A program made the translations under genes and the position numbers. From NCBI GenBank assembly GCA_017512905.1, contig JAFWEL010000019.1, forward strand, positions 1-38,362: a stretch of DNA of 38,362 nucleotides, written 5' to 3'. This document shows positions 1 through 38,362 of the stretch, in pieces. The notes below the pieces were generated by a model. It made no database searches. It was not told the DNA's origin and was given only the letters and a program-made list of their open reading frames with translations. Positions within the stretch are counted from its first letter, which is position 1. Each line of letters starts with the position of its first letter. Source of the stretch: Clostridia bacterium (GTDB lineage Bacteria > Bacillota > Clostridia > Christensenellales > Aristaeellaceae).

Positions 1-80
1 ACTGGCGTCTCGCATAGTGAAGCATTTCCAATGTATAAACAAACGAGCACCAAAAAAATGATTTTGATAGCTTTCTTCAT
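1..80 (-). CDS. N-terminus of a secreted or membrane-anchored protein (partial)
   Basis: A reading frame opens at ATG 80 on the minus strand and runs off the window at position 1. It is preceded by a strong GGAGG (88-92) with 7-nt spacing and by a promoter at 133-161. The 26 visible residues start MKKAIKIIFLVLVCLYIGNA: a Lys-rich n-region, a hydrophobic core, and an Ala/Ser-containing stretch that could be a signal-peptidase site. The start is therefore well supported, and the protein is probably exported. Nothing about its function can be read from this fragment. Confidence 0.7.
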   Translation of the reverse strand, partial: MKKAIKIIFLVLVCLYIGNASLCETP

Positions 81-132
81 GAACAAACCTCCACTTGTCT
101 TATCATATTAACAAACGACAATTCTACACTTA

Positions 133-161
133 ATTATAACATAACAGCTTTCTCATGTCTA
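133..161 (-). promoter_or_regulatory. Promoter of the partial secreted-protein gene
   Basis: On the minus strand, TAGACA (156-161) and TATAAT (133-138) are separated by 17 nt, about 45 nt upstream of the start codon at 80. The surrounding 100-220 is AT-rich and holds no other gene that I can see. Confidence 0.65.
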
Positions 162-220
162 CTACGCAATATCATCTAAATAACTATCTGTACTAACCAC
201 GATAGTTTGTATATTAGCAA

Positions 221-258
221 AAAACTACACGCAAGCTCAACAACTCACGTGTAGTTTT
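221..258 (-). terminator. Terminator of the tRNA operon
   Basis: CTACACG (225-231) pairs with CGTGTAG (248-254), and on the minus strand the stem is followed by a run of T. It sits immediately after the CCA end of tRNA-Cys, as expected for the last gene of a tRNA operon. Confidence 0.75.
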
Positions 259-333
259 TGGAGGTGCCACCCGGATTCGGACCGGGGAATGAAGGTTTTG
301 CAGACCTTTGCCTTACCACTTGGCTATGGCACC
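259..333 (-). tRNA. tRNA-Cys (GCA)
   Basis: The minus strand folds as a cloverleaf: acceptor stem GGTGCCA/TGGCACC, anticodon loop CTGCAAA with anticodon GCA, T-arm GGTCCGAATCC, and an encoded CCA end at 259-261. Last of three tandem tRNA genes read from the promoter at 576-604. Confidence 0.96.
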
Positions 334-345
334 ACAATATAAAAA

Positions 346-421
346 TGGAGCGGTAGACGAGACTCGGACTCGCGACCTCCACCTTGGCAAGGTGGCGCTC
401 TACCAACTGAGCTACTACCGC
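346..421 (-). tRNA. tRNA-Gly (GCC)
   Basis: Acceptor stem GCGGTAG/CTACCGC, D-arm AGCTCAGTTGGTAGAGC, anticodon loop TTGCCAA with anticodon GCC, and encoded CCA at 346-348. It lies 12 nt from tRNA-Cys and 4 nt from tRNA-Leu in the same transcript. Confidence 0.96.
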
Positions 422-425
422 AGAT

Positions 426-509
426 TGGTGCGGGCGAAGGGACTCGAACCCATACGCTTTTGACACCAGAACCTAAATCTGGCGCGTCTGCCAATTTCGC
501 CACGCCCGC
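426..509 (-). tRNA. tRNA-Leu (UAG)
   Basis: Acceptor stem GCGGGCG/CGCCCGC; anticodon stem CCAGA/TCTGG around loop TTTAGGT gives anticodon UAG. The 84-nt length reflects the long variable arm of a class II tRNA. CCA is encoded at 426-428. First gene of the tRNA operon. Confidence 0.96.
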
Positions 510-575
510 AGATGATCCGGGGATGAACGCGCTGCCCAGAAACTGGGAAAGCAGCCGCGACAGCCAACGAATGCT

Positions 576-604
576 ATTATAACGTGTACAGCCCGATTTG
601 TCAA
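576..604 (-). promoter_or_regulatory. Consensus sigma-70-type promoter of the tRNA operon
   Basis: Minus strand TTGACA (599-604), a 17-nt spacer, and TATAAT (576-581): a perfect consensus, as expected for stable RNA genes. The -35 hexamer overlaps the TGA stop codon (601-603) of the upstream gene. Confidence 0.9.
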
Positions 605-1221
605 GCCCTGAGTTTTATTAATTTCTGGTATGTATCTTCAATCAGCGGAATGGAATCGCTGATGAAAGCTTCCACATACGCCTCATCGATGAACTGGACC
701 GGCTCATGGCGGGGACATTCGCCGCGATAGGCCTCCAGCAGGTCCTTTCGCCATTGGCTGAACATATACCCCTCCAACAAAGGGTGGTCCTGGGGGGTCT
801 GCGCGTTTTCCAGCAGCGCCAGTATCGCCTGAAGGCGGGGCCGCGTGGCCAGGAGCCGGAAATCGGTGACAAAGGTGTCGTTATAGTAGATGTCCGTATT
901 CAACAGGCCGTCGGGCCGCATGATCCCGGGCAGCGTCCGCTTGTAACGGGGCACCCATTGGCCGTCCGCCAGCACATGTACGCCGTAGCCGATGTCAAAG
1001 GGCTCCGAACGCTCCAGCCAGTAGCGGATCACGTCGTCCGGGTGAGGCGAGATCCAGTTGTTCAGGTGCACCTCGTTCTTGTGGGATTTGTCGCTGCCAT
1101 CGCGCACATGGACGGCATCCGGTGAGATGGCACCATAGAAGAACTCAGGGCTTTCCCTGTATTCCGGGTGCCGCTCCGCCCACAGATCCGCCACCGCCAG
1201 GTGTACCATTGTCAATGCCAT
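601..1221 (-). CDS. Zinc-dependent phospholipase C / S1-P1-nuclease-like protein
   Basis: A 206-residue protein that resembles the Firmicutes family annotated as zinc-dependent phospholipase C-like (PF00882-type fold). Visible family features are an early His (MVHLAVADLW), a GAISPDAVHVRDG segment near residues 30-43, and further His/Asp residues that could bind zinc (HKNEVHL, HPDD). No signal peptide is apparent, so it is probably cytoplasmic despite the family name. It is monocistronic, with its own promoter at 1255-1283 divergent from metK; a ribosome site GGGAAGAG precedes the ATG at 1221, and ATG 1209 is a possible alternative start. The substrate is unknown. The family call comes from recognition of the sequence pattern only. 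Confidence 0.6.
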   Translation of the reverse strand: MALTMVHLAVADLWAERHPEYRESPEFFYGAISPDAVHVRDGSDKSHKNEVHLNNWISPHPDDVIRYWLERSEPFDIGYGVHVLADGQWVPRYKRTLPGIMRPDGLLNTDIYYNDTFVTDFRLLATRPRLQAILALLENAQTPQDHPLLEGYMFSQWRKDLLEAYRGECPRHEPVQFIDEAYVEAFISDSIPLIEDTYQKLIKLRA

Positions 1222-1254
1222 TTTAGTCTCTTCCCTTTCACTGTAGCTGTCTCT

Positions 1255-1283
1255 ATTTTAGCAATGACCTCGGGATTTGTCAA
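1255..1283 (-). promoter_or_regulatory. Promoter of the phospholipase-like gene
   Basis: Minus strand TTGACA (1278-1283), 17-nt spacer, TAAAAT (1255-1260), 34 nt from the start codon. It diverges from the metK promoter at 1309-1337. Confidence 0.75.
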
Positions 1284-1308
1284 ATCTCTCAATCCGGCAA
1301 TATATCCC

Positions 1309-1337
1309 TTGATTCTTAATATGGCAGCCGCTATAAT
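1309..1337 (+). promoter_or_regulatory. Promoter of the SAM riboswitch-metK transcript
   Basis: TTGATT (1309-1314), 17-nt spacer, TATAAT (1332-1337). The predicted start near 1344 lies just upstream of the riboswitch aptamer. Confidence 0.8.
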
Positions 1338-1358
1338 AGGCTTGACAACAGAAAAAGC

Positions 1359-1510
1359 CTTATCCAGAGTGGCGGAGGGACAGGCCCGATGATGCCCGGC
1401 AACCGGCAGGCGGCAACGCCGGTAAGGTGCCAATTCCTGCGGACGGGTTTTCCGTTCGAAAGATGAGGCGAGCTTGATAATGGTCAACTCGCCGACAGGG
1501 CGGGTTTTTT
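1359..1510 (+). promoter_or_regulatory. SAM-I (S-box) riboswitch with transcription terminator
   Basis: The aptamer (1359-1468) carries the S-box core: CTTATCCAGAG, GTGGCGGAGGGA, GGCCCGATGA, CCCGGCAACC, AAGGTGCCAATTCCTGC and GAAAGATGAGG. P1 forms between CTTATC (1359-1364) and GATGAG (1462-1467). The expression platform contains a terminator (1488-1510), and GGCGAG (1467-1472) can alternatively pair with CTCGCC (1488-1493). Binding of S-adenosylmethionine should stabilise P1, free CTCGCC for the terminator and switch off metK: end-product feedback. Confidence 0.96.
1488..1510 (+). terminator. Riboswitch-controlled intrinsic terminator
   Basis: CTCGCC (1488-1493) pairs with GGCGGG (1499-1504) around loop GACAG, followed by six T. 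The left arm is also complementary to GGCGAG (1467-1472), which provides the antiterminator alternative. Confidence 0.88.
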
Positions 1511-1540
1511 GTTGATCTTCTCTACAAAGGAGTTTGCGTC

Positions 1541-2689
1541 ATGAGACATTTCTTTACCTCTGAGTCCGTCACCGAGGGCCATCCGGACAAGGTGTGCGAT
1601 CAGATCTCCGACGCCGTTCTGGACGCCATACTGGCCCGGGACCCCGACGCCCACGTGGCCTGCGAATGCGCCGCCACCACCGGCATGGTGCTGGTCATGG
1701 GCGAGATCAGCACCACCGCGTATGTGCCCATCGACCAGATCGCCCGGGAAAAGATCGTCGAGATCGGCTATGACCGGGCGAAGTATGGCTTCGACGGCCA
1801 TTCCTGCGCCGTGCTGGTCAGCGTGGACGAGCAATCCCCCGACATCGCCCAGGGCGTGGTCCGGGAAGACGCCGATCAGGGCGCGGGCGACCAGGGCATG
1901 ATGTTTGGCTATGCCTGCGACGAAACCGACGCCTACATGCCCCTGGCCATTTCCCTGGCCCACGGGCTGACCCGGCGGCTGGCCGAGGTGCGAAAGAACG
2001 GCACACTCCCCTATCTGCGCCCGGACGGCAAGGCCCAGGTGACCATTGAGTACGACGACGACCGCGCCGTGCGCATCGAAGCCGTGGTCATCTCCACACA
2101 GCACTCGCCGGAAGTCCCCCAGGACACGATCCGGGACGACATGATCGAAACGGTGATCAAGCCCGTATTGCCCGCCGAATTGCTGGACACCGACACGAAG
2201 TATTTTGTGAACCCCACCGGGCGTTTCGTCATTGGCGGACCCCAGGGCGACGCCGGCCTGACCGGCCGCAAGATCATCGTGGACACCTACGGCGGTTACG
2301 CCCACCACGGCGGCGGCGCGTTCTCCGGCAAGGACCCCAGCAAGGTCGACCGCAGCGCCGCCTACGCCATGCGCTATGTCGCCAAAAACCTGGTTGCCGC
2401 CGGCCTGGCCCGAAAGTGCGAGGTGGGCGTGGCCTACGCCATCGGCGTGGCAAAGCCCGTGTCGGTGTTTGTGGACAGCTACGGCACCGGCGCGTTGAGT
2501 GACGACCGCCTTTCCGAGATCGTCAGCACCGAATTCGACCTGCGACCGGCCGCCATCATACGGGATCTGGACCTGAAGCGGCCGATCTATGCCCAGGTCG
2601 CCAGCTACGGCCACTTTGGCCGGGACGACCTTGACCTGCCCTGGGAGCGGTTGGACCGGGTTGAGGCGCTGAAGAAGTATTTGAAGTGA
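1541..2689 (+). CDS. metK: S-adenosylmethionine synthetase (methionine adenosyltransferase)
   Basis: A cytoplasmic enzyme that makes SAM from methionine and ATP. The 382-residue length is normal for the family. Signatures are [13 protein letters not shown] near the N-terminus (ATP and Mg2+ binding), [16 protein letters not shown] near residues 112-127, and the glycine-rich [19 protein letters not shown] loop near residue 250. A clear AAAGGAG site precedes ATG 1541. The upstream SAM-I riboswitch makes this a product-repressed single gene. It ends in the bidirectional terminator at 2702-2747. Confidence 0.98.
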
Positions 2690-2699
2690 ATCACAACAA

Positions 2700-2981
2700 C
2701 GACAGCCGGCGTCAGAGTAATGAGTTATTCTGACGCCGGCTGTTTTTCATATCCAAGCGGCTTCCGCGCCTGACCTGGTCTTTGACCCCACACTCGCCTG
2801 CCGGGGGGTTCGCTCCTAAGGACTCTGCCTCCCCACTACTGCCCCTCTCGCCTTTCGCCATCGGCAAAAGACGGCAGGACTTACCTCTAAGCCGCACCAT
2901 GCTCACCGGAATTTTCCCGGCTTACGTGGATCGTTTCGCCTGCGACTGGCATCGACTTTCAACCACAGACGCGCGGAAGCC
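2700..2981 (-). ncRNA. Free-standing structured non-coding RNA, about 280 nt (raiA-motif-like candidate)
   Basis: This is an independent transcription unit without a plausible coding frame. It has a promoter at 2988-3016, a predicted start near 2981 and a strong terminator at its 3' end. The 5' end GGCTTCCGCGC (2971-2981) pairs perfectly over 11 bp with GCGCGGAAGCC (2759-2769), and the helix continues with CTG/CAG and TGGTT/GACCA, so a domain of about 220 nt is closed by its own ends. Several hairpins are visible inside, for example CCGG/CCGG around GAAAATT. It lacks the conserved cores of tmRNA, bacterial SRP RNA and RNase P. The architecture fits the raiA-motif RNA class of Firmicutes, but I cannot confirm that from memory. 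RNA status is well supported; the family is not. Confidence 0.72.
2702..2747. terminator. Bidirectional terminator between metK and the structured RNA
   Basis: A 15-bp perfect stem, ACAGCCGGCGTCAGA (2702-2716) with its complement (2729-2743), is followed by T5 on the plus strand for metK. On the minus strand it is followed by a looser T-rich stretch (TCGTTGTTGTG) that would end the RNA gene transcribed towards it. Confidence 0.88.
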
Positions 2982-2987
2982 AAGTTC

Positions 2988-3016
2988 ATTATACCGGATT
3001 CACGGGCTTGCGTCAA
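2988..3016 (-). promoter_or_regulatory. Promoter of the structured RNA
   Basis: Minus strand TTGACG (3011-3016), 17-nt spacer, TATAAT (2988-2993). The -35 hexamer overlaps the TGA stop codon of metA (3013-3015). The predicted start coincides with the first base of the closing helix. Confidence 0.85.
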
Positions 3017-3942
3017 GCCTGCTCGTCCTGGATTTCGCTCAGGTCATAGGGCGTGTTCTGATACACGAAATAGTTCAGCCAGTTGGAATACAGCAGGTTC
3101 GCATGGGCGCGCCAGCTCATCAGGGGCGGCTGGGTATCGTCGTCGTCGGGATAGTAATTCTTCGGCACGTCGATAGGCAGGCCGGCGTTCTTGTCCCGCA
3201 GGTACTCCTTTTCCAGCGTACCGGGGTCGTATTCAGAATGGCCGGTGATGAACACCTGCCGGCCCTGGTCGGTGGCCATGGCATAGATGCCCGCTTCCGG
3301 TGAGGACGCGAGGATCTTCAGAGCGCTGACGGCCTCCACGTCCTCCCGCCGTATCGTGGTGTGGCGGGAATGGGGCACCATGAAGACGTCGTCGAAGCCC
3401 CGGAACAGTATGCTGCTCCTGCGCTCCACCCGGTGGGGAAACACGCCGAACAGCTTGCGTTCCAACGGAATCTTCGGTATGCCGTAATGGTAATACAAGC
3501 CCGCCTGAGCCCCCCAGCAGATGTGGAAGGTGCTGTGGACGTGGCTCTTGCTCCAGGCCATGATCTCGCACAGCTCGTCCCAGTAATCCACTTCCTCGAA
3601 GGCCAGGTGTTCCACCGGCGCACCGGTGATGACCATGCCGTCGTATTTGTTGTCCCGAACCTGGTCAAAGGTCTTGTAGAAGGCCAGCATATGGTCCTGG
3701 GACACGTTTTTGGATTCATGGGACTTGACCTGGAGCAGCTCCAGCTCCACCTGCAGCGGCGTGTTGCCCAGCACACGGGCCAGCTGCGTCTCGGTGGCCA
3801 CCTTTGTAGGCATCAGGTTCAACAGCAATATATGCAACGGCCGGATATCCTGGCTGATGGCGCGGGATTCCGTGATGACAAATATGTTTTCGCTTTCCAG
3901 CACACCCGTGGCGGGCAGGCTGTTGGGGATCTTGATGGGCAC
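3013..3942 (-). CDS. metA: Homoserine O-acetyltransferase (MetA family)
   Basis: Activates homoserine by O-acylation, the committed step of methionine synthesis. With the GTG start at 3942 the protein has 309 residues, the family's usual size, and begins MPIKIP. GGAGG lies 8 nt upstream of that GTG; an in-frame ATG at 3981 has no ribosome site and falls at the predicted transcription start, so I reject it. The nucleophile is Cys142 in HICWGAQAG, and ITGHSEYDP carries the catalytic His and Glu. Residue 111 is Glu (GAPVE), the residue associated in this family with acetyl-CoA rather than succinyl-CoA. It has its own promoter (3988-4015). No methionine-responsive riboswitch precedes it, unlike metK. 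Confidence 0.95.
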
Positions 3943-3987
3943 GATGGCCACCTCCTGTCGCGTGGAAAACGACGTTTTCAAGCATTT

Positions 3988-4015
3988 ATTTTACGCCATA
4001 TCCCGCAAAAGTCAA
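3988..4015 (-). promoter_or_regulatory. Promoter of metA
   Basis: Minus strand TTGACT (4010-4015), 16-nt spacer, TAAAAT (3988-3993). The predicted start near 3981 gives a leader of about 40 nt before the GTG start at 3942. Confidence 0.7.
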
Positions 4016-4030
4016 ACGTTTCACATTGTT

Positions 4031-5449
4031 TTAACCGCCGATCAGCCTCTGACACGCCCGGGCCAGCTCGTCCAGTGTTCCGCAGGGCACCATGCTGCAA
4101 TGCTGACGCAGCCGGGTCACGCCCTTCAGGTACGGCCACTTTGACTCTGGTATGGGATTCATCCAGATGACGCTGCCCGCAGCCTTGGCGGTCCGCATCA
4201 GGCTGGTCTCCGCCCGGTCCAGGCTCACCGATTTGGCGTCGCTGAGCACCAGCACCACCGTGTTCGGGGTCAGCACCGGCGGGGCCGCCCCCAGCACGGC
4301 GTCCAGCGCCCGCCCGACGTTGGTGCCCCTGCCCCACACCCCCGAGGTGCGCACGTAGCTGTTGAACAGGTCCATGTTCTGCAACGCAAAGGGATTGACC
4401 CGCTGCACCTGCTCTGAGAACAGGAATATCTCGGAGTGGTCGGAGATTTCAGACAGCGATTTGATGAAGCGTATGGCGAACTCCGAGAACTGGAGCATCG
4501 AGCCGGATACGTCGCAGAGCATGACGATGCGCTTGCGCCGGCTGTGGTGGGGCTTGTGGCGCAGGCGGCACAGCGCGCCGCCGGTGGAGAGCCCCGCACG
4601 GATCGTGCGCCGGAAATCCAGCGCTTCAGACCGCCCGGAGTGCTTTCTGCGGGCGATGATCTCGCCATTGATGCGGCGGGTGACCTGGTCAATCAGCTGG
4701 TGGGCCCTGGGAATGTCCGCGTCCTTGAAGCCGGAGATGTCCCGGAACATCAGGTCGGCGTCGCTGTCCGCCTGCATGGCCCCCTCCGCAGCGTCCTCCA
4801 GCAGCATCTGCTGCTCCATCAGGCTCTTCATGAACACCGAGCGGATAAAGCCCTCATACAGCTTCGGCGCGTGCTTCATCTTCTCGGAAAATTTGTCCAC
4901 AACGTCCTTCAGGCGGTCCCGCTCGCTCTGGGGCATGCGGGCATAGACGTCCTTCAGGTCCTCCCGCAGGTCGATGGGCCGGCCCTGGACGCTGAGGCGT
5001 TCCTCCAGCTCCCTCTGGCGGGCTTCAAATTCCTGTTGGGCCTGGGCCATGGCGGCCTGGTTGGCCTGAAACGCCTCGGCGGAGACAAAGTACAGGTCAA
5101 AGCACCGGTCAAAGACCTGCTGCTCCCGCCTTGAACCTGTGAAGAGCGACTTCAGGGTTGCCCTGACAGCCTCCCGATCTTCAAATCCGACCAGAGTCAA
5201 TGCTCGCAGAGCATCCTCTGTCTCACCGATGCCCACGGACAAACCCTGTGTCCTGAGAAAGCCGACGAATCCAGCTATCTTTCCGACCGGTGTCGGTTTT
5301 AAGTGCGCATGCGAATGTGCACCGGTGTCGTGATGGTGACAGTGGCCGCCGCATCCGCATTCCGTACTTCGGTCTGCTCCTTTGTGATCCGGGCATTCAC
5401 CGCACCCGCAGGGGCAAGGGTCATATAAGGCTTCGGATGAAGTCGTCAT
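4031..5449 (-). CDS. CoxE-like VWA-domain protein with Cys/His-rich N-terminus
   Basis: A cytoplasmic protein of 472 residues. The C-terminal third is a von Willebrand A domain with an intact MIDAS metal site: CDVSGSMLQF (DxSxS), RGTNVGRAL and VLSDAKSVS. The central region is charged and helical. The first 50 residues are unusual: seven Cys and eight His in clusters such as CPCGCGEC and HCHHHD, which looks like a metal-binding tail. Start: ATG 5449 follows GGGAG at about 10 nt; a TTG six bases upstream is the alternative. It overlaps the 3' end of the MoxR ATPase gene by 29 nt, so the two are translationally coupled. MoxR/VWA pairs act as ATP-driven chaperones for metal-enzyme maturation (CoxD/CoxE with aerobic CO dehydrogenase). 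Proximity to cooS-acsB suggests a similar role here, which is inference. Confidence 0.85.
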   Translation of the reverse strand: MTTSSEALYDPCPCGCGECPDHKGADRSTECGCGGHCHHHDTGAHSHAHLKPTPVGKIAGFVGFLRTQGLSVGIGETEDALRALTLVGFEDREAVRATLKSLFTGSRREQQVFDRCFDLYFVSAEAFQANQAAMAQAQQEFEARQRELEERLSVQGRPIDLREDLKDVYARMPQSERDRLKDVVDKFSEKMKHAPKLYEGFIRSVFMKSLMEQQMLLEDAAEGAMQADSDADLMFRDISGFKDADIPRAHQLIDQVTRRINGEIIARRKHSGRSEALDFRRTIRAGLSTGGALCRLRHKPHHSRRKRIVMLCDVSGSMLQFSEFAIRFIKSLSEISDHSEIFLFSEQVQRVNPFALQNMDLFNSYVRTSGVWGRGTNVGRALDAVLGAAPPVLTPNTVVLVLSDAKSVSLDRAETSLMRTAKAAGSVIWMNPIPESKWPYLKGVTRLRQHCSMVPCGTLDELARACQRLIGG

Positions 5450-6287
5450 CGGCAAGCATCTCCCGGATGTCGTCGTTGTTTTTCAGCGCGAAGCCGATGG
5501 TCCGGGCGCAGCTTTCGTCGTCCAGCTCGTCCACGCCCAGGGCCATCAGCGCGCTGGCCCAGTCCAGAGACTCGGCCACCGAGGGCTTCTTGGTGACCTT
5601 CTCGCTTTCCCGCAACCGGGCCACCGCCCGGGCCACCTGCGCCGCCAGCGCCTCATCCAGGCCGGGCAGCCTGGAGGTGAGTATGGCGACCTCCTTTTCG
5701 GTGCCCGGATATTCCAGGAACAGGTAGGCGCACCGCCTTCGCAGCGCTTCCGACAGCGGTCGGGTATGGTTGCTGGTCAGCACGATGAAGGGCAGGCTTC
5801 GGGCGCGAACGGTGCCGTATTCGGGAATGGTCACCTGCATTTCACTGAGCAGCTCCAGCAGGAACGCCTCGAACTCTGCGTCCGATTTGTCGATCTCGTC
5901 GATCAGCAGCACTACCGGCGCTTCACTGCGTATGGATTTGAGCAGTGGGCGCTCCAGCAGGTATTCCTCGCCGAAAAGATCCTTCACGGACTGCCTGCCA
6001 TCCCCCTGATTGCCCATCTGGATGGCCAGCAGCTGTTTCTGGTAGTTCCACTCATACAGCGCCTTGGATTCATCCAGGCCCTCATAGCACTGCAATCGCA
6101 CCAGCTCGCGCCCAAAGGCCCGGGCCGCCGCCTTGGCCACCTCCGTCTTGCCGACGCCCGCCGCGCCTTCGATCAGCAGTGGCCGGTTCAGCTTTGCCGC
6201 CACGTACAGCGTGGTCACCAGGTTATCGTCGGCGATATAGCCTTCGTCGTTGAGCTTTTGCTTCAGCTGGTTCAGTGCCTCGCGCAC
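5421..6287 (-). CDS. MoxR-family AAA+ ATPase
   Basis: A 288-residue AAA+ ATPase of the MoxR group, which remodels or activates partner enzymes together with VWA proteins. Walker A is GAAGVGKTEVAKA (about residues 40-52), Walker B is VVLLIDEIDKSD (about residues 125-136), and LTSNHTRPLSEALRRRCAYLF provides sensor 1 and the arginine-finger region. The GTG start at 6287 is preceded by AGAAGGG at a suitable distance, and a promoter lies at 6329-6358. The 3' end overlaps the VWA gene. It is the ATPase half of a two-gene module next to the CODH/ACS operon but on the opposite strand. Confidence 0.93.
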   Translation of the reverse strand: MREALNQLKQKLNDEGYIADDNLVTTLYVAAKLNRPLLIEGAAGVGKTEVAKAAARAFGRELVRLQCYEGLDESKALYEWNYQKQLLAIQMGNQGDGRQSVKDLFGEEYLLERPLLKSIRSEAPVVLLIDEIDKSDAEFEAFLLELLSEMQVTIPEYGTVRARSLPFIVLTSNHTRPLSEALRRRCAYLFLEYPGTEKEVAILTSRLPGLDEALAAQVARAVARLRESEKVTKKPSVAESLDWASALMALGVDELDDESCARTIGFALKNNDDIREMLADDDFIRSLI

Positions 6288-6328
6288 ACGGTCACAACCC
6301 TTCTGTGTGTATCGTTCCAGTGGCTGAT

Positions 6329-6358
6329 ATTATAGCAAATGAATCCCGTTCAGCGCAA
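6329..6358 (-). promoter_or_regulatory. Promoter of the MoxR-VWA operon
   Basis: Minus strand TTGCGC (6353-6358), 18-nt spacer, TATAAT (6329-6334), 42 nt from the GTG start. It lies just downstream of the ferredoxin gene's terminator, so the two units look separate. Confidence 0.7.
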
Positions 6359-6380
6359 CAGATTTCACGAAAGCATAAAG

Positions 6381-6418
6381 AACGGGGCGCTTCGCCATCC
6401 CGGCAGAGCGCCCCGTTC
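6381..6418 (-). terminator. Terminator of the ferredoxin gene
   Basis: AACGGGGCGCT (6381-6391) pairs with AGCGCCCCGTT (6407-6417), an 11-bp stem followed on the minus strand by CTTTATGCTTTC. The loop is about 15 nt and the T-run is imperfect. Confidence 0.7.
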
Positions 6419-6430
6419 AGACAGATATCT

Positions 6431-6811
6431 TTACTTTTCCACTATGCTCAGCAACTCCATCGGGCAGGCCTTGGCACAAATGCCGCAGGCGATGCACTTG
6501 GTGGCCGTCTCGCCCATCGTCATCACCTGCATGGGACACGCCTTGACACAGTCGCCGCAGCCGACGCACAGCTTCTTGTTGATCATGTACACGCCGGTCT
6601 TGGGATTCTGGCTGATGGCGCCGTGGGTGCAGGTGCGCATGCACTTGCCGCACTGTATGCAGGTCTTGACCTTGGCTTCGCCCTTGTTGTCCACGATCTG
6701 AATGCAGCTCTTGGCCGGATCAAACACCTTGTAGAACGCCTCGGAGCAGGCGCGCACACAGCTCAGGCATGCCATGCAGCGGATATCTTTATTGGCAACC
6801 AGTTTCTTCAT
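6431..6811 (-). CDS. Four-cluster 4Fe-4S ferredoxin, CooF-like
   Basis: A small (126-residue) soluble iron-sulfur protein with four CxxCxxCxxxC motifs: CMACLSCVRAC (12-22), CIQCGKCMRTC (50-60), CVGCGDCVKAC and CIACGICAKAC. It can thus hold up to four [4Fe-4S] clusters. That layout matches CooF/HycB-type electron-transfer subunits, which shuttle electrons to and from CO dehydrogenase. GGAGGG precedes ATG 6811. It is transcribed divergently from cooS, with about 410 bp of shared control region, so electron transfer to CooS is likely by context though not proven; a general polyferredoxin is the alternative. Confidence 0.85.
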   Translation of the reverse strand: MKKLVANKDIRCMACLSCVRACSEAFYKVFDPAKSCIQIVDNKGEAKVKTCIQCGKCMRTCTHGAISQNPKTGVYMINKKLCVGCGDCVKACPMQVMTMGETATKCIACGICAKACPMELLSIVEK

Positions 6812-6844
6812 CGGACATTCCCTCCATCAACATATGTGTGTCAT

Positions 6845-6873
6845 ATTATAAACCACAAAACGCAGTTATGTAA
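6845..6873 (-). promoter_or_regulatory. Promoter of the ferredoxin gene
   Basis: Minus strand TTACAT (6868-6873), 17-nt spacer, TATAAT (6845-6850), 34 nt upstream of the start codon. The stretch 6874-7010 up to the cooS promoter is AT-rich and carries no gene. Confidence 0.65.
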
Positions 6874-7010
6874 ATATAACAAATATTAGACATGTATAAC
6901 CTATGACAGCATCCATGAATTAACGCCATTGAAATATTGATTTCATTTCCGCATCATATAAATTAAATAAAAGTTTCGCCACAAATATGCCTCCCGGGGG
7001 GATATTCCCG

Positions 7011-7056
7011 TTGACTTTGTAACGCCAATTTGATAAAATGATACCAATCATGGTAT
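7011..7056 (+). promoter_or_regulatory. cooS-cooC-acsB promoter with a palindromic operator candidate
   Basis: TTGACT (7011-7016), 17-nt spacer, TAAAAT (7034-7039). Directly downstream, spanning the predicted start, is the perfect inverted repeat ATACCA-ATCA-TGGTAT (7041-7056). A dimeric repressor bound there would block initiation. No candidate regulator is adjacent, and I do not recognise the site as a known consensus. Confidence 0.75.
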
Positions 7057-7223
7057 GGTATGCACAGCTGTAGAATACAGTCTGGCCTGAAAGGTTTGTA
7101 CCGGCACATCTATTTGTGTGGGTACGGACATCTCGAAGGCCGCCGGAGCGCTTTTGCGCCCATCGGCGCGGCCTTGCACCACACCTGTTATGCTATAATT
7201 ACAATGTTTGGGAGGAAGTCACA
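7057..7223 (+). promoter_or_regulatory. Long folded 5' leader of the CODH/ACS operon
   Basis: About 170 nt separate the predicted transcription start from the TTG start codon. The leader can form a hairpin closed by GTACC (7098-7102) with GGTAC (7121-7125), reinforced by CACA/TGTG, and a GC-rich one between GGCCG (from 7138) and CGGCC (to 7174). No T-run follows the second stem, so it is not an ordinary terminator. No known riboswitch core is recognisable. Confidence 0.5.
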
Positions 7224-9122
7224 TTGAGCGAGATCACCAACACGTTCATCACTCTTGAAGAGATGGAAGCTGCGACCAATCGCCTGCTCGAAACCGCGGC
7301 GGCGGTCGGCGCCGACACCTGGCAGCAGCGCGTCAAGAACCAGACTCCGCACTGTAAGTTCGGCGAAGAGGGCATCTGCTGCCGAATCTGCACCATGGGC
7401 CCCTGCCGCATCACCCCCAAGGCCCCCCGCGGCATCTGCGGCTGCGACCGCGACGGCATCGTCGGCCGCAACTACCTGCGCTTCACCGCCGGCGGCGCCG
7501 CGACCCACTCTGACCATGGCCGCAACATCGCCCACGTGCTGTACCTGTCCAAGGACGGCGGCGATTACCAGGTCAAGGACCCCGAGAAGCTGATCCGTAT
7601 CGCCAAGGAATGGGACATCGAGACCGAGGGCCGCGACATCTATGATCTGGCCCACGAGGTGGCCGAGACCGGTCTGCTGGAGTACGGCAAGCCCTTCGGC
7701 ATCCAGCGCTTCCTGAAGCGCGCCCCCGAGGTGCGCCAGAAGGTCTGGCACGACGCCGGCATCGAGCCCCGCGCCATCGACCGCGAGGTCTCCCAGTCCA
7801 TGCACATGACCCACATGGGCTGTTCCTCCCTGCCCGAGGCCCTGGTTCGCCAGTCCCTGCGCGCCGGCATGTCCGACGGCTGGGGCGGCTCCATGATGGG
7901 CACCGAGTTCTCCGACGTGCTGTTCGGCACCCCCAAGCCCGTAGACACCAACGCCAACCTGGGCGTCATGGAAGAGGACATGGTCAACATCATCGTCCAC
8001 GGCCACGATCCGTCGCTGTCTGAGATGATCGTGTTCTACGCCCAGGACCCCGATATGGTGGCCCTGGCCAAGGAAATGGGCGCGAAGGGCATCAATGTGG
8101 CCGGTGTGTGCTGCACCGCCAACGAAGTCGCCATGCGCCACGGCATCCCCATGGCCGGCAACTTCCTCCAGCAGGAGAACGTGGTGCTGACCGGCGCCTG
8201 CGAGGCCATCGTCGTGGACGTGCAGTGCATCTTCCCCGCCCTTGGCCCCCTGTCCAAGTGCTTCCACACCAAGTTCGTGACCACCTCCCCCATCGCCCAG
8301 ATGCCCGATTCCGATTATATCGAATTCAATGAGGCGACTGCCGGCGAGAACGCGAAGAAGATCGTGGAGATGGCCGTGCGCAACTTCAAGAACCGCAAGC
8401 CCGAGCTTGTTCACATTCCCCAGCTGAAGACCAACGCCACCGTCGGCTACTCCGTCGAGGCCATCAAGAAGTGCCTGGACGGCGTCACCAACAGCCACGT
8501 GGACGAGGTCAACACCATGATCCCGCTGATCCAGTGCGTGAAATCCGGCGTGCTGCGCGGCGCTGTGGCCCTGGTCGGCTGCAACAACCCCCGCGTCCGC
8601 CACGACTACGCCCACATCGAGCTGATGAAGAAGATGATCGCCAACGACATCATCGTCATCGTCTCCGGCTGCTCCGCCCAGGCTGCCGCCAAGGCCGGCC
8701 TGCTGAGCAAGGAAGCCAAGAGCCTTTGCGGCGAGGGCCTCAAGCGCGTCTGCGAGCTGGTGGACATCCCGCCGATCCTGCACATGGGCTCCTGCGTGGA
8801 CATCTCCCGCATGATGATCCTGGCTGCCGACATCGCCAAGGACTGGGGCATCGACATTTGCGACGTGCCCGTCGTGGGCTGCGCGCCGGAGTACATGTCC
8901 GAGAAGGCCGTGTCCATCGGCAACTACGTCGTGGCCACCGGCATCGACACCTTCCTGGGCGTCAACCCCTACACCAAGGGCGGCCCCGCCATCGAGGCGC
9001 TGCTGCAGGGCAGCATCAAGGATTGGGTCGGCGCGAACTTCACCGTCGAGCTGGACATTGAAAAGATGGGCGACGACATGATCGAGCGCATCGAAGAAAA
9101 GCGCGTCGCGCTGGGCATCTAA
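7224..9122 (+). CDS. cooS: Anaerobic carbon-monoxide dehydrogenase catalytic subunit
   Basis: A nickel-iron-sulfur enzyme that interconverts CO2 and CO; next to acsB it should be the CODH half (AcsA role) of the acetyl-CoA synthase complex. The 632-residue length is typical. The Cys cluster at residues 44-74 (HCKFGEEGICCRICTMGPC and GICGCDRDG) supplies the B and D clusters. The C-cluster region is represented by VCCTANEV, GCNNPRVRHDY, SGCSAQAAAKAG and HMGSCVDISR. The TTG start at 7224 is set by GGAGGA (7211-7216) with 7-nt spacing; upstream in-frame codons do not look coding. Strong preference for C-ending codons suggests high expression. First gene of the operon with cooC and acsB. Confidence 0.96.
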   Translation: MSEITNTFITLEEMEAATNRLLETAAAVGADTWQQRVKNQTPHCKFGEEGICCRICTMGPCRITPKAPRGICGCDRDGIVGRNYLRFTAGGAATHSDHGRNIAHVLYLSKDGGDYQVKDPEKLIRIAKEWDIETEGRDIYDLAHEVAETGLLEYGKPFGIQRFLKRAPEVRQKVWHDAGIEPRAIDREVSQSMHMTHMGCSSLPEALVRQSLRAGMSDGWGGSMMGTEFSDVLFGTPKPVDTNANLGVMEEDMVNIIVHGHDPSLSEMIVFYAQDPDMVALAKEMGAKGINVAGVCCTANEVAMRHGIPMAGNFLQQENVVLTGACEAIVVDVQCIFPALGPLSKCFHTKFVTTSPIAQMPDSDYIEFNEATAGENAKKIVEMAVRNFKNRKPELVHIPQLKTNATVGYSVEAIKKCLDGVTNSHVDEVNTMIPLIQCVKSGVLRGAVALVGCNNPRVRHDYAHIELMKKMIANDIIVIVSGCSAQAAAKAGLLSKEAKSLCGEGLKRVCELVDIPPILHMGSCVDISRMMILAADIAKDWGIDICDVPVVGCAPEYMSEKAVSIGNYVVATGIDTFLGVNPYTKGGPAIEALLQGSIKDWVGANFTVELDIEKMGDDMIERIEEKRVALGI

Positions 9123-9139
9123 TATTGAATTTGTAAATT

Positions 9140-9176
9140 GGGAACGGGGATCACCTCAGGACGAACTCCCCTTCCC
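9140..9176 (+). other. Intercistronic hairpin between cooS and cooC
   Basis: GGGAACGGGG (9140-9149) pairs with CCCCTTCCC (9168-9176) with one bulged C. No T-run follows, so it more likely marks mRNA processing or protection than termination. It may help set different expression levels of CooS and CooC. Confidence 0.5.
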
Positions 9177-9203
9177 ATATCAGATTGAAAGGATTCAGTC
9201 AAT

Positions 9204-9977
9204 ATGAAGGTAGCAGTCACCGGAAAGGGCGGCGTCGGAAAGACCACCCTGTCCTCCATACTGGCGCGGCTCTATGCCGACGAGGGCCGCACGGTCCTCG
9301 CGGCCGACGTCGATCCCGACGCGAACCTTGGCCTGGCGCTGGGCTTTACCGAGGCGGAGGTCAATGCCATCACCCCCATCTCCAAGATGCGCAAGCTGGT
9401 TGAGGAGCGCACCGGCGCGAACAACCTGAACAAGTTCTTCAAGCTGAATCCCCAGGTCAGCGACATCCCCGACACCTACGCCCGGGAAATCAACGGCGTC
9501 AAGCTGCTGGTGATGGGCACGGTGGAAACCGGCGGCTCCGGCTGCGTGTGTCCGGAGCATGTGATGCTCAAGGCCATACTCTCCAGCCTGATCTTCCGCA
9601 AGGACGACGTGGTCATCATGGACATGGAGGCCGGCCTGGAACATCTGGGCCGCGGCACTGCCAGCATGATGGACCAGTTCATTGTCGTGATCGAGCCCGG
9701 CGCGCGCAGCATCCAGACCTACCAGAAGGTCAAGCAGCTGGCCGCGGACCTGGGCATCACCCGGGTGCGCGTGGTCGCCAACAAGGTGCGTAACGCGGAT
9801 GACGAGGCCTTCCTGAAGGCCCGCATCCCCGAGGACGCGCTGCTGGGCTTCATCCACTACGACGCGGACGTGATCGACGCCGACCGGCGGGGCATGTCAC
9901 CCTATGACATCAGCGCACGTACCGTCGATGAGATCCGGGCCATCAAGGCGCGCATCGACAGCGAAAAGGACGCCTGA
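9204..9977 (+). CDS. cooC: CooC/AcsF-type nickel-insertion ATPase
   Basis: A 257-residue P-loop ATPase of the MinD/ParA class that loads nickel into CODH or ACS. The deviant Walker A is GKGGVGKTT (7-15), with the second lysine motif DVDPDANLGLALG near residues 35-47. The metal site is CVC (Cys114 and Cys116), matching the CxC through which CooC dimers bind nickel. VVIMDMEAGLEHLGRGT gives Walker B and switch II. GAAAGGA precedes ATG 9204. Sitting between cooS and acsB, it could serve either enzyme (AcsF is the acetogen name); sequence alone does not decide. Confidence 0.93.
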   Translation: MKVAVTGKGGVGKTTLSSILARLYADEGRTVLAADVDPDANLGLALGFTEAEVNAITPISKMRKLVEERTGANNLNKFFKLNPQVSDIPDTYAREINGVKLLVMGTVETGGSGCVCPEHVMLKAILSSLIFRKDDVVIMDMEAGLEHLGRGTASMMDQFIVVIEPGARSIQTYQKVKQLAADLGITRVRVVANKVRNADDEAFLKARIPEDALLGFIHYDADVIDADRRGMSPYDISARTVDEIRAIKARIDSEKDA

Positions 9978-10046
9978 TTCGCTGCCGTGGGCAGGACTCT
10001 GACAGCCGGATCACCAGAATCAATCATGAAAGGAATGTAGAGATAG

Positions 10047-12182
10047 ATGGGACTGTTTCAAACCGTATTCCGTGGCTCCGATGAAATGTACTTCAAGGCG
10101 GAGGAAGAACTGAACAAGGTCATCGCTGAGCTGGGCGAAGACGCCCCCATGACGATGCCCGACACCGCCTATTTCCTGGCCTGCATCTATGCCTACCTGG
10201 GCCAGAAGGTCACCACCCTGGGCGAGCTGAAGACCGCGCTGGCCTCCATCCGCGCGATGATGACCCGCGACAACCGCACCAAGAGCATCTTCGATTCCGG
10301 CGTGGCCACCGCCATGGCGGCCGAGGTCATCGAAGCCTGCAAATACGCCCGCACCCCCACCCCCTACGAGGGCACCCAGTACCACGGCCACTTCTCCGAC
10401 GCCGAGGTGCGCGAGCTGGGCGTCCCGCTGGTCACCCGGGACATCCCCGGCTTCGTGGTCATGATCGGCCCCGCCCCCTCCGTTGAGGAAGCGGTGGACA
10501 TGGTCAAGGGCTATCAGAGCCGCGGCATCTTCGTGTTCATGATCGGCGGCATCATCGACCAGGTGCACTCCGCCGGCGTGAACACCGGCTTCGGCGTACG
10601 CTGCGTGCCCGTCGGCCCCGACATCTGGGCCGTCGGCCACGTCATCAGCCTGGTCACCCGCGCCACGATGATCTTCGGCGCCACCGAGCCCGGCGACGCC
10701 CAGGCGTTCCACGACTACACCATGGCCCGCATCTTCGCCTTCGTCAACGCCTATGCGCCCGTCGACGACATCGTCGTGGCCTGCGGCGCCGGCGCCATCA
10801 AGATGGGCTTCCCGGTCATCACCAACGATGACCACGATCCCACCTGGCCCGTGCCGAAGAGCCTGATCGTCTACAAGGACACCAAGGATTGGATCGAGAC
10901 CTCCCTCGAGGCCCGGGACATCAAGATCAAGATCACCAACATCGACATCCCCGTGGCCTTCTCCTCCGCTTACGAGGGCGAGATCATCCGCAAGAAGGAC
11001 ATGCGCATCGAGATGGACGGCTCCCGTGTGGACTGCGTCGAGCTGGTGCAGACCAAGGAGCCCCACGAGATCGAGGACCACCGCATTACCCTGGAGGGCC
11101 CCGACTTCGACCAGTTTGAGGTCGGCGCGAAGATCCCGATCGCCTACATCGTGGACGTCTGCGGCAAGAGCATGCAGACCGACTTCGAGGGCGTTTTCGA
11201 GCGCAAGTTCCACAGCTTCCTGAACTGCATCGAGGGCGTGATGCACACCGGCCAGCGCGACATGATCCGCATCCGCGTGTCCAACGCCTCCTTCGACGCC
11301 GGCTTCCGTGCCCGCCACATCGGCGAGGTGCTGTACGCCAAGATCAAGAGCGAGTACGACACCGTCGTTGACAAGTGTCAGGTGCGCATCTACACCGATC
11401 CCGAGAAGGTCAAGCAACTGCGCGAGGAGGCCAACCACACCTTCGACAAGCGCGACGAGCGCCTGAAGACCATGACCGACGAGAGCGTGGACGTGTTCTA
11501 CACCTGCATCCTGTGTCAGGCCTTCTCCCCCTCCCACGTTTGCATCGTCACCCCCGAGCGCCTGGGCCTGTGCGGCGCCGTGTCCTGGCTGGACGCCAAG
11601 GCCACCAATGAGCTGGACCCCAACGGCCCCTGCCAGATCGTGCCCAAGAGCCGCATGATCGACGAGCGCACCGGCCGCTATGAGGACGTCAACGAGGCGG
11701 TCAACAAGTACAGCCACGGCGCGCTGGAGCAGGTCACCCTGTACTCCATCATGGAAGACCCGATGACCTCCTGCGGCTGCTTCGAGTGCATCTGCGGCAT
11801 CGAGCCCCTTTCCAACGGCGTGGTCATCGTCAACCGCGAGCACGTGGGCATGACCCCCATGGGCATGAGCTTCAGCGAGCTGGCCTCCATGACCGGCGGC
11901 GGCGTGCAGACCCCCGGCTTCATGGGCCACGGCAAGCACTTCATCGCTTCCAAGAAGTTCATCAAGGCCGAGGGCGGCCTGGCCCGCATCGTCTGGCTGC
12001 CGAAGGCCCTGAAGGAGCAGATCGCCGAGCGCCTGGACGAGTCCGCCAAGGAGCTGTACGGCATCGACAACTTCTCCAGCATGATCGCTGACGAGACCGT
12101 CTGCACCGAGGATCCCGAGGAGCTCCTCAACTACCTGACCGAGGTCGGCCATCCCGTGCTGGGCATGGAGCCGCTGATGTAG
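10047..12182 (+). CDS. acsB: Acetyl-CoA synthase catalytic subunit (CODH/ACS alpha/beta)
   Basis: Condenses CO, a methyl group from the corrinoid protein and CoA into acetyl-CoA at the Ni-Ni-[4Fe-4S] A cluster. All six A-cluster cysteines are present: 487, 490 and 499 in CILCQAFSPSHVC, 509 in GLCGAVSW, and 576/578 in SCGCFE. These are a constant 19 residues below the Moorella numbering as I recall it (506, 509, 518, 528, 595, 597). At 711 residues it is a full-length bacterial enzyme including the N-terminal CODH-docking domain. Start ATG 10047 has AAAGGA upstream at a slightly long distance. Last gene of the operon, with a strong terminator at 12223-12260. The corrinoid protein genes acsC/acsD are not in this window. 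Confidence 0.97.
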   Translation: MGLFQTVFRGSDEMYFKAEEELNKVIAELGEDAPMTMPDTAYFLACIYAYLGQKVTTLGELKTALASIRAMMTRDNRTKSIFDSGVATAMAAEVIEACKYARTPTPYEGTQYHGHFSDAEVRELGVPLVTRDIPGFVVMIGPAPSVEEAVDMVKGYQSRGIFVFMIGGIIDQVHSAGVNTGFGVRCVPVGPDIWAVGHVISLVTRATMIFGATEPGDAQAFHDYTMARIFAFVNAYAPVDDIVVACGAGAIKMGFPVITNDDHDPTWPVPKSLIVYKDTKDWIETSLEARDIKIKITNIDIPVAFSSAYEGEIIRKKDMRIEMDGSRVDCVELVQTKEPHEIEDHRITLEGPDFDQFEVGAKIPIAYIVDVCGKSMQTDFEGVFERKFHSFLNCIEGVMHTGQRDMIRIRVSNASFDAGFRARHIGEVLYAKIKSEYDTVVDKCQVRIYTDPEKVKQLREEANHTFDKRDERLKTMTDESVDVFYTCILCQAFSPSHVCIVTPERLGLCGAVSWLDAKATNELDPNGPCQIVPKSRMIDERTGRYEDVNEAVNKYSHGALEQVTLYSIMEDPMTSCGCFECICGIEPLSNGVVIVNREHVGMTPMGMSFSELASMTGGGVQTPGFMGHGKHFIASKKFIKAEGGLARIVWLPKALKEQIAERLDESAKELYGIDNFSSMIADETVCTEDPEELLNYLTEVGHPVLGMEPLM

Positions 12183-12222
12183 TCGGCAAGGCCGACAGCT
12201 GTTTGCTGCCGCGCATATGTAT

Positions 12223-12260
12223 CCCACCCGTCCCGACGAATATGGGACGGGTGGGTGTTT
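12223..12260 (+). terminator. Terminator of the cooS-cooC-acsB operon
   Basis: CCCACCCGTCCC (12223-12234) pairs perfectly with GGGACGGGTGGG (12244-12255), followed by TGTTTCGTTT. Confidence 0.88.
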
Positions 12261-12365
12261 CGTTTCTGTTGATATAACGAGCGATTTGACGGCTTTTTGC
12301 GCCACTGATTCAAGCGCAAAAAGCCTGCGCGACTATGAGACACGTTGGCCGCAACAGCGGGTTGC

Positions 12366-12394
12366 TTGTATTCTAGGTATCTCTGTAGTAGAAT
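12366..12394 (+). promoter_or_regulatory. Promoter of the XRE regulator / cyclo-ligase operon
   Basis: TTGTAT (12366-12371), 17-nt spacer, TAGAAT (12389-12394), followed by AGGAGG at 12418 and ATG at 12430. Confidence 0.55.
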
Positions 12395-12469
12395 TAAGCA
12401 AAAAACAACACGATGCAGGAGGTACTTGTATGAATACACAGGACGTCATCCATCAAGCTCAGGACGAAC

Positions 12470-13195
12470 ATGGGCCTTTCCCAGGACGAGCTGGCCGAGA
12501 AGGTCTTTGTCACACGGCAGGCGGTGTCCCGCTGGGAAAACGGCGACACCGTGCCCAATACGGAGACTCTGAAGCTGCTTTCCCGGCTCTTCAACGTCTC
12601 CATCAATACCCTGCTCGGCTCCCCGCAGAAGCTGATCTGCCAGTGCTGCGGCATGCCGCTGGACGACACCATCATCGGCAGGGACAGGGACGGAACGCCC
12701 AACGAGCACTACTGCCAGTGGTGCTATGCCGACGGCACCTACACCTACAGCGACATGGACGACTTGATCGACGTCTGCGTGAGAAACATGGTCAGTGAGG
12801 GCTTCACCGAAGAACAGGCGCGCGCCCATCTGAAGCAGACGCTGCCCACGCTGGATTACTGGAAGCGTTACGAAGAGCTGAGCGATGGCGGCCAGTTTGA
12901 GGCCTTCAAGCGACAGCTGATTGAAGAGATCAACGCGCTTCACATCGAAGGCCTGCCCAGGGTCGATAAGCTGAACGCCCTGGTCGGCAGCTTCGTCAAC
13001 CTGGAATACCCCCTTCCCAGCGGCATGAAGGCGAAATTCCTCAACGATCAAACGACCTATCTGGGCAACCAACTGGAATCCGAGTTTGGCGGCGAACGGT
13101 GCTTCGGCGTGCTGGCCTGCATGGATTTCATACTGATCTGCACCTATGAAAAGGACGGTGTCAATCCGGAGCTCGTTCTCTATAAGAAGAGATAA
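12470..13195 (+). CDS. XRE-family regulator with zinc ribbon; N-terminus frameshifted
   Basis: A cytoplasmic DNA-binding protein: a helix-turn-helix of the Cro/C1 type (LSQDELAEKVFVTRQAVSRW), then a zinc ribbon CQCCGMPL...CQWCYADG (CxxC pairs, zf-ribbon_2-like), then a helical region of about 150 residues I cannot assign. The natural start appears to be ATG 12430, which has AGGAGG at 7 nt and encodes MNTQDVIHQ. One extra base near 12457 puts that start out of frame; without it the reading continues LRTN and joins MGLSQDE at 12470, as in intact relatives. As it stands, translation would need the weak internal start at 12470 (AGGA 6 nt upstream), which drops the first helix. It is followed 22 nt later by 5-formyl-THF cyclo-ligase, probably co-transcribed. 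Confidence 0.8.
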   Translation: MGLSQDELAEKVFVTRQAVSRWENGDTVPNTETLKLLSRLFNVSINTLLGSPQKLICQCCGMPLDDTIIGRDRDGTPNEHYCQWCYADGTYTYSDMDDLIDVCVRNMVSEGFTEEQARAHLKQTLPTLDYWKRYEELSDGGQFEAFKRQLIEEINALHIEGLPRVDKLNALVGSFVNLEYPLPSGMKAKFLNDQTTYLGNQLESEFGGERCFGVLACMDFILICTYEKDGVNPELVLYKKR

Positions 13196-13217
13196 CAACT
13201 ATGAGCGAGGAATCATC

Positions 13218-13763
13218 ATGGACAAGAAGGCTCTGCGCCGGGAGATCGGCGCGAAGAAGCGCGCATTGAGCGCGGCGGAGATCGAATCGAGAAGCGCTAT
13301 TTTGGCGGAAAAGCTTTTTGCCACCGAACAGTACCGCGATTGCCAATCCCTCTACGCCTACCTTTCCTTCAACCAGGAGGTGCGCACAAACCCCATCATC
13401 CAGCGGGCATGGGCGGACGGCAAGCGGGTGGCGGTGCCGAAGGTCGTCGGGGATGAGATGGTGTTTATCTGGATCGACAGCTTTGAGGGCCTGGCTCCCC
13501 AGGGCGCATTCCACATCATGGAGCCCATTGAAGACGGTCCCGTCGCCGGCGACGAAACCGCACTGATCCTGATGCCCGGGCTGGCCTTCGACCCCCAGGG
13601 CCACCGGGTGGGCTACGGCGGCGGCTACTATGACCGCTACCTCGCCGCCCAACCCCACCACCCCACCGTGGCGCTGTGTTACGACTTCCAGCTGTACGAC
13701 CACTTGGACGTGGACGATTACGACGTGCCGGTGGATTTCATCATCACAGACAAAGAAAAATGA
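13218..13763 (+). CDS. 5-formyltetrahydrofolate cyclo-ligase
   Basis: A 181-residue cytoplasmic enzyme that converts 5-formyl-THF with ATP into 5,10-methenyl-THF, rescuing a dead-end folate. The signature is the glycine-rich nucleotide-binding segment GYGGGYYDRYL, preceded by LMPGLAFDPQGHRVG. The N-terminus MDKKALRREIGAKKRALSA is typical, and GCGAGGAA precedes ATG 13218; the frame can be extended upstream but that segment overlaps the regulator and looks non-coding. In an acetogen this enzyme protects the large THF pool used by Fhs, FchA and FolD, encoded 2-5 kb away. Confidence 0.95.
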   Translation: MDKKALRREIGAKKRALSAAEIESRSAILAEKLFATEQYRDCQSLYAYLSFNQEVRTNPIIQRAWADGKRVAVPKVVGDEMVFIWIDSFEGLAPQGAFHIMEPIEDGPVAGDETALILMPGLAFDPQGHRVGYGGGYYDRYLAAQPHHPTVALCYDFQLYDHLDVDDYDVPVDFIITDKEK

Positions 13764-13797
13764 GGCAACCGAAGTTGCCCCATTTTTCTTTGTCTGT
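13745..13797. terminator. Bidirectional terminator between converging genes
   Basis: GGCAAC-CGAA-GTTGCC is extended by complementary A-rich and T-rich arms (AGACAAAGAAAAATG with its T-rich partner), so each strand presents a U-tract after the stem. It serves the cyclo-ligase gene (plus) and the DUF1576 gene (minus), whose ends lie 35 nt apart. Confidence 0.88.
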
Positions 13798-13798
13798 G

Positions 13799-15118
13799 CT
13801 AAGCCTGCCCTCTTCTCTGCCGCTTGCTCTTGAAGTAGTGCTCCAGGATCGGCACGTACAGGAAGCAGACGATGCCTGCGGTGAAGCCGCCGTTGTACAG
13901 GTTGAAGCCGCCGTGGATGGCGGGGACGCTGGTGACCAGGCAGTAGTGCAGTATGCCCCCAATGATGCCGGCGATGATGCCATATTCACCGCTGATTGGC
14001 GCGAGGCCGCTGGCAAAGCACAGGCCCACGACGATCGCCTGGGCGTTGACGGCGAAGGCCGTGATGCCCGCCTTGTTCAGCAGACCCATGATCACATAGC
14101 CGATCATGATCGGGAATACGTTCAGCGGCGTCGCGCCGTTGCAGCAGCAGCACAGCATACAGAACACAGCGCCCATCGTGGCGCCGGTGAAGGTCGCGCC
14201 GATCAGGTTGTAGTACAGCATGATGAACAGGCCGTAGACGCCGATGTTCATCACGCAGGAGCCGCCGCTGTACTTTGCGGTGAAGTCGGACTTGTAGCCC
14301 GAATCCACGATCAGCTTCATGTAATCGCCCAGCCCGCCGTTCAGGACCAGGCCGAAGATGACGCACAGCACGAACAGCGCGCAACAGAAGACGTTTACGA
14401 ACATGCGGTTTCCCTCACCCAGCGTCGCCGTGATGGCGGGCGCTTCGACGCCGGGAATCTTGTAGAGCGCCGCGAAGATCAGGAAGCACAGGAAGCCTGC
14501 CGCAGGGCCGGCGTTGTACAGGTCATAGCCCTTGTGGAACCCCGGGGAATGGGCGCACAGCGCGGGCATCGCGCAGCCCACAACCACGCCGATCACCAGC
14601 GCCAGCACGACGCCCAGCAGCGTCAGGTGGGGTTCCTCACCCATCACCGGATAGTAGAACAGCACCTGGGTGATGATGGGCGCGACCGCCGTGGCGAACA
14701 TGAAGAAGTTCAAGAACTTGCCAAAGGGCTGGCGCTTGATCAGTGCGTAGACCGCGACGCCCAGCATCAGCGGGATGATGTTCAGTATGCTCATGCCGTA
14801 GGAGCAGAAGCCCAGCGTCAGGAAGAACGCGAGCACCGTGCCGCCGTTGACCTTTGCCTCGGGCAGGAACATCAGCGCGCAGCAGACCGCGCCGACCAGG
14901 AAATAGTTCAGCATCGAACCCGATATGCTGCCGATTTCCGGCTTGAAGTAATCCTTGGTCAGCTGGGCCGGCATTAGGCAGATGCGGCGCAGGCCGGGCA
15001 GCATCTCCTTAACATCCGGCGCAAAGAAGGCCCCGATCAGGAAGGCCAATGTGAACGCGCACATTACCGCCCGCAGCAGCTTGCCGTTGTCCATGACGCG
15101 CCTCGTCTTGGTGCTCAT
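13799..15118 (-). CDS. DUF1576-family integral membrane protein
   Basis: A 439-residue polytopic membrane protein with roughly ten to twelve hydrophobic segments, for example FTLAFLIGAFF, MLNYFLVGAVCCALMFL and VLAFFLTLGFCSYGMSIL. I recognise the overall pattern as DUF1576. It contains an internal repeat: GYDLYNAGPAAGFLCFL in the middle and GFNLYNGGFTAGIVCFL near the C-terminus, suggesting an inverted- or tandem-repeat transporter fold. AGGGGG precedes ATG 15118. It lies downstream of folD in the same direction after 165 bp; no clear promoter is visible in that gap, so partial read-through from fhs-fchA-folD is possible. The substrate is unknown. Confidence 0.8.
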   Translation of the reverse strand: MSTKTRRVMDNGKLLRAVMCAFTLAFLIGAFFAPDVKEMLPGLRRICLMPAQLTKDYFKPEIGSISGSMLNYFLVGAVCCALMFLPEAKVNGGTVLAFFLTLGFCSYGMSILNIIPLMLGVAVYALIKRQPFGKFLNFFMFATAVAPIITQVLFYYPVMGEEPHLTLLGVVLALVIGVVVGCAMPALCAHSPGFHKGYDLYNAGPAAGFLCFLIFAALYKIPGVEAPAITATLGEGNRMFVNVFCCALFVLCVIFGLVLNGGLGDYMKLIVDSGYKSDFTAKYSGGSCVMNIGVYGLFIMLYYNLIGATFTGATMGAVFCMLCCCCNGATPLNVFPIMIGYVIMGLLNKAGITAFAVNAQAIVVGLCFASGLAPISGEYGIIAGIIGGILHYCLVTSVPAIHGGFNLYNGGFTAGIVCFLYVPILEHYFKSKRQRRGQA

Positions 15119-15283
15119 AAGTAATCCCCCTCTAATCCCCTTTTGTCAGTGTGTATAGGGACGCTGTTTCACCGCCCACGATTTGGGCGAGCGGCGCCCT
15201 AAAGGACTTGCTTCGCTGCGCAACGCCGCCCCTACATGGTTTACATAGGCCCATCATGCTCTTGATGGGCCTATGGTCGATGA
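15119..15283 (-). other. folD-DUF1576 intergenic region with a 13-bp hairpin
   Basis: CATAGGCCCATCA (15244-15256) pairs perfectly with TGATGGGCCTATG (15263-15275), just 8 nt after the folD stop. It lacks a T-run, so it is either a weak terminator or an mRNA 3'-end protector. The neighbouring GC-rich stretch 15165-15240 (GGGGCGGCG... with a partner GGCGCCGCTCGCC) could form another imperfect stem. No open frame is seen here. Confidence 0.55.
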
Positions 15284-16168
15284 TTACTTTGCCTGGCGCT
15301 CCGCGGCCTCGACCACGTGGCCGATCAGCACGCTGGTGGTCACGCTGCCCACGCCGCCGGGCACCGGGGTGATGGCCTCGACGATGGGCTCTACCTCCTC
15401 GAACACCGCGTCGCCGGCGATGGCGCCCTTGCCGCCCTTGCTGTTGACCTTCTCGGGGTCCCAGTTGATGGACACGTCGATCACGATCTGGCCGGGCTTC
15501 ACATAGTCCTTGGTCAGGCTCTTCAGCACACCGGCGGAGGACACCAGGATGTCCGCCTCGCGGGCCTCCTTCGGCACGTCCACGGTGCGGGTGTGGCACA
15601 CGGTGACGGTGGCGTTCTTGCCCATCAGCATCATCGCGGCGGGCTTGCCCACCACCAGGCTGCGGCCGATGACGACGGCCTTCTTGCCCTTGCAGTCGAT
15701 GCCGTAGTAGTCCAGGATCTCCATGCAGGCCTGGGGGGTGCAGGGCGGGAAGCCCAGGTCCTTGCGGCCCTCAAACACGCCCGCGTTGCTCAGGTCGGTC
15801 ATGCAGTCCACGTCCTTGGCCGGATCGAGGGCGTTGCAGATCTCGTCCTGGTCGGCCTTCAGGTGCTTCGGCAGCGGCCGGAACATCAACACGCCGTGGA
15901 TGGACGCATCGGCGTTGATGGCCTTGATCTGGTCGATCAGCGCTTCCTTGGTCACGTCCTCCGGCAGCAGGAACTTCTGGACCTCGACGCCGATCAGCTC
16001 GGCCCGGGCTGTCGCGCCCTTTTCATAGGACAGGTCGGAGGGATTCTCGCCACAGCGGATGATGCCCAGCTTCGGGGAGGTGCCCTTTGCCTTCAGCTCG
16101 GCCACCTTCGCCTGGAGCTTTGCGTTCAGCGCGGCGGTGACCTCCTTGCCCAACAGTAGTTTAGCCAT
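15284..16168 (-). CDS. folD: Methylenetetrahydrofolate dehydrogenase, FolD family with altered cyclohydrolase site
   Basis: A FolD-family protein (294 residues) that in the acetyl-CoA pathway reduces 5,10-methenyl-THF to methylene-THF. The Rossmann cofactor site is GRSLVVGKPAA, followed by PGGVGSVTTSVLI near the C-terminus. The catalytic-pocket Tyr48 and Asp121 (KDVD) are retained. However, the lysine normally four residues after the Tyr is Ala52 (SYEKGA), and the Gln of the usual VQLPLP loop is Phe96 (MFRPLP). In characterised FolD/MTHFD proteins that Lys and Gln are needed for cyclohydrolase activity. With fchA just upstream, I infer a dehydrogenase-only enzyme. GGAGG precedes ATG 16168. 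The 152-bp gap to fchA holds a GC palindrome (GCCGGGCCCGGC) and no gene. Confidence 0.92.
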   Translation of the reverse strand: MAKLLLGKEVTAALNAKLQAKVAELKAKGTSPKLGIIRCGENPSDLSYEKGATARAELIGVEVQKFLLPEDVTKEALIDQIKAINADASIHGVLMFRPLPKHLKADQDEICNALDPAKDVDCMTDLSNAGVFEGRKDLGFPPCTPQACMEILDYYGIDCKGKKAVVIGRSLVVGKPAAMMLMGKNATVTVCHTRTVDVPKEAREADILVSSAGVLKSLTKDYVKPGQIVIDVSINWDPEKVNSKGGKGAIAGDAVFEEVEPIVEAITPVPGGVGSVTTSVLIGHVVEAAERQAK

Positions 16169-16320
16169 TATTATACCTCCGTAGAGGGAACAGGGACAGC
16201 GAGCGCCCGGAAAACAGTCCGGTGGGCTGTGTTCAACGAGCCGGGCCCGGCATGAGCCAAAAGGACAGGGAACAGGAACGGCGATTCAAGCTCCCCAGGC
16301 TCTCCCCTTTCCCAGAATTC

Positions 16321-16944
16321 TTAAAAAAAGTTTTTCCGCACACCCTCAAAGATCTCGTCCGCCAGGGCGCAATACTTGTCCAGCATACCGTTGGCCTTGG
16401 CGTTCATCTCCTCGGCGACCTCCCGGTTCTTGAGGCTCTTGGTGTTGATGAACACGTTCAGGGACGCGCTCTGCAGCGCCGCCTTGCAGCACACCGCGCC
16501 GCAGCCGGCGTCGGACACGGCCAAGCGGGAGCCCTTTGCAGCGAAAACGGCAATGGCGTCGATGGCCTCGCAGCACAGCTCCATGATCTTCATGGGCACC
16601 GCGCAGGCCACGATGGTGGCCTCCTCCAGCACCTTGTCCCGGTTCGGGTCGTCCTTGGGAATGCCGTAAGCCTTCGCCAGCGGCTCAAAGCCCTCCGCGT
16701 CCGCGGGAACCTGGTCCAGCAGGTCCTTCTGCAGGCCATCGCACTTGGCCTTCAGGGCGATGATCTCGTCCTGAACGTCCGCATACTTCTTCTTGCCGAC
16801 GGTCAGGGAGCCCACCATGTTGCCCAGCGCCGTGCCGATAGCGCCCACAAGCGCCGCCGCGCCGCCGCCGCCCGGAACCGGCGCGTTGGAGGCCAGAACC
16901 TCCACAAATTCACGGCAGGAGTTTTGGGTGAAATCCTTAGCCAT
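16321..16944 (-). CDS. fchA: Methenyl-tetrahydrofolate cyclohydrolase (FchA, cyclodeaminase family)
   Basis: A 207-residue cytoplasmic protein of the formiminotransferase-cyclodeaminase family. In acetogens, stand-alone members interconvert 10-formyl-THF and 5,10-methenyl-THF. The glycine-rich N-terminal motif APVPGGGGAAALVGAIG (about residues 21-37) followed by GNMVGSLTVGKKKY is the family signature. AAAGGAG precedes ATG 16944. It lies between fhs (which makes its substrate) and folD (which uses its product), so gene order follows reaction order. Confidence 0.93.
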   Translation of the reverse strand: MAKDFTQNSCREFVEVLASNAPVPGGGGAAALVGAIGTALGNMVGSLTVGKKKYADVQDEIIALKAKCDGLQKDLLDQVPADAEGFEPLAKAYGIPKDDPNRDKVLEEATIVACAVPMKIMELCCEAIDAIAVFAAKGSRLAVSDAGCGAVCCKAALQSASLNVFINTKSLKNREVAEEMNAKANGMLDKYCALADEIFEGVRKNFF

Positions 16945-16967
16945 AACAGTTTACTCCTTTACTGGAA

Positions 16968-16995
16968 ATATGGGTGACATTGCTGTCACCCATAT
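16968..16995 (-). other. 12-bp hairpin between fhs and fchA
   Basis: ATATGGGTGACA (16968-16979) and TGTCACCCATAT (16984-16995) form a perfect stem with a 4-nt loop, 21 nt after the fhs stop codon. Only a short T-run follows (ATTTCC). It could be a partial terminator or a processing site that makes fhs more abundant than the genes behind it. Confidence 0.6.
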
Positions 16996-17016
16996 CCCCT
17001 TTCGGTTTATGATCGA

Positions 17017-18810
17017 TCAGAACAGGCCACTGACCTTGCCGGTCTCGGTGTCCACATCCACGCGGCGATAAGCCGGGTCGGAGGCGGTGCCGGGCATCAT
17101 GGAGATGGTGCCGGCCATGGGGCAAAGGAACTTCGCTCCGCCGTACTCCAGGATGTCGCGGATGGGCAGACGCCAGCCCTTCGGCACGCCCTTCAGGGTC
17201 GGGTCGTGGGACAGGGACAGGTGGGTCTTGACCATCATGGTGCAGTAATCGGCGTACTTCGGATCGCTCTCGAAGCGCTTGGCCTTCTCGATGGCCAGGG
17301 GCGCCCAATCGACGCCGTCCGCGCCATAGACTTCCTTGGCGATGCGCTCCACGCGCTCGCGCAGGGGCATCTCAAGGTCGTACAGGAACTTGATCTCGGG
17401 TTTCTGCTCGCAGGCCTCGACGACGACCTCAGCCAGCTCACGAGCACCCTCGCCGCCGTAACGCCAGTGGTTGGACTGGGCGCAGCGCACACCGCGCTCG
17501 GCGCACAGGCGCTTGATCAGGGCGATCTCGTTGTCGGTGTCGGTGTAGAACTGGTTGATGCACACCACGGGCACGATGCCGGACTTCAGCACGGTGTTGA
17601 CGTGATGGAACAGGTTCTCGCAGCCCTTCTCCACCAGCTCCAGGTTCTCCTCGGTGTACTCCACGGGCAGCGGACGGCCGGGGGAAACCTTGGGTCCGCC
17701 GCCGTGCATCTTCAGGGCGCGAACGGTGGCCACGATGACGGAAACGTTCGGGGTCAGGCCGGACAGGCGGGTCTTGACGTTCCAGAACTTCTCGAAGCCG
17801 ATGTCGGCAGCGAAGCCGGACTCAGTGACGTGGTAGTCGAACAGCTTCAGGGCCAGGCGGTCAGCGATGACGGAGGACTGGCCGATGGCGATGTTCGCGA
17901 AGGGGCCGGCGTGGATCAGCACGGGCTGATGCTCGACAGTGTAGCACATGGTGGGATTGATGGTGTTGCGCATCCAGGCGGTCATGGCGCCGGCAACCTC
18001 CAGGTCCTCACAGGTCACGGGCTCGCCGTTGCGGCTGTAGGCCACGACGATCTTGCCGATGCGCTCGCGCAGGTCCTTCAGATCCTTGGCCACGGCCAGG
18101 ATGGCCATCAGCTCGGAACCGACAGCAATGCCGAACTTGCTCTCCATCAGATAGCCGTCCTTGTTGCCGCCGACACCGATGATGATGTTGCGCAGGCCCT
18201 GGGCGCAGAAGTCCAGCACCCATCCCATCTCGATACGCTTGGGGTCGATGTCCAGGCGACGGCCCATGTTGTGCTTGGCCATCTCCTCGTCGGTGTAGTT
18301 GCGCTCATGCTGCATGCGGGCATTCAGCGCCACCATGGCCAGGTTGTGGGCGTTCATGATGTCGTTGATGTCGCCGGTCAGGCCCAGGGAGAACTCGGTC
18401 ATGGGCATCAGCAGGGCGTTGCCGCCACCGGCCGCAGTGCCCTTGACGTTCATGGTGGGGCCGCCGGAGGGCTGGCGCAGCGCGCCGCCGACATTCTTGC
18501 CGATCTTCGCGAGGCCCTCGATCAGGCCCAGAGAGACGGTGGACTTGCCCTCGCCCAGGGGAGTGGGAGTAATGGCGGTGACCTCGATGAACTTGCCGTC
18601 GGGCTTGTCCTTGAGGCGGTTCATGATCTTGATGAAGTCAAGCTTCGGGGTCTTGCCGTAGGGAATAATCTCCTCGGGCAGCAGGCCGAGCTTCTCCCGG
18701 AAATAATCCACCGGGGGCAGCTTCTTTTCGGCATTCTCGGCGATCTGCCAGTCTTTGTAGACGGTAGGATCAAGCATGTCGGTTTTCTCGAAGATCGTAG
18801 GATCAAGCAT
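17017..18810 (-). CDS. fhs: Formate--tetrahydrofolate ligase
   Basis: The ATP-dependent first step of the methyl branch: formate plus THF to 10-formyl-THF. The P-loop is [11 protein letters not shown] (81-91), followed by [19 protein letters not shown], which binds substrate. The 597-residue length is about 40 more than the 556-560 of the Moorella-type enzyme. Part of the excess is at the N-terminus, which contains a near-tandem repeat: [11 protein letters not shown] followed by [15 protein letters not shown] lies 9 nt before ATG 18810, while the second Met has no ribosome site, so the duplicated segment is translated. A consensus promoter at 18918-18946 drives fhs-fchA-folD. Confidence 0.97.
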
Positions 18811-18917
18811 ATCGGGTTTCCTCCTTTATTGATTCCATTCAACAATGGGCGGGCTGCTGGCTTCGCGCTGCGTCGGGTTCCAACGACACCCGAAACGCTC
18901 GCCTGTCACCGCTCTAT

Positions 18918-18946
18918 AGTATACCACGATTATTCAAACCAGTCAA
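18918..18946 (-). promoter_or_regulatory. Promoter of the fhs-fchA-folD operon
   Basis: Minus strand TTGACT (18941-18946), 17-nt spacer, TATACT (18918-18923), about 107 nt upstream of the fhs start. A short TGGTAT overlaps the -10 element, the same half-site as in the cooS palindrome, but no inverted partner is present. Confidence 0.8.
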
Positions 18947-19006
18947 TAAATAGCAGTGTAATTATTACGGAAATAAGGCAGTTAAGCTCTGAAAAAACGG
19001 TTGCGA

Positions 19007-19035
19007 TTGACAGTTCAACCCCGATATGATACATT
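19007..19035 (+). promoter_or_regulatory. Promoter of the trigger-factor-like / glycerophosphodiesterase operon
   Basis: TTGACA (19007-19012), 17-nt spacer, TACATT (19030-19035). It diverges from the fhs promoter 60 nt away. Confidence 0.7.
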
Positions 19036-19070
19036 GTTTTTAATACAACAGATGGGAAGTGTCGCAATCC

Positions 19071-20030
19071 ATGCTGAATTATAAGGGTTTAAAGGGCACC
19101 TATGAGCGCTTGATCGTCTCTGAGGCCAGCGTCGACCGACAGGTGGACGCGCTTCTGGAGCAACATATGAAGGTCATTCCCGTTACCACCCGCGCCAGCG
19201 AACCCGGCGACGAGCTGATACTGGATTACGCCGGATACTGTGACGGCGTACAATTCGAGGGCGGCACGGCCCAGGATCAATCTCTGGTACTGGGCAGCGG
19301 CACGTTCATTCCCGGCTTTGAGGAACAGCTGGTAGGTGTGCGGCCGGGCGATCAGGTGGATGTTCGCGTCACCTTCCCCACCCCCTACCATTCCCAGGCG
19401 CTGGCAGGCAGGGACGCCGTATTCAAATGCAGTATCAAGGCCATCCGGCAGCGGGAGAAATACGCACCCGACGACAGCTTTGCCCGGGAAATTGGCGGCT
19501 TTGACAGCTTCACCGATATGCGCAGCGCGCTGAAGGCGGGCATGCAGGCCTATGCCGACCGCCAGGCTGACGCCGACCTCAAGCTTCGCCTGCTGGATAC
19601 GCTGGTGGCGGACTATGACGGTGCGATCGACGAGGCGCAGGTCAACGCGGCGCTGGAGGCGGAAATGCAGTCCCTGCGCGCCCAACTCGCGCGACAGGGG
19701 CTGACGCTGGAGGCCTACTGCCAGTTCATCGACAGGACGGAAGTCCAATTGCGGGAGGATCGACTCCCCGATGCCCGAAAGCGGGTCATCCGCCAGCAAG
19801 TACTGCTTGAAATCATCGACACTGAAGGCATCGAAGCCAGCGAGGCCGACGTGGCCGAGGAGATTCAAAGGTTGTGCCGTCAGAATAACCTGACCCCCGA
19901 ACAGCTGTCCGCCCAGCTGGACGAAGGCGCTCAGCGGGCCATCGTCCAGAATGTGCTGGCGGAAAAGGCCCTGGAGTGCCTGAGGGCCTACGGTGAAATC
20001 ACATCTGTCGAAAAGTCGGGTGAGTATTAA
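19071..20030 (+). CDS. Trigger-factor-like peptidyl-prolyl isomerase without ribosome-binding domain
   Basis: A 319-residue protein that starts at the linker strand of trigger factor (LNYKGLKGTYER), followed by an FKBP-type isomerase domain at about residues 40-125 (GDELILDYAGYCDGVQFEGG, FIPGFEEQLVGVRPGD, FPTPYHSQALAG), then a helical C-terminal domain like the chaperone arms of trigger factor. The N-terminal ribosome-binding domain with its GFRxGKxP loop is absent, so it is shorter than the roughly 430 residues of true Tig. No signal peptide is seen. I chose ATG 19071 (GGGAAG upstream); GTG 19059 is an alternative. It overlaps the next gene by one base (TAATG). Its clients are unknown. Confidence 0.85.
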   Translation: MLNYKGLKGTYERLIVSEASVDRQVDALLEQHMKVIPVTTRASEPGDELILDYAGYCDGVQFEGGTAQDQSLVLGSGTFIPGFEEQLVGVRPGDQVDVRVTFPTPYHSQALAGRDAVFKCSIKAIRQREKYAPDDSFAREIGGFDSFTDMRSALKAGMQAYADRQADADLKLRLLDTLVADYDGAIDEAQVNAALEAEMQSLRAQLARQGLTLEAYCQFIDRTEVQLREDRLPDARKRVIRQQVLLEIIDTEGIEASEADVAEEIQRLCRQNNLTPEQLSAQLDEGAQRAIVQNVLAEKALECLRAYGEITSVEKSGEY

Positions 20031-20776
20031 TGCGTGTGAAAGTCCTCACTTTGGCCTTACTTACGGTTCTGGCGCTGGGGGCAAACGGCCTCGTGCCGGC
20101 ATACGCGACCTGGATCGTGGCCCACCGCGGCGGCGCGGGCGATCATCCCGCGAACACCCTCGAGGCCTTCGGCAGCGCGGCTTCCTCCGGCGCGACGGCG
20201 ATCGAGACCGACGTCCGATCGACGAAGGATGGGATACAGGTCATGTGCCACGACGAAGCCCTGGCCGTCGATGGGGTCGAATACCCGATCAAATCCTGGG
20301 ACTATGCCGACCTTAAGGCGCTCAAGGGTGACCTGTGCACCCTGAATGAAGCCCTTTCGGTCATCGCGGCGACGAACCTCTCCCTCCTGCTGGAGCTCAA
20401 GTCCGGCTCTGACGTTCCTCTGTGCATCGACGCGGTAAAGGCTTACGGGCTGCAGGATCGAACGACCATCATCTCGTTCCGGCAAAAGAAGCTGAAGAAA
20501 GCCCGCGAATGCGACCCCGACATCGCCCTTGGCCTCATCGTCGGCGAAGTGCCGTCGGATGTCGGGAACGCCGTCGAAAGCCTGAAGCTTACGATGGTAT
20601 GCCAGGAATACCACCATCTCACGAGGGACACGCTGGCCGCATGGCGCGACCTGGGACTGCACGTGAACATCTGGACGGTCGACAGCGAAGCGCAGCTGGC
20701 CCAGTACATGAAATGGGGTGTAGACTCCATCACCACCAACTACCCCGAATTGGCCGTATCGCTGATGGATCAGTGA
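20030..20776 (+). CDS. Secreted glycerophosphodiester phosphodiesterase
   Basis: Hydrolyses glycerophosphodiesters to glycerol-3-phosphate and an alcohol. GDPD motifs are HRGG (catalytic His, about residue 36), NTLEAF, ETDVRSTKDG (metal-binding Glu/Asp) and CHDEAL (second catalytic His); LLLELKSG supplies a further metal-binding Glu. A signal peptide is visible at the N-terminus (MRVKVLTLALLTVLALG, ending in AYA), so it acts outside the membrane, where it could release or recycle glycerol phosphate from lipids or teichoic-acid-like polymers. The 248-residue length is normal. Start ATG 20030 overlaps the upstream TAA by one base, implying translational coupling. Confidence 0.93.
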   Translation: MRVKVLTLALLTVLALGANGLVPAYATWIVAHRGGAGDHPANTLEAFGSAASSGATAIETDVRSTKDGIQVMCHDEALAVDGVEYPIKSWDYADLKALKGDLCTLNEALSVIAATNLSLLLELKSGSDVPLCIDAVKAYGLQDRTTIISFRQKKLKKARECDPDIALGLIVGEVPSDVGNAVESLKLTMVCQEYHHLTRDTLAAWRDLGLHVNIWTVDSEAQLAQYMKWGVDSITTNYPELAVSLMDQ

Positions 20777-20790
20777 GCAGGTCTCAAAAA

Positions 20791-20823
20791 ACGGAGGGCC
20801 TGTACTCCGGCTCTCTGTTTTTG
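20791..20823. terminator. Terminator between converging GDPD and LysR genes
   Basis: ACGGAGGGCC (20791-20800) pairs with GGCTCTCTGT (20809-20818), 10 bp including G-U pairs, followed by TTTTTG on the plus strand; on the minus strand the stem is followed by TTTTTT. Confidence 0.8.
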
Positions 20824-20829
20824 TCGACA

Positions 20830-21741
20830 TCAATTGATCGAATCCTGCTTCTCAGCGGATATGCCTTCCAGCACATAATCCCTGAAGGCGGCCTGCTCGG
20901 GGGTAAGGTATTTTTTCTTGTGCACAAAATAGAGGTGATAGGGCATCGTACCCTCGATCGGGAAGGACAGCAGCCTGCCCTCGGCCACGGCCTCCCGCAC
21001 AGCCACCTCGGAGATCACCGATATGCCCACCCCGGCGGCCACCAACCGCATGATGGTTTCGGTATCGTCCACACCCACCGCCACGTTCAGCTTGACATCG
21101 GGAATGTTCAGCTTTGACCAGCGTAGAAACTCCTGCTGGAGGGTGGAGGTGCTGCTGCGGGTGATCAGCTGCTCCTCCCCAAACAGCGCATTGGGAAACG
21201 CGCCCCCCTCCAGCTGCCTGAACCGGCGTTCGTTGGGCGTGATGACCACCAGATTGGCCATATCGCAATGCTTTACCGCATAATCGGAATTCATCAGCTT
21301 CATCGTACAGAAGGCGAATTCGGCGGATTCGGATTGCAGACGATTCAGGATCTCGGAATGGGTACATGTGATGAAGTTGAAGCTGACTTGAGGGTACTGC
21401 TTTCTAAACTCTATGATGCGATCAGTCAGGTAATAGCGCACGATATAGGGCGTGGCGATGATGTTGATGGTCTTGACCTCCTGGTTGGCGCGGCTGAGCG
21501 CGAAGATGCTGTCCCGGTTCAGCTTCAGCATCTGCCGGGCATACCCATAAAAGGTGCGGCCGGCTTGACTAAGCTCCATGCTGCGTGTGGTCCGGTTCAA
21601 TAGCCGTGTTCCCAGCTCGGCCTCCAGGTTGCGAATATGAATGGTCACCATTGACTGGGAAAGCTGCAGGCGCTCGGCGGCATTGGAAAAGCTGCCTTCA
21701 TCCACCGCAGCCACAAAGGATTCGAGTTGTTTAAAATCCAT
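20830..21741 (-). CDS. LysR-family transcriptional regulator
   Basis: A 303-residue DNA-binding regulator. The N-terminal winged helix is the classic LysR pattern MDFKQLESFVAAVDEGSFSN, with the recognition helix region SQSMVTIHIRNLEAELG. The rest is a periplasmic-binding-protein-like effector domain ending in DYVLEGI. GGGAGAATAGGG precedes ATG 21741; an in-frame upstream start at 21759 is less likely. It has a perfect consensus promoter (21779-21807). LysR genes often lie beside their targets, but here neighbours on both sides converge on it or are terminated before it, so its target and inducer are unknown. Confidence 0.95.
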   Translation of the reverse strand: MDFKQLESFVAAVDEGSFSNAAERLQLSQSMVTIHIRNLEAELGTRLLNRTTRSMELSQAGRTFYGYARQMLKLNRDSIFALSRANQEVKTINIIATPYIVRYYLTDRIIEFRKQYPQVSFNFITCTHSEILNRLQSESAEFAFCTMKLMNSDYAVKHCDMANLVVITPNERRFRQLEGGAFPNALFGEEQLITRSSTSTLQQEFLRWSKLNIPDVKLNVAVGVDDTETIMRLVAAGVGISVISEVAVREAVAEGRLLSFPIEGTMPYHLYFVHKKKYLTPEQAAFRDYVLEGISAEKQDSIN

Positions 21742-21778
21742 CGCCCTATTCTCCCACAATCATCAAAGAATTACATTA

Positions 21779-21807
21779 ATTATATATGATTATTTATAAA
21801 TTGTCAA
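21779..21807 (-). promoter_or_regulatory. Consensus promoter of the LysR gene
   Basis: Minus strand TTGACA (21802-21807), 17-nt spacer, TATAAT (21779-21784); the start is predicted about 30 nt before the start codon. Confidence 0.88.
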
Positions 21808-21813
21808 ACAGTA

Positions 21814-21837
21814 AATGGCAGCTTGAAAGCTGCCATT
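21814..21837 (-). terminator. Probable terminator of the 16-kb surface operon
   Basis: AATGGCAGCT and AGCTGCCATT form a stem with a 4-nt loop. On the minus strand ATTTACTGTTT follows; on the plus strand ATTATTTATTT follows, so it may work both ways. It lies immediately upstream of the LysR -35 box. Confidence 0.7.
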
Positions 21838-21996
21838 ATTTATTTCTCTCAGGTTATAACAACGATATTCGGTAAAACAGTTTTTTGCCCTGGCCAGGAA
21901 AGCCTCCTCATGCTTGCTGGCAGCCCGTCAACGGGCTTGACGCAGTCAGGGCAGGTAAGATGCTCACGGAATCGCTGGTTTATACTGAGAGGCGTA
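21838..21996 (-). other. Structured 3' region downstream of the DUF3786 gene
   Basis: No coding frame is supported. The stretch can fold: TGCCCTG (about 21887) is complementary to CAGGGCA (about 21950), enclosing GCCCG/CGGGC (AGCCCGTCAACGGGCT) and the palindrome CCTGGCCAGG. This could be the 3' untranslated tail of the operon or a small RNA. Confidence 0.35.
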
Positions 21997-22620
21997 TTAC
22001 ATCCGTCGCTTCAGGTCCGATATCAGAATATCCCCCACCACCGTCCGGTCCTCCGCCGAGAACGCCTTGGGGAAGTTGTCGGAGAACAGGATCTGGCTGT
22101 TGGGCGGGAACTCATCATCCCCCTCCCAGACGATCAGGCGAACGTCATAGCCGGGCATGATCTCCAGCTGACAGGAGGCGTCCCCCTTGTCCAGGGGAAT
22201 CGCGGGCAACTGGGCCACTGCAGCGCGAAAGGCCTCCAGCCGGGGTCCGAAGGTGAAGGCCGCCCGGTTCAGGCACCGGCCGGTGAAGGGCTTGAGATAG
22301 ACCTCGCCCCAGGGCATCTCCCGGTAGGGCAGGAACGCGCCCGTGCCCACCGAGTGCCGCCCCTCCAGCAGGTAGCGAATCAGAAGCATCTGGGCCGGAA
22401 GGTTGAACAGGGCAAAGCCATCCGGCGTGGCGCTGCGTATGGAAAACCTGGGCCAGGTGATTTCGTAGTCCACATACAGCAGGCGCATGGTGAACACCTG
22501 CTTCACGGAATCGTATTTAACGCCGCAGCGCTCCGCCGCCTCGACGGGGTCCAGCTTTTCAAACAGTCCGGTATAGTGCTCAAAGGGCACAAGCTCCTTG
22601 TGGTTTTCCACGTTTGGCAT
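21997..22620 (-). CDS. DUF3786-domain protein
   Basis: A 207-residue soluble protein. The family pattern is a conserved N-terminal segment with FTMRLLYVDYEI, a central PWGEVYLKPFTGR, and a C-terminal SDNFPKAFSAEDRTVVGDILI. DUF3786 proteins are common in anaerobes with corrinoid and Wood-Ljungdahl enzymes, but the biochemical role is not known to me. ATG 22620 with GGAGAGG upstream is preferred over an in-frame start at 22668, which would overlap the upstream gene. It is the last gene of the surface operon, 38 nt after the LRR-like gene, and may be an unrelated passenger. Confidence 0.8.
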   Translation of the reverse strand: MPNVENHKELVPFEHYTGLFEKLDPVEAAERCGVKYDSVKQVFTMRLLYVDYEITWPRFSIRSATPDGFALFNLPAQMLLIRYLLEGRHSVGTGAFLPYREMPWGEVYLKPFTGRCLNRAAFTFGPRLEAFRAAVAQLPAIPLDKGDASCQLEIMPGYDVRLIVWEGDDEFPPNSQILFSDNFPKAFSAEDRTVVGDILISDLKRRM

Positions 22621-22658
22621 GATTACACAGTCCTCTCCTTGATCGTCGCCCGGCGCGC

Positions 22659-23270
22659 TCAGGGCCACCAGCTCTGCAGGATCTCCGGCAATTCCGTCCC
22701 GTTCGTCCAGGCGGCCTGCATGGCCTCATAGGAATCCACGTTCCCGATCACGTTCGACTTGCTCGTGTTTCTCAGCTTTGGCAGTTTGTCGGACGGTCCA
22801 TCGGTGATCACGGTGCATTCGTTGCATTCATACAGGAAATCGCGGCTGATGCGCTTGATGCGGGACGGGATATACACAAACCACATCTCGGGGCATTCGC
22901 GGATCGATCCGTTGCCGGCGACGCGCACCTTGTCGCCCAGGCGGACGGTATGCAATATCGCGTATCCGCATATCGCGTCATAGCCGACCTCGGTGATGTC
23001 ATTGCCGATGATGATGTCCGTAATCTCTCCGGCGGTCATGCTTTCGCCCTCGATGAGCGCCTGCATGTCGGTGCCGTACAGCTTGCCCTCTCCGCCGATG
23101 TAGATGACGCCGTCATCCAGCTTCCGGATATAGAGGCTTTCGTTCTGCCTGGTATAGGCCGCCTCGGCCGTCCAGCGTATGATCTGCCTGCCGTCGACGC
23201 ACAGGAACAGCAGCAGGCCGAAGATCACCGCCAGCAGGACGAGGAATACCCGCTTACCCGTGTCCCTCAT
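22659..23270 (-). CDS. Membrane-anchored LRR/BspA-like protein, copy B
   Basis: 203 residues: a short basic N-terminus, one transmembrane segment (VFLVLLAVIFGLLLFLCV, about residues 8-25), then an extracellular domain with leucine-rich-repeat (LRR_5/BspA-type) features such as ITDIIIGNDITEVGYDAICGY and LHTVRLGDKVRVAGNGSI. Start ATG 23270 overlaps the stop codon of the DUF4956 gene (TGATG). It is a paralog of the protein at 25648-26265, sharing the pattern GKLY, IIxG and FLYxC but clearly diverged. Likely a surface recognition or scaffold partner of the CotH/DUF4956 pair; function unknown. Confidence 0.75.
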   Translation of the reverse strand: MRDTGKRVFLVLLAVIFGLLLFLCVDGRQIIRWTAEAAYTRQNESLYIRKLDDGVIYIGGEGKLYGTDMQALIEGESMTAGEITDIIIGNDITEVGYDAICGYAILHTVRLGDKVRVAGNGSIRECPEMWFVYIPSRIKRISRDFLYECNECTVITDGPSDKLPKLRNTSKSNVIGNVDSYEAMQAAWTNGTELPEILQSWWP

Positions 23271-23932
23271 CAGTCGATCGTCCCTTCCTGCACCAGCAGC
23301 GACACGTCATGGAAGACGCCCGTCTGCCGCAGCTCGCGGATCAGGGCCTGGCTGTCCTTCACTTTGCGCACCTCGATGATCAGGTTCACCGCGTCGTTGT
23401 GCACGCTCTCCGTGCGCACGTTGTACCACTTCGCGTACTTCCTCACGATGCCCATGGCCTGCCCCTCGTCATAGGGATAGCTGCCGTCCAGCACCAGGAT
23501 GCGGTTGCGGGATACCCCCGGCACCTCGTCCGACAGCAGGATCGCGATGCCCAGGATCAGCGTCAACGGCAGCGCAATGAAGTAGAGGCCCGCCCCGCAG
23601 ATGATGCCCGTGGCGATGGACCAGAAAAGGAACACCAGGTCCAGCGGATTCTTGATGGCCGTCCTGAAGCGCACGATGGACAGCGCGCCCACCATGCCCA
23701 GCGACACCACCACGCTGGCCTGGATCGTCAGGATCACCGACACCGTGATCACCGACAGCGCCACCAGCGACACCGCGAATTCCTTCGAAAAAAAGTACTT
23801 CCTCGATTTGAAGTAATACACCGCGCAGATCACCAGCGATATCGCCAGGCAGATCAGCATCGCCAGCACCGCGTAACGGAACGTGATCTCCGTATTCGCG
23901 TAGGATGTCAGAAAGCCCTTCTTGAAGATGTC
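23267..23932. repeat. Near-identical 666-nt repeat, copy B
   Basis: Matches 26262-26927 in the same orientation, without gaps and with about 15 mismatches by eye. The repeat covers nearly the whole DUF4956 gene and stops at its ends. Confidence 0.9.
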
Positions 23933-23944
23933 CTTGAAGCCCAT
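23270..23944 (-). CDS. DUF4956 membrane protein, copy B
   Basis: A 224-residue protein with about four transmembrane helices in the first two thirds (AVLAMLICLAISLVICAVYY, FAVSLVALSVITVSVILTI, VFLFWSIATGIICGAGLYFI, LTLILGIAILL) and a cytoplasmic alpha/beta C-terminal part (RILVLDGSYPYDEG onwards). DUF4956 proteins are recurrently found next to CotH kinases and VTC-domain proteins; their activity is unknown. It differs from copy A at only four residues (positions 2, 4, one Ala/Thr and one His/Gln). ATG 23944 overlaps the stop of the CotH gene (TAATG) and has GGAGGGAAGG upstream. Confidence 0.9.
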   Translation of the reverse strand: MGFKDIFKKGFLTSYANTEITFRYAVLAMLICLAISLVICAVYYFKSRKYFFSKEFAVSLVALSVITVSVILTIQASVVVSLGMVGALSIVRFRTAIKNPLDLVFLFWSIATGIICGAGLYFIALPLTLILGIAILLSDEVPGVSRNRILVLDGSYPYDEGQAMGIVRKYAKWYNVRTESVHNDAVNLIIEVRKVKDSQALIRELRQTGVFHDVSLLVQEGTID

Positions 23945-25626
23945 TATTCCTTCCCTCCGTATTGTTCGATGATGTATTCGCGCCGCTCGCGGAAGAAGCT
24001 GTCGATGCTGTCACAGCCCGCGTAGAAATCCTCCAGCGCCATGGTCTCGTGGCTGAAGCGCTGGTATTTCTTTTCGATGGCCTCCGCCATGTCGCGCTTG
24101 TACTCGGCGATAAACGCGCTCACACGCTCCGGCGCGAAGACACCCTCGGCCAGCGTCAGCAGCTTTTCCCGCACGGCCGCCGCGAAGCCCTCGTTTTTCA
24201 TCAGGCTGGCGAACAGCGGATCCCGGTTCGTGGCAGACTTCAGGCTGTTCACCCGCACCCACTGGGCATCCATGCCCTGCTCCACGTCGTAGAGTATCCA
24301 CCGCCAGCGGCAATCCGAGCAGGCCGTATCCGCCTTGTAGCGGGAGCGCCAGAGGGCGATGTTGTTGATGGGCCAGTCGGTGTTGGCGATGTAGATCTCC
24401 ACGGCGAAGTAGTCGATGCAGGATTGTATGTCCAGCAGCTCGCAGGCCTGGGCATAGGCCGCCGGATCGCGCATGTCGTGGTCGGCGATGAAAGACATCA
24501 TGTCCTCATAGAGGTCGATGTCCTCATCCTGGCCCACCTCGATGCGGCCATGCTTGACCTCGACGATGTTCCGGGGGTCGACGTCGTACCTCTGGTTCAG
24601 GTAGTCCTGCTTGAACCTGGGCACGAGCCAGTACACGCCCCAGTATTCCCCGTTCAGGAACATCACGCAGGGCTCCAGCTGACGGTCGGCAAAGTCCATG
24701 CCGTCGGTCAGTTCCTCGACCAGGTAATCCGCCAGCAGCAGCTCGCTGGGGCCGTAGTACAGCGTCATCCGGTTCAGCAGGTAGCGGGCGTCGTACAGGC
24801 TGCCGGTATCGATGCTGTCATTGCCATACTGCTTCCTGGCGAAGATGTTCAGGTTCTTCGGCAGGTTGGCCCGGGTGGCCTTGCCCTGGATTCGGATGCC
24901 GTACTGGCCGGAAAAAACAGGCTCCCCTTCCCGGTCAAAGCAGTGGATCAGCGCCGGACGCTCCCAATCCCTGCCCTTTTGGTTGTAATTCGCCGCCCAG
25001 CTGAACATGTTGACGCCGTTCCGATGGACGACGCCGTCCGACACGTTTTCGGCAAACACATCGCCCAGCACATAGATGCCCTTTTTGGAATCGAACAGGT
25101 TGTCGGGGTCGGTGACGACGGACATGACATTCATGCCGTCATAGCCGGTCTTTTCCCCGAAGCCCACGAAGTAGACCGCGTCGGAGGGCGCGCTGCGGTT
25201 GCCCCATCCATCGACGCTCACCGCCCGTACCACCGTCGCCTTGTCCACCGGCTGATCCGGCACCTGATAGTGGTGGAACAGCTGCACATCGTTCTTATCC
25301 AGCAGCTCGGGCTTCAGATAGGGCGAGACATCGGTGATCATACTGTACACGTTTTCATTTTTGCTGGCGTCCTGTATCAGTATCGGCCCCTCGTAGGGAA
25401 TGCCGCCCTCATCGGGCTCGCTGCCGTCAAGCGTGTAGTAGATATTCCCGCCGTCAGCCTCCAGCTCCAGGTAGAAGGGTGCGTCATAGAACCCGGAAGC
25501 CTCGGAGAAGCGTACCTGACGGACGGCTTCCGGCCGCTGTTCGGGCTGGGCCGCTGCGAAGGCCGCCAGCGCCACGATGCAGATGCCTCCCAGCGCCCAG
25601 TATGCCGCTTTCTTCCATCGACGCAT
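23944..25626 (-). CDS. CotH-kinase family protein, copy B
   Basis: An exported or membrane-anchored protein of 560 residues. N-terminal hydrophobic segment (ALGGICIVALAAFAAA), then a beta-sandwich of the chitobiase-C-terminal type (FYDAPFYLELEADGG, IYYTLDGSEPDEGG), then the CotH domain: YGIRIQGKATR, FLNGEYWGVYWLVPRF, IYIANTDWPINNIALWR and the metal-binding-site-like RWILYDVEQGM. CotH proteins are atypical protein kinases that phosphorylate secreted or spore-coat proteins. GGAGG precedes ATG 25626. Paralogous to the protein at 27644-29338, with moderate similarity. Substrate unknown; the neighbouring LRR-like proteins are candidates. Confidence 0.92.
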   Translation of the reverse strand: MRRWKKAAYWALGGICIVALAAFAAAQPEQRPEAVRQVRFSEASGFYDAPFYLELEADGGNIYYTLDGSEPDEGGIPYEGPILIQDASKNENVYSMITDVSPYLKPELLDKNDVQLFHHYQVPDQPVDKATVVRAVSVDGWGNRSAPSDAVYFVGFGEKTGYDGMNVMSVVTDPDNLFDSKKGIYVLGDVFAENVSDGVVHRNGVNMFSWAANYNQKGRDWERPALIHCFDREGEPVFSGQYGIRIQGKATRANLPKNLNIFARKQYGNDSIDTGSLYDARYLLNRMTLYYGPSELLLADYLVEELTDGMDFADRQLEPCVMFLNGEYWGVYWLVPRFKQDYLNQRYDVDPRNIVEVKHGRIEVGQDEDIDLYEDMMSFIADHDMRDPAAYAQACELLDIQSCIDYFAVEIYIANTDWPINNIALWRSRYKADTACSDCRWRWILYDVEQGMDAQWVRVNSLKSATNRDPLFASLMKNEGFAAAVREKLLTLAEGVFAPERVSAFIAEYKRDMAEAIEKKYQRFSHETMALEDFYAGCDSIDSFFRERREYIIEQYGGKE

Positions 25627-25647
25627 TGATATTCACGCCTCCATGGT

Positions 25648-26265
25648 TCATTGTCGCCACCATTTAGCCACGCCCGCCGGCAGCGCTTCATCGCCGATGG
25701 CGGCCATCAGGGCCTCATGGGAATCCACGCCCGCCAGAATCCGCTTTTGGGTTCGGACGTTGGCCAATTCCGGCAACCCGGAGGCCTTTCCCCCGGTGAC
25801 GATGATGCAGCTCTTGCACATGTAGAGGAAATCCAGGCCCACATCCTCCAGCTTCTCCGGAAACCACAGGTATTCCAGCGCCGGGCAGTTCTTCAGACTC
25901 CCCGGGGCGACGCGGGCCACGCGGTCGCCCAGCTTCAGACTCTTCAGCCTGTCATAGCCGTCGAAGGTGTTGTAGCAGATCTCCGTGACGCGGTCGCCGA
26001 CGATGATGTCCTCAACGGTGTCCTCGTGCAGCCCGACGCTGTTCAGCATCGCCCTGACATCGGCGTCGTAGAGCTTGCCCGCGCCGTGGATCGTGGCCAC
26101 ACTGTCGCCGTCCACCGTCATATACAGATCGCCGTTCACCCGGGGATGGCGACGCTCAATCTGCATCTGGGCATCGACGGAGCGCCGGGCGAAGAGAAAG
26201 ACAAGCAGCCCTAAGCAAACCACCAGCGCGGCCAGAAGGATGCGCCTTCCCCCGTCGTGCTTCAT
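25648..26265 (-). CDS. Membrane-anchored LRR/BspA-like protein, copy A
   Basis: 205 residues: one N-terminal transmembrane segment (ILLAALVVCLGLLVFLFA), then a surface domain with LRR_5-like units (VEDIIVGDRVTEICYNTFDGY, LKSLKLGDRVARVAPGSL, LEYLWFPEKLEDVGLDFLY). ATG 26265 overlaps the DUF4956 stop codon (TGATG), and CotH copy B follows 21 nt after its own stop. It has the same position and architecture as copy B (22659-23270) but is diverged from it throughout, in contrast to the adjacent DUF4956 genes. Confidence 0.75.
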   Translation of the reverse strand: MKHDGGRRILLAALVVCLGLLVFLFARRSVDAQMQIERRHPRVNGDLYMTVDGDSVATIHGAGKLYDADVRAMLNSVGLHEDTVEDIIVGDRVTEICYNTFDGYDRLKSLKLGDRVARVAPGSLKNCPALEYLWFPEKLEDVGLDFLYMCKSCIIVTGGKASGLPELANVRTQKRILAGVDSHEALMAAIGDEALPAGVAKWWRQ

Positions 26266-26927
26266 CAGTCGATCGTCCCTTCCTGCACCAGCAGCGACAC
26301 GTCCTGGAAGACGCCCGTCTGCCGCAGCTCGCGGATCAGGGCCTGGCTGTCCTTCACCTTGCGCACCTCAATGATCAGATTCACCGCGTCGTTGTGCACG
26401 CTCTCCGTGCGCACGTTGTACCACTTCGCGTACTTCCTCACGATGCCCATGGTCTGCCCCTCGTCATAGGGATAGCTGCCGTCCAGCACCAGGATGCGGT
26501 TGCGGGATACCCCCGGCACCTCGTCCGACAGCAGGATCGCGATGCCCAGGATCAGCGTCAGCGGCAGAGCGATGAAGTAGAGGCCCGCCCCGCAGATGAT
26601 GCCCGTGGCGATGGACCAGAACAGGAACACCAGGTCCAGCGGATTCTTGATGGCCGTCCTGAAGCGCACGATGGACAGCGCGCCTACCATGCCCAGCGAC
26701 ACCACCACGCTGGCCTGGATCGTCAGGATCACCGACACCGTGATCACCGACAGTGCCACCAGCGACACCGCGAATTCCTTCGAGAAGAAGTACTTCCTCG
26801 ATTTGAAGTAGTACACCGCACAGATCACCAGCGATATCGCCAGGCAGATCAGCATCGCCAGCACCGCGTAACGGAACGTGATCTCCGTATTCGCGTAGGA
26901 TGTCAGAAAGCCCTTCTTGAAGATGTC
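26262..26927. repeat. Near-identical 666-nt repeat, copy A
   Basis: Partner of 23267-23932, offset exactly 2995 bp, same length, no insertions or deletions. Confidence 0.9.
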
Positions 26928-26939
26928 ACTGAAGCTCAT
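26265..26939 (-). CDS. DUF4956 membrane protein, copy A
   Basis: A 224-residue polytopic membrane protein with the same four-helix plus cytoplasmic-domain layout as copy B and only four residue differences. The start is ATG 26939 (MSFSDIF) with GGAGG 8 nt upstream; an in-frame upstream start at 26954 lacks a ribosome site. It overlaps the 3' end of the VTC gene by 14 nt, so the two are coupled. Here the partner set is CotH-A and the VTC protein; in copy B it is CotH-B alone. Confidence 0.9.
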   Translation of the reverse strand: MSFSDIFKKGFLTSYANTEITFRYAVLAMLICLAISLVICAVYYFKSRKYFFSKEFAVSLVALSVITVSVILTIQASVVVSLGMVGALSIVRFRTAIKNPLDLVFLFWSIATGIICGAGLYFIALPLTLILGIAILLSDEVPGVSRNRILVLDGSYPYDEGQTMGIVRKYAKWYNVRTESVHNDAVNLIIEVRKVKDSQALIRELRQTGVFQDVSLLVQEGTID

Positions 26940-27660
26940 TGATCTTGCCTCCAATCGCTCTGCAGCCCAGGTAGAATTTGGAAAAGGTCGTCTGGCGCAT
27001 GTGCCCGCTGTCGATCAGCTGATAGATGACGTCCGGGAGGAAGTCGTCGTACTTGACCTCCAGCACGTGATAACCGGTGGGCAGCACCGCGATCCGGGAG
27101 ATGCGGGGTTCGAAAATCTCCCCCACCTGGCTGGATGCGCTGATATTCCGGTCAAAGGTGATGCGCACATTACCCAGCCGGTAGACGTAGGGCTTGCGCA
27201 CATATTCCCCCAGCATCACCGGGTGAAGCCTTGCGGTCTCGGACTGGAGGATCCACTCGTCCAGCAGCGGATCCCGGCCCAGCTGATCCCGGATGGACTG
27301 GCCCAAGAGCATCTTCATGCAGGTCTGCCGGTCGATCAGGCAGCTCTTCTTCCCCGTCATCGTGTGGCTCTTGATCTTCTTTTCCAGGGAAATGCGTCCA
27401 TCGAAGCAGTTGTAGGCGCGTATGCGGAACTTCTCGCGGGGATCCACGCCGTCCTCGTTTTCAAAGAAGCAGCTCCTGTGATAGTCGTCAAAGTAGACGC
27501 TGCGTATCAGGTATTCCCCGTTTTCGTCGGCATGGGGATCGGGCTGCATCACGGCCTTCAGCTTCTGTTCGACGATTCGCAGCTCCAGCTCGTCGCAGAT
27601 GTACTTCAGCTCATGCCGGTACTTGTCCGCCTCCAGCACCGTTTTACTTCTTTTTATCAC
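26926..27660 (-). CDS. VTC-domain (polyphosphate polymerase-like) protein
   Basis: A 244-residue cytoplasmic protein of the VTC/triphosphate-tunnel type, in which basic and acidic strands line a tunnel that binds ATP and polyphosphate. Tunnel motifs are RHELKY near the N-terminus, SVYFDD, REKFRIRAYN, SLEKKIKS, ITFDRNI and the C-terminal VLEVKYDDFLPD. Yeast Vtc4 makes polyphosphate; bacterial stand-alone proteins next to CotH and DUF4956 are uncharacterised as far as I know. GTG 27660 overlaps the CotH-A gene by 17 nt; a second GTG at 27639 is possible. Only one VTC gene exists although the module is duplicated. Confidence 0.92.
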   Translation of the reverse strand: MIKRSKTVLEADKYRHELKYICDELELRIVEQKLKAVMQPDPHADENGEYLIRSVYFDDYHRSCFFENEDGVDPREKFRIRAYNCFDGRISLEKKIKSHTMTGKKSCLIDRQTCMKMLLGQSIRDQLGRDPLLDEWILQSETARLHPVMLGEYVRKPYVYRLGNVRITFDRNISASSQVGEIFEPRISRIAVLPTGYHVLEVKYDDFLPDVIYQLIDSGHMRQTTFSKFYLGCRAIGGKINELQ

Positions 27661-29338
27661 CGTATGCCTCCATAATGTAGTCGTGCCTCATCCGGAAGAA
27701 CGTCTTGATGTCCTCGCAGCTGTTCACGAAATCCTCTTCCGTCCTGTCGTTCATGAAGCGCATGTACTCATTCCCCATGGCGTGGCGCATGCGGGCGGCA
27801 TATTCGTCCACAAAGGCGTCCACCCGCTCCGGGCTGAAGACATCCTCGGCCATATCCACCAGCCTGGCGTACAGCTCGGCCTTGAAGGTCTTGTTGTCCA
27901 GCAGGCTGCCAAATATGGCGTCCCGCTTTGACGTCCGGCCCACAAAGTCGTCGTCCGCTCGCTCGGGATTCATCGAGAGGTTGACGTCGAACATCACCCA
28001 GCGCCACTTGCCGTCCGCGTCGGGCTGGTCTGTCGTCCTGCGAACGCGCCACAGGGAGCGGTTGTTGGTCGGCCAATCGGTGTTGGCGATGTACAGCTCG
28101 ATGGCGTAGTAGTCGATCCAGCTCTGGATATCGACGGCTTCGCAAACCCGGGCGTAATTCTCATCGTCCCGCAGGTCGTTGTCGGCGATCAGGCGAAGCA
28201 TATCCTTGTAGGGCCTGTAATCCTCGTCGGTGCCCACTTCGATGTGATCGACCTTAGTTTCGATCACGTCCCCGTCTCGGATGCCGTACTTGTTCTGGAA
28301 ATAATCCTCCTTGAATCGGGGCGTCAGCCAATATACGCCCCAGTATTCCCCGTCCAGGAAGAGCTCGTAGGGCTCATATTCCCGGGTCAGGATGTCGCAA
28401 TCCGCGGCGAGGGTGTTTACCAGCAGGTCGTGGATCTTGGTGTCCACGCCCTGCCCGCCGCCGTTCAGGTTCACGCTGTGCAGCTGCCAGTCCTCGCCAA
28501 AGAGGGGCAGCGCGGGAATGGATTCGGTGCCGTAGCGCTTGCGGGCAAAGATATTCAGGCTCTTGGGCAGCATGTAGCGGCTCGCGCCGCCCTGGATGCG
28601 TATGCCGTAGGTTCCCGACAGCGTCAGGTTCCTCTCGGCGTCGAAAAAGCAGATATCGGCCTCCCGCTCCCATTCCTTGCCCCGGTTCTTGTAATTACCA
28701 GCCCAGTTGCCGAAGTTGGGCAGGGCGGGCGGCACACCCGCGCCCTCCACGAGGGTATCGTCAAAGGTCTTTCCCAGCACATAGATGCCCTTTTCAAAAT
28801 CAAAGAGGTTTTCCGGGTTCGTGACGATGGAAATGACATTGATGCCGTCGTAGGCCTGCTTCTGGTCAAAGCCCACGAAGTAGACGCCGTTGACGATGTC
28901 GCTGCGGTTGCCGAAGGCGTCGATACACACGGCGCGGATGACCGTCGCCTTGTCGATGGACTGAACGGGCGTCTTGAACCCGAACTTGGGTTCCCTGCCC
29001 GCGATCTCCAGGATATCCGTTCTCAGTTCGATGCAGACGTCCTCGATCATGCTGTAGACGTTGGGATTGCCGCTGGCGTCCTCGATCAGTATAGGCCCGG
29101 TGTACAGCAGGGAATGCTCATCCGGCTCCGTGGAATCCAGCGTATAGCGGATCTCCCCCCGGTCGCAGGTCATCTCAAGGTAAAACGGGCTGTCATAAAA
29201 TCCGGATTCCACGGATAATCTCACCGGCGTCACCGGCTGGTCGCTGTCCTTGCTCAGGCTCAGCCCATACACCAGCAGGGCGGCGACCAGTGCCACGCCC
29301 AGCAGGCAATGCACAACGCCTCTCCATCTGCGCTTCAA
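27644..29338 (-). CDS. CotH-kinase family protein, copy A
   Basis: 564 residues: an N-terminal membrane segment (CLLGVALVAALLVYGLSL), a chitobiase-like beta-sandwich (FYDSPFYLEMTCDRG, IRYTLDSTEPDEH), then the CotH domain with YGIRIQGGASR, FLDGEYWGVYWLTPRF, LYIANTDWPTNNRSLWR and RWVMFDVNLSM. The last motif has Asn where copy B has Glu, close to the presumed metal site, so the two may differ in activity. The start is TTG 29338 with GGAGG 10 nt upstream. It follows the LTA-synthase-like gene by 24 nt and overlaps VTC. Confidence 0.92.
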   Translation of the reverse strand: MKRRWRGVVHCLLGVALVAALLVYGLSLSKDSDQPVTPVRLSVESGFYDSPFYLEMTCDRGEIRYTLDSTEPDEHSLLYTGPILIEDASGNPNVYSMIEDVCIELRTDILEIAGREPKFGFKTPVQSIDKATVIRAVCIDAFGNRSDIVNGVYFVGFDQKQAYDGINVISIVTNPENLFDFEKGIYVLGKTFDDTLVEGAGVPPALPNFGNWAGNYKNRGKEWEREADICFFDAERNLTLSGTYGIRIQGGASRYMLPKSLNIFARKRYGTESIPALPLFGEDWQLHSVNLNGGGQGVDTKIHDLLVNTLAADCDILTREYEPYELFLDGEYWGVYWLTPRFKEDYFQNKYGIRDGDVIETKVDHIEVGTDEDYRPYKDMLRLIADNDLRDDENYARVCEAVDIQSWIDYYAIELYIANTDWPTNNRSLWRVRRTTDQPDADGKWRWVMFDVNLSMNPERADDDFVGRTSKRDAIFGSLLDNKTFKAELYARLVDMAEDVFSPERVDAFVDEYAARMRHAMGNEYMRFMNDRTEEDFVNSCEDIKTFFRMRHDYIMEAYGDKKK

Positions 29339-29362
29339 ATCCGTTGAACCTCCACTCGTTAA

Positions 29363-32215
29363 TCAGGGCTGTGCGGCCGTCGCCGCGGTCCCGGTGCCTT
29401 CCGGCTCGAACAGCACCGGCAGTCGCCGGGTGTCCTCGCCGTTCAGGTTGTACTCCATGCAATAGTAATCGCGGACCATCTGCGCCAGCGGACTGTCCTC
29501 GTCCACATCGTGCAGCCCGTCATTGCGGTCGTAGAACGCGATGTGCCGGGATTCCTCCGCCGTCTCGGAGCCGACATTGGTGTAGACCGCCACGTCCTCG
29601 TTCATCTCCAGGATGTATCTGTAGTAGTAGGACAGCGGCACACCGGCGGTGCGCAGCACCATGGGCATAAATCCGCACAGGTCGATGTCGTCGGTGTTCG
29701 CCAGGGCCTCGTCCGTAAGCTCCAGCGGGTAGTTGGCCCAGATGAAGTAGGGCGTCATCTTGCCCTTGCGCTCCGCCACGGCCCGGTCCTTCCATTTGCA
29801 TATGGATTCCAGCTCGGGCAGGAAGCTGGGCGAATGGTCCCCCACCATGCACACCACGACTCTGCGGCCCGTTTCCTCATACAGTCTGGTGTAGTACGAC
29901 TGCATGTATTCGATCATCGCGTCCGTATACGTCAGGCAGGAGAGGTACTCGTCGATCTGGGCCGCGAGGGCAGCGTCCTGGGTTTCCGTCCGGGCGTGGA
30001 CCACGATGTTCTCCGGCGCAACCCAGTGCCACTCGCCGTGGTTTTGCATCGTGACCAGGAACGCGAACCTGGGCTGGTCTTCGGGCAGGCCATCCATGAA
30101 GCGAATGACGTTCTTCAGCGCCGAGGTATCCGTGAGCTCATGGTCGTTGTGCCGTTCGGCATAGTATTCGGGGTCAGTGAAATCGTGTATGAAATAGCTT
30201 TCGTCGATGCCCAGCTGCGACCAGCTCATGCCCCTGTGGTAATTCTGGGATTCGTGGGGGTGGGCCGCGAGGGTAGCGTATCCAAGCTTTTTCAAATAAT
30301 TCGGCAGCGCCACCGCGTCGGTGAAGTTGAGCCGGTTGAAGGGGGCGTAGGCGTTGATCAGCGTCATGGAATTGCCGGTGAGCATCTCATATTCCGTGCC
30401 GTTGGTTCCCCCGCCGGTGAGCGGGACCTCCGCGTAGCCCTTGATGGCGTTGTCCAGGGCCCGGTAGTGCTTCAGGTAATCCACGTCGGCGTGGGTGTCG
30501 ATATACATATCCAGGTTGTACCAGGTCTCGTTGAGGATCATCACGATGTCCGGATAGGGCTGTTCTGGTTCAGCTGCCGTCGTCGCCGGGACCTGGGATG
30601 CCCTTTCGGCGATTTGGTCCATGCGCTCGTCGGAATAATCCCGGGGCCTGTACACGGAAAACTCCAGGTTGGCCAGCGTCGATTCCACGGTGCCCGAGAG
30701 GTAACCGATCTTCGCGTAGAGACTCCCCCAGCTCCAGATATTGTCCTCCCGGGCGATGATGGGAACCGCGGAGAAATAGCAGAAATACAGGCTGATCACC
30801 GCGAACAGCAGGCACACGCCGCGGTTAACCCATTTTTCAGCGCGGGTAAACAGAGCTCGCAGGGGCCTGCCACACAGCCAGGAGGCGACGCAGCAAGCCA
30901 GAGCTCCGGCCTGGAGCAGCAGTATGCGGCCCGTGACCGCGTCCACGGAAAGATCATAGCCGCCAATCACGCCGGAGACGGTTTTTACATTTTGTATGTC
31001 CTCCGCCGTCAGCAGCGCGCCGTGATATTTCATGGTAAAGTGATTCGCGATGCCCAGCAGCGTCATCAGCACGGCCACCGTGATTCCGGCGGGCAGCCAG
31101 CTGCCCATGACCGCCCTGAAAATCAGGATCAGGCAGAATATGGCCAGCACATTGACCATCGCCCGGATCGGCCACTGTTGGGCGGCCAGGTGGGCAAACT
31201 GGGCGTAGGAATCCATGGAGGTTTCCAGGACCAGCCGCAGCAGGAAGGGCGCCGCCAGCATCAGCAGCATCGAAGGAACGCTCCACCAGCTGCACTGTAT
31301 GGCGGCCGCGAGCCTCCGGTAACCCCATTCCATCCCATAGAGCAGCAGCCCGGTCATCACCAGGAAGATCAGATAACTTGCCACGCCGTTGCCCGTGGCC
31401 GCGTAGATGGACGCCGCCACATGGTAATAGTACATCGCCATATAGAACTGGGCCATCCAGAACGTCGTCCAGCGGTCGCCAATGAACCTGAGGGGGCGGG
31501 TAAGCGTCTGGAATGTACGACCCTGTCCAATGCCCTCGAGGGCCGAGCCCCATCGGCTTTCCCGGACGTCCCTGAGCCCGAATATCAGCAGTCCCAGTAT
31601 ATAGGCCACCGGGCCGAAAAGCGCGGTGAGCCGGTACACCGGCCCATTGTACATGAAGGGCATGACCTTCATGTACAACACGGCCTGGGCGGCAATGCCG
31701 CCGATCAATGGCACGAGTGCCAGCGCGACGCCTTTTTTCTGCCGGATGACGTGGTACATCGCTGCGCAGAAGGCGCATATAGCCATGGATGAAATCAGCC
31801 AGGTGCCCTCATGGATGTTGTTGGACAGTGCCACCACGGCGCGACTGACATTCAGGAAGCCCAGGTTCCTGAACATCGGGCAATAGATCGGGGATTCCGA
31901 GATCTCACAGAAAAACAGCCCGCCGATCAGCACCAGCGGCGCGCAGACCTTCCAGTAGGGGATATAGCAGTCCAGCGCTCGCCTGAACGGGGATACCGTC
32001 CCCTCCCTGTCCCATACCGCCGCCTTCGTTCCCTCGATGAAGTACAGCAGCGCCATGGCGATCAGGAAAGCCGGCGCGGTGGCCAGGGGACCGCCGGGGA
32101 TGACGCTCAGCCACTGGGTCGGCAATCGCGTCGGGTCGCCAAACATGATGAACCAGAGTATGGCTATGGAAGCCATACCCTGTATCGCGTTTCTGAAGTC
32201 CCTCTTTTCCGACAA
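29363..32215 (-). CDS. LTA-synthase-like membrane phosphotransferase with extra N-terminal membrane domain
   Basis: A 950-residue integral membrane enzyme of the lipoteichoic-acid-synthase / phosphoglycerol-transferase family. The C-terminal sulfatase-fold domain (about 550-870) has the metal ligand NETW, the nucleophile Thr in GGGTNGTEYEMLTGN (about residue 600) and VGDHSPSF. LtaS normally has five transmembrane helices and about 650 residues; here the first 540 residues hold many more hydrophobic segments. An additional membrane domain of about 300 residues therefore seems fused in front, not identified, possibly acyltransferase-like. Start: TTG 32215 has GGAGG at 8 nt; an in-frame TTG six bases upstream is too close to the site. 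Probably transfers glycerol-phosphate or a similar group to a surface polymer. Confidence 0.88.
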   Translation of the reverse strand: MSEKRDFRNAIQGMASIAILWFIMFGDPTRLPTQWLSVIPGGPLATAPAFLIAMALLYFIEGTKAAVWDREGTVSPFRRALDCYIPYWKVCAPLVLIGGLFFCEISESPIYCPMFRNLGFLNVSRAVVALSNNIHEGTWLISSMAICAFCAAMYHVIRQKKGVALALVPLIGGIAAQAVLYMKVMPFMYNGPVYRLTALFGPVAYILGLLIFGLRDVRESRWGSALEGIGQGRTFQTLTRPLRFIGDRWTTFWMAQFYMAMYYYHVAASIYAATGNGVASYLIFLVMTGLLLYGMEWGYRRLAAAIQCSWWSVPSMLLMLAAPFLLRLVLETSMDSYAQFAHLAAQQWPIRAMVNVLAIFCLILIFRAVMGSWLPAGITVAVLMTLLGIANHFTMKYHGALLTAEDIQNVKTVSGVIGGYDLSVDAVTGRILLLQAGALACCVASWLCGRPLRALFTRAEKWVNRGVCLLFAVISLYFCYFSAVPIIAREDNIWSWGSLYAKIGYLSGTVESTLANLEFSVYRPRDYSDERMDQIAERASQVPATTAAEPEQPYPDIVMILNETWYNLDMYIDTHADVDYLKHYRALDNAIKGYAEVPLTGGGTNGTEYEMLTGNSMTLINAYAPFNRLNFTDAVALPNYLKKLGYATLAAHPHESQNYHRGMSWSQLGIDESYFIHDFTDPEYYAERHNDHELTDTSALKNVIRFMDGLPEDQPRFAFLVTMQNHGEWHWVAPENIVVHARTETQDAALAAQIDEYLSCLTYTDAMIEYMQSYYTRLYEETGRRVVVCMVGDHSPSFLPELESICKWKDRAVAERKGKMTPYFIWANYPLELTDEALANTDDIDLCGFMPMVLRTAGVPLSYYYRYILEMNEDVAVYTNVGSETAEESRHIAFYDRNDGLHDVDEDSPLAQMVRDYYCMEYNLNGEDTRRLPVLFEPEGTGTAATAAQP

Positions 32216-32275
32216 TTCCAAGTCCTCCGATGGTGTGTGTGCTTTCCGGTCGTCCCGTTTGGCGAATGGCCCTTG

Positions 32276-33901
32276 TTACATCCTTCCGTGGACGTACTCG
32301 ATCAGCTTCTGGCGCATGACGTACTGGTAGCGGGTCTCCTGCACGGCCTTCAGCTGCTCGGTGGAGGTGTCGAAGCACACGGCGTCCACGACGCAACCCA
32401 ATTGGTTGTCGTAGACCACGAAGTGGATGCCCCGGCCCTCCGGCGCGTAGTCGGTGCCCCAGATGTCCACCGTGCCGCCCTTTTTGGCGTCGCTCGTCTT
32501 GCTCCTGACCTTGTATTGCAGGCCATCCGAAAGCCTGCCCTCGGTGGAGCAGGATTTGGGGTCATGCAGCTCCTCGATCATGTGGCCGTGGCTGGAAATG
32601 CCGATGTAGGCCCCGTTGTCCGCGTCCCGCAGGTCGAGCTTTGTGCCCGTTACCGCCTCAAGGCTGCGCTGGGCCTCGTCGCTCCAATAATCGCCGATGC
32701 CGCCGGAAACGGCGGTGAACAGCGTGTAATCCCCCGCCTTGACGCGGTCGAGGAAGCCCAACAGATCGTGCTCCAGCTCCAGGTCCAGGTATTCCACCTC
32801 GCTGGCGTAGATCTGGCTCTGATGGTCCCACTGGGCATCCACCTTCGCGTTCGCCTCGGAGCTGAGGCCGAACTCCCGCTGCATCCAGTCCAGGAGCCTG
32901 GCGGTGATCTTCCGCGCGCCGCTGTGGTTCACATGGATGCCGCCGTCGAAAGCGTCAAACTGCCAGTCGAGGCCCAGGTCATCGTAGCACATGTCCAGGA
33001 ATTTCACGCCCAACCGGTCGGCCATGGCCTGGGTGAGGGCGTGCTTGTTGGCGCTCCAGTAGCCCCTGGCGCGGGTATTCGCGCAGACCGGCACCTTCAT
33101 GAAGGCGAGCTCCGCCCCGTGGGCCTGGCAAAGGTCGCGCAACTTTTCAAGATAGGGCTCGTTGGCCGCGATGCAGCCCTCCAGCACCTTGCGGTTGTCA
33201 TCATCGTCCGCATAGGGATCGCTCTCATCCAGCATGGCCCGGGCGGTCCTGACCTCCTCTTCCTCCACGGCGATGAAGTCATAGGTAGCCACATAGCCCT
33301 TGCGCTGGTAGGGTTCGTTCATGTAAAGCCGCTGGAAGCTGTCCTCCTCCACGTGATAATCCGAGTGGTATCGCAGCAGCGGCAGCAGGGCGCTCAGCAG
33401 GTATTCACTGTCATCCTCGCGGTTTTGCATCCGCGCAATGTCCTTCATCATGTCCAGCTTTTCCCGGTAGCAGCTTAGCGGAAGGCTGTCGATCATTTCC
33501 TCCCACTTGCCCGGCACCAGGAGCTCTTCCTCGGAATAGAAGAAACCGCTGGCGTCGATCACCACCAGCCTGGGCGACTGCGTGTGCAGTATGCTCTTGA
33601 GCAGGTAGTAGGCCACGGGCACACGCTGGCCGATAGACGCCAGATTATAGGATCGGATATGGCTCGCGTTGTAAATATCCATCGGCGAGATCGAGCAGAA
33701 GGTCTGACTGGTGCCCAGATAGATCGCGTCCAGGCTGTTCCTGGGCTCGAGAAACGCGCCGCGAATGCTCTTGTAGGAGCGGCGGTTGTGAACGGGCCAG
33801 TCGTATTTGGGCGTCACGACGTTCTGGATCCAGCCGATAACAGAGACGGCCAGCAGCAGAAATACCACGGCGCCCACGGCTCGCTTTATCCTCAGGCTCA
33901 T
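32276..33901 (-). CDS. SGNH/DltD-like membrane-anchored protein
   Basis: 541 residues with one N-terminal transmembrane segment (AVVFLLLAVSVIGWI) and an extracellular domain. It shows an SGNH-type nucleophile GTSQ (Ser65 in YLGTSQTF), a following Asn in YNLASIGQ, and a C-terminal FDGGIHVNHSGARKI carrying the Asp-x-x-His-like pair. This is the layout of DltD and AlgX/AlgJ-type O-acyl-transfer partners of MBOAT proteins. AGAGGAG precedes ATG 33901, 40 nt after the MBOAT gene, the same order as dltB-dltD. It is longer than DltD (about 400 residues); the extra C-terminal part is unassigned. Confidence 0.8.
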   Translation of the reverse strand: MSLRIKRAVGAVVFLLLAVSVIGWIQNVVTPKYDWPVHNRRSYKSIRGAFLEPRNSLDAIYLGTSQTFCSISPMDIYNASHIRSYNLASIGQRVPVAYYLLKSILHTQSPRLVVIDASGFFYSEEELLVPGKWEEMIDSLPLSCYREKLDMMKDIARMQNREDDSEYLLSALLPLLRYHSDYHVEEDSFQRLYMNEPYQRKGYVATYDFIAVEEEEVRTARAMLDESDPYADDDDNRKVLEGCIAANEPYLEKLRDLCQAHGAELAFMKVPVCANTRARGYWSANKHALTQAMADRLGVKFLDMCYDDLGLDWQFDAFDGGIHVNHSGARKITARLLDWMQREFGLSSEANAKVDAQWDHQSQIYASEVEYLDLELEHDLLGFLDRVKAGDYTLFTAVSGGIGDYWSDEAQRSLEAVTGTKLDLRDADNGAYIGISSHGHMIEELHDPKSCSTEGRLSDGLQYKVRSKTSDAKKGGTVDIWGTDYAPEGRGIHFVVYDNQLGCVVDAVCFDTSTEQLKAVQETRYQYVMRQKLIEYVHGRM

Positions 33902-33941
33902 CGCTCATTTCTCCTCTTTACTGAAATCGTCCGTTGCATCG

Positions 33942-35522
33942 TCAGAACCCGGCGTACACAAATCCCGCCGCGTCATAACTCGGTCCGTAGACGCCCAGCA
34001 GTATCACCGTGGCGATGGCACCGATGTACAGCGCCCACCGGAAGACGAGGTTCTGACGCTCGATGGCCTCGCGAATGTGAACGCCCCTTTCCTGCAACAG
34101 GCTCACCGTCAGCAGCACCAGCACCGCCACGAACAGCACGAACATCTCCCAGGCGTTCAGGCCCAGCTTGAACAGCGTGCCGTCGGTGAAAATCCAGATG
34201 TTGTGAATCTTGAGTATGCTCCATCCGATGCGCAGTGCCTCATAGAGACCGCTGGCTTTAAAGATGATGCGGCCACCCATGATCAGCGCCAGCGTCCTTA
34301 GCATCTGCCACAGCCGCCAGCTGAAGCAGTCGGTGCGGATCTTCAGCTTTGCGATGATCCATTCAAACACCGGTTCAAACTGCATGCCCAGCACGATCAG
34401 TATGCCCTGGTACATGCCGAAGGCCACAAATTGCCAGCCCGCGCCGTGCCAGATGCCGTTGAGGATCCAGACCAGCACCATCGCCAGGTAGGTCGGAAGC
34501 ATCTTGGCCATGTTCGGCCCCAGGCGCTTGCGGCAGGCGGCGGTCAGCTTCTGGGCCCCCCTGGAGATGGACAGGGGATAAAACACATATTCCCTGAACC
34601 ACGCGCCCAGGGTGATGTGCCATCTGCGCCAGTATTCGGATATGCTCCTTGAAAAGTAGGGATGGTCAAAGTTGACGGGCATGTAGACGCCCAGGATCTC
34701 CGCCGCGCCGCCGATGATGTCCATGCCGCCGGAGAAATCCGCGTAAATCTGTATGGTATAGGCCAGCGCGCCGATGACGAACACCAGTCCCTGGTATTCT
34801 CCCGAATGGCCGAAAACCCTCTCGGAAATGGTGACCACCCGGTCGGCGATCACCAGCTTTTTGAAATAGCCCCACAGCATCCGCTGCATGCCGAATTTTA
34901 CACGGCGATAGTCGAAATCATGGGGCTCGTACAGCTGGGGCGCTGTCTCCCGGTAGCGGCAGATAGGGCCCTGCAGCATCTGGGGAAAGAAGCAGAGCCA
35001 CAGCAGCAGCTTAAAATAATTGCGCTGCACCTCGCACTTGCCCCTGGAGAGATCGACCACATAGCTGACGGCCTGGAGCGTATAAAATGAAATGCCCAGA
35101 GGCAGCACCAGATGCCACAGGCTCAGGCCGGTGGAGAGGTATTTGTTTAATGTGGTGATAAACAGGTCGGCAAACTTGAACACGACCCATATGGCGATAT
35201 TGATCGCGGCCACCAGCGCCGCGTAGCGCCGCTTGACCCGCTCGTTCTGCTTTTTCAGCGCGCGCTTGTCGGCCCGGTCCAAATCGGGCTGCGCCTTCAG
35301 CTGCGCTGCGTACTTCTGTTCCTGGCGTTCGATCAGCAGGCCGCCTGTATAGATGGAGATGGATGTGACAAGCATCCATACGGCAAGCTTCAGATCATAG
35401 GAAAGGTAGTTGGCGATGCTGGCGATGAGCAGCGTCACCCAGCGGAATCGCCGGGGCGTGATGAAATACGCCAGCGCCACGACAGCCACGAACGCCAGAT
35501 AAAACAGAGATACGATATTCAT
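33942..35522 (-). CDS. MBOAT-family O-acyltransferase (DltB/AlgI-like)
   Basis: A 526-residue polytopic membrane protein that moves an acyl group across the membrane onto an extracytoplasmic acceptor. Signatures are WRRWHITLGAWFREYVFYPLS and the catalytic-His segment NGIWHGAGWQF, with PQMLQGPICRY and YADFSGGMDIIGG typical of the AlgI/DltB branch. The N-terminal helix and about ten further membrane segments are visible, plus a cytoplasmic basic loop near residues 70-100. It lies 22 nt after the ACP gene, whose product is the likely acyl donor, and before the SGNH protein. Confidence 0.95.
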   Translation of the reverse strand: MNIVSLFYLAFVAVVALAYFITPRRFRWVTLLIASIANYLSYDLKLAVWMLVTSISIYTGGLLIERQEQKYAAQLKAQPDLDRADKRALKKQNERVKRRYAALVAAINIAIWVVFKFADLFITTLNKYLSTGLSLWHLVLPLGISFYTLQAVSYVVDLSRGKCEVQRNYFKLLLWLCFFPQMLQGPICRYRETAPQLYEPHDFDYRRVKFGMQRMLWGYFKKLVIADRVVTISERVFGHSGEYQGLVFVIGALAYTIQIYADFSGGMDIIGGAAEILGVYMPVNFDHPYFSRSISEYWRRWHITLGAWFREYVFYPLSISRGAQKLTAACRKRLGPNMAKMLPTYLAMVLVWILNGIWHGAGWQFVAFGMYQGILIVLGMQFEPVFEWIIAKLKIRTDCFSWRLWQMLRTLALIMGGRIIFKASGLYEALRIGWSILKIHNIWIFTDGTLFKLGLNAWEMFVLFVAVLVLLTVSLLQERGVHIREAIERQNLVFRWALYIGAIATVILLGVYGPSYDAAGFVYAGF

Positions 35523-35544
35523 GGATAATGCCCTCTCGTTCCCG

Positions 35545-35772
35545 TCATTCGTTCTGCAGCGTATGGATCAGCTCCAGCATCGCTTCAACGGAGTTAAAGT
35601 TTTCCGGTTCAAGGTCATCCACATCGATTTCGATGTCATAGTGCTCGTTCAGCTCATTGACGATGGAAATGATGTCAAAGGAATCCAGTATGCCGTCGTC
35701 GATCAGCTTCTTCTCCTTGACAAAGTCCACCTTGGGGCAAATTTCAGACAGCAGCTTCAGCAGTTCATCCAT
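35545..35772 (-). CDS. Acyl carrier protein (DltC-like)
   Basis: A 75-residue acidic helical carrier protein. The phosphopantetheine attachment Ser is in DDGILDSFDII (about residue 31). GGGAGGAG precedes ATG 35772. Its place between a ligase/acetyltransferase pair and an MBOAT gene, away from fatty-acid synthesis genes, makes it a dedicated carrier for surface acylation. The 103 bp upstream (35773-35875) contain a GC-rich inverted repeat (CGCGACCGCGCGAGAGCGCG) and no gene. Confidence 0.93.
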   Translation of the reverse strand: MDELLKLLSEICPKVDFVKEKKLIDDGILDSFDIISIVNELNEHYDIEIDVDDLEPENFNSVEAMLELIHTLQNE

Positions 35773-35875
35773 GGTTTCTCTCCTCCCGTCACATTGGGCT
35801 TGGATGTCGCGTCGCGCTCTCGCGCGGTCGCGGTTCAGTGTATCTCGAGGGCATTATCCATAAATATGTTCTTCT

Positions 35876-36532
35876 TTAAGCCTCGGCAGAGGCCAGCAGA
35901 GCGTCCACCGTCTCCTCCGTCAGATCGGAAGAGAGCAGCGGCCAGTTTTCAAGGATCTTCTCCCGCTCCCAGTCCCACCACTTCAGGCGCAGCAGCTTTT
36001 CAATGACCGGCGCTTCAAAGCGATAGCGGATGATCCGGGCGGGCACGCCCGCGACGATGGCGTAGGGCGGAACGCTCTTTGTCACCACCGCGCCGCTGCC
36101 AATGACCGCGCCGTCGCCGATCTCAAGCCCGCTCTTGCGGGTGATCGCCGCGCCAACGCCGATCCAGACGTCGTTGCCCACGCGGATGATTTCCTCGTCC
36201 TGGTGCATCGACAGCTTGCCGCCCAGCTTGTTGAGCAGCCGGTAGGAGGGCATCATCGATGCCGCCCGGTAATTGTGCTCGTTGCCGCCAATTTCCACCC
36301 GACGGGCGATGCAGCAGTATTTGCCCACTTCGGCCCACATGATGCCCACGTCAGCGCCGGTGTAGGTCATATCGCCGATGACGGCGCTGCGAATCAGGTT
36401 GCGCTTTTCTATGTCCACATAGTCACCGATGGTCGAATTCAGCACCACGCTGTCGTGATCTATGGTGGAACGCTTGCCGAGGGTGCTGTTCTTGACGACG
36501 GCATCCTCCGCGACGGCCTTGATCAATGCCAT
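35876..36532 (-). CDS. Left-handed beta-helix (hexapeptide repeat) acetyltransferase
   Basis: A 218-residue cytoplasmic acyltransferase of the LbH family: repeated [LIV]-G-x4 turns at STLGKRSTIDHDSVVLNS, ISNTIGDYVDIEK-type units and VWIGVGAAITRKSGLEIGDG, and GNDVWIGVGA, the usual CoA-binding turn. GNEHNYRA holds the probable catalytic His. Such enzymes O- or N-acetylate sugars. GAGGT lies 6 nt before ATG 36532, and the ligase gene ends 27 nt upstream. It could modify the polymer's sugar precursor or the acyl substrate; sequence does not tell. Confidence 0.9.
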   Translation of the reverse strand: MALIKAVAEDAVVKNSTLGKRSTIDHDSVVLNSTIGDYVDIEKRNLIRSAVIGDMTYTGADVGIMWAEVGKYCCIARRVEIGGNEHNYRAASMMPSYRLLNKLGGKLSMHQDEEIIRVGNDVWIGVGAAITRKSGLEIGDGAVIGSGAVVTKSVPPYAIVAGVPARIIRYRFEAPVIEKLLRLKWWDWEREKILENWPLLSSDLTEETVDALLASAEA

Positions 36533-36559
36533 ATCTGTTACCTCGCTTCAATGCCCCGC

Positions 36560-37960
36560 TCACAGCGGCGGGAGCTGGCTGTAGAGCACCTTCTGGGAGG
36601 TGTTCCTGGGGATAGCCGGTATGACGCCGGACTTTTGCAGCTTGCGGTTGATGTCCATTTCAGTAAAGACGTATTCCACGACTTCATCCTCAAGGGCCGG
36701 GTCCACCACGTAAATCCAGAGCTCGTCGTCCTTGCCGCCGCAGGCGATATCCCCGGTATCGAACCGCTTCTTCAGAAGCCGCTCCACGTCGTCCAGGTTA
36801 ATGCGCTTGCCGAGGATCTTCAGAAAGCGCTTTTTGCGGCCGACGATGTAGTAAAAGCCGTCCGCGTCCCGGCGGGCCATGTCCCCCGTCACCAGGCGGC
36901 CATGGTTTTCGTCCGGCTTGTTCAGGTCCTCGCCGGTCAGCGCATAGCCCAGGGTGACGTTCTTGCCGTAATACACCAGCTCGCCCACCTGATCCGGTTC
37001 GTCGATGACCTCGCCGTCCGCGCCGATCAGCTCAAACCGCCCGCCGGGAATCGGTATGCCCATGCTGCCCTGCTTCTCGAGGGAGCGCTCGGGCGGCAGG
37101 TAGCCCATGCGGGCGGTCGCCTCGGAGGCGCCGTACATCACGATGAACCGCTTGCCGTTTTCCATGGCCCACGCGGCCAGCTTCTGGTGCAGCTCAGGCG
37201 ACAGCTTGCCGCCGGCCTGGGTCATCGTCTTCAGGGAGGGCAGTTCGCGCTTGAGGATGCGCAGCTTGTCGATGGTCTCGTAGGTGAAGGGAACGCCGGC
37301 AAAGGAGGTCACGCCCTCTCGGTCCACCAGGTCCCAGAACTTCTTGGCGTAGGGATTGAGGCTTGTCAGCACCAGCGTCGCGCCGGCATAGATGTGAGTG
37401 TTGACCACGGACAGGCCGTAGACATAGTTCATCGGCAGCGATGTGATCGCCCGCTCTTTTGCGTCAATGCCCAGGTACTCGATGATGGCTTGGGTATTCG
37501 AGCGGATGTTCTCATAGGTCTGGCGCACCAGCTTCGGGCTGCCGGTGGAGCCGGACGTGGAGATCAACACGCACAGGGCCTCGTTCATGGCAAAGGGCGC
37601 GCCGGCATTCACCGACTGGAGCCTGTAGCCCTCCAGCTCCAGCGCCACATCGCCCTCGGGCAGCTTCTCCACCATGTCCGCGGGAGTCCAGATCCACGCG
37701 GGGTGATAGGCTTCGACCAGCTGATTCAGCAGATCCCGGCTGATTTTGGCATCCAGCAGCAGCGGCACATGGCCGTGCTCGGTGAAAGCCAGGTAACCGG
37801 CCACAGAAGCCACCGTATTGGTGCACAGGCAGAAGATCAAAGACCTCTCGCCCAGCTGCCCGGCGATCTGTGCGCAAAGGCCGTCCAGTTCGGTGTATGT
37901 GAGCTTGCGCTCGCCCTCGATCATGGCGATCCTGTCGCCCTTATCCCCGATATTCCACAT
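36560..37960 (-). CDS. AMP-forming acyl/amino-acid ligase (DltA-like adenylation enzyme)
   Basis: Activates a carboxylic or amino acid as the adenylate and probably loads the nearby acyl carrier protein. ANL-superfamily motifs are all present: STSGSTGSPKLV (A3), VMYGASEATARMGYLP (A5), GDMARRDADGFYYIVGRKKRFLKILG (A7/A8) and the catalytic Lys in RNTSQKVLY near the C-terminus. At 466 residues it is slightly shorter than DltA (about 505). I prefer ATG 37960 (MWNIGDKG), which has GGGAG at 9 nt; the ATG at 37990 has no ribosome site. First gene of the surface operon. Whether the substrate is D-alanine or another acid cannot be read here. Confidence 0.92.
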   Translation of the reverse strand: MWNIGDKGDRIAMIEGERKLTYTELDGLCAQIAGQLGERSLIFCLCTNTVASVAGYLAFTEHGHVPLLLDAKISRDLLNQLVEAYHPAWIWTPADMVEKLPEGDVALELEGYRLQSVNAGAPFAMNEALCVLISTSGSTGSPKLVRQTYENIRSNTQAIIEYLGIDAKERAITSLPMNYVYGLSVVNTHIYAGATLVLTSLNPYAKKFWDLVDREGVTSFAGVPFTYETIDKLRILKRELPSLKTMTQAGGKLSPELHQKLAAWAMENGKRFIVMYGASEATARMGYLPPERSLEKQGSMGIPIPGGRFELIGADGEVIDEPDQVGELVYYGKNVTLGYALTGEDLNKPDENHGRLVTGDMARRDADGFYYIVGRKKRFLKILGKRINLDDVERLLKKRFDTGDIACGGKDDELWIYVVDPALEDEVVEYVFTEMDINRKLQKSGVIPAIPRNTSQKVLYSQLPPL

Positions 37961-38051
37961 ATCATCAATCTCCCAATTCAAAATTCGCATGATTGCCGTT
38001 ATACCAGGTCAACGTACGACTCAAAAGTACAGAATTAATCAATGATATTTT

Positions 38052-38081
38052 ATCATATCCGGCCTGATCAGGGGGCGACAA
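38052..38081 (-). promoter_or_regulatory. Probable promoter of the 16-kb surface operon
   Basis: Minus strand TTGTCG (38076-38081), 18-nt spacer, TATGAT (38052-38057), with an imperfect palindrome GATATGATAAAATATC overlapping the -10. The whole gap 37991-38138 otherwise holds no gene. Confidence 0.5.
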
Positions 38082-38138
38082 ACCCGTTGCAGCATTGATA
38101 TATTTGGGTTAACAATGGTGTATCAACCACCCATAAAG

Positions 38139-38173
38139 CAGCGGCCGTCCCACATCCTGCGGGACGGCCGCTG
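38139..38173 (-). terminator. Terminator downstream of the acsE-like gene
   Basis: CAGCGGCCGTCCC (38139-38151) pairs perfectly with GGGACGGCCGCTG (38161-38173). On the minus strand CTTTATGG follows, so the T-run is weak but the stem is strong. Confidence 0.75.
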
Positions 38174-38209
38174 TCCTCGTGATAATCCCCGAGGGAACGC
38201 CCTTTCGCG

Positions 38210-38362
38210 TCAGATCTCCAAGTAGGAGTCGGCGTAGAGGTTGTTGTTCTTGATGATGTCGCAGGTCTTGACGGTCTCCATCAGGCGCTGGTCGTTGGGG
38301 TTGACGATGGCGCTGGTCAGGCCCTGCATCATCGCCATCGCCAGCATGCAGCTGTCGAAGAT
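38210..38362 (-). CDS. acsE: C-terminus of AcsE-like methyl-THF:corrinoid protein methyltransferase (partial)
   Basis: The last 50 residues of a protein that continues beyond the window edge; the stop is at 38210-38212. The visible segment contains MAMMQGLTSAIVNPNDQRLM followed by a helix and LYADSYLEI. This resembles the C-terminal end of the pterin-binding TIM-barrel methyltransferases, in particular AcsE, where a helix AMxxGLDxAIxxPxD precedes the terminus. AcsE moves the methyl group from methyl-THF to the corrinoid iron-sulfur protein, the step between FolD and AcsB in this pathway. The call rests on a short segment and on context. Confidence 0.65.
   Translation of the reverse strand: MFDSCMLAMAMMQGLTSAIVNPNDQRLMETVKTCDIIKNNNLYADSYLEI

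Follow-up and report, generated by a model that had tools for sequence, protein, structure and literature searches.

A Candidate Surface-Glycan Decoration Operon That Joins a Dlt-like Acyl Chain to CotH, VTC, and DUF4956 Genes in a Clostridia Bacterium

The window analyzed here, the whole 38,362-nucleotide stretch of contig JAFWEL010000019.1 from a Clostridia bacterium, contains an operon that consists of two joined modules: a Dlt-like acyl chain with a GacH-like enzyme, and a set of CotH, VTC, DUF4956, and LRR genes. Judged from its sequence, this operon probably adds acyl and phosphate groups to a cell-surface sugar polymer. Our preferred explanation, which we hold with somewhat more belief than doubt, is a surface-glycan decoration operon that includes a polyphosphate module. 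The features are as follows.

38040..38115, minus strand: promoter region, −35 TTGTCG at 38081, −10 TATGAT ending at 38052, AACCC...GGGTT motif upstream (conservation and consensus scan)
36560..37990, minus strand: gene 1, AMP-forming acyl ligase, 476 aa, nearest solved relative of the MenE type (Pfam, NCBIfam, structure-relative search, alignment)
35876..36532, minus strand: gene 2, left-handed beta-helix acetyltransferase (ApmA/CatB/Vat relatives), 218 aa (Pfam, NCBIfam, solved relatives)
35545..35772, minus strand: gene 3, acyl carrier protein, 75 aa (Pfam, NCBIfam)
33942..35522, minus strand: gene 4, MBOAT acyltransferase, nearest solved relative DltB (Pfam, NCBIfam, structure-relative search)
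32276..33901, minus strand: gene 5, SGNH-type protein, anchored by a hydrophobic N-terminus and weakly similar to ILEI at its C-terminus (alignment, hydropathy, weak Pfam)
29363..32221, minus strand: gene 6, GacH-like phosphoglycerol transferase, polytopic, 952 aa (Pfam Sulfatase, 5wcx match, hydropathy, alignment)
27644..29338, minus strand: gene 7, putative CotH kinase a, N-terminal hydrophobic anchor (Pfam, hydropathy, alignment, profile comparison)
26926..27660, minus strand: gene 8, VTC polyphosphate polymerase domain protein, no hydrophobic segment (Pfam, hydropathy, alignment, profile comparison)
26265..26954, minus strand: gene 9, DUF4956 copy a, five hydrophobic segments, MgtC-like (Pfam, hydropathy, profile comparison)
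25648..26265, minus strand: gene 10, LRR_5-like protein a, N-terminal anchor (sub-cut-off Pfam, hydropathy)
23944..25626, minus strand: gene 11, putative CotH kinase b, N-terminal anchor (Pfam, hydropathy, alignment)
23270..23944, minus strand: gene 12, DUF4956 copy b, sharing 97.3% DNA identity with copy a (Pfam, DNA comparison)
22659..23270, minus strand: gene 13, LRR_5-like protein b, N-terminal anchor (sub-cut-off Pfam, hydropathy)
21997..22668, minus strand: gene 14, DUF3786 protein, no hydrophobic segment (Pfam, hydropathy, gene-order comparison)
21814..21837, minus strand: 10-bp stem-loop at the operon end (perfect stem; T-run better on the plus strand)

An ORF check places all 14 reading frames on the minus strand (37990 to 21997) with intergenic gaps of −29 to +103 bp and overlaps at 6 of the 13 junctions, in agreement with the tightly packed same-strand series described in an earlier note on this DNA. 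The promoter that this note proposed at 38052 also has support: the block 38115–38040, including the −35/−10 pair at 38081/38052, is kept in all five operon-bearing genomes, although the consensus scan by itself does no better than random expectation (8 matches against 6.8, sd 2.3). The proposed terminator at 21814 does have a perfect 10-bp stem, but the claim is weak because the better T-run follows this stem on the plus strand. As to the proposed gene families, 11 genes score over the Pfam cut-off (AMP-binding, hexapeptide, PP-binding, MBOAT, Sulfatase, CotH twice, VTC, DUF4956 twice, and DUF3786), whereas both LRR genes fall under the cut-off for LRR_5 and Pfam assigns no family to the SGNH gene at E 0.01. 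Membrane segments were called by simple hydropathy. Gene 14 may belong to the surrounding Wood–Ljungdahl locus.

The earlier claim depended on other genomes keeping these genes together, and 4 of the 27 other same-genus genomes searched do so with the order retained. G010 contains 13 of the 14 genes in identical order, with one DUF4956 fewer; G008, G009, and G018 maintain the order as far as their contig ends. In 5/5 genomes acsE adjoins the operon on its upstream side. Comparison with G008 and/or G010 (gene 12 left out) gave dN/dS values of 0.065–0.54 at dS 0.23–1.0, indicating purifying selection. The single conserved unit that had been claimed, with acyl-transfer, phosphoglycerol-type, and CotH/VTC/DUF4956 parts that are mostly envelope-facing, is borne out. 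A scan of genome contigs returned two loci, both corresponding to genomes in which the operon had already been detected. Since the gene order is shared with four genomes, the promoter is conserved, and dN/dS is well below 1, we favor a role in glycan decoration; the poor conservation of LRRa (44%) and CotHb (56%) to G010 counts against it.

The earlier note had the operon build a lipoteichoic-acid-like polymer and acylate it in the fashion of Dlt, a proposal that we now consider very improbable. It agrees with the DltB-like MBOAT, the DltC-like carrier protein, and the sulfatase-fold transferase. The gene 1 ligase retains Lys467 but lacks the A4 Asp that is found in 6/6 DltA-like ligases; in DltA this residue binds the amino group of D-alanine. 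The FD motif is present in all six DltA-like ligases aligned (DltA models were run on three of them as well) and absent from the ligases of the window, G008, and G010. With the A4 Asp missing, the acyl group is probably not D-alanine, which we rejected as the likely candidate, and the D-alanylation implied earlier finds no support in a ligase that is not DltA-like. No DltA model is among the best 25 of 95 NCBIfam matches for gene 1. An amino-acid adenylation model still ranks third (135 bits, cut-off 317), a point in favor of the Dlt-type proposal and against our own.

Gene 3 reaches 36.1 and 26.7 bits with the DltC models (cut-offs 68 and 52.35), and gene 4 reaches 140 bits with the DltB equivalog TIGR04091 (cut-off 375). 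Gene 5 matches no Pfam family at E 0.01, GDSL appearing at E 0.024 only, and up to E 1 it gives weak GDSL and ILEI matches with none to DltD, which again speaks against a Dlt system. We call this protein SGNH-type because Ser65, Asp319, and His323 are invariant in 10 aligned sequences; the low scores make both the SGNH and the ILEI assignments tentative, and they weigh against the decoration reading as well.

By sequence comparison, gene 6 is nearer to GacH, a glycan phosphoglycerol transferase, than to lipoteichoic acid synthase. GacH is its nearest solved relative (5wcx, E 1.6e-15) with the E/T/DH residues aligned. E565, T606, D795, and H796 are invariant in 5/5 sequences, and these Glu, Thr, and Asp-His residues presumably have catalytic roles in the GacH-like domain. 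Since the LtaS equivalog model gives 23.9 bits against a cut-off of 970, we discarded the LTA synthase label, and the polymer builder claimed earlier is better described as resembling a glycan decorator.

For the CotH and VTC proteins of the second module, single-sequence searches gave no usable solved relative, whereas profiles succeeded. The CotH profile matches 5jd9 at E 4.4e-6, and D421, N426, and D451, which we take to be the catalytic residues, are invariant in 16/16 sequences; with domain and catalytic-type residues present, these proteins are putative kinases. The best profile match of VTC is VTC4 (E 7e-16), and R15, K19, K77, R79, R81, E201, and K228 are kept in at least 95% of 44 sequences. 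Simple hydropathy detects no hydrophobic segment in the window VTC protein or in 24/24 relatives listed. At E 0.01, hmmscan gives DUF4956 alone for both copies and no match to the MgtC family PF02308. By profile comparison DUF4956 nevertheless appears MgtC-like: hhalign gives 97.8–98.2% over the full length, 93% for the TM half, and only 64% for the C-terminal half, compared to 1.0–1.3% for reversed controls. The unrelated-family controls used a smaller DUF4956 set and an MgtC alignment containing wrong-frame ORFs. A literature search, mostly without subscription papers, found no publication connecting DUF4956 with MgtC.

VTC and DUF4956 occur in the identical 15 of 129 phylum-wide genomes, adjoin each other at 18 of 19 phylum-wide loci outside G000, and both match in the same 3 of 14 named control genomes. 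The genome of the laboratory species Corynebacterium glutamicum gives matches to all of CotH, VTC, and DUF4956. CotH matches in 86 of the 87 VTC genomes among 120 (one of them, G096, below the Pfam cut-off) and adjoins VTC at 11 of the 19 phylum-wide loci. These patterns, together with a VTC protein that has no hydrophobic segment and a DUF4956 protein that has five, are consistent with a possible but rather doubtful scheme in which VTC pairs with DUF4956 as a polyphosphate synthase/translocator whose exported product would donate phosphate to CotH kinases in the ATP-poor space outside the cell. B. subtilis, which has CotH and no VTC match, fits this scheme, as its CotH acts inside the cell. 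Against it, the solved CotH binds AMP, 9 of 95 CotH genomes lack a VTC match, and at 8 of the 19 phylum-wide VTC loci no neighboring CotH was found with the CotH profile used. Moreover, four CotH ORFs from three VTC-less genomes plus G110 all have a hydrophobic N-terminus (two of them with weak scores, and the L244 ORF continuing up to the edge of its stretch), so that we rejected the notion that secretion of CotH is confined to genomes with VTC. The profile gave no CotH match in L245, one of the five stretches examined. The fuller version, in which polyphosphate made and exported by VTC and MgtC-like DUF4956 would supply anchored CotH proteins phosphorylating the surface layer, coupled here to acylation and glycerol-phosphate addition on the same glycan, is unlikely as a whole.

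Either module was found without the other in other genomes. In a survey of 20 MBOAT and 20 CotH loci, hand-picked and mostly top-ranked matches (L208, L209, and L210 were chosen because an MBOAT match shared their contig), CotH, VTC, and DUF4956 matched at 0/20 of the MBOAT-relative loci. Among the samples searched, the full gene set was met in one genus only, a restriction that rests partly on by-eye comparison among the matches listed. Both observations count against joint glycan decoration, and would suit two unrelated modules with different targets that came to share a promoter after insertion into the Wood–Ljungdahl locus. We regard this alternative as unlikely, since order and direction are kept at dS of about 0.4–1.0 and acyltransferase or gene-6-like genes adjoin CotH/VTC/DUF4956 in other families. 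These three genes adjoin MBOAT-DHHW at L208, a gene-6-like transferase at L248 (59 bits; likeness by score alone), pelG at L258, GT2-LRR_5-DHHW at L274, and glycan genes on two named plasmids (four plasmid matches, three inspected, H3 left out). Several other families, then, have the second module next to glycan genes. In G700, from another family, a ligase and an SGNH protein of the window's types sit inside a polysaccharide cluster with a flippase, glycosyltransferase, nucleotidyl transferase, and dehydratase. Several VTC loci have other neighbors, among them an aminotransferase (L263) and two-component genes, which argues against our reading; neighbors were scanned for a hand-picked part of the VTC loci, so the glycan neighbors are cases rather than a frequency.

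The glycan neighbors elsewhere, GacH as best match of gene 6, and DltB as best match of the MBOAT protein lead us to prefer glycan decoration. The sequences themselves establish the gene families, the preserved catalytic-type residues, the hydropathy patterns, the linkage, and the conservation; for the acyl type, acceptor, order of steps, sidedness, and joint action of the modules we infer the following scheme. The ligase would activate a carboxylic acid that is unlikely to be an alpha-amino acid and load it onto the carrier protein; the DltB-like MBOAT would carry the acyl moiety through the membrane for the anchored SGNH protein to install on a surface glycan, and the GacH-like enzyme would attach glycerol phosphate to that same glycan. 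A cytosolic VTC protein would make polyphosphate from ATP with the MgtC-like membrane protein DUF4956, and anchored CotH kinases outside would phosphorylate a target in the same layer, either the glycan or the LRR proteins. No glycan-polymerizing gene was recognized in the operon, which counts against this scheme, as the presumed acceptor would have to be made elsewhere. If true, the scheme would offer a first testable role for DUF4956 and prokaryotic VTC proteins, tie an MgtC-like fold to polyphosphate, and provide a possible answer to how bacteria could phosphorylate extracellularly without ATP. It would also suggest that a single glycan-decorating unit can encode acylation, glycerol phosphate addition, and CotH-type phosphorylation.

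Like Dlt (DltABCD), the operon contains a ligase, a carrier protein, a DltB-related MBOAT, and an anchored SGNH-type protein; unlike Dlt, its ligase is without the DltA-type Asp motif, it has no DltD family match, and it adds a hexapeptide acetyltransferase and a GacH-like enzyme. Gene 6 shares with GacH of the group A carbohydrate a sulfatase-fold catalytic domain with E/T/DH residues and a hydrophobic N-terminal half, but sits in a different operon, the GacH gene reportedly being located in the gacA-L cluster (PMC12282279). Yeast VTC has its own membrane domain, whereas the window VTC protein has none by simple hydropathy. In Gram-positive pel clusters, according to the portions seen of one study (PMC7112168), CotH, polyphosphate polymerase, and DUF4956 are accessory genes; there too the three families occur in combination and adjoin surface-glycan genes. 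Our operon differs in that its CotH, DUF4956, and LRR genes are each present twice and are linked to an acyl chain. Among the 14 operon genes nothing matched pel or DUF4832, and the LysR and GDPD genes, scanned with them, gave no pel family match either. C. perfringens NELoc-2, in the portions of its description examined (PMC2879425), and the Planococcus maritimus plasmid locus L276 both combine VTC, DUF4956, CotH, a HEAT-repeat protein, and a glycosyltransferase, the NELoc-2 "tubulin" genes (226 and 222 aa) probably being DUF4956; in the portions examined, neither contains an acyl-transfer chain or a GacH-like gene, unlike our operon. The literature search, again mostly without subscription papers, found no publication uniting at least three of CotH, DltB, phosphoglycerol transferase, polyphosphate polymerase, and MBOAT, and only one genus among the samples searched showed the complete set, so far in keeping with the novel coupling claimed earlier. 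That claim is narrowed by the acyltransferases, gene-6-like transferase, or pelG that adjoin CotH/VTC/DUF4956 in other families (PMC7112168, as far as seen). The joining of a Dlt-like acyl chain to CotH/VTC/DUF4956 is a new variant of an existing theme.

The window is one complete contig of 38,362 bp from an assembly of 209 contigs. Its minus strand carries 14 genes in a row, running from 37990 to 21997 with intergenic gaps of −29 to +103 bp and overlaps at 6 of 13 junctions, which confirms the same-strand row described in an earlier note. Family assignment with Pfam (operon) and NCBIfam (genes 1–10 and 14) showed that the gene order given there was also correct. The single promoter proposed in that note fared less evenly: a consensus scan performed at chance level, but this candidate promoter lies inside a block upstream of gene 1 (38115–38040) that is strongly conserved in an alignment of upstream DNA from five genomes. 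Likewise, the proposed terminator does form a stem-loop at the operon end, but its T-run fits the opposite strand better.

The acyl-transfer half of the operon begins with a ligase (gene 1) whose closest solved relative is MenE. Among NCBIfam models it scores best with an exosortase-associated acyl-CoA ligase (145 bits), followed by a long-chain acyl-CoA ligase (139) and an amino-acid adenylation domain (135), all below cut-off. DltA models give 267–314 bits for the ligases of three other modules, and the ligase of the module in genome G023 is CoA-ligase-like. The A4 Asp, which binds the amino group in DltA-like ligases, is present in 6/6 such enzymes aligned and absent from the window ligase and two orthologs. 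The closest solved relative of the MBOAT protein (gene 4) is DltB. The SGNH protein (gene 5) has an N-terminal anchor, an invariant Ser65/Asp319/His323 (10 aligned sequences) and weak ILEI similarity at its C-terminus (best 23.0 bits against a cut-off of 27, in the G010 ortholog). Gene 6 is closest to GacH among solved structures (E 1.6e-15), scores 23.9 bits against the LtaS model (cut-off 970) and keeps E565, T606, D795 and H796 in 5/5.

In the second half, CotH is related by profile to spore coat protein H (5jd9), D421/N426/D451 are invariant (16/16), and the protein has an N-terminal anchor, as do both LRR copies. The top solved match of the VTC profile is yeast VTC4; the VTC protein of the operon lacks hydrophobic segments. 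Since the two DUF4956 copies (26265–26954 and 23270–23944) are 97.3% identical in DNA, compared with 63% likeness for the CotH and 58% for the LRR copies, their sequences suggest gene conversion. By profile alignment, DUF4956 is MgtC-like: hhalign (40 DUF4956 vs 20 MgtC sequences) gave 97.8–98.2% over 195–199 columns for the full comparison, 93% for the TM half and 64% for the C-terminal half, with reversed controls at 1.0–1.3%. DUF4956 was not reported by Pfam's MgtC model, and the literature searched did not mention the two together.

Within the genus, orthologs of genes 5 and 6 occur together in 4 of 27 other genomes (G008, G009, G010 and G018; sample of 120 genomes, own included). G010 retains 13 of 14 operon genes in order, followed by a LysR gene. 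The G009 contig stops 139 bp past VTC. Both the G008 and the G018 contig terminate within DUF4956, likely an assembly break given the near-identical duplicate in the window. In comparisons with G008 and G010, which covered all genes but gene 12, dN/dS was 0.065–0.25 for genes 1–9 and 14, apart from a value of 0.37 for gene 5 in the G010 comparison, and 0.29–0.54 for the LRR and CotHb genes. The gene 6 match in G008 contains one TAA (L097, 6003–6160), with a listed open frame of 936 aa at that place. The same genome carries a further MBOAT gene that adjoins two SGNH-like genes (L105, 5878–10658), with no carrier protein or ligase hits around it in that stretch.

The 3' end of acsE lies just upstream of the operon in 5/5 genomes (window 38210–38362), preceded in G009 by metF, acsD and acsC. 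The opposite side carries:

7116–18810, left side of the operon: cooS, acsB, folD and fhs

The operon therefore sits within a Wood–Ljungdahl locus. The genes metF, acsC and folD are assigned at scores under their cut-offs. The DUF3786 gene (21997–22668) overlaps the last LRR gene and also follows LRR in G010; it may belong to the neighbouring carbon-fixation genes rather than to the surface system. Just beyond the LysR gene lies a glycerophosphodiester phosphodiesterase (20030–20776) with an N-terminus that looks signal-like by eye.

Relatives of gene 4 and of gene 7 (CotHa) occur in 118 and 113 of 395 order genomes, respectively (own included). Among the matches listed, examined by eye, the two lie within 20 kb on one contig only in G203, G213 and G020 besides the window's genome. 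Ligase, ACP, MBOAT and SGNH hits recur together at 14 of 20 hand-picked MBOAT-relative loci. CotH, VTC and DUF4956 hits occur at 0 of these 20, and VTC occurs at 8 of 20 hand-picked CotH loci (7 of the 8 also with DUF4956); the modules are thus distinct building blocks. Gene 5 matches occur in 65 of 291 class genomes. The best outside the genus (G700, 25% identity over 3–524) accompanies ACP, MBOAT and a window-type ligase (476 bits) within a polysaccharide cluster that also holds a flippase, glycosyltransferase, nucleotidyl transferase and dehydratase.

Hand-picked loci show the second module in these arrangements: PelG-CotH-CotH-VTC-DUF4956 (G831), GT2-LRR_5-DHHW-VTC-DUF4956-CotH (G734), MBOAT-DHHW-GDSL-CotH-VTC-DUF4956 (G203) and gene-6-like-CotH-VTC-DUF4956 (G032). 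On a Pseudobutyrivibrio plasmid the CotH/VTC/DUF4956 trio lies amid glycosyltransferases, acyltransferases and pyruvyl transferases, and a Planococcus plasmid joins VTC-DUF4956-CotH to a HEAT-repeat protein and a glycosyltransferase; further VTC loci neighbour aminotransferase or two-component genes. A published study describes pelDEADAFG adjoined by CotH, polyphosphate polymerase, DUF4956 and DUF4832, and suggests a regulatory role for CotH (PMC7112168). In another (PMC2879425), the C. perfringens locus NELoc-2 combines a glycosyl transferase with VTC, 'tubulin' and CotH.

VTC and DUF4956 co-occur in the genomes sampled here. Among 120 genomes, 87 contain VTC and 86 DUF4956, every one of the latter being VTC-positive; only G011 breaks the pattern, its VTC lying at a contig edge, and the DUF4956 match in G086 falls under the Pfam cut-off. 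Phylum-wide (129 genomes), both occur in an identical set of 15, own included. Of the 19 VTC loci listed in that sample outside the window's genome, all of which were examined, DUF4956 adjoins VTC in 18, the remaining locus being at a contig edge, and CotH in 11. For 150 VTC matches listed in relatives, DUF4956 lies within 2.5 kb in 137 and CotH in at least 85; since these genomes are related, Fisher tests on the counts are not independent. Matches to both families fall in an identical set of three among 14 named controls (Bacteroides ihuae, Corynebacterium glutamicum and Methanosarcina acetivorans), and in a Nonomuraea record the genes for VTC, DUF4956 and CotH stand one after another. A divergent response regulator gene adjoins the pair at four loci (L256, L261, L262 and L265) and a divergent histidine kinase gene at L264; shared control is possible.

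The earlier reading, a system that builds and acylates an anionic surface polymer and phosphorylates anchored proteins, is supported in part: most likely, the operon is a glycan-decorating unit. Since ATP is not readily at hand for a CotH anchored outside, it is attractive to consider polyphosphate from VTC/DUF4956 as its phosphate donor. However, 9 of 95 CotH genomes show no VTC, and four CotH ORFs recovered from VTC-less genomes have hydrophobic N-termini too. A looser version remains, in which polyphosphate, or its export, is active in the surface layer of CotH. For the glycan-decorating unit itself, the coupling of modules seen here is a variation on a known theme, and the VTC–DUF4956 pair is a notable by-product.
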